A model generated the notes under the pieces. The model saw only the letters and a program-made list of their open reading frames with translations, made no database searches and was not told the origin of the DNA. The position numbers and the translations under genes are program-made. From contig NZ_FQVT01000007.1 of assembly GCF_900129445.1 (NCBI RefSeq), positions 62,001 through 126,000 of the forward strand: a DNA stretch of 64,000 nucleotides. Reading direction: 5' to 3'. The stretch is from Salegentibacter echinorum. Lineage in GTDB: Bacteria > Bacteroidota > Bacteroidia > Flavobacteriales > Flavobacteriaceae. Of the stretch, positions 1 through 64,000 are shown piece after piece (within the stretch, counting starts at the first letter, position 1; each line of letters opens with the position of its first letter).

Positions 1-1
1 G

Positions 2-175
2 CTGATGAAACTGCCAACCAATGAAAAGGCGATTGCTTTTAAAATGATAAAAGAAAGTGGTGTTCCGATGCTGCCCAGCATTCCGGTTTCTCAAGCGCAA
101 TTGGCAATGAAAGCTTTTAACCGTCTGCGCCGCGGCGTGGAAGTAGCCACCAAATCAAGTTCCATAGGTATTTAA
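2..175 (+). CDS. Relaxase (DUF5712/MobB-like), C-terminal 57 codons only
   Basis: This is the 3' end of a gene that begins left of the window. Reading from base 2 gives LMKLPTNEKAIAF and ends SSSIGI at the TAA at 173-175. It aligns almost residue for residue with the last ~57 residues of the complete relaxase at 40628-41659 (MKLPTSEKAIAF ... SSSIGI). The HxH metal site of the relaxase lies in the missing part. Fifteen bases separate it from the coupling protein gene, the same order as in the second copy. It should nick and guide the transferred strand during conjugation; that role is inferred from the paralogue. Confidence 0.85.
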   Translation: MMKLPTNEKAIAFKMIKESGVPMLPSIPVSQAQLAMKAFNRLRRGVEVATKSSSIGI

Positions 176-190
176 TTTAATTCTAATAGT

Positions 191-1771
191 ATGTATGTAG
201 ATCATCTCTTTACCGTTCTTTCCATCATTGGGCTGACCAGTGCGTTGTTTTATGGTGGGTATAAAATTTCCAACTATGCATTTCTGGTAAACAATCTGTT
301 ATTGTTTGCATTGGCTTATTTTTTACAAGCTTCCAACAATTTGGTTTTGGTGTTGTTGAATGTGGTCTGTCCGCTTTTGCTAATCAATACGGCATTGTAC
401 GTTTTCCTGCATAAAAGGGAAAACTCAAAAAATAGTGACCATAGGTACCAAGTTGATTTTAAAACTACCAATGGAGATTTCAAACTGGATAATATTAAAC
501 GTGGGGCATCCATCATCGGTTCTGCGGGAAGCGGAAAGACCGAAAGTGTGGTGTATGGCTTCCTAAAGCATTTCCGAGAAGAAGGTTTTTGTGGTATCAT
601 CCACGACTACAAAGATTTTGAATTGACGGAAATGGCGTATCCGCTTTTTAAGGATGGGGATATTCCGTTTAAGGTGATTTCCTTGGATAAAATAATCCAT
701 CAGGTTAATCCCATTGCTCCACGCTATTTAGAGAATGAGGAAAGTGTGAATGAGGTTTCACGAGTACTTATCGAGAACTTATTAGAGCAACGGGAGTCGG
801 GAACGGCGGGAACCACTAAATTTTTCAATGATGCTGCGGAAGGCTTGATCGGTGGACTCATTTGGAAACTGAAAACGACCTATCCGAAATTTTGTACTCT
901 TCCGCATTTAATCGCTATTTATCAGTACCTGGACACCGATAGCCTGATCCAGTTTTTGGAAACTAATACCACATCGAGGGCAATGGCAGATGCTTTTATC
1001 AGCGGGAAAGATTCCGAGCGGCAAACCGCCGGGGTAAAAAGTACCTTGGCCAATGCACTGAAGCGCATCAGTACCCAACGGATTTTTATGGCATTGTCCG
1101 CTGATGAAGTCCCACTCAATATTAATAGTGAAGAAAATCCTGCGGTAATTTCAATCGTAAACAATCCAAAATTTGAAAGCTCCTATTCACCGGTGATTGC
1201 TACTATTGTTCATACCATTACCAAACAAATGAGCGTGCGCGGTCAGAGACCGTCTTTTTTACTTATGGAAGAAGCGCCGACCATACGCTTACTGAATATG
1301 CACCGCATTCCGGCCACGCTGCGGAGTTACGATATTGCCACCATCTACGTGATGCAGGACAAGATCCAGAATGATATGATGTATGGTGATAAGGCGAGCA
1401 AGGCAATATTAAGCAATCTTTCCTATCAATTCTTTGGGAAAGTTAACGATCCCGACACCGCTAAATACTATGAATGTTTTTTTGAGATTATAAAAGACCC
1501 TACAAAAAGTGTGAGTCGTGGCCATAATTTGGATTTTGATACCAGAGTAACTACCGGGGAAAAAGAAATTCCAAAAATCAGGGCAGATGTTTTCTTTCGT
1601 TTGAAACAAGGGGAGTTTATAACCTATGCCGATGGAGAAGACAAAAAAGTGCAATTCAAATTATCAAAGATTCAAAGAAGGGTACCTGAAGAATCAAAGC
1701 TTTTTTCTCAAGCTGAGTTGGAATCTAATTTTGATAGGGTTTATGAAGAAGCGAGGTCTATATTTGAGTAA
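191..1771 (+). CDS. Type IV coupling protein (VirD4/TraG-like), copy 1
   Basis: A 526-residue conjugative coupling ATPase that should bring the relaxase-DNA complex to the secretion channel at the inner membrane. Hydrophobic segments fill roughly residues 5-75. A Walker A motif GSAGSGKTES is at 110-119 and an acidic Walker B-like stretch FLLMEEAP is near 355. The middle and C-terminal parts are nearly identical by eye to the protein at 41687-43234, while the N-terminal membrane region differs strongly. It directly follows the relaxase tail. The start at 191 is the first ATG after that gene and precedes the membrane segments. The family call is firm; which T4SS it serves (probably the tra operon at 9.7-17 kb) is inference. 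Confidence 0.9.
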   Translation: MYVDHLFTVLSIIGLTSALFYGGYKISNYAFLVNNLLLFALAYFLQASNNLVLVLLNVVCPLLLINTALYVFLHKRENSKNSDHRYQVDFKTTNGDFKLDNIKRGASIIGSAGSGKTESVVYGFLKHFREEGFCGIIHDYKDFELTEMAYPLFKDGDIPFKVISLDKIIHQVNPIAPRYLENEESVNEVSRVLIENLLEQRESGTAGTTKFFNDAAEGLIGGLIWKLKTTYPKFCTLPHLIAIYQYLDTDSLIQFLETNTTSRAMADAFISGKDSERQTAGVKSTLANALKRISTQRIFMALSADEVPLNINSEENPAVISIVNNPKFESSYSPVIATIVHTITKQMSVRGQRPSFLLMEEAPTIRLLNMHRIPATLRSYDIATIYVMQDKIQNDMMYGDKASKAILSNLSYQFFGKVNDPDTAKYYECFFEIIKDPTKSVSRGHNLDFDTRVTTGEKEIPKIRADVFFRLKQGEFITYADGEDKKVQFKLSKIQRRVPEESKLFSQAELESNFDRVYEEARSIFE

Positions 1772-1828
1772 AAGTTTGAACTTATTATAGTCCCATAATA
1801 TCGGAGTATTTATTGTAAGAATATTCGT

Positions 1829-1883
1829 GTGTTCATTATTTTGTTTTGTTCAGTGACAATGAACATTCAAATATAATGAACAC
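1829..1883. repeat. 55-bp nested inverted repeat, copy 1
   Basis: Layout: outer arm GTGTTCATT (1829-1837), 9 nt, core TGTTCAGTGACAATGAACA (1847-1865), 9 nt, outer arm AATGAACAC (1875-1883). The outer arms are perfect inverted repeats. The core is a 6-bp inverted repeat around a 7-bp asymmetric centre. A second copy with the same spacing and core, but unrelated 9-nt spacers, is at 54116-54170. The four TGTTCA-type half-sites suggest a protein-binding or recombination site; an RNA fold with a symmetric internal loop is also possible. It lies 57 bp after the coupling protein gene in an otherwise gene-free gap (1772-2178). No other feature is evident in that gap apart from the palindrome at 2029. 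Confidence 0.7.
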
Positions 1884-2028
1884 GACACTTATAGAACTAA
1901 AGCTTAAATAATTAGGTGAAGGAACAGGCTTCCTTTCAATAAATTGATAAAATCTACTGCTAAACCATCGAAAAATAAATTCTAAAATTAGGATACCTAT
2001 TTTCTTCTGATCGAAATAGGGTTCTCGT

Positions 2029-2055
2029 AATTCGGGACCCACTGTGTCCCGAATT
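2029..2055. repeat. 27-bp palindromic repeat (CCCGA/TCGGG type)
   Basis: An inverted repeat with arms AATTCGGGAC and GTCCCGAATT around 7 nt. Its reverse complement matches the palindrome at 5550-5576, inside the DUF1016 gene, with a single mismatch. This suggests a small dispersed REP-like element. It is not followed by a T-run in the + direction strong enough to call a terminator with certainty. Confidence 0.6.
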
Positions 2056-2178
2056 GATTTTTTTTTTGGCGTCCATAAGGGTGGTAAATGATAGAGCTCA
2101 TTTTAAACCAAGAACAATTTCATTTGTTAATAACTCGCTCACATAATTTTTATCTCCATATTGAAATTTTCGTTATAA

Positions 2179-2195
2179 TTGACAAATATTGTCAA
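2179..2195. promoter_or_regulatory. Putative operator of the XRE regulator
   Basis: A perfect inverted repeat, TTGACAA and TTGTCAA with a 3-bp ATA centre, ends 28 bp upstream of the XRE start codon. Part of the motif recurs just before the ATG (TTGTCAA at 2217-2223). Autoregulation by the XRE protein, as for restriction controller proteins, is inferred from position and symmetry only. Confidence 0.45.
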
Positions 2196-2223
2196 GTTAA
2201 TTTTATCAACTTATTGTTGTCAA

Positions 2224-2541
2224 ATGAAAAAAAACAATTCCACTGGGGAAATATTGAGGAAGCAGAGAGAAGAAAAAGGCTTATTGCTTAGGCAAGTAGC
2301 AGCTCTTTTGGATGTTGATACGGCTATCCTTAGCAAAATTGAGCGTGGAGAGCGTAAGGCAAAAAAGGAACAAATTGTTGAGTTAGCTAAAATCTTAGAT
2401 TTGAATCAGGAAGATTTAATTATTCAGTTTTTAAGTGAAAGAATACTTTATGAAATTCAAGATGAAGAATTAGGAGAAAAAGCCTTGAAGGTCGCTGAGC
2501 AAAAAATAAAAAAGAATAACACTAAGCAGATTAAAGATTGA
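2224..2541 (+). CDS. XRE-family HTH regulator of the restriction operon
   Basis: A protein of about 105 residues beginning MKKNNSTGEILRKQREEKG. The helix-turn-helix spans about residues 8-62 (LLLRQVAALLDVDTAILSKI followed by ERGERKAKKEQIVELAKIL), a standard Cro/CI fold. A short helical tail follows. I chose the ATG at 2224 rather than an in-frame TTG at 2179, which would place the operator-like palindrome inside the gene and add residues before the fold. Its TGA overlaps the ATG of the restriction gene by one base (TGATG), so the two are translationally coupled. It probably times expression of the restriction-modification genes after the element enters a new cell, as controller proteins do; this is inference. 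Confidence 0.85.
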   Translation: MKKNNSTGEILRKQREEKGLLLRQVAALLDVDTAILSKIERGERKAKKEQIVELAKILDLNQEDLIIQFLSERILYEIQDEELGEKALKVAEQKIKKNNTKQIKD

Positions 2542-5255
2542 TGGGAATTAAGTTAGAAGAATTAGCGTATCAACAAACAGCGATTAAATCGGTGGTTGAT
2601 GTCTTTGACGGCACGGTTAAAAATACCTTTGACAATTCCAGTAATGACGGTATTCGCTCGAATAGAATTTCACTCACTGAGCAAGAAATTCAGGAGAATA
2701 TAAAATCAATTATTCAGGAAAATGGTATTGCTGAAGAAATCGCCAAATTAACTCCCGAACACGAATTGACCATTGAAATGGAAACCGGGACCGGGAAAAC
2801 CCTGGTGTATTTAAAAACCATTTATGAGCTTTACAAACATTACGGTTTTACCAAGTTTATCATACTTGTTCCTTCTGTCGCTATCCGTCAAGGGGTACTC
2901 AATACCTTAGAGACTTTCAATACCCAATTAGAGGGAATATATGGGTTTACCCCAAAGGCTTTTGAATATGACAGTAAGCGTTTGAATAAGGTGACCAATT
3001 TTATTGAGGAACAACATCCTCAAATAATGATAATGACCTTAGCTTCTTTTAATTCAGAAGATAAAATTTTGAACCAAGCCCAACGGGAAGATTTATTTGC
3101 CAATATTCCTTTTATTGAAGCAATTGGGCGAACCAATCCTTTTATTATAATGGATGAACCACAGGAAGGAATGGATACCCCTAATTCCATTAAGCAAATT
3201 AAAAAGCTCAATCCCCTTTTCAAATTAAGATATTCTGCAACGCATAGGGTTTCCAAAAACAAACTGTATCGCTTAACGCCGTATGATAGTTACAAAGAAG
3301 GTTTGGTGAAAAAAATAGAAGTACTTACCGTTACCGAAAAAAACGATGAGGCTACTTTAAAACTTGAATTATCTGAAGTTAAGTTTGGAAAAGGCGATCC
3401 AAAGGTTAAAATAAAAGCTTGGCACCAAATGGCCAGTGGGAAAATTCAGTTTAAAAATACAGCCTGGTTAAAAGAGGATGATAATCTTGGAGAGAAAACG
3501 AATAATCCAAGTTACCTAAACTATAAGATACAACGCATTCATAAAAGTCTTCGTACCCAAAAATGGTCTGTAACTTTCTATAATGGAACAGAAATATTAG
3601 AAAAACAGGCTTCCGGCAATATCCAAAGCATTTGGGAATTACAATTGGAATGGCTCATCATTAGACATTTCACCAAAAAGCAAAAACTACAGGAGCAAGG
3701 TATTAAATGTCTTTCCCTTATATTTATTGATAAGGTGGCTAACTATGTTAGCGATGATCCTGTTATTAAAAGGATATTTATAGAAAAGTATAAAACACTT
3801 TATCCTGAATTTCATAACAATCAAGAGCCTTCAGCCGAACATATCGAACATATTCAAGGTTCATATTTTGCTAAAACGGGCAAGGGAGAGTTTACAGATA
3901 GCGAAAGTTCGATGCGTAAGAACAGCGATGTATTTGATGCTATCTTAAAAGACAAAGAGGGTTTACTCAATTATGGTGATAGTGTGGCCAATAAAATCGA
4001 GTTTATTTTTTCACATTCCGCTTTGGGCGTTGGGTGGGATAACCCTAACATCTTCAACATTGCTACCTTGAGCAATTCTTATTCTGAAATTAAAAAGCGA
4101 CAGGAGATTGGGCGTGGCTTGCGTATATGTGTGGATAATAAAGGAAATCGTATTTATGACAAGCCAGATGTTTCCGATGCTGATCGTATCAATCAGCTGA
4201 CCGTGATTCCAAATGAAACCTATGAAACTTTTGTAACTCAATATCAAGAAGAAATAAAAGAAGTTTATGGAACACAAACGGCTGGTGCCGGAATGACGCA
4301 TACTCATAAGGGAAAACCGCAAAACGAAGTTCGATTTAAGCGGAATGATAATGAGAATATCAATAAAGCTTTCAAACGTTTTTGGGCTGCCCTCGCTAAA
4401 AAAACCAATTATACCGTAGCTTTTGATGAAGAAGCCCTTGTTGAAAGAAGCCGGGAAGCGCTCAATCAAATAGATATTGCCGATTATGTAGCAGAGGTGA
4501 ATAGCCGATCTATTAGTGCTATTTCAGAGGAAGAATTCAAAGATGAATTTGGAGGGAGTGAAAGCTATAAATTAAAAGCCAGTTATACGGCTTTGGATTT
4601 GGTGGAAGAACTCAGCGAAAATACGGGATTGAGCTATACCACAACTTTTTCCATTATTCGGGATATTGAGCACGCCCATTTTGCCAAAAATCCACCACAG
4701 TTTATCCACCGGGCTTCTGCACTTATAAAGAATATTGAACTGGAAGAAATGTTACGTGGTTTGGATTATCATTTAACCAATGAAGTCTTTCCTTTTGATT
4801 TTGATGATTTTGTAAAACAACTGGATGATAAACGCTATACATTAACTCCAAAACGCGGAGTTTTTGACAAAACCTTAGTAGATAGTGAAGTGGAACACAA
4901 ATTTGCTTTGACTGCTGATAACGATGATGAGGTAGTCTGTTTTCTTAAACTACCTTCTTATTATAAAATCAAAACACCTATTGGTGAATACGAACCGGAC
5001 TTCGGAATCGTGATGAAACGCAAAAATTTAAAAGACGGTGTGGAAAGTGAATTTTATTTTGTAATTGAAACAAAGGGAACCAATAACATCAATGATAAGA
5101 AGTCTTTAAAAGAAAGTGAAGTTTATAAAATAAAATGTGCGCTTAAACATTTTGAAGCATTGGGCGTAGATGTAAAATACAAAGCCCCTGTAAAAGAGTA
5201 TGATTATTTTAAAACAGAAGCTCAAAAGGATATAAATAAAGTGCAACAGGCCTAA
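2541..5255 (+). CDS. res: Type III restriction enzyme, Res subunit
   Basis: A 904-residue helicase-nuclease subunit that cleaves DNA in complex with Mod. N-terminal superfamily 2 motor: ETGTGKT (Walker A, residues ~81-87), DEPQ (205-208), SATH (motif III), and a C-terminal helicase lobe with GVGWDNP and QEIGRGLRI (motif VI). A C-terminal PD-(D/E)xK nuclease is visible as PDFG (819-822) followed by ETK (843-845). The length is typical of Res. It starts at the ATG that overlaps the XRE stop. A DUF1016 nuclease gene is inserted between res and mod, instead of the usual direct mod-res pairing. All motifs look intact, so the enzyme is probably active. Confidence 0.93.
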   Translation: MGIKLEELAYQQTAIKSVVDVFDGTVKNTFDNSSNDGIRSNRISLTEQEIQENIKSIIQENGIAEEIAKLTPEHELTIEMETGTGKTLVYLKTIYELYKHYGFTKFIILVPSVAIRQGVLNTLETFNTQLEGIYGFTPKAFEYDSKRLNKVTNFIEEQHPQIMIMTLASFNSEDKILNQAQREDLFANIPFIEAIGRTNPFIIMDEPQEGMDTPNSIKQIKKLNPLFKLRYSATHRVSKNKLYRLTPYDSYKEGLVKKIEVLTVTEKNDEATLKLELSEVKFGKGDPKVKIKAWHQMASGKIQFKNTAWLKEDDNLGEKTNNPSYLNYKIQRIHKSLRTQKWSVTFYNGTEILEKQASGNIQSIWELQLEWLIIRHFTKKQKLQEQGIKCLSLIFIDKVANYVSDDPVIKRIFIEKYKTLYPEFHNNQEPSAEHIEHIQGSYFAKTGKGEFTDSESSMRKNSDVFDAILKDKEGLLNYGDSVANKIEFIFSHSALGVGWDNPNIFNIATLSNSYSEIKKRQEIGRGLRICVDNKGNRIYDKPDVSDADRINQLTVIPNETYETFVTQYQEEIKEVYGTQTAGAGMTHTHKGKPQNEVRFKRNDNENINKAFKRFWAALAKKTNYTVAFDEEALVERSREALNQIDIADYVAEVNSRSISAISEEEFKDEFGGSESYKLKASYTALDLVEELSENTGLSYTTTFSIIRDIEHAHFAKNPPQFIHRASALIKNIELEEMLRGLDYHLTNEVFPFDFDDFVKQLDDKRYTLTPKRGVFDKTLVDSEVEHKFALTADNDDEVVCFLKLPSYYKIKTPIGEYEPDFGIVMKRKNLKDGVESEFYFVIETKGTNNINDKKSLKESEVYKIKCALKHFEALGVDVKYKAPVKEYDYFKTEAQKDINKVQQA

Positions 5256-5271
5256 AAGAATAAAAAAATTA

Positions 5272-6258
5272 ATGAAACCCGGTAAATCACATAGCGCCCT
5301 TATTCAAGAAATAAGGGGTATTTTAAAACAGGCTCGTAAACAGGCTGCTACAGCGGTTAATTCCGCAATGGTATTTGCTTATTGGGAGATTGGGCAACGT
5401 ATTGTAGATGAGGAACAAAAAGGTAGCGAAAGGGCGGAATACGGCACTTATTTATTAAAGGAATTAGCCCAAAACCTAAGTCGGGATTTTGGCAAAAGCT
5501 TTGATGCTCGTGAGTTACGTAGGATTCGGCAATTTTACCTGAGTTTTCCAATTCGGGACACAGTGCGTCCCGAATTGAGTTGGTCTCATTATCGCTTATT
5601 GATACGTGTGGAAAATGAAAGTATACGGGAGTTTTATTTGAAGGAATCCATTAGCCAACATTGGAGTACCCGAAAACTTGACCGTAACATTAGCAGTCAA
5701 TATTACCAGCGCATTTTATCCAACCAATCTAATGAGGAAATTACTTCAGAAAAAGGTGAATTATCCAGCTTGGATTTTATTAAAAACCCCTACGTACTCG
5801 AATTTCTTGATCTTCCCGCCAATTTAACACATAAAGAAAAGGACATTGAAAAAGCTATTATTGCCCATTTACAAACTTTTCTGTTGGAATTGGGTAAAGG
5901 TTTTGCCTTCGTAGCGCAGCAAAAACTGGTGCGAACCGAGACTTCAGATTTCTTTATTGACCTGGTATTTTACAATTATCATTTGAAATGCTTTGTAGTG
6001 ATTGATATTAAAAGTGGAAAATTGAGCCATCAAGATATTGGGCAGTTGGATATGTATGTACGAATGTTTGACGAGCGTGAAAAATCGAAGACCGATAATC
6101 CCACAATCGGGATATTATTATGTGCCGATACCGATAATGTGGTGGCTAAATATTCGGTACTTAATGATAAGAAAAACCTGTTTGCTTCAAAATATCAAAT
6201 GTACCTGCCCAGTGAGGAAGAACTGCAACAATTTATAGAAAAAGACCTTGAAGAATAG
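5272..6258 (+). CDS. DUF1016/YhcG-family PD-(D/E)xK nuclease, copy 1
   Basis: A 328-residue protein. The N-terminal DUF1016_N helical domain reads AMVFAYWEIGQRIVDEEQKG ... RELRRIRQFYLSFP, then LSWSHYRLLIRVE. The C-terminal nuclease domain reads KGFAFVAQQ ... FIDLVFYNYHLKCFVVIDIK, where D and DIK match a PD-(D/E)xK core. The family is common in defence islands beside restriction genes; its exact role is not settled. Residues ~93-102 (IRDTVRPEL) are encoded by a 27-bp DNA palindrome that also occurs between genes at 2029. It lies 16 bp after res and 2 bp before mod, so it belongs to the same operon. Confidence 0.88.
   Translation: MKPGKSHSALIQEIRGILKQARKQAATAVNSAMVFAYWEIGQRIVDEEQKGSERAEYGTYLLKELAQNLSRDFGKSFDARELRRIRQFYLSFPIRDTVRPELSWSHYRLLIRVENESIREFYLKESISQHWSTRKLDRNISSQYYQRILSNQSNEEITSEKGELSSLDFIKNPYVLEFLDLPANLTHKEKDIEKAIIAHLQTFLLELGKGFAFVAQQKLVRTETSDFFIDLVFYNYHLKCFVVIDIKSGKLSHQDIGQLDMYVRMFDEREKSKTDNPTIGILLCADTDNVVAKYSVLNDKKNLFASKYQMYLPSEEELQQFIEKDLEE
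5550..5576. repeat. 27-bp palindrome inside the DUF1016 gene
   Basis: Arms AATTCGGGAC and GTCCCGAATT enclose 7 nt. It is one mismatch from the reverse complement of the intergenic copy at 2029-2055. It is in frame and encodes part of the linker between two conserved DUF1016 segments. Confidence 0.7.
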
Positions 6259-6260
6259 TT

Positions 6261-8321
6261 ATGAGTGATAGTAAAGAAACTATAGAAAACCCATTGGAAA
6301 AAGTACAGTCACACGACTGGAATAGAGAACGGTTAGAGCAATTAAAACAACTGATGCCAGATTTGTTTACTAGTGAAGGGAAACTAAATATCAACGAACT
6401 CAAAAAAGTGGTGGATCCCGAAAGCGTAAGTGAAACCGAACGCTATGAATTTCGCTGGTTTGGAAAGAGCAAGGCAAAACGAGAAGCTTTTACGCCCACT
6501 AATGCTACACTTGTTTATGATGAAGACCGAAGTGTAAACCCTGAAAATAGTGAAAACCTGATTATTGAAGGAGAAAACCTACAGGTGCTCAAGTTACTCA
6601 GCAAAAGTTACCGTGAGCAGGTTAAGTGCATTTATATTGATCCGCCTTATAATAAAGATAAAGATTTTGTATATCGAGATACTTGGAAACAAGATGTTAA
6701 GTCTTATTGGGAGGATTCCGAAATGACTGAGAATGGAGTAAATGTTGATACGAATTCAGAAACAGATGGTCGTTTTCATAGTAATTGGCTAAATATGATG
6801 TACAGTAGATTGCTTATTGCTCGGCAATTGCTAAAGGAAGATGGAGTTTTATTTATCTCGTTAGACGATAGTGAAATACATCACTTGCGAAAGTTGTGTG
6901 ATGATATTTTTGGAGAAGAAAATTTTATTGAATGTATAACTTGGAATAAGAGAGTACCTAAAAACGATAAGGGTATAGGTAATATTCACGAATATATATT
7001 ACTCTATGTAAAAAACTCGGGTGTAAAACACGAGTTTACGATGAAAAAGGGAGGAATTGAAGAGATTAATAGACTATTATTTAAATTAAAAAAACAGAAA
7101 AAACCGATAGCAGAAGCTGAGAAAGAAATAAAGCGGCTTTATAAAAGAAGAGATTTTGATAGAGGGATTACTTTATATAATTCTTTAAATGCTGATTACA
7201 GATTATGGGGTAAAATAAATATGAGTTGGCCTAATGCTGATACCTTTGGACCAAACTATACAGTTAAACATCCTAAGACTGGCAAACCCGTAAAAGTTCC
7301 AGACCGGGGATGGAGGTGGAAAAGAGATACTTTTAATGAAGCGGCAAATTTTGTAGATGGAGAGTATCAAGATATTACTGAACTCCACGACGGAAGCTTT
7401 CTTTGTGGCAGAATTTGGTTTAGCAATGATGAAAATACCCAGCCAAGTTCAATAACATATTTTGATGAAGTTCAACGATTTCTGCTTAGGTCTATTCTTT
7501 CTACTAAAAGTGATGGAGGAATTGAAATTGAAAAACTTTTTGAAGGGAAAAGTTTCTTCTCATATCCCAAGCCTAGCAGATTAATCAAATTGCTATTTGA
7601 TTCAATTCCTATTAATAAGGGTGATATATTTCTTGATTTTTTCGCTGGTTCTGGGACTACTGGACAGGCGATACAAGAACTAAATGAAGAAGATGGTTTG
7701 ATAAGAAATTACATTTTGGTTCAGTTTCCAGAGGCAGCTGAAGAAAAAAGCGAGGCTTTTAAAGCAGGTTATAAAAAATTAAGCGATATCACTATTGAGC
7801 GTAATAAAAGGGTAATTGAAAAAATAATTGCTGAAAAGAAGAAAGACGAACCGGATTTATTCTCTGAAAGGAAGGACGAAAAAGAACAGTTAAAAGGCCT
7901 GGGTTTTAAAGTATTTAAACTCGTAAAATCTAATTTTCCACGGGTAGAATACGCTCCAGACCCGGAAAAGTCTGAGGAAGAAAATATAGCCTTGCTTAAA
8001 AAATATATTACCGAGAAAGAAGCCCAATTGGTTTCTGCTTTTAACCGGGAAGAACTCATTGCCGAAATTTTAATAAAGAACGGTTTTAAACTCAATTATA
8101 CCTTAGATAAACAGGAACAATTTAGGGAGAATGAGATATTCCTGGCATCAGATCGCGAAAAGGAAACCCTGATATGTTTAGATGTAAGCTTGGCAGAGGA
8201 AACCGTTGGGTATTTTAAAACACATACTGATCAAAAATTAATCGTGTTGGAAAGAGCTTTGGACACTACCAAAAAGTGGAATCTGAAGCATTATATGGGT
8301 GATAAATTTAATGCGTTTTAA
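6261..8321 (+). CDS. mod: Type III DNA methyltransferase, Mod subunit
   Basis: A 686-residue beta-class N6-adenine methyltransferase that recognises the target site and modifies it, and also guides Res. Motif IV DPPY (127-130, preceded by IYI) comes before motif I DFFAGSGTT (459-467), the beta-class order. Between them (about residues 230-430) is the variable target-recognition region, which sets specificity and cannot be read out by eye. The N-terminal ENLIIEGENLQVLKLL is typical of Mod. It starts 2 bp after the DUF1016 stop. The sequence shows no internal stop or missing motif. Confidence 0.93.
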   Translation: MSDSKETIENPLEKVQSHDWNRERLEQLKQLMPDLFTSEGKLNINELKKVVDPESVSETERYEFRWFGKSKAKREAFTPTNATLVYDEDRSVNPENSENLIIEGENLQVLKLLSKSYREQVKCIYIDPPYNKDKDFVYRDTWKQDVKSYWEDSEMTENGVNVDTNSETDGRFHSNWLNMMYSRLLIARQLLKEDGVLFISLDDSEIHHLRKLCDDIFGEENFIECITWNKRVPKNDKGIGNIHEYILLYVKNSGVKHEFTMKKGGIEEINRLLFKLKKQKKPIAEAEKEIKRLYKRRDFDRGITLYNSLNADYRLWGKINMSWPNADTFGPNYTVKHPKTGKPVKVPDRGWRWKRDTFNEAANFVDGEYQDITELHDGSFLCGRIWFSNDENTQPSSITYFDEVQRFLLRSILSTKSDGGIEIEKLFEGKSFFSYPKPSRLIKLLFDSIPINKGDIFLDFFAGSGTTGQAIQELNEEDGLIRNYILVQFPEAAEEKSEAFKAGYKKLSDITIERNKRVIEKIIAEKKKDEPDLFSERKDEKEQLKGLGFKVFKLVKSNFPRVEYAPDPEKSEEENIALLKKYITEKEAQLVSAFNREELIAEILIKNGFKLNYTLDKQEQFRENEIFLASDREKETLICLDVSLAEETVGYFKTHTDQKLIVLERALDTTKKWNLKHYMGDKFNAF

Positions 8322-8345
8322 TGGGGCAGGAGTAAAATTCAAATT

Positions 8346-9680
8346 ATGGAAACAGCATCAATTAAAAATATTCGACAAAAACGTGATGTTTTAATGAAAT
8401 CTATCAAGCAGGTTAATAAAGCCCGTTTTAAAGATCAGTCATTTGGTAATGAATCAGAATATAATTACCGGGGAATAATTGCCGGAATTGATTCTATGCT
8501 AACTGATATTACAACCCTTACTAAAGCTACACGTAAGTTTATAAAAATATCGACTCATAGAGAACGTAATGATATAGCAAGTCATTTAAATCAGATAAAT
8601 ACATATCTCAGTCAACCTTCTCAACCCTCGTTTATAAATCCATTTGAAGCTCTAAAGAAGCTTTTGAGAGAATTAGGGGTGCGTTCATTTTCAGAAAGAC
8701 AGTTAGAATTTGAAAATGAAATAGAAAATGTAACACGACTAAAAGTCAAAGTGGATGAAGAGCTTAAGGAAATTAATCAATTACGTGATAAGATTGAATC
8801 TAATGAAGAATTAATTAAAGATAAATATGAAAAGCAAAAAGAAAAGCTAGAAACTATAAACGAGGGAATAGCAAGCTTAGAAGAACGCAAATCAGAGCTT
8901 AAGGCCAGTGCAACAAAATTTGAAAGTCTATTAGGAAATTTAGAAGAGAAAGAGAAGAGTTCTGAAAAGTATCTGGAGGAAATAGAAAAATCTTTAACTG
9001 ATTCGAAAAGTAATGAAAAGCTTATTAATCAATTTTCGCAAACTGTTGAAAGGCGAGATAAACAGTTAGAAAAATTAGAATCAAGAATGAATGATAATGA
9101 TAAGCTACTAGAAGATTATGATTTAGAAAGAAAAAAGATATTGAATGAATCCAAGGATTTAATTGCGTCAGCAAAAAAAGCATTGAATTATAAAACTGCA
9201 GAGGGTATCAGTGCAGCCTTTCAAGAACAGTATGATCTGGCATCAGACAAGAAATTAACTTCCTTTTGGTTATATGTAGCAGGTGCTTCAATGATTTTGG
9301 CAATCGGTCTTGGTATTTGGGTATTGGCTACAGGTGGTGAAATAAATTACATCATCGGCCGTATATCATTAATTCCTTTAGCGCTTTTAGTTGCTTTTTT
9401 TGCTGGAAAGCAATACGTACGTCAGAAAAATATAGCAGAAGATTACGCATATAAAATGGTGCTCTCCAAAGCTATCGTTGGTTTTTCAGAACAAATTAAA
9501 AAGCACGGTAATGAGAATAACGAAGAGTATGTGCATTACATCAAACGCGCGTTAGAAGAAATTCATAAGGATCCTTTACGTAATAGATCTTTAAAAACTC
9601 AAAAAAACGAAAAATCTAATTTGCAGGATATCATAGATATGGCAGAACGTATTGTAGCTTTAACTAAAACTAATAATTGA
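8346..9680 (+). CDS. Coiled-coil membrane protein linked to the type III RM operon
   Basis: A 444-residue protein of unknown function. Residues ~95-280 are almost continuous charged heptad-type helix (many E/K, e.g. KVDEELKEINQLRDKIESNE). Two hydrophobic segments follow (about 306-330 and 335-356), with a cytosolic-looking tail containing EDYAYKMVLSKAIVGF. The tail and paired membrane helices resemble DUF6161-type proteins, a tentative match from memory. It lies 24 bp after mod, on the same strand and with a purine-rich ribosome site, so it is probably co-transcribed. It could be a membrane effector or anchor for the defence operon; that is speculation. Confidence 0.75.
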   Translation: METASIKNIRQKRDVLMKSIKQVNKARFKDQSFGNESEYNYRGIIAGIDSMLTDITTLTKATRKFIKISTHRERNDIASHLNQINTYLSQPSQPSFINPFEALKKLLRELGVRSFSERQLEFENEIENVTRLKVKVDEELKEINQLRDKIESNEELIKDKYEKQKEKLETINEGIASLEERKSELKASATKFESLLGNLEEKEKSSEKYLEEIEKSLTDSKSNEKLINQFSQTVERRDKQLEKLESRMNDNDKLLEDYDLERKKILNESKDLIASAKKALNYKTAEGISAAFQEQYDLASDKKLTSFWLYVAGASMILAIGLGIWVLATGGEINYIIGRISLIPLALLVAFFAGKQYVRQKNIAEDYAYKMVLSKAIVGFSEQIKKHGNENNEEYVHYIKRALEEIHKDPLRNRSLKTQKNEKSNLQDIIDMAERIVALTKTNN

Positions 9681-9720
9681 ACTTGACCAGGAAATATAAT
9701 TTACCTTTTATTTTTTTGCG

Positions 9721-10086
9721 CTAAAACGGCCCTTTATCTCTCGGACCATTATGCGTAACCTTCCATTGACCATCTTCATTAACCAATTTAAATATACCGG
9801 GTTTTCGGTCATAGGAGGTTGAATATTTAATCCACGTTACCTCACCTTCTTTTTGTTCATCCAAGACCTTAAAGTTGGATTTAGAGTCTTTATTCTCAAT
9901 AAACATTTCTTGTATACTGGAAAGATTTGCATACCCGGATGCTGTAGTATATTCCTTTAAAGTTGTCTTATCACCGTGATAAAAACTTTCAGCTACGAGT
10001 TTGGCGGTTTCTGAAGGAGATAAATTTTGTTTTCCGGCACACGACAGAACTAATGCTACTAACGAAAAAAATGCTATTTTTTTCAT
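9721..10086 (-). CDS. Small lipoprotein at the end of the tra operon
   Basis: A 121-residue protein with a lipoprotein signal (MKKIAFFSLVALVLSCAG; lipobox Cys at ~16). The mature part reads TAKLVAESFYHGDKTTLKEY ... FKLVNEDGQWKVTHNGP, the pattern of DUF4878-like NTF2-fold lipoproteins. It should be anchored in the envelope. It starts 7 bp after the traN stop, so it belongs to the transfer operon and may be an accessory channel or exclusion protein; the sequence gives no proof. It converges with the (+) restriction operon, leaving 40 bp between stops. Confidence 0.75.
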   Translation of the reverse strand: MKKIAFFSLVALVLSCAGKQNLSPSETAKLVAESFYHGDKTTLKEYTTASGYANLSSIQEMFIENKDSKSNFKVLDEQKEGEVTWIKYSTSYDRKPGIFKLVNEDGQWKVTHNGPRDKGPF

Positions 10087-10093
10087 AACGATG

Positions 10094-10927
10094 TTAATTT
10101 GGATGATTAATAAATCTATGCGATATTTTTAATTTTAAGTTTCGTTCCCCGTTCTTTTCGTTAAGCTCTAAAACCGCCCTTCGGTCATTACTTATCGAAA
10201 ATTTTGGCAGTACATAAACCAGTTTTACAGTTTCGTTTTCTTTTACTTTTGACGGTAAATTATAGTTGAAAACCGGTTCTTGATAAAGCCGTTGTAAAGA
10301 CTTCTTTTTGCCCTTTTTTCTGGTCTCCACCGATAATTTCAGAAAGTTGAGGTCATAATCCAATGAAGATTTGTTTTCAATTTGAATCACGAAATAAAGC
10401 TCTTTCTTATCAAAAACAATATTCTCAATACTCAAAACGATGCCTTCGTTCCGTTTTTTGAGTCGACCAATGCGTTGTTTTCGATCAACTAGATAAGAAC
10501 AAAATTTATTGTAATAGTAGGTGCTGTTATCTGTTTTGACTTCACGTTCAATAACAATGGTTGAATCAAGAGCAATAGGTTTTTCATTACCGAAGCTTTT
10601 AGACGTCGGTATAAAGTAATTCAGCCGATCCAGCTTTTTCTTATAGGTTACGATATACGAAAAAACAGTCCCGTTTTTGCCTACTACCAAAAGATTGCTT
10701 TCTTTCCCGGGCTTTGCCTGAAGCAAACCGAAATATTGCCCTTTCTCACGATTATAGGTGAAGACAAAGTTTTCAGATCCTGTTATTCCCTGACGGATCG
10801 GTTCTGGGAAGAACAATGCTACATTTTTTTGATCATTCGTATAAATGGTATCCAGGCGAAAAGATGTTTGTGCTGTGGTGAGGACAGTAACAAAAAGGAA
10901 TATTGAGATAAAAATAAAATCTTTCAT
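10094..10927 (-). CDS. traN: Conjugative transfer protein TraN (DUF4138-like)
   Basis: A 277-residue exported protein. A signal peptide (residues ~1-19, ending LTTAQ) precedes a beta-rich body: FRLDTIYTNDQKNVALFFPE, IRQGITGSENFVFTY, then ENIVFDKKELYFVIQIENKS. This is the Bacteroidota TraN pattern, a VirB9-like outer-ring component. It follows traM by 28 bp in the (-) operon. The family call rests on gene order plus these segments. Confidence 0.82.
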   Translation of the reverse strand: MKDFIFISIFLFVTVLTTAQTSFRLDTIYTNDQKNVALFFPEPIRQGITGSENFVFTYNREKGQYFGLLQAKPGKESNLLVVGKNGTVFSYIVTYKKKLDRLNYFIPTSKSFGNEKPIALDSTIVIEREVKTDNSTYYYNKFCSYLVDRKQRIGRLKKRNEGIVLSIENIVFDKKELYFVIQIENKSSLDYDLNFLKLSVETRKKGKKKSLQRLYQEPVFNYNLPSKVKENETVKLVYVLPKFSISNDRRAVLELNEKNGERNLKLKISHRFINHPN

Positions 10928-10955
10928 AAGAATAGGTTTAAGTGTTGTTTTGAGT

Positions 10956-11885
10956 CTATAATTTAGGTTTAAGGATGAGCTTGTAATTGTTGAGTACGGT
11001 CACCTTTACGTTTCGGTTATTGCGTTGGAATATCTTTTTGAAACCACTGACCTGTGGTACCCCGGAAATATTGATGTCATCCACCATATCACCAATAACT
11101 TCGGTGGAAACCTGAGCCCGGAAGTTGTTTTCTATATAAATCCCCTCACTACCATCCTGAAGATCAAAGGCTTTTAATTGGGTTGGATAATGCTTGATGT
11201 TTTCGATTTCGATCAATACCCGGTTGGGCTGAAAACTAATAAAACCGTAAACCGGCGTATTTTGTGGAAGGTGTTTGCTGCTAATGATCGCCGCTTTGGT
11301 CAAGCGCATCCGTAAACGGGAATTAGCTTTGACCACCTGGTCACCATCCACTACCGCATAAATGAGTTCATCGGTAGTGCCGGAAACTGAAATTTCATTT
11401 TCTTTCGGATCTGAGGCAAAGAATAATTGATGTTCCAGACCCATTTCTTTAGCAGCAATTTTTTGTTTCGCTTTTATTTCGGTAGAATCAATTATCCTTT
11501 CCACTTTGGCATCAGCTTCTCTAGCGCCAATATGCTGATAATCCCTTTCGGAATATTTAATTTCACTTGCGGAGTAGATGCTATCCACGATACGTTCTTT
11601 TTCACGTTCTGGTAGACTTTCATCATAAAAGCCAAGGGAATCGATCAGTTTTTCGTCATAGATGCTGGGTGCATTGGTTTCCCGGACTTCTTTTAGATCG
11701 TTGATGGCATCCAGTTTGGAATCGTATTCCTTTTGGTTTTCTTCCAGTGCGGGAACCGATGTTTCTTTTAAATTAGTATGCTCATTTTCATCATCGCCCA
11801 TTACCATCATAGAATAGGAGATCAGGAAAAGCACCATTACGGCGAGTACTGACGCAAAGACTATTTTATTTTTTTCAAGCTTCAT
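10956..11885 (-). CDS. traM: Conjugative transfer protein TraM
   Basis: A 309-residue protein with one N-terminal transmembrane helix (residues ~8-28, IVFASVLAVMVLFLISYSMM), a charged helical linker, and a C-terminal beta-rich domain (SRLRMRLTKAAIISSKHLP, PVYGFISFQPNRVLIEIENI, ending KLILKPKL). This is the Bacteroidota TraM layout, a VirB10-like scaffold that spans the periplasm. It lies between traK and traN. A traL gene normally found in CTnDOT between traK and traM is absent: only 23 bp separate the two. Confidence 0.85.
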   Translation of the reverse strand: MKLEKNKIVFASVLAVMVLFLISYSMMVMGDDENEHTNLKETSVPALEENQKEYDSKLDAINDLKEVRETNAPSIYDEKLIDSLGFYDESLPEREKERIVDSIYSASEIKYSERDYQHIGAREADAKVERIIDSTEIKAKQKIAAKEMGLEHQLFFASDPKENEISVSGTTDELIYAVVDGDQVVKANSRLRMRLTKAAIISSKHLPQNTPVYGFISFQPNRVLIEIENIKHYPTQLKAFDLQDGSEGIYIENNFRAQVSTEVIGDMVDDINISGVPQVSGFKKIFQRNNRNVKVTVLNNYKLILKPKL

Positions 11886-11908
11886 ATTTATTGTCTTTTA
11901 AATGCCCA

Positions 11909-12529
11909 TTATGGGTTTTTATTATTTAATTTTTTAAGGGATTTTTCGAAATAATCGGTGATGAGCAATCCGTGTGGATTGTTGGGAAAGTTTCGATCTA
12001 CGGTCATCAGGTTTCCAGTAGAAATCAATTGATACGTGTCGATGATCGAGCCCCTATTGATCTCAAAGACAGTAACCGTTTTGAAGGAATAAGTTCCATT
12101 TTGTTCTTCGACTTGGGAATCGATACTCAATACTTTTTGAACCAGGGAATATTGCAGCAGTCGATTATAAACACCACCTGCCTTTTTTTGACGATATAGA
12201 TTATCGACTGAGCTATTGCCCAGCCACAGTGCCTTTTCTAAATTCTTTTCATAATTACTTGCATCAATATTGTAAAAATAATTATGGAACAATTGTAAAT
12301 GCGCCAAAGCCTCTACTTTAAAATTCTCTTTCTGACTAACTAGCTTCAAGGGAATGATACTGCCATCGGTATTGATGGCAAAAGCGTTGTTTAGGGTTTT
12401 TTTGTTGATGTTAAATACCATCCAAATGGCAAAACAGCTGGAGAGTAAAGAGCATATTACAACAGCCAAAACAATGAACCGATTTGTTTTAAGGACGGCG
12501 TAAATATTCTTGTAAGGTGTTTTCATCAT
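11909..12529 (-). CDS. traK: Conjugative transfer protein TraK (VirB8-like)
   Basis: A 206-residue protein with a single N-terminal membrane helix (about residues 17-40, FIVLAVVICSLLSSCFAIWM) and a periplasmic domain of NTF2-like type (EALAHLQLFHNYFYNID), as in VirB8/TraK. I start at the double ATG at 12529/12526, giving a 7-bp gap after traJ. A longer start at 12574 would overlap traJ and add a non-hydrophobic leader. Confidence 0.85.
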   Translation of the reverse strand: MMKTPYKNIYAVLKTNRFIVLAVVICSLLSSCFAIWMVFNINKKTLNNAFAINTDGSIIPLKLVSQKENFKVEALAHLQLFHNYFYNIDASNYEKNLEKALWLGNSSVDNLYRQKKAGGVYNRLLQYSLVQKVLSIDSQVEEQNGTYSFKTVTVFEINRGSIIDTYQLISTGNLMTVDRNFPNNPHGLLITDYFEKSLKKLNNKNP

Positions 12530-12536
12530 AGTTGTT

Positions 12537-13382
12537 TTAGGCGGTAAATAATCGTAAAGTGAAAGAGGTGGCACGTCGGTACAGTTTGAACTTCAGAAAA
12601 ACAATAAACCCTATGGTTCCAATTTGTACCACCGGGGCAAAAAATCCGCTTCCCGTATCGGTACCAAATAGATTTGTCCAAAAGTTGGTATTGATCTCCG
12701 TATAAAGTGCATTAACAAAAACATTGACTAGGAAGAACGCCGGCACCAACATATAAACGGCAGCATATAGTTTAAAAAAGGTATAGGCCAGGGGACGGAA
12801 CTTTTCAAATACGGCCAGGCTAATTACCAGTGGAAAGAACGCCTGCATTATTCCCAGAAGGAAAAAACGTTCCGCTAAGAACAACGGATAGATAAATAAA
12901 TCAAGAACCCATAAAATGACCCCGCCGATAAAGGCGAGTATCTTGAATCCATAAAGTGGGGTGACTAAAGCTTCATAAAGCAATGTCATTGCATTTTTAG
13001 CAGCATCTATAAGGTTGACTTCTTCTTCGATAGGAATATCCTGCATCTGCAAGGGGAGCAAAGCAGGAGCGGTGTCCCGATATTGACTTTCAATGGAAAC
13101 AAGAATACTGTCAAAAAATCCTAATACCTGTGTCGAGAAAATAACGAGGATAACCACCGCAAAATTTTTAGCGAGTTCCCCTGGGCTCAATCCCCAAGTA
13201 TAACCGTCTTTATTAGCCACGCCCTCATTATATTTTTTTAAAATATTAATCAGGAAGAAAAGCACAGCAAGGGTTTTCATTCCGCCAATGGTATATTGGG
13301 AAAAATCACTGTCTTGAATGGTTTGAAAAACAGTATCCACATATTCAAGACCAAAACTTAAAGTTATTATAGCTCCCATCAT
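12537..13382 (-). CDS. traJ: Conjugative transfer protein TraJ (polytopic membrane protein)
   Basis: A 281-residue inner-membrane protein with several hydrophobic segments (around residues 34-50, 70-92, 148-200, 205-225 and 250-268). It corresponds to TraJ/VirB6, which forms the membrane platform of the channel. Motifs seen: PLYGFKILAFIGGVILWVLD and FLAERFFLLGIMQAFFPLVI. It lies between traI and traK, 15 bp after traI. It is somewhat shorter than CTnDOT TraJ. The start is at the first of two ATGs. Confidence 0.85.
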   Translation of the reverse strand: MMGAIITLSFGLEYVDTVFQTIQDSDFSQYTIGGMKTLAVLFFLINILKKYNEGVANKDGYTWGLSPGELAKNFAVVILVIFSTQVLGFFDSILVSIESQYRDTAPALLPLQMQDIPIEEEVNLIDAAKNAMTLLYEALVTPLYGFKILAFIGGVILWVLDLFIYPLFLAERFFLLGIMQAFFPLVISLAVFEKFRPLAYTFFKLYAAVYMLVPAFFLVNVFVNALYTEINTNFWTNLFGTDTGSGFFAPVVQIGTIGFIVFLKFKLYRRATSFTLRLFTA

Positions 13383-13397
13383 TTCATTTAAGTATTA

Positions 13398-13976
13398 TTA
13401 AATCCCACTTAGTGGGCGGTTATTGATTTTATCCTGCATCTTCCGAAAGGAAATAATCTCCCGATAACGTTTTGTTTTTACCCTGATAGCGGAGACCATT
13501 TCCTTTGATTCCATTTCTTTCTGCTTTAATATGGTGGCACGTTCGGCATCACTCATTTTTAGGTAATCGCTGGATAAGATTTGATCAATAAAATCCATTG
13601 TTTCCAAAGAATTCTGGACAATGTTTTCAAAAGATGCTGTGACACGGGAAATTTCATCCGGCTTGATATACGGGGAGTTTAAAATATCCTGTAAATCATT
13701 TTGCATTACGTTAATGAGCCGTTGATTGTTTTGCCCAATCTCTTGTACAGCCCTAAGTTGCCGTACTACACTGGAAACCTTTTCAATCCTGTCTTTTGCA
13801 TCTTTCAGGAATTTCACAGACTTGATAAGTTGAGCAGTCTGCTTCCCGGATTCTACAAGTTGTTTGACCAAGCTTACAAAGTTGGTGTTATCATAGACGG
13901 GCATTCCCTGGGCTTTAGCGCGGCTGTGCATCATAAAGGTCAGAGCTATTGCAACGATTAAAATTTTTGTCTTCAT
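13398..13976 (-). CDS. TraI-like periplasmic coiled-coil protein (DUF4141/VirB5-like)
   Basis: A 192-residue protein with a signal peptide (MKTKILIVAIALTFMMHSRA, cleaved near residue 22). The mature protein is almost entirely helical (NTNFVSLVKQLVESGKQTAQ, KDAKDRIEKVSSVVRQLRAV), like VirB5-type pilus-tip proteins and the DUF4141 member that follows the VirB4 ATPase in Bacteroidota tra operons. It starts 4 bp after the traG stop, pointing to coupled translation. Confidence 0.78.
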   Translation of the reverse strand: MKTKILIVAIALTFMMHSRAKAQGMPVYDNTNFVSLVKQLVESGKQTAQLIKSVKFLKDAKDRIEKVSSVVRQLRAVQEIGQNNQRLINVMQNDLQDILNSPYIKPDEISRVTASFENIVQNSLETMDFIDQILSSDYLKMSDAERATILKQKEMESKEMVSAIRVKTKRYREIISFRKMQDKINNRPLSGI

Positions 13977-13980
13977 AGTA

Positions 13981-16383
13981 TTATGTTTTAGCGATGAATT
14001 CTTTTATGGCGGCTTCCATATTATTTGTTCTATTATAAGTGGCCATTATGGTTTCATTTTCCTTACCGTCGGTCAAGTAAGCGGCATAAACTTCCTTGGG
14101 AACTTCCAAGCGGAAAATGTTGCTTTCTTTTCCAATTTTGATAAACATTTCAGTGTATTTCCTTTGGCCGGTAAGATTGTTTTTGATAGATTTTAACTGA
14201 TTCAGATCATGGCTGGAGAGGTTGAGCCGTTTGACTAGTTCCCCATAGCCTTTCTCGTTGTTCAGGCTATAAATGACCTGCGTGTTTTCAAGGATGCTTG
14301 CTGAAGTGGAACTGTTCGGGAGCTGGTTAATGGATTGCAGAATGATGCCGATTGCACCATTTTGTTTCCGAATGGCTTGATAATAAAATTCTACGCTTTC
14401 CAGTACGTTGTCAAACTTCAGTTGCTTGGCAAACTCATCAAAAAGAATAATCCCTTTTTCAGCACGGTTCTTCCAAATGGTGCGTTGAATGGCCGATTTA
14501 ATCAGCTTGAGCATTACGGAGAGGATTTCTTTATTGTCCTTGACTTCGTCCAGTTCAAATACAATAAGACGCTTATCTTCTATTTTATAGGTCTGGTCTT
14601 CACTGACTTCAAAAAGGAAGCTATATAGACCATCGCCGACGTACTCGGACATTACGTGTAAAAAGCTGGTAACGTTGAAATAGTCGGGATGGATTTTAAG
14701 TTGCTTTAAGAGGTTTTTTTGATTGTTCTCAATAAAATTGTAAAAACCATTCAGCGAGTGATTTTCAGAAATACTATGGTAATAATGACGTAGAATCTTT
14801 TTTACGGCAACCGATTGTGCCTTGGTTACTTTTAAATCAGAAGCAAAGAGTTCAAAGAGAAATACCGATAAATCCTCCAAGCGTTCCGGGCTCAGGTCAT
14901 TGGTATCGCTGATGTAAAATGGATTGATACCCAGGTTTTTTCCACTTTCATAGCGGAGTACGGTGTATTGTTCAGAATAAAGCTTGGCAAATTTAGTATA
15001 AGAACCACCCAAATCGATAATGACCAGGCGTACTCCGCTTTCAAAATATTGACGCAGAATGTTATTGGCCAAAAAGGATTTTCCCTCACCGGTTGGCGCA
15101 AAAATGGCAAAGTTCCGTGCCTTGATTCGTTTTTTTTGTTCGTCCCAAACATCTTTAAGCACGGGAATGTTATGTTCACGGTCATTGAATATAATTCCGG
15201 TGGAATCTGATTTGTAATTGCTGTTATTGATCAATAAGCAAAGCGCGTGTTTTAGATCCGTTACATACAAATCGTTATTGGAGAAATTAGAAGAAAAACC
15301 GCAGTAGCTGTTCAGGATATAATTCTTCCGCTCTTCGCCCCGTGGATAGTAGGGAATAATATCCAGTTCCTTAAATTCCGTTTTTATTTTGGAGGTAATT
15401 CTATCAAGGCTCCGGGCATCCCGGTCCCAGAAAATGATGTTTAAGTGTCCGCGTATAATCCGGGCATTATCATCGGCATTGATCTGATCCAGGATGTGCT
15501 GGATTTTACCCAGCACCACTTTGTTTTGCGAACCGAAATTCGAGCTTTTGTTAAGCTCTACCACTTTCTTATCAAGCAGCTTGCGCCATTTATGTTTGTC
15601 ATCCAAATACAGGATTTGGTTAACGATATGGTTCTCGTTTAGCGTAAGCCCTAAGCCATCAATAAACCCTTGGTGAAATACAAAATCGTCTGAAGTGAAT
15701 TTATCATTGGTTTTGCTAGTCTGTACACTTTCGCCAAAGCACAGTTCGCTGTTGATGGCCAGGGCATCAAAATAGTTTTCGCCGATGTTGACGTTTTTCT
15801 TATCTAGAATAATATCGGTGTCAAAGCCTTTGTTAAAGCCATTAAAATATTCTTTGGTTATCGCTTGAATTTCCTTTGGGTTAAGCGGAAAAAATTTCAT
15901 TTTCCGACTGTTGTTGATAAAGGAAACGGAATCACTTACGGCACTTATAAAATGCTGAACATTGTCATCTAATTCCTGAATTATCGTTTTTGAGACCTTG
16001 CGGAAAGGGTTGACATATTTAGAGTTGTTCAGCGCTTTATTTTTGGTTAGGGTAAAGAAGAGATAACAGTTGTGGTTGATATATTTTCGGCCTTTAAAAT
16101 GATCGCTTGTGGCTTTTTCCAAAAATGTGGTATAGGGAAGCTCTTCAGCGGTATATTGCTTTTTGAGATAGACATCTTGCTTGTGAACTACGGTACCGAC
16201 AGGCAATGATTTTAATGCCTGAAACCAAGCCCCGTGCATATCCTCAAAATCCTTTTCAGACAAGGAATAGATTTCTGGTAGGTTTCCTTTATAGCATACC
16301 ACAACATTGCCATTATTGGCAAATAGGATATTGTCTTGGATATCCGCAATGGGCTGATAAGTAGAAAGATTAATTGTGTTCAT
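13981..16383 (-). CDS. traG: Conjugation ATPase TraG (VirB4-like)
   Basis: An 800-residue ATPase that powers T4SS assembly and substrate transfer at the inner membrane. An N-terminal TraG/VirB4 domain (residues ~20-400) is followed by Walker A (FAPTGEGKSFLANNIL, near 428) and Walker B-like IILFDEF near 645, then QSINQLPNSSTSASILENT, typical of VirB4. Its start overlaps the end of traF by 14 bp. Length and order match CTnDOT TraG. Confidence 0.92.
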   Translation of the reverse strand: MNTINLSTYQPIADIQDNILFANNGNVVVCYKGNLPEIYSLSEKDFEDMHGAWFQALKSLPVGTVVHKQDVYLKKQYTAEELPYTTFLEKATSDHFKGRKYINHNCYLFFTLTKNKALNNSKYVNPFRKVSKTIIQELDDNVQHFISAVSDSVSFINNSRKMKFFPLNPKEIQAITKEYFNGFNKGFDTDIILDKKNVNIGENYFDALAINSELCFGESVQTSKTNDKFTSDDFVFHQGFIDGLGLTLNENHIVNQILYLDDKHKWRKLLDKKVVELNKSSNFGSQNKVVLGKIQHILDQINADDNARIIRGHLNIIFWDRDARSLDRITSKIKTEFKELDIIPYYPRGEERKNYILNSYCGFSSNFSNNDLYVTDLKHALCLLINNSNYKSDSTGIIFNDREHNIPVLKDVWDEQKKRIKARNFAIFAPTGEGKSFLANNILRQYFESGVRLVIIDLGGSYTKFAKLYSEQYTVLRYESGKNLGINPFYISDTNDLSPERLEDLSVFLFELFASDLKVTKAQSVAVKKILRHYYHSISENHSLNGFYNFIENNQKNLLKQLKIHPDYFNVTSFLHVMSEYVGDGLYSFLFEVSEDQTYKIEDKRLIVFELDEVKDNKEILSVMLKLIKSAIQRTIWKNRAEKGIILFDEFAKQLKFDNVLESVEFYYQAIRKQNGAIGIILQSINQLPNSSTSASILENTQVIYSLNNEKGYGELVKRLNLSSHDLNQLKSIKNNLTGQRKYTEMFIKIGKESNIFRLEVPKEVYAAYLTDGKENETIMATYNRTNNMEAAIKEFIAKT

Positions 16384-16654
16384 AATCGAGACCGGAATTT
16401 CGTTTGTTACTGATGCTTTTTGGGAAGGTTCGCGCTAGCTGGAAGACCTGGGGATTGTTGATGATTCTTATCAGGGCGATATATAAGACTGTATTAAGAA
16501 CCAATACGCCGATGATCATTCCAAAACTGAACGAGAAAATAATAATGAGTAAAGAAGCTATGATGGATATTATCATCACCGCAAAGAGGGAGAGGGGCAG
16601 TCCAAAAATAACTGCCCTTTTCCTGATGTTTTTATAGACCTCGAACTTCTTCAT
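16370..16654 (-). CDS. traF: Conjugative transfer protein TraF (DUF4133-like, VirB3-like)
   Basis: A protein of about 94 residues with a basic N-terminus (MKKFEVYKNIRKRAVIFGLP) and two adjacent membrane helices (about 17-62). This matches the DUF4133/TraF layout preceding TraG. An upstream ATG at 16675 would add seven residues; I prefer 16654 because the conserved-looking sequence begins there. The 14-bp overlap with traG supports coupled expression. Confidence 0.8.
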   Translation of the reverse strand: MKKFEVYKNIRKRAVIFGLPLSLFAVMIISIIASLLIIIFSFSFGMIIGVLVLNTVLYIALIRIINNPQVFQLARTFPKSISNKRNSGLDYEHN

Positions 16655-16690
16655 AACAGATTCATTAACTGCCAAATGTCGCTTAGCGAC

Positions 16691-16978
16691 TTAGACTACG
16701 ATTCCAATGAGGTAGGTGAAAATGCCCACTACGGCACCGGCAATAAGGACAAAGACGAGCACACGGGTGATCCCTTTTTTGAGGTCAGCATTTTCCCCGA
16801 AGAAATGGCCGGCGTTAAAAAGAAAGCCGATCAAGAAAATGACCCCTAGGATGATGGGGAAAATGGTTCTAATGGTATTGGATACATCATCAACGGAATC
16901 TTCAATACCACCAATTTGTGCGAAAAGAGAATTTGAGAGAAGCGAAAGAAAGCTTGCCAGATAGATAGATTTTTTCAT
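16691..16978 (-). CDS. traE: Conjugative transfer protein TraE (DUF4134-like, VirB2-like)
   Basis: A 95-residue small membrane protein. It has a signal peptide (to about residue 20, SLFAQ) and two hydrophobic helices (35-60 and 72-95) separated by FGENADLKKGITRVL. That is the DUF4134/TraE pattern, thought to be the pilin-like subunit. It is the first gene of the (-) tra operon here. No traA-D genes are seen upstream. Confidence 0.82.
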   Translation of the reverse strand: MKKSIYLASFLSLLSNSLFAQIGGIEDSVDDVSNTIRTIFPIILGVIFLIGFLFNAGHFFGENADLKKGITRVLVFVLIAGAVVGIFTYLIGIVV

Positions 16979-18180
16979 AACGGAACGGTTTAAATTTTTG
17001 ATTCGTTTTCGTTATGAGAAAAGTAATGGTTTTATTGTTTAAATATCTGTAAATCAATTATTTGTTGATAAAATATCATTTATAATCAATTGATTTTTAA
17101 TAGTGTTATTTCATATCAAATTTTATGAAATCTGGAAAGTAGGTTGTTGATAACTTGAAATGTAGAAAGGAAAAAGATGCTCAAAAACGTCAGTTTTGTG
17201 ATTTTGCTTCTAGAAATGTGTGTGATTTTGGATAAGAACCGGCAACAAGAAAACGTATTCTTATTGATATTGGCCACGTCGGAAAAGACAACGGTGCATC
17301 TGAATAAATTGCATTAAAAAATATGGGATATTTGATATCGCCTTTGAAACTTTATAGCTCAAATAAAGTTAGAAAACGATATATATTTACTTAACTTGCA
17401 ATAGACATACTCTTATTTACTTATCTAAGAGAAAAACTGAATAATGATTTGTTTTTTTACACTCTGTAATCATTCTCTAATTTATCCGTTTCAATTTACT
17501 CTATGTTTATTTTTTTCTAGGCTGGTATACTGTAAAATATAGCTGTTGCCATTTTTATATAGATTAGTTACTTAAAAACTCAGAATTTATTTTTGTATAC
17601 TTTAATATTTTATAATAAAGGAAAGGATAATCCGATTTCAACTTCCCTATAAAATACTTTTGAAATAATTAGACTTATATTTATAGTAGGACTGCTTTTC
17701 CTTTTAACCGTAGATCAGTTTTCCTTACGTAAGCGTACTATTAGAGTTAATGTTCTAAAGGGAATTTAATCTATATAAATTTTCCAAAAAATCATTTGTA
17801 TATAGGTGAAGTAAAAGTAAGTATCCCATTGCAATTTATCTAGCATCGCCTTTTTAAAGCGTATGTTATTTGTCATCGGCATCGTTTACGCTTATTAACT
17901 GATGAATCTGGGTTATCAGTTATTATCCTTATAAATGGAAAATAGGGTGCTTTTTGAACAAAGATCCCTTAGCTATAACCATTATATGATTTGGATCAAA
18001 ACTGTATAGAAGGTAGCCAATCTGTTTTTTATTAATGAAACTATTAGCAACATGTTATATTATGAAGGATTGAAAATCAATAATTGGAAACATTTTAATG
18101 GTATTGTGGGGTTTATGCCTGAATGAATTTTTTCTTTTATTTTTTGAAATTTTAATAAAAGGGCGGTTTCCTTATTCTAA
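16979..18180. other. 1.2-kb AT-rich gap between the tra operon and the cyclase/efflux cargo
   Basis: No convincing gene. It should carry the tra promoter near its left end, where AATCAATTATTT (17052-17063) and ATAATCAATTGATT (17082-17094 region) recur in a form also seen upstream of rteC. A 46-codon ATG frame (17177-17317) has no recognisable product and I do not call it. The rest reads as degenerate sequence and probably marks a cargo junction. Confidence 0.5.
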
Positions 18181-19260
18181 CTACTCAACAGCAAAGACTT
18201 CTACACTATGTTTCCTTCCTTCCAGTATTTGTGATCCTAACGGAGTAACCTTAAAATTTTGGGAAATTTCCTTGTTTTGGTTTACCTGCTCGGAGATGAG
18301 TATTTTTCTATTAAAAATTTTACAGAGCCCCTGTATTCTGGAGCATACATTCATGGTGTCACCGTGAAAGGCAATTTCCCTTTTAAGGTCACCAATTTCA
18401 ATAGCTGTAACGATCCCTTCGTGGATGCCGGCACGAAAAACAGGTATTGATCCATAATGGGAATTAAACTGCTTTTCCTTTTTTTTTAACCTTTGATTTA
18501 AGGCAAACAAGAATTTAATGGAATTTAATGTATTAAAATGTTCTAATTTCCAGGTGATTACAATCTCATCACCAACATATTGATAGATGTGGGCTTTAAA
18601 TTTTTTAGCTACCTGATTGACCTCCATGATGCTTTCCTGTATAAAACTACTATACTTGAGATGCCCCAGTTCTTCCGCCAAATGGGTAGAACCTTTGAGA
18701 TCCAAAAATATAAAAAGTCTGTTTTCTTCCCGGGGGAATCGGTATTTGCCAAGGATCAAGGGCATGGTAAAACCTGGACTGTTTTTACTTACCATTTCAT
18801 TTATAAAGCTCACAATAAAAATCATAAACAAAGTGTAGGTGAGGATAATGATATCAAAATTCCTTGTATTTGAAGGTGTGGCCATATATCCACTTATAAA
18901 TAAGTAACTATAATCATTCAATAAATTTTTTATAATATTCAAAATAAGCCATAGAGCAACAAAATAAAAAATAGTCCTGACCAGACTGTCGAAGACTAAG
19001 GAGCTACTTTTAAATTGCAATATTTTCAATAGTCCTTCCATTAAAGAAAGTACTGTCCCTGTTAAGAGCCCAAAGGCCATAAAAAAAAGAAAGAGGTTAG
19101 GAAATTTAATATTCCAACTAATGCTCAATGGTATATTAACCATGTGGGCCGTATAATAGAGGATAACTGAAAGTACGCCATAAGCTATCAACCAAAAAAC
19201 TACCTGCCTTAAAAACAACCTCAAAAGTGGGTATCGGTAGACAAGACTTAGTATGAACAT
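18181..19260 (-). CDS. Membrane-bound class III adenylate/guanylate cyclase
   Basis: A 359-residue protein. Several transmembrane helices occupy the first ~160 residues. The C-terminal catalytic domain begins near 185: FIFLDLKGSTHLAEELGH supplies the first metal Asp, YQYVGDEIVITW the second, and HGDTMNVCSRIQ the N...R pair. Together these are a complete class III cyclase core, making cAMP or cGMP at the inner membrane. Which nucleotide cannot be told. It lies 56 bp after the TolC-like gene on the same strand, so it may be read through from the efflux operon. Confidence 0.85.
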   Translation of the reverse strand: MFILSLVYRYPLLRLFLRQVVFWLIAYGVLSVILYYTAHMVNIPLSISWNIKFPNLFLFFMAFGLLTGTVLSLMEGLLKILQFKSSSLVFDSLVRTIFYFVALWLILNIIKNLLNDYSYLFISGYMATPSNTRNFDIIILTYTLFMIFIVSFINEMVSKNSPGFTMPLILGKYRFPREENRLFIFLDLKGSTHLAEELGHLKYSSFIQESIMEVNQVAKKFKAHIYQYVGDEIVITWKLEHFNTLNSIKFLFALNQRLKKKEKQFNSHYGSIPVFRAGIHEGIVTAIEIGDLKREIAFHGDTMNVCSRIQGLCKIFNRKILISEQVNQNKEISQNFKVTPLGSQILEGRKHSVEVFAVE

Positions 19261-19316
19261 TTTTTTATAATTACTCTATTAAAATGAAAATGGGACCCAT
19301 TAATTTCTTGCGAATT

Positions 19317-20621
19317 TTATAGGTTGTTCGTTACAAACAAATACTTCGATTCTGCAATCTTATAATTCGCATAAGCATTAGCGTATTCAGTTTCTGCCGA
19401 TTCTTCTTGTTGCTGCGCGTCTAATAGATCCGTAAGGTTGTTCAGTCCGCTGTTGTAATTATCCCGTTGAACCTTTAGGTTCTCATTGGCATACTCCAGA
19501 TTGTCCTTAGCATAATTAATTTGCTTATAAGCATCCATCAGGTCGTACCAGGACTTCATAATCCCTATTTTAAGTTCGTCTTTGCGATCGTCGAAATTAT
19601 TCTGTACAATTTTTTCCTGCAGCGCTTTTTGCTTCACTTTATGGCGACCGGCTCCCCACCAATCGGAGATGGGAATGCTTACCATCCCAAAGGCCACCGG
19701 CATAAACTGACTGTCAATCGCATCGTTGAACGTTCCGAAATAACCTGCATTTACTCCAACAGAAACCTGTGGTAATAAGTCGGCTTTTGTGATTTTCGTT
19801 TGCAATTGCGATGCGCTTATCGATTTTTCAAGCAGCTTGTAATTATTGTTGTTTTGAAAATCGAGATCGGGGTTAGGGTATTTAAGTCGGGGTGGGGTGA
19901 CTTGCTTTAACGTATCGGCAACGACGGTGGTTGTATCGTAAATTTTCCCTACATAAAGCCCTAAATCAAGTAATGCCAGTTTACGCTGATTGCCGAGTTT
20001 GCTTTGTTGTAAAAGTACTCTACTGCGGTTGGTCCTTACCCGAAGTAATTGATTTTTAGCGATAAGTCCGGCTGAAAGCAAATCTTGTTGTTGCTTCAGT
20101 AATTCGTCCAGGTACATTTTGCTGGCGCGTATGGCTTTAAGTTGTTCTTGTACTTGTACCAGTTGCCAGTATTTTTGTTCGGTATTTAGAATTACCGAAT
20201 CTGTTGCCTGCTCGGCTTGTATGGTTCGGGTTTCTGCCTGAAGACTTGCCAGGGCACTGGCGCTTCTTATTTTTCCTCCGGCGTAAACAACTTCGGTTGC
20301 TGTGGCTCCGGCCTGATAAAAATTATCGATTCCATCGGGCAGTATTTCTGGGATGGGCGGGACAAAGTCCTTAAACCCATATAAGCCGATTCCGGTTGCA
20401 CTAACTTGCGGAAAATAATTGGCAATAGCTTCTTGTTTGGCGGCTTCAGCTTGTTCTATTCTTATTTTTCCGTTTTTGATATCGTTGCTGTACGATAATG
20501 CGGCTTCCTTAACTTCTTCTAAATTTAGTTTTTCTTGTGCAAGTAAACTTCCGCAGGACAAAAAACTTAGCATACACCAAATAACAAGGGGTGTACTGTT
20601 CTTTATTAGCATCTTTTTCAT
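19317..20621 (-). CDS. TolC-family outer membrane efflux protein
   Basis: A 434-residue outer-membrane channel of a tripartite pump. The signal peptide (MKKMLIKNSTPLVIWCMLSF, with LSCGSLLAQ) is followed by the two OEP repeats: LNLEEVKEAALSYSNDIKNG and, in the second half, SISASQLQTKITKADLLPQV, ending NLTDLLDAQQQEESAETEYA. I start at 20621, 7 bp after the RND stop. A longer frame to 20720 reads through the RND 3' end and gives a lysine-rich non-signal leader. It completes the TetR-MFP-RND-TolC operon. Confidence 0.9.
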   Translation of the reverse strand: MKKMLIKNSTPLVIWCMLSFLSCGSLLAQEKLNLEEVKEAALSYSNDIKNGKIRIEQAEAAKQEAIANYFPQVSATGIGLYGFKDFVPPIPEILPDGIDNFYQAGATATEVVYAGGKIRSASALASLQAETRTIQAEQATDSVILNTEQKYWQLVQVQEQLKAIRASKMYLDELLKQQQDLLSAGLIAKNQLLRVRTNRSRVLLQQSKLGNQRKLALLDLGLYVGKIYDTTTVVADTLKQVTPPRLKYPNPDLDFQNNNNYKLLEKSISASQLQTKITKADLLPQVSVGVNAGYFGTFNDAIDSQFMPVAFGMVSIPISDWWGAGRHKVKQKALQEKIVQNNFDDRKDELKIGIMKSWYDLMDAYKQINYAKDNLEYANENLKVQRDNYNSGLNNLTDLLDAQQQEESAETEYANAYANYKIAESKYLFVTNNL

Positions 20622-20628
20622 ACTATTT

Positions 20629-23600
20629 CTAGGCGTTTGCATTATTTTCTTTTGTTTCTTCTTTTTCCTCTTCGTCTTTTTCGTTCCTAAAAAACAACCA
20701 GTATAATACGGGTAAAACATATAGGGTAAGTATCATAGACATCATTAAACCAAAGGCGATAACGGTTCCTAATGGTCCCCATAAACTTGATCTACTAATA
20801 ATCATTGGCGTTACTCCAACGGCAGCGGCAGAGGAGGTAAGGAAAATAGGACGCATTCTTCGTTTGGCGGCGTGTGCGGCAGCTCGGTAAACTGAATGGT
20901 CGTGATGAACTCTTAATTCATTGGCAAAATCGATCAAAATAATACCGTTTCTTACCACGATCCCGCAAAGTGCCAATATCCCTAAGAAGGAAGTAAATCC
21001 AAAAGGATATTGCATTAACATTAGTCCTAGGGCTGCACCAAATATACTAAGTGGCATTGTGATGAAACTTAATAGGGCTTGTTTAAATTTCCTAAAATGC
21101 CAAAGCAGGATAAGGAAAATAATAAGGACACTTATGGATAATGAGATTCCCATAGGTACCAGGTTTTCCTGACTCATTTCGTGTTCACCTCCATAACCTA
21201 CAGTGATACTGTCTGGAAGCTCCATTTCTTCGATTTTGGGACGAAGCTTGCCTAATATCACATTGGCTACGGCTCCTTTTTCAATATCTACACGTACGGT
21301 TAAGCAGCGCATTCCGTTACGTCTTACAATTTGTTCTTGTTCCCAACCCGGGGTTATCTTGGCTACCTGACGTAGTGGTACTGTTTTACCGGTATTAGGT
21401 GAGATAATGGATAATTCCCTTAGGCTGGAAACCGATTGATCTTTATGATCTTCAGCCTTTACTTTTACGTTAATGGCATAATCGCCGTCCCAAATCTGTG
21501 TGGCATTTAATCCTTCCATATTCATCGCTATGGTGTTGGCGATATTTTCACGGGTAAGGCCTATGCGTGATGCTTCGGCTTCATTAACATCAATGGCAAC
21601 GGTTTGCTGCATTTCCCCATAATTGGTTCTGGACCAAATGGTTTCTGGGGTTTCTCTTGCCAGGTCAATGATTTTATCTCCGTAGCTTTTTAAGGTGTCG
21701 ATATTATCACCAAAAAGGCGCACTTCTACCTGTGCGGGTTTGGCAATCATATTTAGCTGTTTCATCCTTAAATACGCGTTGGTAAACATTTCAGCGTATT
21801 TTTTATCATATTCTTTCAGCACTTCTTCCGTAGCATCGTCTGAGGTAGTGGTGACCAAAATTTGGGCATAGTTCTTAGCGGGAAGGTTGGGCGCGTAAAC
21901 CATATGGAAACGCGGTGAACTTTCGCCTATAAAACTGGTATAGTCGTGAATACGCTCGTCTTTTTCTAAAATCTTCTCAAACTCTTTTACTACTTTTTCG
22001 GTTTCTTCGAGACTGCTGTTTTTAGAAAGATAAACTTCTACTGCAAATTGGTTCCTTTCAATTACCGGAAACAATTCCTGCGATAGGTTAGAGAAAAAGA
22101 ATACTCCCACAACTATGGAAAGTACACCAATACCTACTGTAATTCTATAATGCTTCATTGCGCTTTCAACACTCTTATTGAAGAAGTGCTGTAACTTTTC
22201 TAGCATCGATTTTTTCTTCTCTTTGTCTTCTTCCTTTTTGTTATGGTGCAATCCTTTTTTAATGAATATGGTATTGAAGAAGGGCACTAATAATACAGAA
22301 ATGGCGAGTGAAAGGAATAATGCCAGCATTATAGTATAGGGGAAGGTACTTAAAAAGTCTTTCGCGGTTCCTGTCATAAAAAATACTAAAGGCAGGAAGG
22401 TGGCCGATATGGCAAGGGTTGCTGTAAATACCGATGGGAAAAGTTCTTTGGCACTGTTAAGGGCGGCTTTCCAAACCGATTGTCCTTCATCTAGTTTCTC
22501 TACGTGGTTATCTATGACCACAATGGGATCATCTACCACAATTCCCAATACGATAATTAGGGCGGCTAAGGTTACGGTATTTAGCTCCATTCCCAGCATA
22601 AACATTAACGCAAGGGTGGCGAGAATGGTAATAGGAATGGTGGCTGCGGCAACTGAAGCTACACGAAAGGGTAGGAGCAGTAGCGTTACAATAATTACCC
22701 CGGCTAGGGCAAAGCCGAATTCTTTAAGGAAGTGGCTTATGGAATGATGAACTACTTCGGGCTGGTTGGCAATTTTTCTTAACTGAATATCCTGCGGAAG
22801 TTGTTCTTTAAAGGTGTCGAGTTTTTCATCAATTCGGTCTCCAAATTGTACAATATTGTTACCGGAAGCCATTTCGAGCGTAATGATCATCGCTTTGGTT
22901 CCATTGGCGGTAATAAAGGAGTCTGGATCTTCGTATTCTTTTTTTACTTTGGCAATATCTTTTATACGGATCACACGTCCGTCCCGATCGGTGCTTACAA
23001 TGTGGTTGGAAATATCGGTCACATTTTTAAGAAACACCTCCATATTTATAGGACGGTCAAAAGTGGGCGACTCTAAAGTGCCGTTGGGCCGTATGGTTCC
23101 CTGCGATTGCAAGCTTTGCATTAAAGTGCCTGGGCTAATTCCGTATTGTGCCAGTTTATTTTGATCTACGTAAACCGAAATTTGCTCGGTAAGTCCGCCG
23201 GAGTGGCTAATTTTTGCCATCCCTTTCACCTGCCGAAGTTGATCTTCTATTTCTTCTACGTGTTTTTGCAGGTCTTTGTAAGGTCTGGTTTTAGATTCTA
23301 CGGCCAGGATCATCGCGGCAGTACTTCCAAAATCACTGTTCACTATAATTCCCTTAACGCCGGGAGGGACACTACGTTGCTGAAAGATTAATAGGTCGTT
23401 TTTAAGCTTGTTCCAAAATTGTTCAGTTTCATTGTGGCCTACACGGTTGGCTACTTCCACATAAATGTACATTTCGCCATCACGGGTATAAGAGTAGGTT
23501 TTTTCTTTGTCTACTTCATTATAGCTGAACAGGAATTTTTCGACTTTAGCGGTAAGTTGTTCTTCTACTTCTTGTGAATTGGCACCGGGATAAAACCCCA

Positions 23601-23754
23601 TTACCAATCCTTGCCGAATCGTAAATTCAGGAAATTCGTTACGGGGCATATTGAAAAGCCCTAACAAGCCAATCACCACAAAAACAGAAGCTAATGCCAG
23701 TGGAAAAGCTTTGTTTTTCATTGCCCATTCTATCATCGAACCTTGTTTTTTCAT
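20629..23754 (-). CDS. RND-family multidrug efflux permease (AcrB/HAE1-like)
   Basis: A 1041-residue inner-membrane proton-driven exporter. It has the first helix near 15-35, the periplasmic porter domain with GFYPGANSQEVEEQLT, central helices 335-470 (ALIIVLGIVVDDPIVVIDNH contains the conserved acidic pair of TM4), a second porter half, and helices at 850-1030 (ILALCGIVVRNGIILIDFAN). Length and symmetry are normal. It lies 11 bp after the adaptor gene. The substrate cannot be inferred from sequence; this clade often exports drugs or hydrophobic compounds. Confidence 0.92.
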   Translation of the reverse strand: MKKQGSMIEWAMKNKAFPLALASVFVVIGLLGLFNMPRNEFPEFTIRQGLVMGFYPGANSQEVEEQLTAKVEKFLFSYNEVDKEKTYSYTRDGEMYIYVEVANRVGHNETEQFWNKLKNDLLIFQQRSVPPGVKGIIVNSDFGSTAAMILAVESKTRPYKDLQKHVEEIEDQLRQVKGMAKISHSGGLTEQISVYVDQNKLAQYGISPGTLMQSLQSQGTIRPNGTLESPTFDRPINMEVFLKNVTDISNHIVSTDRDGRVIRIKDIAKVKKEYEDPDSFITANGTKAMIITLEMASGNNIVQFGDRIDEKLDTFKEQLPQDIQLRKIANQPEVVHHSISHFLKEFGFALAGVIIVTLLLLPFRVASVAAATIPITILATLALMFMLGMELNTVTLAALIIVLGIVVDDPIVVIDNHVEKLDEGQSVWKAALNSAKELFPSVFTATLAISATFLPLVFFMTGTAKDFLSTFPYTIMLALFLSLAISVLLVPFFNTIFIKKGLHHNKKEEDKEKKKSMLEKLQHFFNKSVESAMKHYRITVGIGVLSIVVGVFFFSNLSQELFPVIERNQFAVEVYLSKNSSLEETEKVVKEFEKILEKDERIHDYTSFIGESSPRFHMVYAPNLPAKNYAQILVTTTSDDATEEVLKEYDKKYAEMFTNAYLRMKQLNMIAKPAQVEVRLFGDNIDTLKSYGDKIIDLARETPETIWSRTNYGEMQQTVAIDVNEAEASRIGLTRENIANTIAMNMEGLNATQIWDGDYAINVKVKAEDHKDQSVSSLRELSIISPNTGKTVPLRQVAKITPGWEQEQIVRRNGMRCLTVRVDIEKGAVANVILGKLRPKIEEMELPDSITVGYGGEHEMSQENLVPMGISLSISVLIIFLILLWHFRKFKQALLSFITMPLSIFGAALGLMLMQYPFGFTSFLGILALCGIVVRNGIILIDFANELRVHHDHSVYRAAAHAAKRRMRPIFLTSSAAAVGVTPMIISRSSLWGPLGTVIAFGLMMSMILTLYVLPVLYWLFFRNEKDEEEKEETKENNANA

Positions 23755-23765
23755 AAAATAAGGAC

Positions 23766-24821
23766 TTATTGTTTGTTTATAATTGTAACCGGAGTGTCTT
23801 GAGTGAGCTTATGGTAGCCTGAAGTGATAAGTTGATCTCCTTTTTGTAAACCTTCAGTGATGGCGATGCCATTGTTGTATAGTTTTCCGGTTTTTACAAT
23901 GCGTCTTTCTGCTTTGTTTTCGTTTACTACATAGACAAAATTTTCATTCTTTTCGGTTACCGATACGGTTTCTACAGGAACAATGAAAGTGTTAGAGGCT
24001 TCTTCTGAAGTATTTTCTTTTTCGGGAAGTGTAACGGTACAGGCCATCCCGGGCTTTATTTTTTTGTCTTTATTGTTAATGGTAATTTTTGCGGTATAGC
24101 TAGGGGTGTTACTGTCTGATTGTACGGATATTTCGGTAATTTCACCTTCATATTCGGTATCTAAGACTTCTATTTTTACAATGGCTTTATCTCCGGTTTG
24201 ATATTGGTTTACCTGATCGTCTGGAATTGGAATGATGGCTTTAAGCTTATCGATATCAAAAAAATCGACGATGGGTTGGCCGGGTGATGCCAGATCTCCG
24301 GTTTCCATCATTTTTTCACCAATATAACCAGTAAAAGGAGCGGTAATACGGGTGAATTTCACGTTTTGGTAGCTGGCTTGCGCGGCTGCTTCGGCCTGTT
24401 TGTAATTGGAGCGTGCTTCTACCATTTTTACTTCAGCAATACTTCCTTTTTTATAGACTTCTTCTACACGATTGTAATTGTCTTTTGCCATTTCAGCTTG
24501 CGCTCTTCTTGCTTCATACTGTTTTTGATAGGCTGTACCATCTATTTTGGCAATTAGGCTTCCTTTTTGTACAAAATCGCCCATACCTACCGGAAATTGT
24601 TCAATGGTCCCGGATACCTGAAAACTTAGTTTTACGCTTTTATCGGCAGCAATTCTACCAGTGGCAGAAAAATGGGCTCCACTACTTTCTAAAGAAGTGT
24701 TGCCTACCATTACGGTTTTAACCTCGATGGGTTGAATTTCCCTTTCTTTTTCTTCTTTTTTACAACTTTGAAGCGTTAACGTTGCCAAACAAAACAAAAG
24801 GATGAAATGAAACTTGCGCAT
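23766..24821 (-). CDS. Periplasmic adaptor (membrane fusion) lipoprotein of the RND pump
   Basis: A 351-residue adaptor that links the RND pump to the outer-membrane channel. A lipoprotein signal (FCLATLTLQSC, lipid Cys near 20) precedes a lipoyl/barrel-sandwich domain (FQVSGTIEQFPVGMGDFVQK), a hairpin of helices (RAQAEMAKDNYNRVEEVYKK), then ITAPFTGYIGEKMMETGD and a beta-barrel (GMACTVTLP). The order TetR-MFP-RND-TolC is standard. Confidence 0.92.
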   Translation of the reverse strand: MRKFHFILLFCLATLTLQSCKKEEKEREIQPIEVKTVMVGNTSLESSGAHFSATGRIAADKSVKLSFQVSGTIEQFPVGMGDFVQKGSLIAKIDGTAYQKQYEARRAQAEMAKDNYNRVEEVYKKGSIAEVKMVEARSNYKQAEAAAQASYQNVKFTRITAPFTGYIGEKMMETGDLASPGQPIVDFFDIDKLKAIIPIPDDQVNQYQTGDKAIVKIEVLDTEYEGEITEISVQSDSNTPSYTAKITINNKDKKIKPGMACTVTLPEKENTSEEASNTFIVPVETVSVTEKNENFVYVVNENKAERRIVKTGKLYNNGIAITEGLQKGDQLITSGYHKLTQDTPVTIINKQ

Positions 24822-24852
24822 ATGTTATAATTTTAATTTGTGAGGATTTTAG

Positions 24853-25443
24853 TTATTGATCGTATTTTAAACCTTTAATAAGAATATTGACAAGCCAATC
24901 GAGCCTTACTGACATATTTTCTATGGAACCGTAAAGGAGCATTTCTTTTTCTAAACCGCTATAGGCGGTTACCATAGTCATTGCTAAAAATTGCATATTT
25001 TCCTGACTAATGGGGGCGATTTCTTTTTTATGGATTGCCCACGTGAGTATTTCTTGAAAAATACTATTCTCTATATGTCTTAACTTCATAAATAGGGAAT
25101 GAGCAATGTTGAAGTTTTGCTTAATGTCTTCTAGCAAAAAAGTATACTCTTTGGTTTTATTTATGAGACTTTTGAGTTTAATCTCATTATATAACCGTAG
25201 GTTTTCTTCAATAGTGTTAGATTTTTTAATTTTCGCTTTGGCAGGTTCTATTATAGAAAAGTATTCCATTTCGGCCACCTGCTCAAAAACTTCATGTTTG
25301 TTTTTAAAGTAATAGTAGAGTGTGCTTCTACCTTTATTTGCGGCTTTGGCAATATTATCCATTGTGACTTTATCAAACCCCAATTTTTTAAATACCGCCA
25401 CGGAAGAATTAATAATGTGATCTTTAACTAAATCGTCTTTCAT
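24853..25443 (-). CDS. TetR-family repressor of the efflux operon
   Basis: A 196-residue regulator. The N-terminal HTH is clear: SVAVFKKLGFDKVTMDNIAK then GRSTLYYYFKNKHEVFE. The C-terminal ligand domain is unremarkable. I start at MKDDLVKDH (25443), because the upstream in-frame ATG would overlap the operator-like palindrome. It lies 31 bp before the adaptor gene in the same operon and probably represses it, releasing in response to a pump substrate (inference). Confidence 0.9.
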   Translation of the reverse strand: MKDDLVKDHIINSSVAVFKKLGFDKVTMDNIAKAANKGRSTLYYYFKNKHEVFEQVAEMEYFSIIEPAKAKIKKSNTIEENLRLYNEIKLKSLINKTKEYTFLLEDIKQNFNIAHSLFMKLRHIENSIFQEILTWAIHKKEIAPISQENMQFLAMTMVTAYSGLEKEMLLYGSIENMSVRLDWLVNILIKGLKYDQ

Positions 25444-25451
25444 TGGACAAA

Positions 25452-25474
25452 TATAATTAAAATGTTTAATTATA
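25452..25474. promoter_or_regulatory. Probable TetR operator
   Basis: A perfect inverted repeat with 10-bp arms (TATAATTAAA / TTTAATTATA) around ATG, lying 8 bp before the start codon of the TetR gene. The position suits autorepression of the efflux operon. Confidence 0.55.
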
Positions 25475-26583
25475 GACAAAAACCAAAATAATATCGAAAT
25501 AAAAAATATGAATAATATGATTATCTAAAGTGACAACCAATCCACATAACCTCTTTATTTCCCTTACTGAATTTGAGACGAGAATGAATGAAAAATCCAT
25601 ATTAGAAAGGTTCAATGAAAAAGCACACCAAATTTTAAAGCAGCCGGGGTGTTTAACATAGAAAGATGCGATAATTAATTTATTATAAATTTGGATAAAG
25701 CCATAGAGCGTGAAATATTTTCGCATCTGGTTCACGAAGAAATTATTCCAAATTTGACAGATGTCAAAAATTTATTACCTGGCTAGTATAAATGTCTTAA
25801 CATCGGGGTATACCGCTATTCATGTTAGGGAAGATAAAATAATAATAAAATACTATTAGATTGCTGGAGAAGTGCAAATATCAAAGGATAGCAAAATATT
25901 TGATTGAAAAAATAAAACAGAATTATCCAAAAAAAACTTATCAAAGCCACTTGCTACATCCCTCAAAAGGATTTTTTAAGCATCTGAGCTTTGTGCTTAA
26001 AAAACTGGATAAAGAACTTAATGGAATAATGATGGAACGTAGAATTGTTTAATAAAAAAAATCTCTAGAATATTTTTTAAGATTAAAAAAGAAAAGATAA
26101 ACGTACAAATAATTCTTTATGAACATTCCTATGGGGATGCCTGTAGGGATATTCATTACCAATGGCTTATCTAATATTTTGAAGACACTAATATGACAAA
26201 TCTTTTTTTGAGAGCTCTCTAAAAGAAATCCTATATAAAAGGAATATATTTTCTATACTCTCTAGAAAATTAAATTGTTGTTTCTATTGGGTTGGAAAGA
26301 GTTACGGACAAAGAATACACCTTGGTCAAGATGAAATTGAAACCAGATTTCCGAGAATTAAGGATTCGACAGTTGTTAACGAATAAAGCCTTGGAAAAAC
26401 TCAAGAAATGAAATTGCACAGCATGATTTTGTATACCAATCATCCATTGTTTCTGGTTTTAAATATGTATTGCAAGTATGGTTTCCGGTTTGAGAAACCT
26501 TAAATTCTATTGGCAAAGAGAGCGACCAAAAAATGGTAAAGAATTTTTTTCATCCTGAAACCAGTAATTTCTAAGATTTTATA
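25475..26583. other. 1.1-kb region with no confident gene
   Basis: AT-rich and probably eroded. Short open frames exist (25861-26052 from a TTG; a frame ending near 26408 containing KLKPDFRELRIRQLL), but none has a recognisable fold, good start or ribosome site. The adjacent pseudogene at 26584 suggests the whole stretch is decayed element DNA. Confidence 0.4.
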
Positions 26584-26704
26584 CTACACTTTTGTCTTTA
26601 CTTCTTTATAAAACGCGACTAACTTAAACAGCTGCTGCATTTGGCTGCTTACGCTGTTTCCGTAGCGTTCATCTTCTCATCATCATTAAGGTTGGTGATG
26701 ATAG
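26584..26704 (-). pseudogene. Remnant of a second DnaC-like ATPase (C-terminal end)
   Basis: Read on the (-) strand, it gives ITNLNDDE, then after a 1-nt frameshift DERYGNSVSSQMQQLFKLVAF and a stop at 26584. This parallels TTNLNADELEERYGNRVRSR MRELFNLIAF at the end of the intact ATPase gene 27287-27949. Only the last ~40 codons survive. It is either a decayed duplicate or the trace of an exchanged module. Confidence 0.65.
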
Positions 26705-26774
26705 TTTAAATCGCCCCCATCCCTATAAATTCTTGGGATTTTCTAATGTTCTTAATGAATTACCATAATCCATA

Positions 26775-27290
26775 TTAGGGTTTTAGATCGTTTTTATTCA
26801 ATGTTTTCATAACAATCTGCTTCGGTAAAAAATTCCAACAAAAATAACTACTGCTAAAAGTAATTTTATTACGGTTGTCGAACTTCATGCGCTTATCAAA
26901 CATTAATAATTGTAAATCCCTCTCTTTAAATAATTGCTTTGGAGCAGCATCATTTAGCCAAGTATTGGTCATTAAAAGAGCAAAAGGTTTTTTGAAGTAA
27001 AGGGCGCGTTCAAAAATTAAACGTTTGTTGGTAAAGGGTGGATTAGAGATAAGGATATCCCAATTCTTAGGTTCGTAGGTATAAAAATTTTCTCCATTTG
27101 AAATATGGGAATATACCACTGGACTTTGAAGAGAAATAAGTTTGACAAACCAACTATCTTTAGTATCAAAAGGACACCAAATGATTTTGCCTTTAGGGAT
27201 ATATTCTAAAATTGGAAGTACTCCATACGCAGGGGTATGGCATTCATCGTTTTTACCATTTGAATACAATATTTTTTTCGAATCTATCAT
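26775..27290 (-). CDS. DNA N6-adenine methyltransferase-like protein (phage/ICE type)
   Basis: A 171-residue protein with the catalytic tetrad NPPF (ILISNPPFTNKRLIFERAL, residues ~80-98), preceded by ECHTPAYGVLPILEYIPKGK and WCPFDTKDSWFV, and followed by MTNTWLNDAAPKQLF. This small orphan methyltransferase type is common in phages and ICEs and methylates adenine in DNA; the target is unknown. Its ATG overlaps the ATPase stop by 4 bp (ATGA), so it is translationally coupled to the replication-type genes upstream. Confidence 0.8.
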   Translation of the reverse strand: MIDSKKILYSNGKNDECHTPAYGVLPILEYIPKGKIIWCPFDTKDSWFVKLISLQSPVVYSHISNGENFYTYEPKNWDILISNPPFTNKRLIFERALYFKKPFALLMTNTWLNDAAPKQLFKERDLQLLMFDKRMKFDNRNKITFSSSYFCWNFLPKQIVMKTLNKNDLKP

Positions 27291-27949
27291 ACTCTTTTGT
27301 CGTTGCTTTTTTTATCAAAAGCAATTAAATTAAATAGTTCTCGCATCCGGCTTCGCACTCGATTTCCGTAACGTTCTTCAAGTTCATCAGCGTTTAGGTT
27401 GGTGGTAGCGTGAGTCTTGACTTTATGTTTGGTTTGCAAGTATAAATCATAACGAGATAAAAGCACTTCTCCCATAACATTCAAATCTTTTCCGTAAAAC
27501 CTACCGGCGGGTTCTACGCCCAGATCGTCAAAGCAGAAGAATTTAGTATTGCCATATTCTTCAATAGTTTTGAAACCTAAATGATTAAAACTGAAACTTA
27601 CATTACGGCAAGGGATCATTTCATAGGGGCGTTGAAAAGGAACTAAATGTCGAAGCAACTTCATTAAACTGGTTTTGCCACAACCTACCGGACCGGAAAG
27701 GAGGATTCCTTTTTCTAAATCGATATCAAATTTGCTGCAAGACTCACGGTCTCTGATAAAATATGAGCATAATTTCAAAAGTATCTTTTTATCCTCTTCA
27801 TAAATCCTGAATCTTTTACCGAAAAGTAGTTTACCTTTTGCATCCAGGTAAATCAAGATTTTCAGAAAATCGTATGTTACGTTTTTACCGTCAAATTCAC
27901 CTAGCGAATATTCCACGCCACCTTCGGTTATTTTAGAGGGGTTGTCCAT
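27287..27949 (-). CDS. DnaC/IstB-like AAA+ ATPase
   Basis: A 220-residue ATPase with Walker A GPVGCGKTSLMKLL (around residues 88-101), Walker B FFCFDDLG, and a sensor-like THATTNLNADELEERYG. It resembles helicase loaders of DnaC type. The start MDNPSK at 27949 overlaps the 3' end of the upstream gene by 17 bp; a longer start at 28027 lies deep inside that gene. Probably it loads a helicase during element replication after excision (inference). Confidence 0.8.
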   Translation of the reverse strand: MDNPSKITEGGVEYSLGEFDGKNVTYDFLKILIYLDAKGKLLFGKRFRIYEEDKKILLKLCSYFIRDRESCSKFDIDLEKGILLSGPVGCGKTSLMKLLRHLVPFQRPYEMIPCRNVSFSFNHLGFKTIEEYGNTKFFCFDDLGVEPAGRFYGKDLNVMGEVLLSRYDLYLQTKHKVKTHATTNLNADELEERYGNRVRSRMRELFNLIAFDKKSNDKRV

Positions 27950-28652
27950 AGTCTTTGGTTTTAGTGGTACGCAAGTTATCCTCTTTATGATACGCTTGCT
28001 TTTTGTTTGGCCTGTTTTCCTGGTCAAACAATTCGGTTCTATCCATCCAGTTCACGGCTAAGGCTTTCCAGTCACGTATGGCTTTTCCATCGCTCGTTTT
28101 CCAATCTTTGTTTTCGTAATGATCGAAAAATTTTTCTCCTTCATTTGCATCAAAATTTTTTTCAATAAAAAAATCTAAAACAGCCTGCCTGGCCTTTGGC
28201 TGTTTATTATTGTTTTCTTGTTTGTTATTGTTTATAGTAGATACCAATGCTTGTCCACTGGTGGGACGGTGCTGGTTCACTACCGGTTCACGTATGGGAT
28301 GGTACTGTTCCGCAAGTTGCTCTAATTTGGGATCGTAGTGTCCCAGATCTGGTTCATCACTTGTCCCGATAATGGACATCTTAATTTTACTTCCTTTATA
28401 AGGATTATTTGATGGAAAATAGGTGAGGTAATTCCACGAGTTAAGGTCAGTTACGCAACGATGATAAGTAGATTTAGAACCAATCTTGGCCGCGCGCATC
28501 AAATCTCTACGGTTCACAAAAAAATCTTCTGCAAAACGGCTACTGTTCCATTCCTGAAACAGCGCCATATACAGACTGATGTGAGTAGGGTTTAAACGGT
28601 CATCGAAATAGAACGCTGAAAAAGCCGAATTCAATAGCTTAATGTAGTTCAT
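27933..28652 (-). CDS. Winged-helix / DnaD-like replication protein
   Basis: A 239-residue protein. The N-terminal part (FDDRLNPTHISLYMALFQEW, then FVNRRDLMRAAKIGSKSTYH) is a winged-helix DNA-binding domain. After a glutamine/asparagine-rich linker, the C-terminal segment FFDHYENKDWKTSDGKAIRD WKALAVNWM is the DnaD-like motif of primosomal proteins. Together with the DnaC-like ATPase it forms an initiation and loading pair. It starts 3 bp after the HTH gene stop. Confidence 0.75.
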   Translation of the reverse strand: MNYIKLLNSAFSAFYFDDRLNPTHISLYMALFQEWNSSRFAEDFFVNRRDLMRAAKIGSKSTYHRCVTDLNSWNYLTYFPSNNPYKGSKIKMSIIGTSDEPDLGHYDPKLEQLAEQYHPIREPVVNQHRPTSGQALVSTINNNKQENNNKQPKARQAVLDFFIEKNFDANEGEKFFDHYENKDWKTSDGKAIRDWKALAVNWMDRTELFDQENRPNKKQAYHKEDNLRTTKTKDYGQPL

Positions 28653-28655
28653 CTC

Positions 28656-28940
28656 TTAAGAACTTAAATCGTGCTGAACACGATTTTCTTCCATTACGTT
28701 TTGGATCTCTTCAGCATCATAATAAATAATACCACCTACTTTTGTGTAGGGAAGGGTACCATTAATCCGTAAATTTTGAAGTGTTCCAGGACTTATTTGA
28801 AGTAAGTCCATCACCTCAGAAGATTTAAGATACTTTTTGATTTTTCCGGAAGATTGTTTGGCTAGAAGGTTTTTGATATCATCCAGTAATTCCATTTTGA
28901 ATTCTTGAAGATCGTCGGTGGTAATAATACTTGTTGGCAT
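28656..28940 (-). CDS. Excisionase-like helix-turn-helix protein (HTH_17)
   Basis: A 94-residue protein with an N-terminal helical segment and a MerR/excisionase-type fold: KYLKSSEVMDLLQISPGTLQ, then LPYTKVGGIIYYDAEEIQNV. Small proteins of this type act as recombination directionality factors or regulators in Bacteroidota ICEs. It is the first gene of the (-) block running to 26775. Confidence 0.8.
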   Translation of the reverse strand: MPTSIITTDDLQEFKMELLDDIKNLLAKQSSGKIKKYLKSSEVMDLLQISPGTLQNLRINGTLPYTKVGGIIYYDAEEIQNVMEENRVQHDLSS

Positions 28941-29158
28941 AATAGAACGATTTATGGAAAAGCTTTAATAAATTTAAATAGTTAGCTTTTACCTGATTTA
29001 ACTTTCGTTCTACGAATTTGGAGAGTTTTATTGGGTTTTCTTCACAAGTCGAACCCAAGTTGTGCAAAGATTTAACATTCTGTTATTTAGTGGTTTTTGA
29101 ATTGGTTTAATATATAAAAGGCTTTTCTTATTATATAGAATTTGCTAAAATCTACTTT

Positions 29159-29200
29159 AAAGCAAACACCCAAGTTGAAACCAACTTGGGTGTTTGCTTT
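29159..29200. terminator. Strong hairpin terminator after rteC
   Basis: A perfect 19-bp stem (AAAGCAAACACCCAAGTTG and its complement) with a 4-nt loop, located 20 bp beyond the rteC-like stop codon. A-rich and T-rich flanks could let it work in both directions. Confidence 0.75.
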
Positions 29201-29219
29201 ATAAATAATCTCTTTAAAT

Positions 29220-30059
29220 TTAATTATCTGCTTCTTTAATTTTTTTCAGGAGGCTTGTTTTCAATAAATCTAAAAATCTAGCGTAATCTTCTTTACGTCC
29301 TCTGATTTCCAAAAAGCTTCGATAGTAATTTCCCAAGTTGATGTCAAATATTTTTTCAAAAGCGGTCGCTAAATCCTTAATGTCTCCTTTTACAGTTCCA
29401 GATGCTATTAATGAGTAAATAAGTTCAATTAAATCAATTTTATTTGAAGTCCACGTAAGACTCAAACTTTCTAATAATTTTTCATTGTTTGAAATTTTTC
29501 TTGTTGATTTTTTCAAGTCATTTAATTCATTGGTGTAATGGTTTAACAATAAATCATATGCCAAAATCTTTGCAACAGCATTATCGTGGCTAGTAGAGAA
29601 TTCGGCATCGGTATAAAAATGAGATGTATCTGAAAGTAAGCCGATGTTATCATTACCACGTAAAAAATAAAACTCATCTAGAAAAGTAGCATTCTGTCTA
29701 TAATATTTAATAAACTCAGCATTGTGATAATAATATTCCTGAAGTTTTTTTATTTCAGTGTCTAAGTATTTACGTTTTGACTTATCGGTACCTCTTGGTT
29801 TCTGAAGTAGGTATTTATATAATTTAGCATAAAACTTAAGTTGCCCGTAGATGAATGGTTTTTGCTTTTTGAAAAAGAGGATTTCATTTTCTTTATTGAT
29901 AAAATTATTTTCTCGTAAAACAACTCTTAATTTTTGTAAATATTTTCGAGATATTTTAATGCCTTCTTCAACATTCGAAAATTCATTGAGGTTTTTGTCG
30001 TTAACGTCATCAAGCGCTAACTTACATTCATCAAGTATATGTTGTATTTCATTTGTCAC
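29220..30059 (-). CDS. rteC: RteC-family regulator of element excision
   Basis: A 279-residue protein. The C-terminal part LSLTWTSNKIDLIELIYSLI ... FEKIFDINLGNYYRSFLEIR GRKEDYARFLDLLK is the RteC signature. The N-terminal part is helical. In CTnDOT, RteC activates excision genes; the same role is likely here and fits its place next to the excisionase-like gene. It is followed by a strong hairpin, and an inverted repeat (30136-30171) lies 77 bp before its start. Confidence 0.88.
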   Translation of the reverse strand: MTNEIQHILDECKLALDDVNDKNLNEFSNVEEGIKISRKYLQKLRVVLRENNFINKENEILFFKKQKPFIYGQLKFYAKLYKYLLQKPRGTDKSKRKYLDTEIKKLQEYYYHNAEFIKYYRQNATFLDEFYFLRGNDNIGLLSDTSHFYTDAEFSTSHDNAVAKILAYDLLLNHYTNELNDLKKSTRKISNNEKLLESLSLTWTSNKIDLIELIYSLIASGTVKGDIKDLATAFEKIFDINLGNYYRSFLEIRGRKEDYARFLDLLKTSLLKKIKEADN

Positions 30060-30135
30060 TAAAATTTAGTTTTATCAAGCTGATTACATCTTATTGAACC
30101 TGCATAACTTCAATGATCATATTAAATCCTTTTCG

Positions 30136-30171
30136 AATTGATTATTAATATATTTATGTTGATAATCAATT
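30136..30171. promoter_or_regulatory. Inverted repeat upstream of rteC
   Basis: Perfect 10-bp arms AATTGATTAT (30136-30145) and ATAATCAATT (30162-30171), 16 nt apart. Related AATCAATT motifs lie in front of traE at 17052-17094. It could be a shared operator; AT-richness makes chance a real alternative. Confidence 0.35.
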
Positions 30172-30197
30172 ATTTAGGTATGGATATTTTTTAAAAC

Positions 30198-30455
30198 CTA
30201 ATATAGTTCAATACATACGAAGCCATATTTTCTTAATTCATTAGCTAAAAAGTTATTTTGATGAGGTGGATAATTTACTCTCAATATGTTATCTACATCC
30301 TCTAAATCAAAATTCCAGTTTCCAGCTCCCACTAAAATGTCAAGCATTGCTCTAAGTTCATTTATATTGGTCTCAGTTGCTACTGAGGTCCTAAAAATTG
30401 ATATTTCCATTTTAACCTCAACGTTTCTAACATTTTGTTTTTTAGGTACATTCAT
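30198..30455 (-). CDS. Small conserved-looking protein of unknown function
   Basis: An 85-residue frame whose ATG overlaps the MBL stop by 4 bp (ATGA), a sign of coupled translation. The core FRTSVATETNINELRAMLDI then NWNFDLEDVDNILRVNYP resembles small ferredoxin-like (HMA-type) proteins of Bacteroidota that lack the metal CxxC. I do not assign a function. An internal ATG at 30410 (MEISIF) is a possible alternative start. Confidence 0.6.
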   Translation of the reverse strand: MNVPKKQNVRNVEVKMEISIFRTSVATETNINELRAMLDILVGAGNWNFDLEDVDNILRVNYPPHQNNFLANELRKYGFVCIELY

Positions 30456-31573
30456 TCTATAGTTTCCCACCAATTTTCAAATTTTTGATCAATCATGTCT
30501 AGATATACCAGTTCACCGATTTTTGGAGTTATCAATGGAATATTACCCCCTTTATTTAATGCGGTAATTTCTGAAAGGGGTTCATTCCAAGGGTGTGCTG
30601 CAAGCGCAAATTTTGAAGAATGTACTGGAAATATCCGTTTCGCTTTTAAATCTACAGCCGCTTTTAATACATCTTTGGGAAGATTATGTATATATCTCCA
30701 AGCCTTATCATATTGACCGTTGTCCAATATTACTAAGTCTAAAGGACCGTGTTTTTCTCCAATTTCTTTATAATGGGTATCGTATCCGCTATCACCACCT
30801 AGATAGATTTTAAAAAGCGAGGTTTGCAGAACATATGAAGCCCATAGGGTGTTGTTTCTAGATAGCCCTCTCCCTGAAAAATGACGTGCCGGTTCTATAA
30901 AAACTATAAAATCCTTATCTAATTCGATTTTTTGATACCAGTCTTTTTCAATTATTTTTTTAGGGTCATATCCCCAATGTTCAAAATGAGAACCTACTCC
31001 AAGGCCACAAATAACTTTATTTATTTTGTCCTTTAAAGCCACCAAAGTTTTATAATCCAAGTGATCATAATGATCGTGGGAAATAAACAAGTAATCGATT
31101 TCAGGTAAATCTTTTACAGAATAAATATCCGTACCCTCAAATGATTTTATAGTATTTGGAATTGGGGAAGCACTGCCACTAAAAACAGGGTCAACTAAAA
31201 TTCTCTTTTGGTTTATTTGAATAAAATAGGAGGAATGGCCAAACCAAACTAATACATTTTCATCAAGTGATAGATTTAACAAGTCTGTTTTAATTGAAGG
31301 TATTTTATCTTTAGGATAGTGATTAGGTTTATTTTTAATAAGGTTATCATACATCACCTCATAGTAATTATAACCCTTTGCCAAAACGGGAGTGTAATTT
31401 AAATTTTGGAATTTTCCATTCCGGTAATTGGGGGAACGTTTTATTTTTTCAAGTCTGGATCCAGTAGGTTTTTTGCCAAACATATCTTGTTGCATATATA
31501 AAAATGTAGATGTGATAAGCACGACCATTATTGTAATGAATATTATCATCAAATTTTTTATTATTTTTTTCAC
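30452..31573 (-). CDS. MBL-fold metallo-hydrolase, NAPE-PLD/UlaG-like
   Basis: A 373-residue hydrolase. It has an N-terminal membrane helix (residues ~5-25), then VWFGHSSYFIQI and ILVDPVF, the zinc motif SHDHYDHLDY (HxHxDH), further ligands EPARHFSGRG and GGDSGYDTHY, and PVHSSKFALAAHPW. The pattern matches NAPE-hydrolysing phospholipase D-like enzymes. All metal ligands appear present. It is 36 bp downstream of the SDR gene and probably co-transcribed with it, suggesting a lipid-linked or detoxification role. Confidence 0.85.
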   Translation of the reverse strand: MKKIIKNLMIIFITIMVVLITSTFLYMQQDMFGKKPTGSRLEKIKRSPNYRNGKFQNLNYTPVLAKGYNYYEVMYDNLIKNKPNHYPKDKIPSIKTDLLNLSLDENVLVWFGHSSYFIQINQKRILVDPVFSGSASPIPNTIKSFEGTDIYSVKDLPEIDYLFISHDHYDHLDYKTLVALKDKINKVICGLGVGSHFEHWGYDPKKIIEKDWYQKIELDKDFIVFIEPARHFSGRGLSRNNTLWASYVLQTSLFKIYLGGDSGYDTHYKEIGEKHGPLDLVILDNGQYDKAWRYIHNLPKDVLKAAVDLKAKRIFPVHSSKFALAAHPWNEPLSEITALNKGGNIPLITPKIGELVYLDMIDQKFENWWETIE

Positions 31574-31609
31574 CTAAATTTTTTAAATTGTTTATAGATT
31601 CTTCGTTTC

Positions 31610-32461
31610 CTATTTCTTAGATAAGCTAATCACTTTATTAAATATAAAATCGACACCTTTATGAGGAAGAATAGAAGGTAAAGTCCAGTTAAAGAATCTT
31701 CCCGGGGTAAAAGTATAGCGTACTTTTGGAGAGGATGTTTCAAAAATTTTAAGGGTGAATTTGGCAATAGATGCTGAAGAGGCTGCATTTTTCTCAGCTT
31801 TTACCATCATTTTTTTGAAGCTTTTAAATGGTTGCTCATATCGACTGCCATTATATGATTTTTTATCCAGCTGATCTTTTTCCCATATTTTACTTTTAAT
31901 CGCACCCGGCGCAAGAATAATTACCTTAATGCCGAATAAACTTAATTCTCGACGCAAGCTGTGTGAATAACCTTCTAATGCGTGCTTAGTCGTCGCATAT
32001 GCGGAAAGAAATGGAAGGGACAATACACCACCTACTGAACTAACATTTATAATTCTGCCAGTATGCTTATTCGCTTTTGAACTAGTGCCAAGAAGTGGTA
32101 AAAGGGTTTGAGTAACGTGCATTAAACCAAAAAGATTGGTCTCGAATAAAGTTCTTGTATCTTCCAAATCCTGAAACTCGATGGGAGAAACAATTTCAAT
32201 AGCTGCATTATTTATCAATCCATCAAGAAGTCCGTTCAGGGAAATCTCTTTTACATATCTCGCAAGATCGTTGACCTGTTCTGGATTCGTTACATCACAT
32301 ATTATAGGGTAAACATTTTCATTTAGTTCTTTTTTGAGTCTTTCGGCATCCTTGACTTTACGGATTGTAGCAATTACTTTGTAGTTAGCTTCTGAAAATT
32401 CTTTAGCAATAGAATATCCGATACCACTGCTAGTTCCCGTAATTAATATAGTTTTTTTCAT
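31610..32461 (-). CDS. Short-chain dehydrogenase/reductase
   Basis: A 283-residue NAD(P)-dependent oxidoreductase of the classical SDR type: TGTSSGIGYSIA (cofactor loop, residues ~8-19), NNAAIE, INVSSVGG, and the catalytic pair in YATTKHA (YxxxK). The substrate is unknown. It is divergent from the TetR gene at 32535 and shares a 73-bp intergenic region with an inverted repeat. Confidence 0.9.
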   Translation of the reverse strand: MKKTILITGTSSGIGYSIAKEFSEANYKVIATIRKVKDAERLKKELNENVYPIICDVTNPEQVNDLARYVKEISLNGLLDGLINNAAIEIVSPIEFQDLEDTRTLFETNLFGLMHVTQTLLPLLGTSSKANKHTGRIINVSSVGGVLSLPFLSAYATTKHALEGYSHSLRRELSLFGIKVIILAPGAIKSKIWEKDQLDKKSYNGSRYEQPFKSFKKMMVKAEKNAASSASIAKFTLKIFETSSPKVRYTFTPGRFFNWTLPSILPHKGVDFIFNKVISLSKK

Positions 32462-32480
32462 TTTTTACAATTGAACAATA

Positions 32481-32511
32481 TTTGTCAAAGGTATAATTAT
32501 ATATTGACAAA
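32481..32511. promoter_or_regulatory. Inverted repeat between SDR and TetR genes
   Basis: Perfect 8-bp arms TTTGTCAA (32481-32488) and TTGACAAA (32504-32511), 15 nt apart, in the divergent promoter region. It is a likely operator for the TetR protein controlling both directions. Confidence 0.5.
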
Positions 32512-32534
32512 AAATGTATATTTGTAAAAAAAAT

Positions 32535-33086
32535 ATGACTAAGAAAGAACTAGAAGTCTTAAATGCCTCTAAAGCCATTTTTGTAAAGTATGGATATACC
32601 AAAACTACAATGAACGATATTGCTGAAGCAGTTGGAATTTCGAGACCTGGACTCTATCTTATTTACCCTAAAAAAGAAGAGATTTTCAAAGCTCTTATCC
32701 TTATGTTGTCGCAAGAACTTTCTGCGGAAGTAAAAAAAAGAAACGCTAAATTGAAAGAGCCGCTTTTAAAACTGAGAGAGGTGATGAATATTTGGGTAGT
32801 AGAAACGTACACTTGGTTAAATCAATCACCTGAAAGTGCAGAATTGTATGAAAATGAATTTTCTTTCACCAGAAATTGTATGCAAAAAAGTACTGACTTA
32901 TTTATATCTGATTTAGAGGAAGTGCTAAAACTTTTTCCACATAAAAGCTTTAATAATGATATTGAACCTAGAGACGTTGCTGTTATTATCTCATCTGCGG
33001 TTATAGGTATTAAGAAACAGGTTGATGATCTGGATGACTTAAAAAGGCATATTGATTTACTTATACGAATTTGTATCAAGATTTAG
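32535..33086 (+). CDS. TetR-family regulator of the SDR/MBL cargo
   Basis: A 183-residue regulator with HTH segment KAIFVKYGYTKTTMNDIAEA VGISRPGLYLIYPKKEEIF. I start at MTKKEL (32535); the frame could begin at 32514 but that adds a non-conserved MYICKKN. It is divergent from the SDR gene, the usual layout for a local repressor. Confidence 0.88.
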   Translation: MTKKELEVLNASKAIFVKYGYTKTTMNDIAEAVGISRPGLYLIYPKKEEIFKALILMLSQELSAEVKKRNAKLKEPLLKLREVMNIWVVETYTWLNQSPESAELYENEFSFTRNCMQKSTDLFISDLEEVLKLFPHKSFNNDIEPRDVAVIISSAVIGIKKQVDDLDDLKRHIDLLIRICIKI

Positions 33087-33415
33087 ATTTAATAATTTAA
33101 ACTGAAATAAGTAAGTTGAATCGTATAGGTATCTTACTTACAGAAAGTATAAAATATTTATAAAACAATTTGAAATTTGATTCAGGAAATTTGGTGAATT
33201 TAATTTTTAATATCTATTAATCAGGTGCTTATTTGTTTTGTGAACTTTTGATAATAAGCAATTCAAATATATTTATCAGTATTACAGAATAATACTTGTC
33301 GTTACGAAATATATACAGCAATGTCAATCTATTAATTAAAAATGAATAATATTAATTTCGCGATTGTCAGTATTGTATTATAAAAGGTTTTGTTATCACT
33401 GAACCCTAATTAGGA
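33087..33415. other. Intergenic stretch before the IS21 element
   Basis: About 330 AT-rich bases after the TetR gene. I see no gene, hairpin or repeat in it. It ends in the left copy of the IS21 target duplication (33416-33422). Confidence 0.5.
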
Positions 33416-33611
33416 CTTCATTTGGATATCTCGGATCAAAATGTGCCAGTGATTTCGGTCGGTTAGTGCCAGGCATTTCGGTTCAATTTGTGCCACTTTT
33501 ATCTGGCGGAGCAAACTTATAACGTTTCGTTTTGTGCCAGTTGTTTCGGTTCGTTTTGTGCCACTTTGAAAGATCAAGTAAATAATACCTTGTCGCTTAA
33601 AAACGAGCGAC

Positions 33612-35153
33612 ATGGCCAACACACTTGATCCAATGGACTTAAAACAAATCATTTCCCTCCATCTCGATGGGTTTAGCAACCGTAAAATAGGTGCTACCCT
33701 TGGGATCTCCCGCAATACGGTAAATACGTATATACGTTTTTTCAAGGCCAGCGACTATTCCCCTAAAGAATTGTTGACCTTTGACAATGCGACCCTGGAG
33801 AAGCTTTTTCCTTCCCACACTACTATTAACAACCCTCGTTTCGAAGATTTTGAGGGGGTCAATAAAGCCCGGAACCATCCTGGTTTTACTTTCCTATACC
33901 ATTACCAGGAATATGTAGCGCAGGCCAAAGATCCTTACGGCTATACTCAGTTTATGGAACACTACCGGCGCAAGTATGCCAAGGTCAAAGGCTCCATGAA
34001 ACTTGAACACGAACCCGGAAATGAAATGTTTATTGATTATGCGGGCAAGAAACTCCACATTATTGATAAGCAAACGGGGGAGGTGATCCCGGTAGAAGTC
34101 TTTGTGGCCATCCTTCCCAATAGCCAGTATACTTATGTGGAAGCCTGTAAAAGCCAGAAACGGGAAGACCTGATTACCTGCTGCGGCAATGCCCTGCATT
34201 TTTATGGAGGGGTGCCCAAAGCTATTGTCTCCGACAATCTAAAATCAGCGGTAACCCGTGCCAGTAGGTATGAGGCTGATATCAACCGGAGCTTTAAAGA
34301 TTTTGCCAGGCATTACAATTGTGTGATCAATCCCGCCCGGGGGTATTCCCCACAAGACAAAGCTTTGGTGGAGAATGCTGTAAACCTTGCCTATCAGCGT
34401 ATCTATTACCCACTTCGGGAGATGAGCTTCTTCTCTTTGGAAGATTTAAACCGGGAGATAAAACGCTTGCTAGTGCCATACAATAACCTGCTGTTCCAAC
34501 GCAAGGAAGCCAGCCGCAGGGAGTTGTTTCAATCCGTGGAGCGGGAATACCTAAAACCCTTGCCGGAGATGGCCTATGAACTCAAAGGCTACCGAAGGGC
34601 AAAAGTTCAGAAAATGGGCTACGTTTACTTCTCCCCGGATAAAAGCTATTATAGCGTTCCCTACCGGTATATAGGGAAAGAAACCACTATCCATTATACC
34701 GGCACTGTGGTAGAGGTGTATTATTACCATCAGCGGATTGCTTTGCACCCACGAAATCCATCAAAAGGAAGTTATAACACCAACAAAGAGCATCTTAGTA
34801 GTACCCATAAATACTATAGCGATTGGAGTCCTGAATTTTTTAAAAAGAAAGCCGCCGTCCATGGGGAGTATGTAGTCGGCTGTGTGGAAAAAATCATTAC
34901 CAAAGTGGACTATCCAGAAATAGGGTATAAACGCGCTATGGGTGTGATCCAGCTTCACAAATCTTATGGTTCCCAACGTCTGGACAACGCCTGCAAAAGG
35001 GCGCTACAAGCAGATGCCGCTAGTTACCTGCACATTAAAAATATCCTGAAAAACAACCTGGACAAAAGCTCTCTGTTTTACCAGGACCTCGAAGAAGATA
35101 AACCGCACATCCCAGAACACGATAACATACGGGGTGCTTCTGCATATCAATAA
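33612..35153 (+). CDS. istA: IS21-family transposase IstA
   Basis: A 513-residue DDE transposase. The N-terminal HTH (LHLDGFSNRKIGATLGISRN TVNTYIRFF) binds the end repeats. The integrase-type core contains FIDYAG, IVSDNLKSAV and ALVENAVNLAY as likely D, D and E carriers. The C-terminal part binds DNA. It is complete and 17 bp before istB. Confidence 0.92.
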   Translation: MANTLDPMDLKQIISLHLDGFSNRKIGATLGISRNTVNTYIRFFKASDYSPKELLTFDNATLEKLFPSHTTINNPRFEDFEGVNKARNHPGFTFLYHYQEYVAQAKDPYGYTQFMEHYRRKYAKVKGSMKLEHEPGNEMFIDYAGKKLHIIDKQTGEVIPVEVFVAILPNSQYTYVEACKSQKREDLITCCGNALHFYGGVPKAIVSDNLKSAVTRASRYEADINRSFKDFARHYNCVINPARGYSPQDKALVENAVNLAYQRIYYPLREMSFFSLEDLNREIKRLLVPYNNLLFQRKEASRRELFQSVEREYLKPLPEMAYELKGYRRAKVQKMGYVYFSPDKSYYSVPYRYIGKETTIHYTGTVVEVYYYHQRIALHPRNPSKGSYNTNKEHLSSTHKYYSDWSPEFFKKKAAVHGEYVVGCVEKIITKVDYPEIGYKRAMGVIQLHKSYGSQRLDNACKRALQADAASYLHIKNILKNNLDKSSLFYQDLEEDKPHIPEHDNIRGASAYQ

Positions 35154-35170
35154 TAAACTATTTAAATCCA

Positions 35171-35914
35171 ATGAATATGAACAACAATCAGACTATTGAA
35201 AAACTAAAACAAATGCGCCTGGGGGCTATGGCCCAGTTGCATCTGCAACACCTAAAGGACAACCGCATAGAGAACATTACTGCCGATGAGTATCTCGCAT
35301 TGTTAACCGATCACCAATGGGAAGACCGGCAGAACCGGAAAATAGAACGCCTTCTAAAACAGGCAAGGTTTAAACAACAGGCCAATCTGGCCGATATAAA
35401 CTATACCCAAAACAGAAACCTGGATAAGAATATGTTTACCCGTTTAGGTACCCTGGATTTTATCACCAGGAAAGAAAATATTATCCTGACCGGGGCTTCC
35501 GGGGTGGGCAAAAGCTATTTGGCACAGGCTTTAGGGCATCAGGGGTGTATGATGGAATACAAGACCCTTTATACCAATACTGCCCGACTTTTTAAAAAAT
35601 TAAAACTCAGTAAAATGGATGGTACTTATCTTAAGGAACTAGGTAAAATCCTCAAAGCAGATTTATTGATCTTAGATGATTTTGGCTTGCAGAGCTTTGA
35701 TAATCACGCCAGGGAAACCCTCATGGATATTATTGATGATCGGTACAACAAAGCTTCTACCATTATATCCTCACAAATACCTGTATCGGCCTGGTATGAT
35801 ATTATTGGGGAAGGAACTATAGCAGACGCTATTTTGGACAGGATCGTGAACTCCTCACACCGGATCGACCTCAAAGGAGAATCATTAAGAAAAGGAGCTT
35901 TAAAGAACGAATAA
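35171..35914 (+). CDS. istB: IS21-family helper ATPase IstB
   Basis: A 247-residue AAA+ protein that selects the target and activates IstA. It has Walker A GASGVGKSYLAQALG (around residues 105-119) and Walker B LLILDDFGLQSF. It is complete. Confidence 0.93.
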   Translation: MNMNNNQTIEKLKQMRLGAMAQLHLQHLKDNRIENITADEYLALLTDHQWEDRQNRKIERLLKQARFKQQANLADINYTQNRNLDKNMFTRLGTLDFITRKENIILTGASGVGKSYLAQALGHQGCMMEYKTLYTNTARLFKKLKLSKMDGTYLKELGKILKADLLILDDFGLQSFDNHARETLMDIIDDRYNKASTIISSQIPVSAWYDIIGEGTIADAILDRIVNSSHRIDLKGESLRKGALKNE

Positions 35915-36103
35915 GATTAATTTTTTATATAATTGCAGTATCTTTCAAAGTGGCACTGTTTGACCGAAACAGCTGGCACCATCACTCCGAAATAGCCACT
36001 TCATTTACTAGTACTAGGCTTTCACTTCTAATTCTATATGAAATTCTTTTCAATTAGCTAATCGATTTTATAAGAACGTAAATCTTAATTTAAGTATTTG
36101 CCT

Positions 36104-37312
36104 TCAAAAATTAATAACACTGTCTAGCGCATCATCCGCATCTTTGTGAATAAAGTTAGCTTGATAATTTATCGTGGTGGTAACAGAAGAATGCCGATAA
36201 AGCTTCTGAAGCATCTGAATAGGAATTTTGTCACCTGAAATATTACCAAAACTATGTCTAGCAATATGCATACTCATCTTTTTGGTAATGCCTAGTTTAG
36301 AAGCAACTTTTTTTAAATGTCTATTCAGGTTTCGGGTTACAGTTTGTGTTCTTATAGAAACCTTTTGAGTGTCTTCCAAGTCCGTGACGGTTAAATAATC
36401 GAAAATTAAATCATTATTCAATTGACTGTTTTGGCGATATTTTTTGAAGATTGAAATAGCCTTATCAGGTGTTTTTAGGGTTACGAGCTTACTGTTTTTA
36501 TTCATCCGGTATCTTAATCTACCATCATAAAAATCAGACCACTTTAGTTTTAAAACATCACCTACTCTTATACCAGCAAAATAGAAACTAATAAGCCATA
36601 CGTCGACTGCTTTTTGCTGAGCTTCTGTCAAATCTCTGTTATTCTCTAATTTTTGAATTTCTTTTCTAGTTAGTCCAATTTTTTGTGATTCAGGAATTCG
36701 TATCTGTACTTTCCCTTTACCAAAAGGGTATCTTCCTCTATCCACTAAAGATTCAGATATCGCCAAATTATAAATAGTTCTTATTAAGATCAGATAATTC
36801 ACAACTGTTCTTGGCGAGCGTTTTTTATTGTGGAGTAAATATGTTTCAAATTTCCTGAGAAGGGGAACATTAAGTTCATTAAAAGATAACTCATTTTTTC
36901 TGAGAAAACTCTTAAACTTTTTAAGGCGACCAAGTTCAGTGTCATATTGATGATATTTTTCTCTGTCCTTTAAGTTTTTAAGATGCATTTCTGCTACTAC
37001 AAAAAAATCAACTTTTTTCTTCTGCCTAATATTTTTTTTAATTGTTGTTACGGTCTGGTAATCAGAATTATTTTCAGCTTCTAGGACTTTTTTATTTGTT
37101 TCGGCAACTTTAGTAAGTAAAAAGTTATTAATGAAATTAGCGTTAGGATGAGATTTTCTAACGCATCTATTTTTCTCATCCCAATATCTTTCTTCAATAT
37201 ATTGACCAGTTCCTAAATAAGAGCTTTTTCTATCTTTGGTAATCCTGACAGCGATTGGATATTGACCTTCAGGATTTCTTTTTTTTCGGAGTACTGCTTT
37301 AACGGTGGCCAT
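36104..37312 (-). CDS. Tyrosine recombinase (ICE integrase)
   Basis: A 402-residue integrase of the Bacteroidota phage-integrase type. The N-terminal arm-binding region (residues 1-95) and the core-binding domain (about 105-190) are followed by the catalytic domain: R249 in FAGIRVGD, H349 and R352 in HIARHSFG, H374 in LYRHSS, and Y383 in TINYQ. All are present, so it should be active. It lies about 150 bp from the tRNA-Met fragment, as expected for an integrase beside its att site. It probably catalyses insertion and excision of the element to its left. Confidence 0.92.
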   Translation of the reverse strand: MATVKAVLRKKRNPEGQYPIAVRITKDRKSSYLGTGQYIEERYWDEKNRCVRKSHPNANFINNFLLTKVAETNKKVLEAENNSDYQTVTTIKKNIRQKKKVDFFVVAEMHLKNLKDREKYHQYDTELGRLKKFKSFLRKNELSFNELNVPLLRKFETYLLHNKKRSPRTVVNYLILIRTIYNLAISESLVDRGRYPFGKGKVQIRIPESQKIGLTRKEIQKLENNRDLTEAQQKAVDVWLISFYFAGIRVGDVLKLKWSDFYDGRLRYRMNKNSKLVTLKTPDKAISIFKKYRQNSQLNNDLIFDYLTVTDLEDTQKVSIRTQTVTRNLNRHLKKVASKLGITKKMSMHIARHSFGNISGDKIPIQMLQKLYRHSSVTTTINYQANFIHKDADDALDSVINF

Positions 37313-37469
37313 AATAAATGTTTTAGACTATAAAGATAATAAAAACAGGTACAACATAGGTACAACATTTTGTAGATTTAATTGATGATATTTGATTTCA
37401 AATACTATTAAAATTTAATTAGAACATTGAAAGTCAGTATATTTATGTAATATTGATGTTGTGTGATAA

Positions 37470-37516
37470 AATACTCATAACCCGAAGGTCACTGGTTCGA
37501 GTCCAGTTCCCGCTAC
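37470..37516 (+). other. tRNA-Met 3' fragment: att site of the ICE
   Basis: The sequence reads as the 3' half of a tRNA: anticodon loop CTCATAA (anticodon CAT, 37476-37478), variable region, a perfect 5-bp T stem (ACTGG/CCAGT) with loop TTCGAGT, and the 3' acceptor strand TCCCGCT, then A and CTA in place of CCA. No 5' half precedes it, so it is not a working gene. Such fragments are direct repeats made when an element inserts in the 3' end of a tRNA gene. The full gene should lie beyond the other end of the element, outside the window. Confidence 0.75.
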
Positions 37517-37743
37517 TAGTAAAAACAAGGCTTCACAGAAATTTTAGGCCTTTTTTTATTTCCATTAGTACAGAATAAGTACAGAATAATGAGATTTTCG
37601 GGATGTGATTTTATCTAAGGGTATATACAGTTATATGGTAGTATAAATTTTAATTTACTGATTCCTTAAATTAAATGGTTCTTTATTTCTACCTGAATTA
37701 GTGGCGGGGATCCTTAGGAAAGTTTCACAATTGTACGAGTATC

Positions 37744-37902
37744 TTAAATATTAAAGAGGAATAATAGATAATAATTGTCTTTAAGGATTTTTTTCAATTT
37801 TCGATAAGCATTCTTTTTTGCTGAATGGACAGTATGAGGAGAAATTTGTAGTCGAATTGCGATTTGTGGGTTTTTCCCAATTCCAAAGATTACGATTTCC
37901 AT
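37744..37902 (-). pseudogene. LuxR-type HTH remnant
   Basis: A 52-codon frame starts MEIVIFGIGKNPQIAIRLQI and continues SPHTVHSAKKNAYRKLKKIL before a stop. This is the second half of a LuxR/sigma-region-4 helix-turn-helix. The reading frame continues upstream into a palindromic repeat (CTGCCT...AGGCAG, 37913-37943), so the N-terminal part of the gene is gone. Probably a truncated regulator; it could also be a very short protein. Confidence 0.5.
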
Positions 37903-37950
37903 TTCGTTGAACCTGCCTGAATCCCGAATAGGTCGGGAGGCAGAATCACT

Positions 37951-38281
37951 TCATTACCAATCTCCATTTTTGAAATTAAGTCCGCTTTCAATTCTACTTA
38001 AAAGAATAATTTGTTTCCATAACCCGTTCAGCACATTGCCGCTCCATTCCGCGAAAAGCTCCATTCAATGCAAAGAGCTTCCTTTGCAAAGTCTTGAACA
38101 AAACTCCAAAGCTTCCGATTTCCACTCCACTTGCCCGCTCATTCCCGAGAAAAATCGGGAAGCGGCCAAACTCCATTACAACCTCCATCTTTGAAATTGA
38201 GTCCGCTTTCACTTCTACTTAAAAGAATAATTTGTTTTCATAACCCGGTCAGCACATTGCCGCTGCATTTCACAAAAAGCT
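37951..38281. repeat. Pair of ~110-bp direct repeats
   Basis: Copies at about 37951-38060 and 38172-38281 share long blocks such as CTACTTAAAAGAATAATTTG and CAGCACATTGCCGCT. Similarity resumes beyond the second copy (AAAGAGCTTCC) after a REP-like insert at about 38279-38328 that starts CTTGTCCTGAGC and ends GTCGAAGGG. A CCCGA/TCGGG hairpin (38143-38159 region) separates the copies. No gene is evident. The rest of 37517-38681 likewise looks degenerate. Confidence 0.65.
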
Positions 38282-38681
38282 TGTCCTGAGCATTTCAACT
38301 TAGCCCAATTCAAACATTGTCGAAGGGCTTCATTACGGACAAAGAGCTTCCCTACAAAGGTCTTGGACACCATCCTCGATTTCTACTTTTCATTTCACTA
38401 ATCTGCACTGCTAATTTGTAATAGAGAGCCTGTCTTGAGCATAAACAAAGGGAATTGTAATCCGAAATCGTGAACGGAGTCCGCTTTATCGGAATTATCA
38501 TTTTTCGTTTAGTCCCACTTCCTATGTTTTCATACTTCACAAATGCATTTAGAATAACTCCCGCACCGCCGCTGTCCCTACCTTTTTTTGTAAGCAAAAT
38601 ACCAACAGTTGGAAGTTAAACGGACTGCATAACCGGTCGTGCCTCCCTTTTATAAGTCCTTATTAATTCCAACTATTGAAA

Positions 38682-38852
38682 ATGTATCAGCAACAAAAAA
38701 AGGTAACAGCGGACGGCACTATGGGAAGTAAATCTAAAACAAATCTTATGAAATCTTACGAAAACATCAAAAAGGAAGCGGGACTAAAGTTAAAAAAACA
38801 AAAAGAGGAAAACGCTCTGGATATAATAAGTAAATCACTTCAAAAAGTATAA
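38682..38852 (+). CDS. Small basic protein upstream of ssb
   Basis: A 56-residue lysine-rich frame, MYQQQKKVTADGTMGSKSKT ... ALDIISKSLQKV, 56 bp before ssb. Its composition looks coding (ordered helical C-terminus) and it sits at the head of the mobilization cluster, but I do not recognise a family. Confidence 0.45.
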   Translation: MYQQQKKVTADGTMGSKSKTNLMKSYENIKKEAGLKLKKQKEENALDIISKSLQKV

Positions 38853-38908
38853 ACCAAAACTATCTGAATGGTTCAGGTAGCATTTAATTAATCTTTAAAT
38901 CTTTAGTC

Positions 38909-39265
38909 ATGAGTACTTTAAAAAATCACGTACAGTTAATTGGGAATGTTGGCCAGGAGCCACAAATTACGAACCTTGAAAGCGGTAAGAAAGTAGCCCG
39001 TTTTTCACTTGCCACAAACGAATATTACAAAAACACCAATGGCGAGAAAACGCAAAATACCGAATGGCACACCGTAGTAGCCTGGGGTAAAACTGCCGAG
39101 ATTATCGAGAAATATGCCAGCAAAGGCAAGGAAATCGGAGTGAGCGGAAAACTAAAATCCCGGAGCTATGAGGATAAGGACGGTATCAAAAGATATGTTA
39201 CCGAAATAGAAGCCAACGAAATTCTGTTGTTGGGTACTAAGAACGGCAATAATTCAGCCGATTAA
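38909..39265 (+). CDS. ssb: Single-stranded DNA-binding protein
   Basis: A 118-residue OB-fold protein: MSTLKNHVQLIGNVGQEPQI, FSLATNEYY, EWHTVVAWGKTAEIIEKYAS KGKEIGVSGKL. The acidic C-terminal tail of chromosomal SSB is missing (ends NGNNSAD), as in many element-encoded versions. It should coat the transferred strand in conjugation. A hairpin terminator follows. Confidence 0.92.
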   Translation: MSTLKNHVQLIGNVGQEPQITNLESGKKVARFSLATNEYYKNTNGEKTQNTEWHTVVAWGKTAEIIEKYASKGKEIGVSGKLKSRSYEDKDGIKRYVTEIEANEILLLGTKNGNNSAD

Positions 39266-39275
39266 TTTAAAAATT

Positions 39276-39310
39276 AAGAGGGCGTTTCCGTGGAAAGTCG
39301 CGCCCTCTTT
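39276..39310 (+). terminator. Rho-independent terminator after ssb
   Basis: Stem AAGAGGGCG / CGCCCTCTT (9 bp) with a 16-nt loop, followed by TTTCTT. It begins 11 bp after the ssb stop. Confidence 0.7.
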
Positions 39311-39340
39311 CTTCATTATTAATTCTAAAAAATAATCAAA

Positions 39341-39721
39341 ATGAAATCCCAAGTTAACGAAATTTTAGAAGGATTAAAACATTTTAATGGGTCTGAAACT
39401 ATTTATCAAATCCCATTGATTAGAACCCGATATACAAACGGACTGAAATATTTAGCCAATGCAGCAGACTGCTATTGGTTGATAACAGATACTTCAATAA
39501 TTGCAAAAAGCTTAATGGAAAAAAGCTATTTTATTACCATCGATTTTAAAAAATGTCAGGTAGGGAAGCAAGATTATTCTGGCAACGAAGCGGAAATCAC
39601 GTACAGCGATGGCAATGGTAGAATTTTAGAAAAGCAAGGCTATAAGATTACGGATTTTCCACTCGATGAACTGCGGTTATTTTTTGTCGATAATACGCTA
39701 ATGCTACCAAGCGAATATTAA
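39341..39721 (+). CDS. DUF6876-like protein
   Basis: A 126-residue protein, LEGLKHFNGSETIYQIPLIR then YTNGLKYLANAADCYWLITD. This is the pattern of DUF6876 proteins found beside ssb in Bacteroidota mobile elements. Function is unknown. No signal peptide or membrane segment is seen. It is followed by a hairpin terminator at 39847. Confidence 0.65.
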   Translation: MKSQVNEILEGLKHFNGSETIYQIPLIRTRYTNGLKYLANAADCYWLITDTSIIAKSLMEKSYFITIDFKKCQVGKQDYSGNEAEITYSDGNGRILEKQGYKITDFPLDELRLFFVDNTLMLPSEY

Positions 39722-39846
39722 GAAGTTTAAAAACTTAGCCTTATGTTTTATCTTAATTATTCAGGCTTGAACGAGGAAGTATAAAAACGACTTTTATACA
39801 GTTATACTTACATATTTAATATCTGAATTTTTCCAAATAGAACCGT

Positions 39847-39874
39847 AAAGACCTTTGAATCTTCAAGGGTCTTT
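39847..39874 (+). terminator. Hairpin terminator
   Basis: Arms AAAGACCTTTGAA and TTCAAGGGTCTTT (one mismatch, 2-nt loop), then T-rich DNA. It closes the DUF6876-like gene. The rest of the 39722-40172 gap holds a CCCGA/TCGGG hairpin (40033-40050 region) and no gene. Confidence 0.65.
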
Positions 39875-40172
39875 TAGTGTTGTTTCAGTTTCTGGTTTCA
39901 ATTATTCGCAAGGCTTTTGAACTTTTATTGTGGATTATTCTAAACTTCAATTTTTTACTTCTTAAAAAGTATAGTTCGTTTCTTTTCTAAAGAAAACGCC
40001 ATTACTTTTTCAGGAATGGTATGAAATTTTTGTCCCGAGAAAATCGGGACGAAAAGGAATAGCAAGAGGATAACACGTTTCACGATGTTATGGATTCCTT
40101 TTTTGTGTTTAAATACTTGTTATTCAATTTCTTACCAGAAATTTGAATTTTATAATGTTGAGTTTTGACGTT

Positions 40173-40230
40173 ATTTTTCACGGAAAAACGCTCTCAGCCC
40201 AACAAAATCAACAAATTTTTCACGGAAAAA
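40173..40230. promoter_or_regulatory. Direct repeat pair at the mobilization gene start
   Basis: The 16-mer ATTTTTCACGGAAAAA occurs at 40173-40188 and 40215-40230, exactly 42 bp apart (about four helical turns). The second copy runs into the ATG of the BfmA-like gene. Each copy is partly self-complementary. It is a good candidate for an autoregulatory operator or part of oriT. Confidence 0.5.
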
Positions 40231-40616
40231 TGGATAAAGGATATGAAAAAGAACGGTTTGAGAGCGTAAGTTTAAAGACTTCGGTAGCAAAGAAATTCCA
40301 TAGGTTTTGCCGGAAATTATCTAAATCAAAATCGATGACTTTGTTATCAATGATCGAATTTTTTGAGCACAATGGTATTTCACCTGAAGAATCGATGGGG
40401 CCTAAAATGCAAACGCTGGAAAGTTTAATTAAGAAGAGGATTAATGGGGTTATTGCCATCTTAAAAGATATGGAGAAGAGCCAAACAAAACCTACCGTGG
40501 CGATGATGCAATCCCTTTTTAAGGAAGCCGAACCCAAAAATAAACCGCTCATTTTGGAAAAGAAAAACAGTAGCGAACCCAAACCTAAATATCGAGAAAG
40601 AAGCCAAACAGATTAA
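40230..40616 (+). CDS. BfmA/BtgA-family mobilization accessory protein
   Basis: A protein of about 128 residues starting MDKGYEKERFESVSLKTSVA. It has a ribbon-helix-helix-like DNA-binding start and the conserved MTLLSMIEFFEHNGISPEES and RINGVIAILKDMEKSQTKPT segments of BfmA/BtgA proteins. It should bind oriT and recruit the relaxase. I prefer 40230 over the in-frame ATG at 40143, because the upstream part carries the direct repeats and is not conserved-looking. It is 11 bp before the relaxase gene. Confidence 0.82.
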   Translation: MDKGYEKERFESVSLKTSVAKKFHRFCRKLSKSKSMTLLSMIEFFEHNGISPEESMGPKMQTLESLIKKRINGVIAILKDMEKSQTKPTVAMMQSLFKEAEPKNKPLILEKKNSSEPKPKYRERSQTD

Positions 40617-40627
40617 AAAGGATCATT

Positions 40628-41659
40628 ATGTATATCACCATCACTGCACAAAAATTGGGAAAAACTTATGCGCAAAGTGCTGCGGGTTTTGCAAATTATT
40701 TAGAGAAAGAGAATCAAGGTTTGGAGCAAAACCAACAGGAGCATTTCTTCAGTCAATATGAAGATAATATTTCTGCAGAAGAAGTTGTTCAGGAGATAGA
40801 TGGGAATGCAGCAAATCTCAAAAAGAAAGAACCGAAATTTTATTCCATAACGGTGAACCCTTCTAAATACGAACTTGGTAAGTTGGAGAATAGCAGCAAA
40901 GATTTAAAACGATACACCAGGGAATTGATGAAAGAATATGCTTGCTCTTTTAATAGGGAGATTAACGGCCGTCCGGTAAGTGTGGATGATATAAAATATT
41001 ACGCCAAGATAGAACATCAACGAAATTTTAAAGGGACAGACTGGCAAATAAGGGAAAACCAAACTTTTGCCACCAGGATACTTCAGCTAAAGAATGAGCT
41101 TCGGGATATAAAGCAGGGGAGGAGCGAAGGTGACATCAAAAAAATAAAAAGTGAAATTGGTAATTTGGAACGCCAGGCACCACATCAACAAGATGGGAAA
41201 AGAATCGTACAGGGAATGCAAAAGGCGGGGAACCAAAGCCATATCCATATTATTGTGAGCCGTAAGGATGCTTCCAATTCTTATAGTCTTTCTCCCGGAA
41301 GCAGGTACAAGTCTTCTGAAGTAGAGATGCATGGTAAAAAGGTTAAAAGAGGCTTCGACCGGGATGCCTTTTTTAATAAAGCGGAAAAGACTTTCGATAA
41401 AACTTTTGGGTACCAGCGGAATTTCGCAGAAACCTACAAAGCTAGAAAGCAATTTGTGAAAAGTCCTAAAATCTATTTTGCTTCTCTTATGAAATTGCCC
41501 ACCAGCGAAAAGGCAATTGCTTTCAAGTTGATGCAAAAAACAGGAGCCCCAATAATGCCGAGCATTCCCACCAACCAGGCGCAACTGGCATTAAAGGTTT
41601 TTAATACGCTTAAACGTGGGGTGGGCGTAGCTATTAAATCAAGTTCTATCGGGATCTAA
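40628..41659 (+). CDS. Relaxase (DUF5712/MobB-like)
   Basis: A 343-residue relaxase. It begins MYITITAQKLGKTYAQSAAG, with FYSITVNPSKYEL and the metal-binding HxH in SHIHIIVSRKD (about residues 200-210). The C-terminal end is almost the same as the partial gene at 2-175. It should nick at oriT and stay bound to the 5' end of the transferred strand. It lies between the BfmA-like protein and the coupling protein, the usual order of this mobilization module. Confidence 0.87.
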   Translation: MYITITAQKLGKTYAQSAAGFANYLEKENQGLEQNQQEHFFSQYEDNISAEEVVQEIDGNAANLKKKEPKFYSITVNPSKYELGKLENSSKDLKRYTRELMKEYACSFNREINGRPVSVDDIKYYAKIEHQRNFKGTDWQIRENQTFATRILQLKNELRDIKQGRSEGDIKKIKSEIGNLERQAPHQQDGKRIVQGMQKAGNQSHIHIIVSRKDASNSYSLSPGSRYKSSEVEMHGKKVKRGFDRDAFFNKAEKTFDKTFGYQRNFAETYKARKQFVKSPKIYFASLMKLPTSEKAIAFKLMQKTGAPIMPSIPTNQAQLALKVFNTLKRGVGVAIKSSSIGI

Positions 41660-41686
41660 TACTAATGTTATAAACAAAGCGATATT

Positions 41687-43234
41687 ATGAAAACAAAAAT
41701 TTTATTCGATTATTTTATCTATTGCAGTTTCAAATACTACCTGTGGATTACTAATATTTGCTTGCTGATAATCATTTTTCTATTCAGTTATAAAATAAAC
41801 GCTGTCCTAAAAGGTATGCTTTTATTTGCCGGCCCAATCCTGTTTTTAAATACGCTTATATATGTGTATTTCATTGATGGGAAGTTGATAGACGCAGTCT
41901 CCAAAAAATATCAAGTCCGGTTTAAAACCATCGGTAAAAGTTTTAAAATTGAAAATATTAAGAGGGGTGTTTCTGTGATTGGTTCGGCGGGTAGTGGAAA
42001 AACCGAAAGCGTAGTCTATGGTTTTCTTAGACATTTTGAAAAATATCAATTTTGCGGAATCATCCACGATTACAAGGATTTTGAGATTACCGAAATGGCC
42101 TACCCGCTTTTTAAGAACCCGGATATTCCCTTCAAAATTATTTCTTTTGATAAAATCATCCATCGGGTCAATCCCATTGCACCACGATACCTGGACAATG
42201 AGGAGAGCGTCAATGAAATTTCCAGGGTGCTCATTGAAAACTTATTGGAGCAACGAGAATCGGGAATGAGCGGAACAACTAAATTTTTCAACGATGCAGC
42301 GGAAGGCTTAATTGGTGGATTGATCTGGAAACTCAAAACCTCTTATCCGGAATTTTGCACTTTGCCCCATCTTATTGCGGTCTATCAATTTTTGAACACG
42401 GAAAGTCTTATCGCTTTTTTAGAATCGAACACGACTTCCAGGGCAATGGCAGATGCTTTTATTAGCGGAAAAGATTCCGAGAGGCAAACGGCAGGAGTAA
42501 AAAGCACCCTGGCCAATGCACTGAAACGTATCAGTACGCAAAGCATCTTTATGACCTTATCGGCAGATGAAGTGCCTTTGAATATTAACAACCCCGATAA
42601 TCCTGCGGTGATTTCCGTAGTGAACAATCCAAAATTTGAGAGTTCCTATTCACCCGTTATTGCTACAATTATGCACACGATAACCAAACAGATGAGTGTG
42701 CGGAACTCCAAACCTTCTTTTTTGTTGATGGAAGAAGCACCTACGATTCGTTTATTAAATATGCACCGCATCCCCGCGACTTTAAGAAGCTATGACATCG
42801 CTACTATCTACGTGATGCAGGACAAGATTCAAAACGATATGATGTATGGAGACAAGGCAAGCAAAGCAATTTTAAGCAACCTTTCCTATCAGTTTTTCGG
42901 CAAGGTGAATGATCCAGACACCGCAAAATATTACGAACGCTTTTTTGAAATCATAAAAGATCCTACCAAAAGTGTAAGTCGTAGCCATAACCTCGATTTT
43001 GATACACGCATTACCACCGGGGAAAAGGAAATTCCCAAAATCCGAGCCGATGTTTTCTTCCGGCTAAAACAAGGAGAATTTATAACCTATGCCGATGGGA
43101 AGGATAAAAAGGTGAAGTTTAAATTGCAAAATATTCAGCGGAAACTTCCAGAGGAAACTACACGATATACAAAGGCAGATTTGGAAACTAATTTTGATCG
43201 GGTTTATTGTGAGGCGAGGTCGATATTTCTTTGA
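41687..43234 (+). CDS. Type IV coupling protein (VirD4/TraG-like), copy 2
   Basis: A 515-residue ATPase with N-terminal membrane helices (about 10-65), Walker A GSAGSGKTES (99-108) and FLLMEEAP as Walker B. From about residue 75 on it parallels copy 1 with only scattered changes, whereas the first 70 residues are unrelated in sequence. This pattern suggests that the N-terminal part adapts to a different channel. No tra operon follows it, so it may depend on another element's secretion system. Confidence 0.9.
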   Translation: MKTKILFDYFIYCSFKYYLWITNICLLIIIFLFSYKINAVLKGMLLFAGPILFLNTLIYVYFIDGKLIDAVSKKYQVRFKTIGKSFKIENIKRGVSVIGSAGSGKTESVVYGFLRHFEKYQFCGIIHDYKDFEITEMAYPLFKNPDIPFKIISFDKIIHRVNPIAPRYLDNEESVNEISRVLIENLLEQRESGMSGTTKFFNDAAEGLIGGLIWKLKTSYPEFCTLPHLIAVYQFLNTESLIAFLESNTTSRAMADAFISGKDSERQTAGVKSTLANALKRISTQSIFMTLSADEVPLNINNPDNPAVISVVNNPKFESSYSPVIATIMHTITKQMSVRNSKPSFLLMEEAPTIRLLNMHRIPATLRSYDIATIYVMQDKIQNDMMYGDKASKAILSNLSYQFFGKVNDPDTAKYYERFFEIIKDPTKSVSRSHNLDFDTRITTGEKEIPKIRADVFFRLKQGEFITYADGKDKKVKFKLQNIQRKLPEETTRYTKADLETNFDRVYCEARSIFL

Positions 43235-43350
43235 AGATACAATGATAATATTCTATATAAAACAGACTTTGTGTATATCTCTCAAAATATATGCATATTT
43301 GTGTTTTAGTCTTTATTTAACATATTAAGGGGAAATCAAAAAATCAACTT

Positions 43351-45963
43351 ATGGCAGAGAAAAAAGTATTAGGTCAAAAAACGGAACGAGTAGAAACCCT
43401 TGAAACTGAAGTGAAAAAATTTGCTGAGAATCTGCCATACTGGGCTAAATACCTTGCCGGGAAAATCTTATCAGGGAATAATATTTCCGATGAAAATATA
43501 GATATTTCTTATTCTTATTTACTCGAAGAAATAGGTTTAAAAGAACTAACTGAGAAACCCGAACTTGAAATTAAATATAATAAACAAAATGCAGATGCAT
43601 ATAAAAGTGATTTGATCTTAACCAAATTGCAAAATGTTGAAGGAGTAAATGCTTTAGCTGAGAATCAGATTGTTGAATTCGGTCCTAATCTCACGATTAT
43701 CTATGGTACCAATGGTTCTGGGAAATCAGGCTATGTTAGATTGTTGAAAAAAAAGTTTTACTCAAAATCACCCGAAGATATTTTACAGAATGTGCATAGC
43801 GACGAGAGACATAAATCTACAAATGCAAAATTTACTTTTCGTTCAAATAACGAGGGTATATCGTTAAACTTTACCGATGAAAATAAACCTGAATTTGAGC
43901 AATTTTCCGTTTTTGATGGGAAAAGCGTTATAAACCATCTACAATATAAGAATGAATTTGAATTTCGTCCAGCGGGATTGAGCTTTTTTGCTGAATATAC
44001 GGATGCTATAAATAGAGTAGAACAAAAATTAAATACTGAAATCACTACTAAGCAAGCGGGTAATACCGCAGTTGATCTTTCAGACTTATTTGAAGGGGAG
44101 TCTGAAATAAAAACTATCGTCCAAAATTTAAATGCTAAAACAAATCTTGAAGATCTAAAAAAATACACCCCTTTTTCCGATGCGGATAAGACCAAAAAAG
44201 AAAATATTCAAAAAGAATATGATGACTTGCTTCTAGCGTCCAAAGGCAAGGAAAAAAGAATAAAAAAGCTTCAAAATATAAAGCGACTTTTAGATGAGAA
44301 CAAGGAAAAGATTGAAAGACTCAACAAATTTTCTACATCAGAATTTTTATCAAAAATAAAAGAGGCAATTAAGGATTGCATAACTAAGGAAGAAAAAGCA
44401 AAAGTAGAAGGTATCGAAAGCTTTAAAACCACTAAAATAAACGGAATAGGAACAGAAGCTTGGAAGGGTTTTATTGCAGCTGCCAAAGAATTTGCCCAGC
44501 AACAAATAACCAAAAATAATAACTATCCTTCAAAAGAAGATAATTGCTTGCTTTGCCAACAACCGCTTTCTGAAGATGCAGAAAAATTAATTAACAGTTA
44601 TTGGGAATTCGTAAAAAGCGAAGCAGAAGAAAATGTAAAAACGGCACAGGAAAAATTGAATAAAATTGAGAATTTTCTTACCAAACTTGAATTTGACCTG
44701 TTTCCTACTGATAATACGCTTACTAATTGGCTTGAAGAAAATCGCCCAAAAGATTTAGAATTCTTTAATAAAAGTCTATCCAAACTAAAAGAACTTTCTG
44801 AAAATATTGTTTCAGATATTCAAGGTAAGAAAACAAACGACAGACCTGAATTAAAAATTAGCCTTGAGAAACACACAAGTCTTGATACTGGATTAGATGC
44901 TACTATCAAATCTCTTATAACTGATGAGCAAATTAAAGAATTACAAGAATTAAAAAGGAATAGAACATTTATAGAGCATAAAGAAAGGTTTAACAATCAT
45001 TTTGAAAAGTTTGAAACCTATATAAAAAAACAAATTTGGCTTGAAAAGGCAAATAAAGCCGATTTCGCAAAACGTAAGATAACTGATACCGAAAAATCGT
45101 TATCAAATAAATACTTCAACCAAAAGTATATTGATATTTTTAATAGCGAGTGTAAAAAGCTGAATGGAAATTTTGGAATTGAAATAAATCATACTGGTTC
45201 AGCAGGAAAAACCTTCAGACAGTTAAAATTAAAAGGAAAAAACCCTAACGCAGTTCTTAGTGAAGGAGAACAAAAAGTAATAGCTATTTCAGATTTTATT
45301 ACTGAAATGAAATTATCAGAAATTAATCGGGGAGTCATTTTTGACGATCCTGTAACTTCTTTAGATGAAAAGAGAAAAAGCGAAATAGCAGAAAGATTGG
45401 TTAATGAATCCGTCAATAAGCAAGTCGTTATTTTTACTCATGATTTAGTTTTTGTTTCTTCCCTTATTGGTCATTCTAAAGCACTTGAATTAGATATAGG
45501 ATGTCATTGGATTGAAAATGTTGATGGGAATCAGCCTGGAACTATTTGGTTAAACAATACACCTTCTTTTGAGAAAAATTACAAAACCTCAGGGAAAGCT
45601 CAATCTTATTATGACAAGGCAAAGAAATTACCTCCTCAAGAAAGAGAGGATAAAATTAAAAATGGATTTGCCGCATTGAGAACAGCTTATGAAACACAAG
45701 TAGTATTTGGCCTTTTTAATGGAGTGGTTCAACGCTTTGAGGAAAGGGTAAGTGTTGATAGTTTAAGTGGTGTGGTGTTTAATTTAGAAATACGAGACAA
45801 AATACTTGATAGCTTTTACCAATGTTGCCGTTATATGGAAGGTCATTCCCATAGTGACAAGTATGTCTACAGAAAACCAACTTTAGAAAATCTCAACGAA
45901 GAAATTATAAAATTTAATGAAGTCAAAAAGGAAATTAAAGCAGTGGGGAAAATACAAAAGTAG
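43351..45963 (+). CDS. RloC-like zinc-hook AAA ATPase (putative anticodon nuclease)
   Basis: An 870-residue SMC/Rad50-like protein. The Walker A loop YGTNGSGKSGY is near residues 117-127; long coiled coils surround a zinc hook CLLC (C399, C402); the signature LSEGEQK and Walker B IFDDPVTSLDE (D665/D666) follow. The C-terminal region has R777-x3-E781 (LRTAYE) and H832 (EGHSHSD), which could be the Arg-Glu-His triad of PrrC/RloC anticodon nucleases, although the Glu-His spacing (51) is longer than in PrrC. It sits just upstream of a type I restriction operon, as PrrC does beside type Ic enzymes. The ATPase call is firm; the nuclease is inference. Confidence 0.72.
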   Translation: MAEKKVLGQKTERVETLETEVKKFAENLPYWAKYLAGKILSGNNISDENIDISYSYLLEEIGLKELTEKPELEIKYNKQNADAYKSDLILTKLQNVEGVNALAENQIVEFGPNLTIIYGTNGSGKSGYVRLLKKKFYSKSPEDILQNVHSDERHKSTNAKFTFRSNNEGISLNFTDENKPEFEQFSVFDGKSVINHLQYKNEFEFRPAGLSFFAEYTDAINRVEQKLNTEITTKQAGNTAVDLSDLFEGESEIKTIVQNLNAKTNLEDLKKYTPFSDADKTKKENIQKEYDDLLLASKGKEKRIKKLQNIKRLLDENKEKIERLNKFSTSEFLSKIKEAIKDCITKEEKAKVEGIESFKTTKINGIGTEAWKGFIAAAKEFAQQQITKNNNYPSKEDNCLLCQQPLSEDAEKLINSYWEFVKSEAEENVKTAQEKLNKIENFLTKLEFDLFPTDNTLTNWLEENRPKDLEFFNKSLSKLKELSENIVSDIQGKKTNDRPELKISLEKHTSLDTGLDATIKSLITDEQIKELQELKRNRTFIEHKERFNNHFEKFETYIKKQIWLEKANKADFAKRKITDTEKSLSNKYFNQKYIDIFNSECKKLNGNFGIEINHTGSAGKTFRQLKLKGKNPNAVLSEGEQKVIAISDFITEMKLSEINRGVIFDDPVTSLDEKRKSEIAERLVNESVNKQVVIFTHDLVFVSSLIGHSKALELDIGCHWIENVDGNQPGTIWLNNTPSFEKNYKTSGKAQSYYDKAKKLPPQEREDKIKNGFAALRTAYETQVVFGLFNGVVQRFEERVSVDSLSGVVFNLEIRDKILDSFYQCCRYMEGHSHSDKYVYRKPTLENLNEEIIKFNEVKKEIKAVGKIQK

Positions 45964-46083
45964 TAACAAAAGACTAATCAATATAGAAACAGAAATATTA
46001 TAAAATCCTACACTTTTCTCCAGTTTTTTGAATTAGATAACAAAACTTAAGTATTTTAGTCGCTGTAACGATTCACATCCTTT

Positions 46084-46272
46084 ATGAACAGGATTAAGAT
46101 AGTGCCGGAGTAGAAAGGAATAAAACAAATTTGGTTGTCTAAAAAATGGGCAAGAGCTATAATACGGTCAATGCTTATGCAAAATCGACAGCAATCACGT
46201 CTAAAAGTTTTAAATGAAATTGCACGCATCCTCGATGTGGATGTGAGCCAATTAATCTTATCGAATAAATAG
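46084..46272 (+). pseudogene. Broken XRE regulator of the type I restriction operon
   Basis: In frame from ATG 46084 it reads MNRIKIVPE, stop, KGIKQIWLSKK, then out of frame MGKSYNTVNAY, then back in frame QNRQQSRLKVLNEIARILDV and DVSQLILSNK with a stop at 46272. Pieced together this is a short Cro/CI-type regulator of about 64 residues, the sort found before hsdM in Bacteroidota. It has one premature stop (46111-46113) and two compensating deletions (one base in an A run, two bases after NAY). The intact copy should have ended 5 bp before hsdM. Confidence 0.72.
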
Positions 46273-46277
46273 AGTAC

Positions 46278-48416
46278 ATGACCAACGAACAATTAAAAGA
46301 ATTAGAAGACAAGCTCTGGGATGCCGCCAATTCTTTACGGGCTTATGGCGGACTAAAAGCTTCAGATTACGCCGTACCGGTATTGGGCTTGATTTTTCTA
46401 AAGTTTGCCGAAAATAAATACAGCCAATTCGAGCCACAGATTAAAAAGGAATTTGAAAAGGGCAAAGGCACGCGCATGGAGCGAAAGATGGAAGAAATTG
46501 CTTTGGCCACATGTGGCTTCTATTTGCCCGAAGAAGCACGTTTTGATACGCTTTTAAATTTGCCCGGCGACCAAAGCCTGGCAAAAGCACTAAAAGCTGC
46601 GATGGTGGGTATTGAAAAACACCAGGATGCCAAGTTTCAAGATGTACTGCCTACAGAGGCCTATTTCGATATCGAAAAGAAGAAGGCCGATATCCTGCCG
46701 CAATTACTGAAAGCTTTTTCAGATATTCCAAAAGAAGCAAGCGGTGATGTCTTTGGGAAGATCTACGAATATTTCTTAGGGAAGTTTGCTATGGCCGAAG
46801 GCCAGAAAGGCGGCGAGTTTTTTACGCCTATTTCTGTGGTGCGGTTTATTGTGGAAGTTATTGAACCTTTTAACGGCAAAATTTTAGATCCTGCCTGTGG
46901 TTCCGGGGGTATGTTTGTGCAATCGGCCCGCTTTGTAGAGCAGAGCAATCAGGATTTGAAAGATATTTACGTTTGCGGACAGGAATATATGGGCGAAACC
47001 GTGCGCTTGGCCAAGATGAACTTATTGGTGAATAATCTTCGGGGTGAAATTATAGAAACTAATTCTTATGAAAACGATCCCCACGAGAGTTATGGCAAGT
47101 TTGATTATGTGATGGCGAATCCCCCGTTTAATGTGAAATCTGTAAAGGAAAGTACCGTTAAAAATGACCCACGCTTTTACGAATACGGCTTACCCAAGAA
47201 TAAAGGCAAAAAAGATGATAAAATCTCAGATGCTAATTACCTTTGGATTTCACTCTTTGCTACTTCCTTAAAACCATCGACTAGCTCAGGTCAGGGCGGG
47301 CGTGCTGGTTTTGTAATGCCGAACTCTGCTTCTGATGCTAGAAATGCGGAATACGAAATTAGAAAAAAGATTGTTGACAGTGGCATTGTAGATTGTATGG
47401 TAAGTATGCCATCTAATATGTTTTTCACGGTGACTTTGCCGGCTACCTTATGGTTCTTCGATAAACAAAAAGTGCATACCGACCGCAAGGACAAAATCTT
47501 GTTTTTGGATGCCCGAAATGTGTATCGGCAAATAGACCGCGCCCACCGGGAATGGACCGAAGAGCAGCAACAAAACCTGGCGGCTATTGTACGCTTATAT
47601 CGTGGGGAAACCGAGCGTTATTTGGAACTGATAGATAGCTACTTAAAACAAGCCCATCAAGCCGAAAACAAGGTAGAGCCTTTAAAAGAAGTTTTGGTAA
47701 GTGCATTAAAGGAAAAAGTAGCGGCTTTAAAGAAATACACCGAAGAGACTGAGACGGAAAAGCGAACCCCAACCAAAAAGGAGATTTTTGAAAAGGTAAA
47801 AGAATCTTTAAACGCTTTATTTCTTACAGAAGCCCAACAAAATGAGGAAGAATTAATATTACTTCAGGACTCGTTAACAGAAACACCCCTGGAAAACGAA
47901 AAGCAGAAAGCAGCTGCAAATCATTTAGCCTGGAAGGTAAAACAAAACGACTTTGATGAAACGGCTTTAAAGAAAGACGTTCACGCGTTTATTGAAATTT
48001 TTAAAGAAGCCGATAAAAAAGCCAAACTGAAGAGCGATAAAACCTGGGTAACGTTGGAACTGTCAAAAACAGATAAAAAATTAGAAGAAGCTTTAACTGC
48101 TTATACCAGTGCGGTAGATGAAAGTAAGTATTGGTTTGAAAATATAGATTGGCTGCAAAAACGTTTCCCGGAAGCCAAATACCAGGATGTGGTGGGCTTA
48201 TGCAAAATGGCTGATAGAACTGAGTATGTGGAAGAACAGGACTATTCCTTAAATGCAGGACGCTATGTTGGGGTGGAGATTGAAGATGATAATATAACTA
48301 AAGAAGAGTTTAATTTGAGACTTAAGTTAAGATCAGAATCTTTAGCGATGCTTAACAGTGAAGCTCATGTTTTAGAGAGTCAGATTGAAAATCGTTTGAA
48401 TAATTTGATTGTATGA
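46278..48416 (+). CDS. hsdM: Type I DNA methyltransferase, HsdM
   Basis: A 712-residue N6-adenine methyltransferase subunit. An N-terminal HsdM helical domain (residues ~1-140) is followed by motif I DPACGSGGMF (near 205) and motif IV NPPF (near 280). A long coiled, charged C-terminal extension (about 420-690) makes it larger than usual. Residues ~333-339 read PSTSSGQ, encoded by a REP-like sequence inserted in frame between motif IV and NSASDARNAEYEI. The stop overlaps hsdS by 4 bp. Confidence 0.93.
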   Translation: MTNEQLKELEDKLWDAANSLRAYGGLKASDYAVPVLGLIFLKFAENKYSQFEPQIKKEFEKGKGTRMERKMEEIALATCGFYLPEEARFDTLLNLPGDQSLAKALKAAMVGIEKHQDAKFQDVLPTEAYFDIEKKKADILPQLLKAFSDIPKEASGDVFGKIYEYFLGKFAMAEGQKGGEFFTPISVVRFIVEVIEPFNGKILDPACGSGGMFVQSARFVEQSNQDLKDIYVCGQEYMGETVRLAKMNLLVNNLRGEIIETNSYENDPHESYGKFDYVMANPPFNVKSVKESTVKNDPRFYEYGLPKNKGKKDDKISDANYLWISLFATSLKPSTSSGQGGRAGFVMPNSASDARNAEYEIRKKIVDSGIVDCMVSMPSNMFFTVTLPATLWFFDKQKVHTDRKDKILFLDARNVYRQIDRAHREWTEEQQQNLAAIVRLYRGETERYLELIDSYLKQAHQAENKVEPLKEVLVSALKEKVAALKKYTEETETEKRTPTKKEIFEKVKESLNALFLTEAQQNEEELILLQDSLTETPLENEKQKAAANHLAWKVKQNDFDETALKKDVHAFIEIFKEADKKAKLKSDKTWVTLELSKTDKKLEEALTAYTSAVDESKYWFENIDWLQKRFPEAKYQDVVGLCKMADRTEYVEEQDYSLNAGRYVGVEIEDDNITKEEFNLRLKLRSESLAMLNSEAHVLESQIENRLNNLIV

Positions 48417-49678
48417 GTTTGAATTATAAAATATCACCCCTTAATGAAGTCTGTTCAGAAATTATAGACTGTGTTAACAAGACAGCTCCTGTGGTAGATT
48501 ATGAAACGCCATACAAAATGATAAGAACAACAAATGTGAAAAAAGGATATATTGATGTTGATACAGTTCGATATGTAACCAAAAAGACATTTGAAAAATG
48601 GACGAGACGAGCTAAACCTAAAAGGAATGATATTGTTCTTACTAGAGAAGCTCCATTAGGCGAAATAGGTTTATTAAGAAGTGACGATAATATTTTTCTT
48701 GGTCAAAGATTGATACAGTATAGAGCTAATAAAAAGGTTATAGATCAACATTATTTATATTATGCTTTTCAGGATTCATTTATGCAAGGTCAAATAAAAT
48801 CTTATGGTTCAGGAGCAACTGTAGAACATTTGAGAATTGGTGATTGTGAAACAATAAAAGTCAAATACCCAAGCCTTCCCACCCAAAAGAAAATTGCCTC
48901 CATACTTTCTGCCTATGACGATTTGATAGAAAATAACAACCAACGCATTCAGCTGTTGGAAGAAATGGCAGAAGAAATTTACAAAGAGTGGTTTGTGCGT
49001 TTGCGTTTCCCGGGTTATCAAGACAGTAAATTCTTTAATAAAAATGGGGAGGAAGTGCCACACGGTACAGTTGGTGCTTTGCCAGAGGGATGGAAAGAAG
49101 GCACCGTTGGAGATTTAATTGAAATAAAGAAAGGGAAAAATATTACTAAAACAACGATTAAGGAAGGAACTGTTCCAGTAGTAGCGGGTGGATTACAACC
49201 TGCATATTATCATAATACCTCAAACACTAAATCACCAACTATAACAGTAAGTGCTTCCGGAGCAAATGCTGGTTTTGTTAACTTTTATTATGAAGATATT
49301 TGGGCTTCTGACTGCTCATTCATAGACACAGAAATGACCGATTGGCTATACTTCTTTTATTCAACCTTAAAAACTAGACAGAAAGAAGTTTATCATTTAC
49401 AAAAAGGATCTGCACAACCACATGTCTATCCTAGCGATATTATGAGTCTAAATTTAAAATATCCAAAAGACAATCTGATAAATAAGTTTGAGGAAATGAT
49501 TAAGCCATTTTATGAAGAAATCAGTGTTCTAAAGAACAAAAACCAAGTCCTCCAGGAAACCAGGGATCTGTTATTGCCACGTTTAATCAGTGGAAAGTTG
49601 AATGTAGATGATCTTGATGTAGAAAATAATTCGATAACGGCTATGGCTGCGGAGCCGGAAGAAGCCTATAAAAGCTAA
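48413..49678 (+). CDS. hsdS: Type I specificity subunit, HsdS
   Basis: A 421-residue target-recognition subunit. Two variable DNA-binding domains (about 1-150 and 225-360) are separated by the first conserved helix (LPTQKKIASILSAYDDLIEN) and closed by the second (LQETRDLLLPRLISGKLNVD). The halves differ, so the target should be bipartite and asymmetric. It starts with an ATGA overlap on hsdM. Confidence 0.93.
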   Translation: MSLNYKISPLNEVCSEIIDCVNKTAPVVDYETPYKMIRTTNVKKGYIDVDTVRYVTKKTFEKWTRRAKPKRNDIVLTREAPLGEIGLLRSDDNIFLGQRLIQYRANKKVIDQHYLYYAFQDSFMQGQIKSYGSGATVEHLRIGDCETIKVKYPSLPTQKKIASILSAYDDLIENNNQRIQLLEEMAEEIYKEWFVRLRFPGYQDSKFFNKNGEEVPHGTVGALPEGWKEGTVGDLIEIKKGKNITKTTIKEGTVPVVAGGLQPAYYHNTSNTKSPTITVSASGANAGFVNFYYEDIWASDCSFIDTEMTDWLYFFYSTLKTRQKEVYHLQKGSAQPHVYPSDIMSLNLKYPKDNLINKFEEMIKPFYEEISVLKNKNQVLQETRDLLLPRLISGKLNVDDLDVENNSITAMAAEPEEAYKS

Positions 49679-49690
49679 AGAATAAAGGGA

Positions 49691-50740
49691 ATGAGTATAG
49701 AAAAGCAATTATCGCCAGAAAAATGGTTTGCCAATATTCAGCATAAAATTGAGCTTGCGCAACATAATACTGCCCTAAAAGTAAATCAGGATTTATTACA
49801 GCTCTATTATGAGATTGGACGTTCTATTATAGAGGTGCAGGAGCAATTAGGATGGGGAAGCCAAATTATAGATCAATTGGCCGCCCACATCAAAGAGAAT
49901 TTTCCAGAATCGACAGGGTTTTCCGTACGAAACCTTAAATATATGCGTGCTTTTGCGGCAGCTTATCCAGAATTTCCAATTGTGCAAGTGCCGCTTGCAC
50001 AAAACAACAAAGAATTAGTGCAAGTATCGCTTGCACAAATACCCTGGTACCATCATATCAGTTTATTAACCAAAGTGAAAGACCTGGCAGAAAGGGTGTT
50101 TTACTTGCTGGAAACGGCTAAAAACGGCTGGAGCAGGGATACTATGTTGTTGCAAATAAAATCAGATCTATATAAGCGCCAGGGGAGTGCAATCACTAAT
50201 TTTAAAGATACCTTGCCACCCTCCCAATCAGACTTAGCCCAACAAACCATTAAAGATCCTTATGTTTTTGACTTTATGAGCTTAACACAGCCATTTAAAG
50301 AAAAAGACCTGGAGGTTCAATTAATCAACCACGTTTCTAAATTTTTATTAGAACTCGGTAAGGGCTTTGCCTTTATTGGAAAACAATATCAGCTAAAAAT
50401 GGCTGAGCAAGATTATTATTTAGATTTACTCTTCTACCACGTTAGCTTGAAATGTTATGTGGTCATAGAATTAAAAAACACCAGGTTTATTCCGGAATAT
50501 GCCGGGAAACTAAATTTTTATTTATCGGCTGTGGATGATAAGCTAAAAACAGAATATGAGCAGCCTTCAATTGGTATTTTATTATGTAGGGATAAAAATA
50601 ATTTAGAAGTTGAATTTGCTTTAAGAGGTATGAGCCAGCCTATGGGCGTAAGTGAATTTACCCTAACCGAAATTTTGCCAGAGGAATTAAAAAGTAGCTT
50701 GCCCACGGTTGAAGAAATTGAAAACGAACTCGAAAAATAA
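49691..50740 (+). CDS. DUF1016/YhcG-family PD-(D/E)xK nuclease, copy 2
   Basis: A 349-residue protein. The DUF1016_N part reads LLQLYYEIGRSIIEVQEQLG WGSQIIDQLAAHIKENFPES, NLKYMRAF, then WYHHISLLTKV. The C-terminal nuclease domain reads KGFAFIGKQYQLKMAEQDYY LDLLFYHVSLKCYVVIELK. Residues ~97-116 contain a duplicated VQVxLAQ, encoded by two small DNA palindromes, at the same place where copy 1 carries a different palindrome. It sits between hsdS and hsdR, 12 bp after hsdS and 3 bp before hsdR. Confidence 0.88.
   Translation: MSIEKQLSPEKWFANIQHKIELAQHNTALKVNQDLLQLYYEIGRSIIEVQEQLGWGSQIIDQLAAHIKENFPESTGFSVRNLKYMRAFAAAYPEFPIVQVPLAQNNKELVQVSLAQIPWYHHISLLTKVKDLAERVFYLLETAKNGWSRDTMLLQIKSDLYKRQGSAITNFKDTLPPSQSDLAQQTIKDPYVFDFMSLTQPFKEKDLEVQLINHVSKFLLELGKGFAFIGKQYQLKMAEQDYYLDLLFYHVSLKCYVVIELKNTRFIPEYAGKLNFYLSAVDDKLKTEYEQPSIGILLCRDKNNLEVEFALRGMSQPMGVSEFTLTEILPEELKSSLPTVEEIENELEK
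49980..50036. repeat. Two tandem palindromes inside DUF1016 copy 2
   Basis: TTGTGCAAG / CTTGCACAA with a 5-nt loop (49980-50002) and GTGCAAG / CTTGCAC with a 5-nt loop (50018-50036). Both are in frame and look like a duplicated unit. Confidence 0.65.
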
Positions 50741-50743
50741 CGC

Positions 50744-53700
50744 ATGGCATTTTTAAACGAATCACATATAGAGGATGCAGATGTTCAATTCTTTTTAGAA
50801 GAGCTGCAATACAATCAACATATCAATGCCTGGGAGAAGCAGTTAGTGGGTAGGGACAGTCTAAAAGACGTCGTGCTAAAGGATCGGTTGCAAGCCAAAC
50901 TTAACCTGTTGAATCCGCAATTACCTGTTGAATGCATCGATACTGCAATGCGCGAGCTGTGCAAAAGTAGAGCTTCCCTTAATCCTGTAATGGCCAATAA
51001 GGAGGTGTATGAGCTCATTAGAAACGGTATTCCCGTCACCTATAATAATGAGAACGGTAGGGAGGAAAATGATTATGTAAAGGTGATTGATTTTGAGCAG
51101 CCACAACAGAATGATTTTGTGGTGGTGTCTCAGTTAAGTATCGAGTACCTTCAAACGGAGAATATTACACGAAGACCAGATTTATTGCTCTATGTGAATG
51201 GCTTGCCTTTGGTAATGATTGAGCTGAAAAATGCTACTGAAAAAGTGAAATCGGGCTTTGATGTTAACCTAAGACGTTACAAACGGGATATCCCACAATT
51301 GTTTTGGTATAATTGCTTTGTGGGTATTTCCAATGGTATTCAAACCAGGGTAGGATCTTTTAACGCTCCCTGGGAACATTTTTTCTCCTGGGTGAAATTA
51401 AAAGATTCAGCAGTATCACACGAACAACCAAACCGGGAAGAGGTAGAAGCAGAAAGCAAAACTACAGGAAATCATTTAAGCCTTAAGCTTTTTGGAAGAG
51501 GTTTGTGTCAAAAAGTGAGTTTGCTGGATTACTTTGAGAATTTCGTCTTGTATCATAGAAACAAGGTAAAGATTATCGCTAAAAACCATCAGTTTTTAGG
51601 AGTCAATAATGCGGTAAAATCGCTAAACCAAAGGGCGGGTAAAAAAGGAAAGCTGGGCGTTTTTTGGCATACGCAAGGTTCAGGGAAATCCTATTCCATG
51701 ATATTTTATTCGCGTAAAATTCAGCGGAAAGTAGAAGGCAACTGGTCTTTCTTAATTGTAACCGATCGTAAAGATTTGGATGATCAGATCTACCGAAATT
51801 TTAAGGAAACGGAAACTATTGCTGAAACTAAGGATCAGAAAGAAAATTACTACCGCCCAACTTCAAGAAAAGTGTTGCAAGATTATTTGCAATCTAACCG
51901 GACTTATCTGTTTAGCCTCATTCATAAGTTCGGGATTGAAAAAGGGAAAACCTATCCGGAACTCACAAATAGGGATAATTGGATTGTGATGGTAGATGAA
52001 GCGCACCGTACCCAATACAAAGGATTTGGTGAAAATATGCGAATAGCTATTCCAAAAGCGCAGTACATCGCCTTTACGGGAACGCCATTATTAAGAAGTG
52101 AAAAAACGAAAGACTGGTTTGGGCCTTATATTTCTGAATACAATTTTGCTCAAAGTATAGAAGATGGCGCAACAGTGCCCTTGTATTACAAAAAGAGTGT
52201 TCCTAGAGTAGAACAAGTCAATGAAGATTTGGTGGGAAATGCCGCTGAAATCCTCGAAGATGAAAACTTAACAGAGGAACAAAAGAAGAAACTGGATCGA
52301 GAATATTCCACTTTACTACAGGTGGTAAGACGAGAAGATCGTTTACAGGAAATTGCGAAGCATATTGTTCAGCATTACCCTTATCGACTTGATGTTGAGA
52401 ATGCAGAAAAAGAACGAAAACCGATGAAAGCCATGGTGGTTTGTATCGATAAGTTTACAGCCGTTCGCATGTATGAGTTTGTGCAGGAAGCACAGAAAAA
52501 AGAAATAAGGGAACTGCGTAAAAAGATTGTAAAAGAAAAAGATCCTGAAATAAAAGAGCGTTACAAGCGAGCAATCGTTTTTATGGAAGAGACCAGAATG
52601 GCTGCCGTAATAAGTGGGGAAGGGACAGAGAAAGAAGAAAAGGAGAAGTTTGAGAAAGAAGGATTAAACATTAGTCCGCATAGGAAGTTGATGGACTATC
52701 CAGATGAAGATGGCCGGAATATTGAAGATTATTTTAAAGACCCCAATAGCAATTATAGAATGGTATTCGTTACCGCCATGTGGTTAACAGGCTTTGATGC
52801 GCCTTCGGTTTCTACTTTGTACTTAGATAAACCGATGCAAAACCATACGTTGATGCAGGCCATTGCCAGGGCGAATCGGGTTATTGAAGGTAAGAAAAAT
52901 GGTTTGATAATCGATTATTTTGGCGTATTCCGAAACTTGCAAAAAGCTTTAGCAGCTTATGCAGAAGGCACAAAAGGGAAAGCTTCTGAAGACGATGATG
53001 CCGATGAATTCCCTGTAAAGGAATTTGATGAATTGATGGCATTATTAGAGGAAGGAATTGCTGAAGCAAAAGCCTATTGCAAAGCATTGGGTGCCGATAT
53101 TGATGCCATTATTAATTTGGGTGAAAAGGGATTTGCTGAGGTTGAACTCTTTCAGGAATACGCAGATATTATCTTGGAAAATGATGAATATAAAAAACAT
53201 TTAGGCTTGTTTGTGAATACCATTGTTAGTTTATACGATTCGGCAAAACCAGAAATATACAGCCATCCAAAAATTAAAAAGGAACGCGATGTTTTTGAGT
53301 ATCTTAAAAAGGTTGTGGATAGACAGGTAGATCAAGATGAAGCCATTGAAAGAGCTAAAAAACGCCTGGACGGTTTACTTGATTCTAGTGTACTCGGAAA
53401 AGGGGATTTAGCAAAAGATGTTTTGAAAGAGTACAGTATTCGAAATTCCAAACAAATAGATTTGAGCAAGTTGAATTTTGCGCAATTGCGAGCAGAGTTT
53501 CCTGAAAAGAAACATCAGAACATTCAATTTGCAGATCTAAGGGAATTGATGGAAGTAAAGCTGAAGAAAATGTTGGCTCAAAATAAGACCAGAGGTTCTT
53601 TTCTAGCCCGTTTTGAGAGTGTGATAGAAGAATATAACTCTGGAAGTTTGTCTATTGAAGAAGCTTATGAAAAATTGCTGAAACAGGCAGAAGATCTTTC

Positions 53701-54040
53701 TGAAGAACAGGAACGAGCAGCCAAAAATGATATGACCGAAGAAGAGTTGGAGCTATATGATTTGCTTCGGAAAGATAAATTAACAAAGGAGGAAGAAAAG
53801 AAAGTGAAGCTTGCAGCTTCCACGTTATATCAAATTCTTTTTGATGCAAAGAACAAGATTCTGATCCAGGAATGGCATAAAGAAAAAGCAACGCAAGAAA
53901 TTGTAAAGCGGGAAATCCAAAAGATATTGGACAAAGATCTCCCTGACTCCTATAACCGTAACATATTTGCAGAAAAAACAGAATCGGTTTTCAGGCATTT
54001 TTATGAGTTGGCAGAGATGGGGAGAGGTTTTGCTGCTTGA
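50744..54040 (+). CDS. hsdR: Type I restriction endonuclease, HsdR
   Basis: A 1098-residue motor-nuclease subunit. The N-terminal PD-(D/E)xK site is RRPDLLLYVNG ... VMIELK (about 140-161). The SF2 motor has HTQGSGKS (near 310-317), VDEAHRTQ (motif II), FTGTPL (motif III), MWLTGFDAPSVSTLYLDKPM and IARANRV (motif VI). A helical C-terminal domain binds the HsdM2S core. All motifs are present. It is the last gene of the type I operon. Confidence 0.94.
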   Translation: MAFLNESHIEDADVQFFLEELQYNQHINAWEKQLVGRDSLKDVVLKDRLQAKLNLLNPQLPVECIDTAMRELCKSRASLNPVMANKEVYELIRNGIPVTYNNENGREENDYVKVIDFEQPQQNDFVVVSQLSIEYLQTENITRRPDLLLYVNGLPLVMIELKNATEKVKSGFDVNLRRYKRDIPQLFWYNCFVGISNGIQTRVGSFNAPWEHFFSWVKLKDSAVSHEQPNREEVEAESKTTGNHLSLKLFGRGLCQKVSLLDYFENFVLYHRNKVKIIAKNHQFLGVNNAVKSLNQRAGKKGKLGVFWHTQGSGKSYSMIFYSRKIQRKVEGNWSFLIVTDRKDLDDQIYRNFKETETIAETKDQKENYYRPTSRKVLQDYLQSNRTYLFSLIHKFGIEKGKTYPELTNRDNWIVMVDEAHRTQYKGFGENMRIAIPKAQYIAFTGTPLLRSEKTKDWFGPYISEYNFAQSIEDGATVPLYYKKSVPRVEQVNEDLVGNAAEILEDENLTEEQKKKLDREYSTLLQVVRREDRLQEIAKHIVQHYPYRLDVENAEKERKPMKAMVVCIDKFTAVRMYEFVQEAQKKEIRELRKKIVKEKDPEIKERYKRAIVFMEETRMAAVISGEGTEKEEKEKFEKEGLNISPHRKLMDYPDEDGRNIEDYFKDPNSNYRMVFVTAMWLTGFDAPSVSTLYLDKPMQNHTLMQAIARANRVIEGKKNGLIIDYFGVFRNLQKALAAYAEGTKGKASEDDDADEFPVKEFDELMALLEEGIAEAKAYCKALGADIDAIINLGEKGFAEVELFQEYADIILENDEYKKHLGLFVNTIVSLYDSAKPEIYSHPKIKKERDVFEYLKKVVDRQVDQDEAIERAKKRLDGLLDSSVLGKGDLAKDVLKEYSIRNSKQIDLSKLNFAQLRAEFPEKKHQNIQFADLRELMEVKLKKMLAQNKTRGSFLARFESVIEEYNSGSLSIEEAYEKLLKQAEDLSEEQERAAKNDMTEEELELYDLLRKDKLTKEEEKKVKLAASTLYQILFDAKNKILIQEWHKEKATQEIVKREIQKILDKDLPDSYNRNIFAEKTESVFRHFYELAEMGRGFAA

Positions 54041-54115
54041 TAAGAAGATTTTAAGGATTCATCTACATAATTCAAGTTATTGTTGAGAGTTGCTGATTGC
54101 TGCAAACTGATATGG

Positions 54116-54170
54116 TGTTCATTTCTATGCCCTGTTCAGTGACAATGAACAGCTGGAAAAAATGAACATA
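54116..54170. repeat. 55-bp nested inverted repeat, copy 2
   Basis: Outer arm GTGTTCATT (54116-54124), 9 nt, core TGTTCAGTGACAATGAACA (54134-54152), 9 nt, outer arm AATGAACAT (54162-54170). The core is identical to copy 1 and in the same orientation; the 9-nt spacers are unrelated. It lies 75 bp after hsdR. Confidence 0.7.
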
Positions 54171-54214
54171 TTTATAAACTAAGCAATGGGGGTGTTAGCT
54201 CAACTCTGTCTGCC

Positions 54215-54244
54215 TTTCCTTCCGGGGGTACCCCCGGAAGGAAA
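54215..54244. terminator. 30-bp perfect palindrome after hsdR
   Basis: A perfect 15-bp stem centred on GGTACC (half: TTTCCTTCCGGGGGT), followed by AATTTTT. It looks like a strong terminator of the type I operon. It shares its centre and size with the palindrome at 54369-54402. Confidence 0.6.
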
Positions 54245-54331
54245 ATTTTTATCCGGTTGTTTTATTGGTTGCTATATCCAACTCCAGTCGGCCTTCAAAT
54301 TTAATGGCTAATTGTTGAATGTAAGCTTCCC

Positions 54332-55151
54332 CTAATTAGAACTGTTTAATTGGCCAAAAATATCATTTTTCATTCTCCTGGCGGTACCGCCAGGAGAATG
54401 AATTTTAGCGAATGCTACCGGTGCCATTTTTCCCAGTGCATTGTGGGGTCTTACGTTATTGTAATCTTCCATCCAGGTCTCGGTTTGTTCCCTTACTTGA
54501 TTGAGATCTTCAAAGAGGTATTTATTGAGAACGCCTCTTCGATAGGTTCCATTGAATCGTTCAATAAAAGCATTCTGTGTAGGTTTCCCTGGTTGGATGT
54601 ACTGGAAGTCGATTTCATGCATCTGGCTCCATTCTGAAGCTATTTTAGCAATAAATTCAGGGCCATTATCCATTCTTATCTTTTGGGGTTTTCCTCTGCG
54701 ATTAATCAAATGGTTTAATACCCAGACGACACGTTTGCTGGGCAGTGAAAAATCAATTTCTATATGCAATGCTTCCCGGTTGTAATCATCGATTACCGTT
54801 AAGCCACGGAAGCGCCTTTTATTTTCTAAAACATCGGTCACAAAATCAATACTCCAACTAAGATTAGGTGCCATAGGAGCCTCCAGAGGTTCTTTAACCC
54901 TGGCAGGTAAACGCTTTTTTACCTTTCTTCTCAAACTTAAGCCTAGCTTTTTATAGACCCTGTACACCCGTTTGTGGTTCCAGGGCTTACCTTCATTCCT
55001 TAATCGATCGTAAGTCATCCAGAAGCCTTCCTCGCTATGTTCTTTAGCTTTTTGTTGTAAAGCCTTCTCTATAGCAGTATCGTCCTTTGGGATTGGCTTG
55101 TAATAAAAAACGCTTTTGCTCATATTTAAAACCCGGCACGCCCTGCTGATA
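54332..55151 (-). pseudogene. IS3 transposase OrfB, C-terminal part, split by IS1182
   Basis: From the insertion point it continues GISRACRVLNMSKSVFYYKP, with the DDE core in LSWSIDFVTDVL, RMDNGPEF and FIERFNGTYR. The N-terminal part (ALKPCRKRAIAKELVHYG) lies on the far side at about 56820-56870. Removing the insert and one target duplication restores HYGISRACRVL in frame. The last residues HSPGGTARRM come from a palindrome at 54369-54402. Confidence 0.82.
54369..54402. repeat. 34-bp perfect palindrome inside IS3 orfB
   Basis: A perfect inverted repeat centred on GGTACC (half-arm TTCATTCTCCTGGCGGT), near the end of the transposase gene. It resembles the palindrome at 54215-54244 in centre and size but not in arm sequence. 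Confidence 0.6.
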
Positions 55152-55155
55152 CCGT

Positions 55156-56816
55156 CAGACTGTCTCAAAACCATGCCATCATTGCAGCCTTTTTCTGAGG
55201 ATATATTTTTAAGTTGCTTTATCTTTAGGAATGGAATATCAACAAGGAGAAGACCGGGAGCAGCTAACTTTGTACAGCACATGTATGGACGATATGGTCC
55301 CCGATGATAATAGCGTTCGTTTTATCGATCAGTTTGTGGAACAGTTAGACCTGCAAGAATTAGGCTTTACCAGCTTAGCAGCTCAGGGACGCCCGCCTTA
55401 CTGTCCGGGCGATTTACTTAAGCTCTATATCTACGGATATATGAACCGGATGCGTTCTTCACGTCATCTGGAAAAAGAATGTCACCGCAACCTGGAAGTT
55501 ATTTGGCTTTTGAAAAACCTAAAGCCAGACCATAATACCATTGCCCTCTTTAGAAAAAACAACCCAAGGGCAATCGCGCGTGTGTTTAGGGAGAGCGTTA
55601 ACATTGTTAAAAATTTCAACCTTATAGGAGGTGAACTTATCGCCGGGGATTCTACAAAATTACGGGTCCAGAACAGTAAAAAAACAACTACAATAAGAAG
55701 AAAGTGCAACGTCACTTGGATTATATAGACCAAAAGCTTGCCGCCCATAATAAAGCACTGGCCGAGGCTGACAACGATAACAATGCTGAAATAGAAAATG
55801 AGATCGCCCACCGTAAGGTACAACGCGCTAAGTACGAACAGATTCAAAAAGAATTGGAAGAAAATACCAGTACAGAAAACCCACAACTATCTACATCAGA
55901 TCCAGACAGCAGGCACCAAATCGTTCGGGGCATGATCACCGAGGTCTGTTATACCGCACAAACCACCGTAGATTCCAAATATAAATTATTAATAGATTAT
56001 AAGCTTAGCAACCAGAACGACAAGAAAGCAATGGGGATGATGCTTAGAAGGACAAAATCTATTTTAAGAACCAATTCGTTCATCGCCCTTTATGATAAAG
56101 GATATCATACGGGCAGTGAATTTCATATAGCAGACCAATTAGGAATAAACACCCTGGTTGCCATTCCCGCAATAGGACGAAAAAGCCAGGCTGCAAATCC
56201 TGATTATAATGCTGAACATTTTATATATATTTCTAATGATGATACCTACACCTGTCCACAAGGAGAACATTTAACCTCCAATGGCACGCGTTACAAAGGG
56301 CGCAACTACACCTTTAAACAATATAAAACCAGAGCTTGCAAAGAATGCCCGGTACAAAACCAATGCACCAGGGCCAAAGCAAACGGGAAAGTAATACAGC
56401 GAAGCCAGTTCACACAAAATATTCAAAACAATGCGCAACGGGTTTATAAGAACGAAAGTCTTTATAAAAAACGACAAGCTTTGGTAGAACATCCTTATGG
56501 TACATTAAAAAGGCAATGGGGATTTGACCATATTATGACCAAAAAAGGAATAAAGGCAGCCAGTGCAGATTTTGGGCTAATGACGCTGGCTTATAATTTA
56601 AAGAGGATCTTTAAGCTGATCAAAACAATAAAGCTAGACCCTATTTGTCTTAAGCACCATCTTTTCAGCTTAAATACCCTAGTATTCTTCGTTTTAGGCT
56701 ATAAAAACCGGACTTATACCAACTTTCATAAAAACACCGCTTATTCCTGTGTTTTTGTCTAACTCAATAAAAAGGTTAATTTTAGCAGTATCAATAGGTA
56801 GTTTTGAGACAGACTG
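55156..56816 (+). mobile_element. IS1182-family element inserted in IS3 orfB, 4-bp target duplication
   Basis: A 1661-bp element with 16-bp ends CAGACTGTCTCAAAAC (55156-55171) and GTTTTGAGACAGACTG (56801-56816), 15 of 16 matching as inverted repeats. CCGT flanks it at 55152-55155 and 56817-56820. Deleting the element and one CCGT rejoins IS3 orfB exactly in frame, which confirms the borders. Confidence 0.88.
55231..56762 (+). pseudogene. IS1182-family transposase with a frameshift
   Basis: The first part (55231-55728) reads MEYQQGEDREQLTLYSTCMD ... LIAGDSTKLRVQNSKK; the second (open to 56762) reads VQRHLDYIDQKLAAHN-type sequence through YDKGYHTGSEF and VEHPYGTLKRQWGFDHIMTK. The two frames meet at a run of seven A (55678-55684); one more A would give NSKKNNYNKKKVQRHLDYID, the expected sequence. 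So it is a single-base deletion or a slippage site. The remaining DDE region and zinc-binding CKECPVQNQC segment are intact. Confidence 0.8.
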
Positions 56817-56862
56817 CCGTAATGAACAAGTTCTTTGGCTATGGCTCTTTTACGGCAGGGCT

Positions 56863-57129
56863 TTAAAGCTTTTTTGCAATGATTTCTTTGGCCATTTGAT
56901 GATCTAGGGATAGATTGGCATACATCTGCTTCAGTCTTCGATTTTCCTCTTCCAGATCTTTTAGGCGCTTCAGCTCTTTGCCGTTCATACCGCCATAGCG
57001 TTCCTGCCACTTGTAAAATGCCGCTGTACTAATGCCATATTCACGGCTGATCTCTGCGGCCGTTTTTCCGTTATCAAATTCCTTTAAAATCTTTGCGATT
57101 TGCTGTGGTGAATATCTACTCTTCTTCAT
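56863..57129 (-). CDS. IS3-family OrfA with programmed frameshift site
   Basis: An 88-residue HTH protein (KKSRYSPQQIAKILKEFDNG KTAAEISREYGISTAAFYKW) with a leucine-zipper-like tail. Near its end, on the (-) strand, the heptamer AAAAAAG (56869-56875) is in the right frame for the -1 frameshift that makes the OrfAB transposase. OrfAB cannot be completed because of the IS1182 insertion. Confidence 0.85.
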   Translation of the reverse strand: MKKSRYSPQQIAKILKEFDNGKTAAEISREYGISTAAFYKWQERYGGMNGKELKRLKDLEEENRRLKQMYANLSLDHQMAKEIIAKKL

Positions 57130-57195
57130 AATTACTGTTTAAAGTTATAAAATATATTATACTTTTAAACAGTTCGTTTTTAAGGGAAGCTTACA

Positions 57196-57498
57196 AAATT
57201 AGGTAAAAGCATTTCGACTTTTGCCTGTCTTGAGCGAAGATTAAAGACTCAACCTGACATCTAAATTGTTATTTGATTAGGCTGGACACAAATGGATAGA
57301 CAAAAAGTCAAGAGAAATCAAAATGAATAATTGACAAAATATTTTCAGTTGATAAATAAACTTCTATTTTAATTTTAACATTATTTTACGTTAATTTGAA
57401 GTAGTTTAGTAATATTAAAGATCAATAAAAAACCTCTAAAATCCGAAAAAGGTTTGTTTTATCTAAGGGCTGATAAGTTTTTCATCGTAATAAAACCT
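57196..57498. other. Gap between the IS3 end and the ECF sigma gene
   Basis: About 300 AT-rich bases. It contains a REP-like fragment (GCCTGTCTTGAGCGAAG near 57223) related to the one at 38428. Otherwise I see no gene; the sigma-gene promoter should lie here. Confidence 0.45.
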
Positions 57499-58092
57499 AT
57501 GTTTAGATTTAAACAAAATAAAGAATATGAGTTGGTTAAGAACTTAAAAGCTGGTGATGAGCCTTCTTTCCGTTTACTCTTTGATAATTACCAAAATGAT
57601 CTTTATCATTATGTGAAAAGCTTAGTTAAAATAGAGGCACAAGCCGAGGAAATTGTACAGGATGTATTTTTAAAGGTTTGGCTAAGAAAACATACACTAG
57701 ATCCTAAGCTATCTTTCAAGTCGTTTATTTTTACTATAGCACGAAACCTGGCTTTTAATTTTTTAAAGAAAGCAGCCAATGATCGTGAACTAATTGGTCA
57801 GGTATTCTATGAAAGTCAAAAATCGTATAAGCCCAGTGATATTAATCTTACGGAAGCCGAGTATAAAAAATTAGGAGATCGTGCTATCAATTCCTTACCC
57901 CCCCGTTGTCAGTTAGTTTATAAGATGTCTCGTGAAGAGGGCAAGACGTATGAAGAAATTAGCAGTGAATTAGGTATTTCTGTAAATACTGTAAAAAACC
58001 AAATGACCAAAGCATTGGGAGATATTCGGGAATTTCTAAGCCTGCACGGGGATATTGTATTTATATTACTGTTTTTATGGAGCAGTAAGTAA
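57499..58092 (+). CDS. ECF-type RNA polymerase sigma factor
   Basis: A 197-residue sigma-70 family protein. Region 2 is DEPSFRLLFDNYQNDLYHYV with EEIVQDVFLKVWLRK; region 4 is INSLPPRCQLVYKMSREEGK TYEEISSELGISVNTVKNQM. I start at MFRFKQNKEYELVKNLK; a longer in-frame start exists at 57454. It pairs with the FecR-like gene downstream and should drive the SusC/SusD genes. Confidence 0.9.
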   Translation: MFRFKQNKEYELVKNLKAGDEPSFRLLFDNYQNDLYHYVKSLVKIEAQAEEIVQDVFLKVWLRKHTLDPKLSFKSFIFTIARNLAFNFLKKAANDRELIGQVFYESQKSYKPSDINLTEAEYKKLGDRAINSLPPRCQLVYKMSREEGKTYEEISSELGISVNTVKNQMTKALGDIREFLSLHGDIVFILLFLWSSK

Positions 58093-58449
58093 ACTCGAGA
58101 CAGGCGTAATAGAATCAAGATAAAACTTCTTCGACCTCACAACTGCACAACGTTACTCCTCCATTATCTTCTCTTCGTTCTTAACCGAATTATTCAACTT
58201 TAAATCTTTTTTGATTCCAAATTAGTTTATCAAAAATCATTTCATAATAGCATCACTTTTTATCACAACATCGCTTCGTTTCTAAATTAATTTATTACTC
58301 TGTAAAAATTTAACATTTGATAAAACCTCCCGTCATTACTAAGATGTAAACGTTTTTCTTAATATTTTCCAAATAAAAATAAAAATTATTCACAATTCGC
58401 GTAGTAGTCGGTAGCTTTTAGATTGTATAATAGGTACAAGTTTAATCTA
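58093..58449. other. Gap between sigma factor and FecR genes
   Basis: About 357 AT-rich bases with no gene or clear hairpin. The gap argues for a separate promoter for the FecR gene. Confidence 0.4.
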
Positions 58450-59661
58450 ATGAGTCAGAAAGAGTACATAAGAGGTTTATTACTGAAGTTTTCTCGAAAC
58501 CGTTGTAGCCGGAAGGAGATAGAAGAATTACTTCGGTATTTCAGGAAAAATCCAGAGGTACAAGTCCTGCCTGAAGTACAGGAAGTGTTAGAGAACCAAG
58601 ATTATGGTAGTTCTACCTACCCTGAAAAAAGAGATCGTCTTTATAGAAAACTCGAAAAAAAGATAGAGAACGACAAGCTACAACAACTGGATGCCGGGCA
58701 CAAAAAGCGAAAAATTTGGTATGCCGCCGTGGCTGCGGTATTTGTAGTTATTTTAGGAGGTTCCCTATATTTCGGGCTGATGAAAAACGAGCTTCAACTT
58801 AATAAAACACCTATTGCGGTAGAAAACGAAATAATCCTGGAAAGGGAAGATGGGAAAATGGAAGTGATTTCAGAAAACGGACAGCTTCAGTTAACCAATA
58901 AGAAGGGCGAACTGGTAGGTGGACAAAAAGGAAACCAACTGGTGTATCAAAAAAGGAAAAATACTTCAGAAGAAATAGTGTTCAATACCTTGCGGATTCC
59001 TTATGGTAAACGTTTTGAAATTCAACTCTCAGACGGGAGTCGGGTTTTTATGAATTCAGGATCCTCCTTAAAATACCCAGTAAATTTTCCTAAAAATGAT
59101 AAACGCCAGGTCTTTTTAACAGGAGAGGCCTTTTTTAAAGTAGCTAAAGACAATGAACGTCCTTTTGTAGTTGAAGCCCAAAATCTTAAAGTTGGAGTGT
59201 TAGGAACCGAGTTTAACGTGTCTGCCTATCCTGAAGACACTACTACTAATGTAGTACTGGTAGAAGGCTCGGTAGCTCTTGGCATAAAAGAGGGGCAAGA
59301 AGAAACCACAATTTTAAAACCTGGTCAACTCGGTGCTGCAAATCGGTCGAATAATAATTTAAAAATTAGCGAGGTAGAAACGGATATTTATACCAGTTGG
59401 ATGCAGGGAGCATTAGTCTTTAGAAATATAAGTTTTGAAAATATTTTAAAGAAAATGGAGCGGCATTATAATGTGAAAATTATCAATAAGGATATAGCAT
59501 TAGCCAGGGAAAAATTCAACGCAAGTTTTGGAAAAGAACCTTTAGATAATATCCTAAAATACTTTAAAGAAATCTACGGACTTAATTATACCCATAAGAG
59601 TAAAAACGTGATAATTATTAACCCTAAAAATGAGAAGAATGATGAAATGAAATTACAATAA
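58450..59661 (+). CDS. FecR-family anti-sigma factor
   Basis: A 403-residue inner-membrane regulator. A cytoplasmic N-terminal part (1-85, MSQKEYIRGLLLKFSRNRCS) is followed by one membrane helix (about 90-112, WYAAVAAVFVVILGGSLYFG), the periplasmic FecR domain (TLRIPYGKRFEIQLSDGSRV FMNSGSSLKYPV) and a C-terminal DUF4974-type domain (ALVFRNISFENILKKMERHY). It should hold the ECF factor until the SusC-like receptor signals substrate. I start at 58450; an upstream TTG is less likely. Confidence 0.92.
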   Translation: MSQKEYIRGLLLKFSRNRCSRKEIEELLRYFRKNPEVQVLPEVQEVLENQDYGSSTYPEKRDRLYRKLEKKIENDKLQQLDAGHKKRKIWYAAVAAVFVVILGGSLYFGLMKNELQLNKTPIAVENEIILEREDGKMEVISENGQLQLTNKKGELVGGQKGNQLVYQKRKNTSEEIVFNTLRIPYGKRFEIQLSDGSRVFMNSGSSLKYPVNFPKNDKRQVFLTGEAFFKVAKDNERPFVVEAQNLKVGVLGTEFNVSAYPEDTTTNVVLVEGSVALGIKEGQEETTILKPGQLGAANRSNNNLKISEVETDIYTSWMQGALVFRNISFENILKKMERHYNVKIINKDIALAREKFNASFGKEPLDNILKYFKEIYGLNYTHKSKNVIIINPKNEKNDEMKLQ

Positions 59662-59667
59662 TACATT

Positions 59668-59697
59668 AAAAGGGGAATGTTGCAGCATCCCCCCTTT
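59668..59697 (+). terminator. Imperfect hairpin between FecR and SusC genes
   Basis: AAAAGGGGAATG pairs imperfectly with CATCCCCCCTTT around a 6-nt loop, 7 bp after the FecR stop. It may end or attenuate transcription before the susC-like gene, which would let the latter be expressed from its own signal. Confidence 0.4.
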
Positions 59698-59752
59698 GTA
59701 AAAATGTGATCAATTAAAGCAAATATCAACCAACATTTAATTTTCTAAAAGT

Positions 59753-62700
59753 ATGAAAAAATTATGCCATGGAATAACAAGGCCCTTTGCTTTGTTTAAA
59801 TTTAACTTAAAGATGAAGCTAACCACACTGTGTTTTCTTGTTAGTCTTTTTGGTTTGCACGCCAACAATTCCTATTCTCAAAAAACTGTTACACTAAAAT
59901 TAAATGATGTACAGATATCTCAATTACTGGACCTTATAGAGAACCAAACGGAGTATCACTTTGTTTATAAGATCAAAGATGTTAATCTAACTCGAAAAAT
60001 ACAGGTTAATGCACAGGATGAGAAGGTATCTGGCGTATTGGAGAAAATTTTTAAGGGGACAGATACTAAATATGAATTTTATGAAGACCAAATTTTCTTA
60101 ACTAAAAAGCCTGCGAAACTTTCTTCAAATACAACTCCAATCAACTTACAGGAAACCATCACCGTTACCGGTACAGTAACCGAAGCCGAAACTGGAATGC
60201 CAGTTCCTGCCGCTAACATTCTAGAAATCGGCACCTCTAATGGAGTGATGACTGATTTTGATGGTAATTATTCTATTGAAGTCTCTGAAGGTGCCATCTT
60301 AAAAGTAAGCTATATTGGTTACGCTACGCAGGAAGTTGAAGTAAATGGTCGTAACGAAATCGATATTGCACTGAAGCAAGATGCTGCGGCATTAGATGAA
60401 GTTGTGGTGGTCGGATATGGTATACAAAAGAAGAGCGATCTTACTGGAGCGATATCTTCGGTAAATTCTGAAGAATTGACTAAAGGTGGCTCAGTGAGTA
60501 ATGTGGCACAGGCTTTACAAGGTAAAGCATCCGGAGTTTCTGTTACACAAAATTCTAACGCTCCTGGAGGTAGTATGTCAATAAGAATTAGAGGCTCAAA
60601 CTCTGTGAGTAGTAGTAATGAACCTCTATATGTGGTAGATGGCTTCCCAACGACAAATGGGGCCAATATAAATACCGACGATATTGAATCCATGGAGATC
60701 TTAAAGGATGCTTCTGCAACTGCAATTTATGGCTCAAGAGGGGCGAATGGTGTAGTGTTGATTACCACAAAAAGAGGGAAAGCAGGAGAGAGCACTATTT
60801 CGTATAATGGCTATACAAGTATTCAAAAACCTATTGTTCCTTTTGATATGCTGAACAGTAAAGAATATATGTCCTTGGCAAACGATCTCTATCGGGAAAT
60901 AGCAGGACAAGAAAATCAGGAATTTGGTGAATATACTCAATCTCAGTTAGATTCTGATATAAATACGGATTGGATTGAGGCTGCCACCAGAAATGGAAAG
61001 ATACAAGATCATAATATCCAATTTAGAACAGGAAGCGAAAAAACAAAAATTTTAAGCAGTATCGGATATTTTGATCAGGAAGGCATACTGAAAAATACAA
61101 ATTTCTCTAGGGTATCGGGCCGGATTAATATTGATCAAACTTTTAATGATTATATTAAATCAGGAGCATCAGTATTGGCTCAACGTGAAAATTCCAATTA
61201 TCAGAACTACGCGGGTAATGTGCTTAACTCTAATGTGTTATATGGCATCTTAACTTACGATCCAACAGTCCCAGTTTATAATGAAGACGGGTCTTTTGGT
61301 AGACCACCAGGCGGAAAAGGTGATAATCCATTAGCTAATTTGCTTTCCCGTATAAACGATTTGCAAAAAGATAAGTTCAATGGTACCCTTTATCTGGAAG
61401 TGACACCAATAAAACAAGTGAATATCAGAATGAATGCTGGTACGGAAATAGTACAAAATAAAATTGGGAACTATCTTTCCAAGGCTTCATATCAAGGTAG
61501 TATTGATGAAGGGGTAGCAAGTGTTACTGATTTCTCCTTAACGCATAACCTTTTAGACGTCGTAGCAAATTACAATGATGAATTTAACGATAAGCACTCC
61601 TTAAACTTAATGGGAGGTTACTCTTATGAAAAGTTCATAAATGAAAGTAAGGGGGCTAATGTCTATGGATTTTCTACTGATCTGTATGAGTACAATAATT
61701 TAGGTGCTGCTTCTACTATTACCGACGTTTCATCTTACAAGTCTGAAAACATGCTGGTTTCTTTCTTTGGACGTGCAAATTATGTGTTCGATGAAAAGTA
61801 TTTATTCACCTTTACTATACGTGCTGATGGCTCCTCTCGTTTTGGGGAAGAAAATAAATGGGGTACTTTCCCATCAGGGTCTATTGCATGGAGGTTGATT
61901 AATGAATCTTTTATGACTGACCAAGACGTTTTTTCAGATTTAAAACTAAGAGCTGGCTATGGCAAAACTGGTAATGAACGCATAGGCAATTATGCTTCCT
62001 ATGGTTTGATTTCCAATAGTAACTACACCTTTGATGGGATAACAAATACTTCCGGTGCAGTTTTAAGCGGCGGTTCCCCTGAAAATGCAGGATTAAAGTG
62101 GGAAACTACCTCGCAATACAATATAGGGGCAGATATAGGTGTTTTTCATAATCGAATTCACCTGAGTATGGATGCCTACTATAAAAAAACAGATGATTTA
62201 TTAATAAATGTGAATTTGCCATTTTATACTGGTTATACTTCTGGACTCAGTAATGTAGGTTCGATAGAAAACAAAGGTTTTGAATTTACGGCTGATTCAA
62301 AAAATATAGTCGGAGATTTTACTTGGGATACGCAACTGAACTTTTCCTTGAATAGAAACAAGGTTTTGAATTTAGGTAAAGAAAGTGAGATTTTATTGAC
62401 ATCATCCAAGCCATTTGGCTCAGTTTCAGAGGAAAATTACGCAATTATTCGTGAAGGTGAGGCTCTAGGTTCTTTGTTCGGTTATAAATACCAAGGTGTC
62501 CTTCAAGAAGGAGAAGATTATGCTCCTCAACCTCAAGCCGTGCCAGGGGATCCTAAATTTGCGGACATTAATGGTGATGGAGAGATAACTTCTGCGGACC
62601 GTACGATTATTGGAAATGCTCATCCCAAATTTTCATTTGGTTTGACTAATAACTTTACTTATGCAAATTTTGATTTGTCATTTTTTATTTATGGAAATTT

Positions 62701-63142
62701 AGGCAATGAATTATTGAATATGACTCGCATGAACTTAGAGTGGAAGAGAACGACAACTGCACTCGATAGATGGACACCGGAAAATACTAATACAGATATT
62801 CCTCGAAACGGATTTTTCTACTCCCAGTATGGCGGCTATATTAATGATCACTTTATTGAAGATGCTTCATTCATACGATTGCGAAATTTGACTTTGGGTT
62901 ATACCCTTCCGTTGGAGAATAGAATCATTAAGTCATTTAGGGTTTATGCAATGGCTGAAAATCTTTTTACCATAACAGATTATTCCGGTTGGGATCCAGA
63001 AGTGGATACTAAAGCATATGAAAATGATAACATTCTTACCCAAGGAGGTAACTCTCAGAGTGCAAATGCTGGTGCAGGCTTGGATTTTAATTCCTATCCT
63101 AGTATGAAATCGTTTACCTTGGGCTTAAACATTGATTTTTAA
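59753..63142 (+). CDS. SusC/RagA-family TonB-dependent outer-membrane transporter
   Basis: A 1129-residue receptor. Signal peptide (MKLTTLCFLVSLFGLHANNS YSQ, about residues 22-44); an STN/secretin domain (VTLKLNDVQISQLLDLIENQ), which signals to FecR; a carboxypeptidase-regulatory-like domain (VTGTVTEAETGMPVPAANIL); the TonB-contact segment LDEVVVVGYG (~217-226); the plug (GGSMSIRIRGSNSVSSSNEP LYVVDGFP); and a beta barrel to the end (SFTLGLNIDF). It should import an oligosaccharide or other bulky substrate together with SusD. The substrate cannot be told. Confidence 0.94.
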   Translation: MKKLCHGITRPFALFKFNLKMKLTTLCFLVSLFGLHANNSYSQKTVTLKLNDVQISQLLDLIENQTEYHFVYKIKDVNLTRKIQVNAQDEKVSGVLEKIFKGTDTKYEFYEDQIFLTKKPAKLSSNTTPINLQETITVTGTVTEAETGMPVPAANILEIGTSNGVMTDFDGNYSIEVSEGAILKVSYIGYATQEVEVNGRNEIDIALKQDAAALDEVVVVGYGIQKKSDLTGAISSVNSEELTKGGSVSNVAQALQGKASGVSVTQNSNAPGGSMSIRIRGSNSVSSSNEPLYVVDGFPTTNGANINTDDIESMEILKDASATAIYGSRGANGVVLITTKRGKAGESTISYNGYTSIQKPIVPFDMLNSKEYMSLANDLYREIAGQENQEFGEYTQSQLDSDINTDWIEAATRNGKIQDHNIQFRTGSEKTKILSSIGYFDQEGILKNTNFSRVSGRINIDQTFNDYIKSGASVLAQRENSNYQNYAGNVLNSNVLYGILTYDPTVPVYNEDGSFGRPPGGKGDNPLANLLSRINDLQKDKFNGTLYLEVTPIKQVNIRMNAGTEIVQNKIGNYLSKASYQGSIDEGVASVTDFSLTHNLLDVVANYNDEFNDKHSLNLMGGYSYEKFINESKGANVYGFSTDLYEYNNLGAASTITDVSSYKSENMLVSFFGRANYVFDEKYLFTFTIRADGSSRFGEENKWGTFPSGSIAWRLINESFMTDQDVFSDLKLRAGYGKTGNERIGNYASYGLISNSNYTFDGITNTSGAVLSGGSPENAGLKWETTSQYNIGADIGVFHNRIHLSMDAYYKKTDDLLINVNLPFYTGYTSGLSNVGSIENKGFEFTADSKNIVGDFTWDTQLNFSLNRNKVLNLGKESEILLTSSKPFGSVSEENYAIIREGEALGSLFGYKYQGVLQEGEDYAPQPQAVPGDPKFADINGDGEITSADRTIIGNAHPKFSFGLTNNFTYANFDLSFFIYGNLGNELLNMTRMNLEWKRTTTALDRWTPENTNTDIPRNGFFYSQYGGYINDHFIEDASFIRLRNLTLGYTLPLENRIIKSFRVYAMAENLFTITDYSGWDPEVDTKAYENDNILTQGGNSQSANAGAGLDFNSYPSMKSFTLGLNIDF

Positions 63143-63160
63143 CAATCTAAGAACAACATT

Positions 63161-64000
63161 ATGAATAATTTAAATTTTAAAAAACCTTTTCTAAGACTAA
63201 TATTATTTGCGTTAATCAGTGGTTTATCTGCTGCGTGTACAGATTTGGAACCAGAGCTTTATAGCGATTTAACTACGAAAAATGCATATAATTCTGAAAG
63301 TGACATTGAAGCAGCACTAACAGGTACTTATGCTTCACTAAATCCTTACCCAGGAGATGCTTATCTTTATTATGCCGGTTACTTGATGATGCTTACGGAT
63401 TACAATACAGATATTGGGTTTTCAACAGCTGCAGGTGATCCTACCAAACATAGTAATTTTACTTACGACGATAACAGTCGGTATTTAAGATTGAATTGGC
63501 AAAATATGTATAAGGTAATTAGTAATGCAAATATGCTTCTTTCAAAAATTTCAGGTATAGAAATAGAAGAAGACAAAAAGAATGAAATAATTGCACAAGC
63601 CAGGTTTTTACGTGCCTTGTCTTATAGAGATTTAACCGACTCTTGGGGGGCGGTACCGTTAATTACCGAACCAGATAATCCAACCGAAAGTGATAATGTA
63701 CCTTTATCTTCTGTAAGTGAAGTAGATGCGCAAATTATTGAAGATTGTGAGTTTGCCATATCCCATTTACCTGAAAAGTGGGCTCCTGAATTAGGAATTA
63801 GTCGTGCTACTAAAGGAGCTGCGTTGACTCTATTGGGCAAAGTCTATATGCGCAATCATAATTATGAGAAAGCCAAAGAGTATATAGATGAAGTTTTGGA
63901 TCTTCGTGCCAAAGGAGTGTACTCTTTAAATCCAGATTTTAAAGATGAGTGGTCAGGAGATAATAAAATAGACATGGGACTTATTTTTGGTATTTTGCAC
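63161..64000 (+). CDS. SusD/RagB-family lipoprotein, 5' part (280 codons)
   Basis: It starts ATG at 63161, 18 bp after the SusC stop, and stays open to the window end. A lipoprotein signal (LILFALISGLSAAC, lipid Cys near 24) is followed by TDLEPELYSDLTTKNAYNSE SDIEAALTGTYASL and ARFLRALSYRDLTDSWGAVP LI, the SusD signature. It should cap the SusC channel on the cell surface and bind substrate. The C-terminal part is outside the window. Confidence 0.93.
   Translation, partial: MNNLNFKKPFLRLILFALISGLSAACTDLEPELYSDLTTKNAYNSESDIEAALTGTYASLNPYPGDAYLYYAGYLMMLTDYNTDIGFSTAAGDPTKHSNFTYDDNSRYLRLNWQNMYKVISNANMLLSKISGIEIEEDKKNEIIAQARFLRALSYRDLTDSWGAVPLITEPDNPTESDNVPLSSVSEVDAQIIEDCEFAISHLPEKWAPELGISRATKGAALTLLGKVYMRNHNYEKAKEYIDEVLDLRAKGVYSLNPDFKDEWSGDNKIDMGLIFGILH

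Follow-up and report, generated by a model that had tools for sequence, protein, structure and literature searches.

The two copies and their surroundings

The window analysed here, a stretch of 64,000 nucleotides from Salegentibacter echinorum, carries two copies of a 55-bp nested inverted repeat. The features that bear on them are as follows.

191–1771, plus strand: mobC-like gene for a conjugative coupling protein, next to copy 1 on its upstream side
1772–2028, no strand: 257-bp interval with copy 1, from the mobC stop to a terminator-like hairpin
1829–1883, no strand: copy 1, predicted four-half-site operator, orphan; half-sites TGTTCA at 1830–1835 and 1847–1852, TGAACA at 1860–1865 and 1877–1882
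1868–1875, minus strand: TANNTTTG in the right spacer of copy 1, as in the AbiEi_2 promoters of relatives
2179–8321, plus strand: XRE regulator, type III Res, YhcG-like nuclease and DNA methylase (type III Mod), downstream of copy 1
36104–37312: integrase gene, with no link to the site found
46278–54040, plus strand: HsdM, HsdS, YhcG-like nuclease and HsdR, a type I restriction operon
54115–54169, no strand: copy 2, predicted four-half-site operator, orphan; half-sites at 54116–54121, 54133–54138, 54146–54151 and 54163–54168

The unit has the form TGTTCA-N11-TGTTCA-N7-TGAACA-N11-TGAACA, that is, two 23-bp arms with 7 bp between them. One half-site is used four times, and the "arm" and "core" distinguished in the original prediction are this same half-site. 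Both copies are intact at all 22 conserved positions, and copy 1 has no mismatch to GTTCA-N11-TGTTCA-N7-TGAACA-N11-TGAAC. The coordinates first given for copy 1 were exact and those for copy 2 (54116–54170) lay one base too far to the right; the 19-bp core is identical in both copies, the outer arms (AATGAACAC / AATGAACAT) are near-identical, with a difference in the last base only, and all four 9-nt spacers are different, as had been described. With up to three mismatches allowed, the full pattern was matched in the window only by the two copies, each on both strands, and in none of 100 dinucleotide shuffles of the window. Across the 3.96-Mb assembly, TGTTCA-N7-TGAACA, the inner palindrome, is confined to the two copies, and the reversed control pattern is absent.

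Both copies do border restriction cargo: copy 1 lies between the mobC-like gene and the type III operon, and copy 2 follows the hsdR stop by about 75 bp. However, the proposed tie between the site and this cargo did not hold, since no site was found within about 1.5 kb (up to five mismatches) of the type III Res relatives (0 of 10 fetched) or the hsdR relatives (0 of nine fetched), and the idea that the site is a part of the restriction cassettes was rejected. That it belongs to the conjugative backbone was likewise rejected, given its absence from all 29 other mobC loci fetched (about 1.5 kb, up to five mismatches; 82 other genomes had a match).

AbiEi_2 genes beside the layout in public genomes

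At least 118 stretches with the layout were recognized in a pattern scan of public genomes; all of those listed were analysed, and they are not a random sample. By their record titles they come from Bacteroidota, Pseudomonadota, Actinomycetota, Acidobacteriota and others. In 78 of the 118 listed stretches the start of an AbiEi_2 (PF09952) gene lies no more than 250 bp from the site, when the first ATG, GTG or TTG of the frame is taken as the start; in one stretch the gene is further away, and in 39 none was found in the fetched DNA. A gene for an AbiEii-like nucleotidyltransferase (toxin) was found at 63 of the 79 AbiEi_2 loci, versus one of the 39 loci lacking AbiEi_2 and none of 120 viral stretches (among those listed). 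At locus L013 the AbiEi_2 start follows the site after 9 nt, and the same strand continues with genes for an AbiEii-like protein, an N6 methylase and a protein of 453 aa; L013 and L016 both have AbiEi_2, AbiEii-like and methylase-type genes in one run. The L013 protein has Pfam helix-turn-helix matches at about residues 138–197. A Foldseek search with the whole AbiEi_2 model gave weak matches, none at E ≤ 0.001, and a sequence search of solved structures gave nothing useful.

A 265-bp stretch around copy 1, used as a DNA query, matched 13 of 219 genomes, and the matches outside its own genome cover the site only. Nine loci outside its own genome were inspected, of which six have AbiEi_2 together with AbiEii-like genes and three do not (four of the nine genomes overlap the earlier set). 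Some copies that lack AbiEi_2 nearby are found close to BREX and type I restriction genes. Among the 39 genome loci that lack AbiEi_2, six sites are near-perfect hairpins (10–11 of 11 spacer pairs) and are probably something else.

The spacers of some sites hold the motif TANNTTTG, which we take to be the −7 box of Bacteroidota promoters. Among the listed sites, 28 of 94 with AbiEi_2 (a few loci counted twice because they were fetched twice) have it in a spacer, as do 17 of 27 AbiEi_2 sites of Bacteroidota picked by title among 80 listed, versus four of 119 viral sites. Upstream of the motif in copy 1 no good −33 box was seen, and the spacers of copy 2 lack TANNTTTG on either strand.

Because of the 78 AbiEi_2 starts, the 63 AbiEii-like genes and the paired 23-bp operators already published, we consider the 55-bp unit very probably an operator for the AbiEi_2 (COG4861) antitoxin-repressors of type IV toxin-antitoxin modules. 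Its TGTTCA-N11-TGTTCA arm is itself 23 bp long, and the usual position of the class is the AbiEi gene start; the window copies do not lie at such a start and can be orphan operators at most. The half-sites and their spacing recur across phyla, and the spacers and centre are variable. However, since the search pattern itself prescribed the half-sites, these are not independent evidence of conservation; the evidence for selection is thus the geometry controls and the gene context. These support protein contacts, one of the two options left by the original prediction, and low spacer pairing argues against the other, a folded shape. The idea of a repressor on four half-sites gains support from the recurrent geometry and the AbiEi_2 context. 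Against the operator reading, AbiEi_2 is lacking in the fetched DNA of the 39 genome stretches and of 119 of the 120 viral stretches listed, and it was not found in the window's own assembly either.

The winged-helix domain of the AbiEi_2 repressor would read the TGTTCA half-sites, which stand 17 bp apart in each 23-bp arm, the two arms opposing each other across the 7-bp centre. As the unit overlaps the abiEi promoter or start, the bound repressor would silence its own operon, which includes the antitoxin and toxin genes and, in some relatives, methylase genes further downstream. The window copies may be recognized by a regulator that some hosts provide in trans, or may be decoys or leftovers.

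Copies without a cognate gene

No match to AbiEi_2 (PF09952), DUF6088 or AbiEi_3_N was found in the assembly that contains the window, which leaves the site with no known reader in this strain, and the window copies are best described as putative orphan operators on a conjugative element. "Orphan" here means absence of AbiEi_2 from the whole genome for the window's genome and for 40 viral contigs, and its absence from the fetched DNA for the remaining loci.

The window copies may be relics, left after the deletion of an AbiEi_2-AbiEii module that once adjoined the restriction genes, a possibility that we consider less likely than not. The lack of the repressor in the genome fits with it, as do the single runs of module and methylase-type genes in L013 and L016, and the minus strand of copy 1, where the distal spacer contains TATATTTG, resembles AbiEi_2 promoters found in relatives. 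However, a six-frame search of the window, with pieces of at least 20 aa, gave no AbiEi_2 remnant (best score 5.6 bits, E = 0.59), both copies have kept 22 of 22 positions, and copy 2 is without the TANNTTTG box. In a relative with the same mobC and Res (G274; 85% and 92% identical, respectively), moreover, the interval of copy 1 is 33 bp long and harbors neither the site nor a module.

The orphans on phages and conjugative elements could also be decoys or hooks that bind a host AbiEi-type repressor, so that expression of a host toxin-antitoxin or defence operon would be altered when the element enters and multiplies; this we regard as rather unlikely. A viral pattern scan gave at least 120 stretches, and those listed, all analysed and not a random sample, represent 97 distinct sites in 71 groups; family names given to their hosts, such as Bacteroidota, are inferred. 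The geometry is specific in viral sequences: at least 120 exact matches, versus none for the reversed pattern, four with the arm spacing reduced by 1 and 21 with the centre enlarged by 1. Of the listed viral sites, 101 of 120 overlap no ORF of at least 80 aa, whereas 4,791 of 6,000 random places do overlap one; the adjoining genes are diverse, and all 40 whole viral contigs examined have a single exact copy (one of the 40 has PF09952). Among 80 relatives around one phage gene, 11 retain all 22 positions, one has one change, two have three changes and 66 have no site. This set is prone to selection, as its ranking follows similarity to a protein picked for lying next to a site; at least seven of the 11 had come up in the initial scan, and some of the 66 loci stop a short way past the gene.

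Against such a role, the presence of the site varies between close relatives. In eight distant homologous phage loci it is absent at up to six mismatches, and a phage site conserved in place was rejected. Titration of the repressor would raise the toxin too. In an order-wide search, five of nine sites without AbiEi_2 were perfect versus four of six with it, so the orphans are not cleaner than the AbiEi_2 sites. Because of this and of the selected phage-gene set, we slightly lowered our estimates both for decoys and for the broader proposal of operator mimicry, namely that four TGTTCA half-sites in 11-7-11 spacing are a code common to phyla and that copies on mobile DNA capture host AbiEi-type repressors, which we judge unlikely. 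If it were true, mobile DNA would reset the regulation of toxin-antitoxin and defence operons in its hosts, or tap into it. The orphan copies offer a test case for mobile DNA influencing such control via DNA sites, not proteins.

That the site is a tyrosine recombinase crossover moving cargo, as the original prediction allowed, is highly improbable. Some single comparisons do resemble a junction at the site: two relatives from another family (L156 and L157) match from about the left site edge rightwards and differ in their left genes, and in one phage (L346) the left half comes from one site type and the right half from a different one. In addition, 38 viral pairs show similarity on a single side versus 16 on both. 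This last pattern vanished, however, against a control beside the site, and a recombination junction was rejected: in 102 viral comparisons with one flank shared (pairs not independent), similarity breaks across the site in 50 and across an equal stretch beside it in 50, or in 57 and 57 at a second cut-off (an earlier, looser cut gave 30 versus 22 of 142). Most listed genomic copies stand at an antitoxin gene start, only one exact copy exists per viral contig examined (40 of 40), and the 7-bp centre is variable and often near-palindromic.

A cruciform or RNA hairpin, attC-like or terminator-like, is suggested by the nested inverted repeat and by letters beside the inner half-sites that agree between sides above independence, but is extremely improbable because the spacers pair little (among those listed, 75 of 124 genome and 71 of 120 viral sites have 3–5 paired positions out of 11, and only seven and two, respectively, have at least nine) and the unit lies at a gene start in AbiEi_2 loci. 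The letter agreement, calculated after removal of sites with at least 9 of 11 spacer pairs, was dropped as a test of RNA versus DNA, as it fits both. Integron attC sites are imperfect hairpins with extrahelical bases, found at cassette ends together with an integron integrase; low spacer pairing speaks against that identity as well.

Comparison with known operators

In the open-access text available to us, no prior description of an operator of COG4861-type AbiE systems was found. The RptR operator of restriction islands is similar in that such a defence island, with its restriction genes, has a dedicated repressor at its head (PMC12255303), but it consists of TAGCTA palindromes in direct repeats bound by a small 9-kDa protein; TAGCTA is absent from both window copies, which rules out identity.

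The AbiEi operators on record are paired 23-bp inverted repeats, 3 bp (PMC3985639) or 13 bp (PMC7319586) apart. The Rv2827c promoter resembles our unit in its paired 23-bp inverted repeats with up to four bound species, and differs in having 13 bp within a pair, two pairs and a COG5340 antitoxin (PMC7319586). In Streptococcus agalactiae, abiE is a bicistronic antitoxin-toxin operon repressed by its own winged-helix antitoxin AbiEi, which belongs to COG5340, not COG4861, and orphan copies are not described in the part of the paper available (PMC3985639). Its operator repeats are 3 bp apart with a perfect outer 11 bp, TGTTGCTTTTA; these half-site letters differ from ours, and the antitoxin belongs to COG5340, which is said to share no sequence identity with COG4861; both points count against the operator reading (PMC3985639). 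Like our unit, this operator has two 23-bp inverted repeats, starting with TGTT and overlapping the promoter (PMC3985639). In short, a likely reader can be named for a DNA code of several phyla, the predicted one being the COG4861 branch of these same AbiE systems.

The repeat unit and its occurrence

The 55-bp nested inverted repeat is composed of four half-sites, TGTTCA at offsets 0 and 17 and TGAACA at offsets 30 and 47, which make up two 23-bp arms with 7 bp between them. Both copies of the original prediction exist, the second one base to the left of its predicted place, and a pattern search found them to be the sole occurrences in the Salegentibacter echinorum assembly (GCF_900129445.1). 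No match to the unit was found in 100 shuffles of the window sequence.

1829-1883: copy 1 of the unit
54115-54169: copy 2 of the unit
54215-54244 and 54369-54402: perfect palindromes
54332-55282: IS3-like transposase, adjoining the following
within 54215-56762: IS1182-like transposase, in two overlapping frames

The inner palindrome alone is present in 65 of 299 genomes of the family. Nine fetched family loci (L013-L021), eight of them picked for a centre resembling KTGWCAM, and ten further loci (L003-L012) were inspected; the outer arms GTTCA/TGAAC were recognized, with unchanged spacing, in all eight picked loci, and were absent at that spacing from L021 and the ten further loci. An order-wide search with the full pattern (up to two mismatches) found it in 15 of 395 genomes, and the reversed control pattern gave none among the matches listed.

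AbiE genes beside the site

In loci L013-L016, a gene for a protein of 327-334 aa lies immediately downstream of the site. In L013 and L015 this protein matches AbiEi_2 (PF09952), the antitoxin-repressor of COG4861 type, and the next genes match the partner toxin AbiEii, in L015 slightly under the curated cut-off. The genomes of L014 and L016 likewise contain PF09952, adjoined by AbiEii-like genes. Scanning public genomes yielded at least 118 stretches with the site, and AbiEi_2 homologues were sought in them with a profile built up from the L013 sequence. Among the matches listed, 78 of the 118 stretches have a homologue whose start is no more than 250 bp from the site, one has it farther off and 39 have none, and an AbiEii-like gene is found in 63 of the 79 AbiEi_2 loci. 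The proteins flanking sites without AbiEi_2 were sampled as a set of 42 (40 from 27 of the 39 loci, hand-picked to exclude hairpin-like cases, and one each from L017 and L018); their Pfam families include Fic (4), AbiEi_3_N (2), DUF6088 (2) and HTH_3 (2), among the matches listed (25 of 46 families). Locus L450 has its AbiEi_2 operon operator at 1502 and a second, weaker site (4 mismatches) at 488, about 1 kb off, near which a presumably ParB-like frame starts.

The motif TANNTTTG, which we take to be the -7 box of Bacteroidota promoters, occurs in the distal spacer of 27 and the proximal spacer of 6 of the 94 sites in AbiEi_2 loci, on either strand in 28 of the 94, and in 17 of the 27 such sites from Bacteroidota (chosen by title). 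It is less frequent in viral sites (4/119) and in genome sites without AbiEi_2 (4/39; Bacteroidota 2/12), all these counts being among the matches listed. Copy 1 contains the motif on the minus strand, oriented toward the mobC-like coupling gene, and the spacers of copy 2 lack it.

An AlphaFold model of the L013 protein (mean pLDDT 89.5, pTM 0.66) gave no Foldseek match at E ≤ 0.001; the matches, all weak, include nucleases (repair endonuclease 2vld, EndoMS, MspJI and AspBHI) and winged-helix regulators (MepR, MntR and CprK). Pfam places a helix-turn-helix at about residues 138-197 and AbiEi_2 at 190-328. In a D-ExK-like motif, D33 and K48 are each the most frequent residue at their position, present in 81% and 76% of 78 sequences. 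Because of this motif and the weak nuclease matches, the N-terminal part may be PDDEXK-like, with doubtful nuclease activity.

Phage copies and similarity breaks

The exact geometry was found in at least 120 viral stretches; scans with three control patterns gave 0, 4 and 21 matches. Among the matches listed, the 120 stretches represent 97 distinct sites in 71 groups, and 19 of the 120 sites overlap an ORF of at least 80 aa, versus 4791 of 6000 random places. Each of 40 whole viral contigs has one exact copy, with an additional 3-mismatch match in two, and PF09952 was detected in one of the 40, namely the contig whose site adjoins AbiEi_2. The neighbors are diverse (127 flanking proteins). Four of these proteins were matched against named phages. 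A terminase was closest to Bacteroides phages (37%; its 1763 matching records span many hosts), and a 649-aa protein matched six uncultured phages (462-735 kb). The matches of a 771-aa protein were one uncultured phage (40%) and Flavobacterium phages (34%), and those of a nitroreductase were phages of Acinetobacter, Staphylococcus and Listeria (up to 33%). Of 80 relatives examined for one phage protein, 11 have a perfect site, one a site with a single change and two a site with three changes; no site was seen in the other 66, some of whose loci stop shortly past the gene. The DNA around the site is mosaic in this set.

In 21 viral contigs (L282-L302), half-sites identical to those of the unit surround an 8-bp centre, which may be a second operator geometry. 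Further palindromes (e.g., GAGTAA/TTACTC), which differ among close phages and may be additional binding sites, lie in the mosaic stretch after a 172-aa phage gene (L341-L420).

Pairs of viral sites show similarity on one flank only in 38 cases versus both flanks in 16, so a crossover at the site, as originally considered for a recombinase, was suspected at first; however, similarity breaks are equally frequent across the site and across an equal adjacent stretch (50/102 each; 57/102 each at a second cut-off), and this idea was rejected. A looser, earlier cut had given 30/142 across the site versus 22/142 across the adjacent stretch.

Orphan copies and known AbiEi operators

Neither PF09952 nor DUF6088 nor AbiEi_3_N has a match in the S. 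echinorum assembly, and both window copies are orphan sites on a conjugative element. PF09952 was found in five of ten site-bearing genomes checked and is absent from G258, G236, G261, G220 and G010; DUF6088 in G010 and AbiEi_3_N in G220 lie away from the site. The orphan copies may be relics, operators regulated in trans, or decoys, the last worth testing in view of the phage copies.

Two mobC-like coupling protein genes (191-1771 and 41687-43234; 79% identical) occur in one contig and the assembly has four matches in all, so the window apparently covers portions of two related conjugative elements. The site does not belong to the conjugative backbone: of 30 mobC loci fetched, only the S. echinorum locus has it, and in G274 (mobC 85%, Res 92% identity) it is absent between mobC and a terminator-like hairpin, a distance of 33 bp there versus 257 bp in the window. 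Nor is it tied to the restriction genes, as the 11 Res loci and the 10 HsdR loci compared all lack it except for those of S. echinorum. YhcG-like PDDEXK nuclease genes (DUF1016) lie within the type III (5272-6258) and type I (49691-50740) operons.

Some sites without nearby AbiEi_2 do adjoin defence genes in other genomes. In L020, the site lies about 0.8 kb ahead of the BREX run brxA, brxB and brxC, a single 132-aa frame separating the two, and after brxC comes a GmrSD-like gene; in the fetched locus L157, it lies about 120 bp ahead of an HsdS gene, with HsdM next (frame assigned by eye). In the fetched locus L156 it adjoins a YgjP-like fragment, and in both L156 and L157 a conserved stretch begins at about its left edge. 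Restriction genes are, however, no general companion, because restriction-like genes within the fetched DNA were found in 10 of 79 AbiEi_2, 4 of 39 other genome and 0 of 120 viral loci, among the matches listed.

AbiEi of Streptococcus agalactiae represses its own operon via a pair of 23-bp inverted repeats with 3 bp between them, and COG4861-COG4849 is a second regulator and nucleotidyltransferase gene pair without sequence likeness to COG5340 (PMC3985639); at the Rv2827c promoter, repeats within a pair are separated by 13 bp (PMC7319586). No description of a 23-7-23 TGTTCA unit appeared in the literature listings and excerpts searched for operators of AbiEi, for COG4861 and for the sequence of the half-sites. 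The present unit differs from the S. agalactiae operator in its 23-7-23 layout and from the Rv2827c promoter in the 7 bp between its 23-bp arms, and from both in its TGTTCA half-sites; with high probability, it serves COG4861-type AbiE modules as their operator and would be a new version of a known kind of operator.
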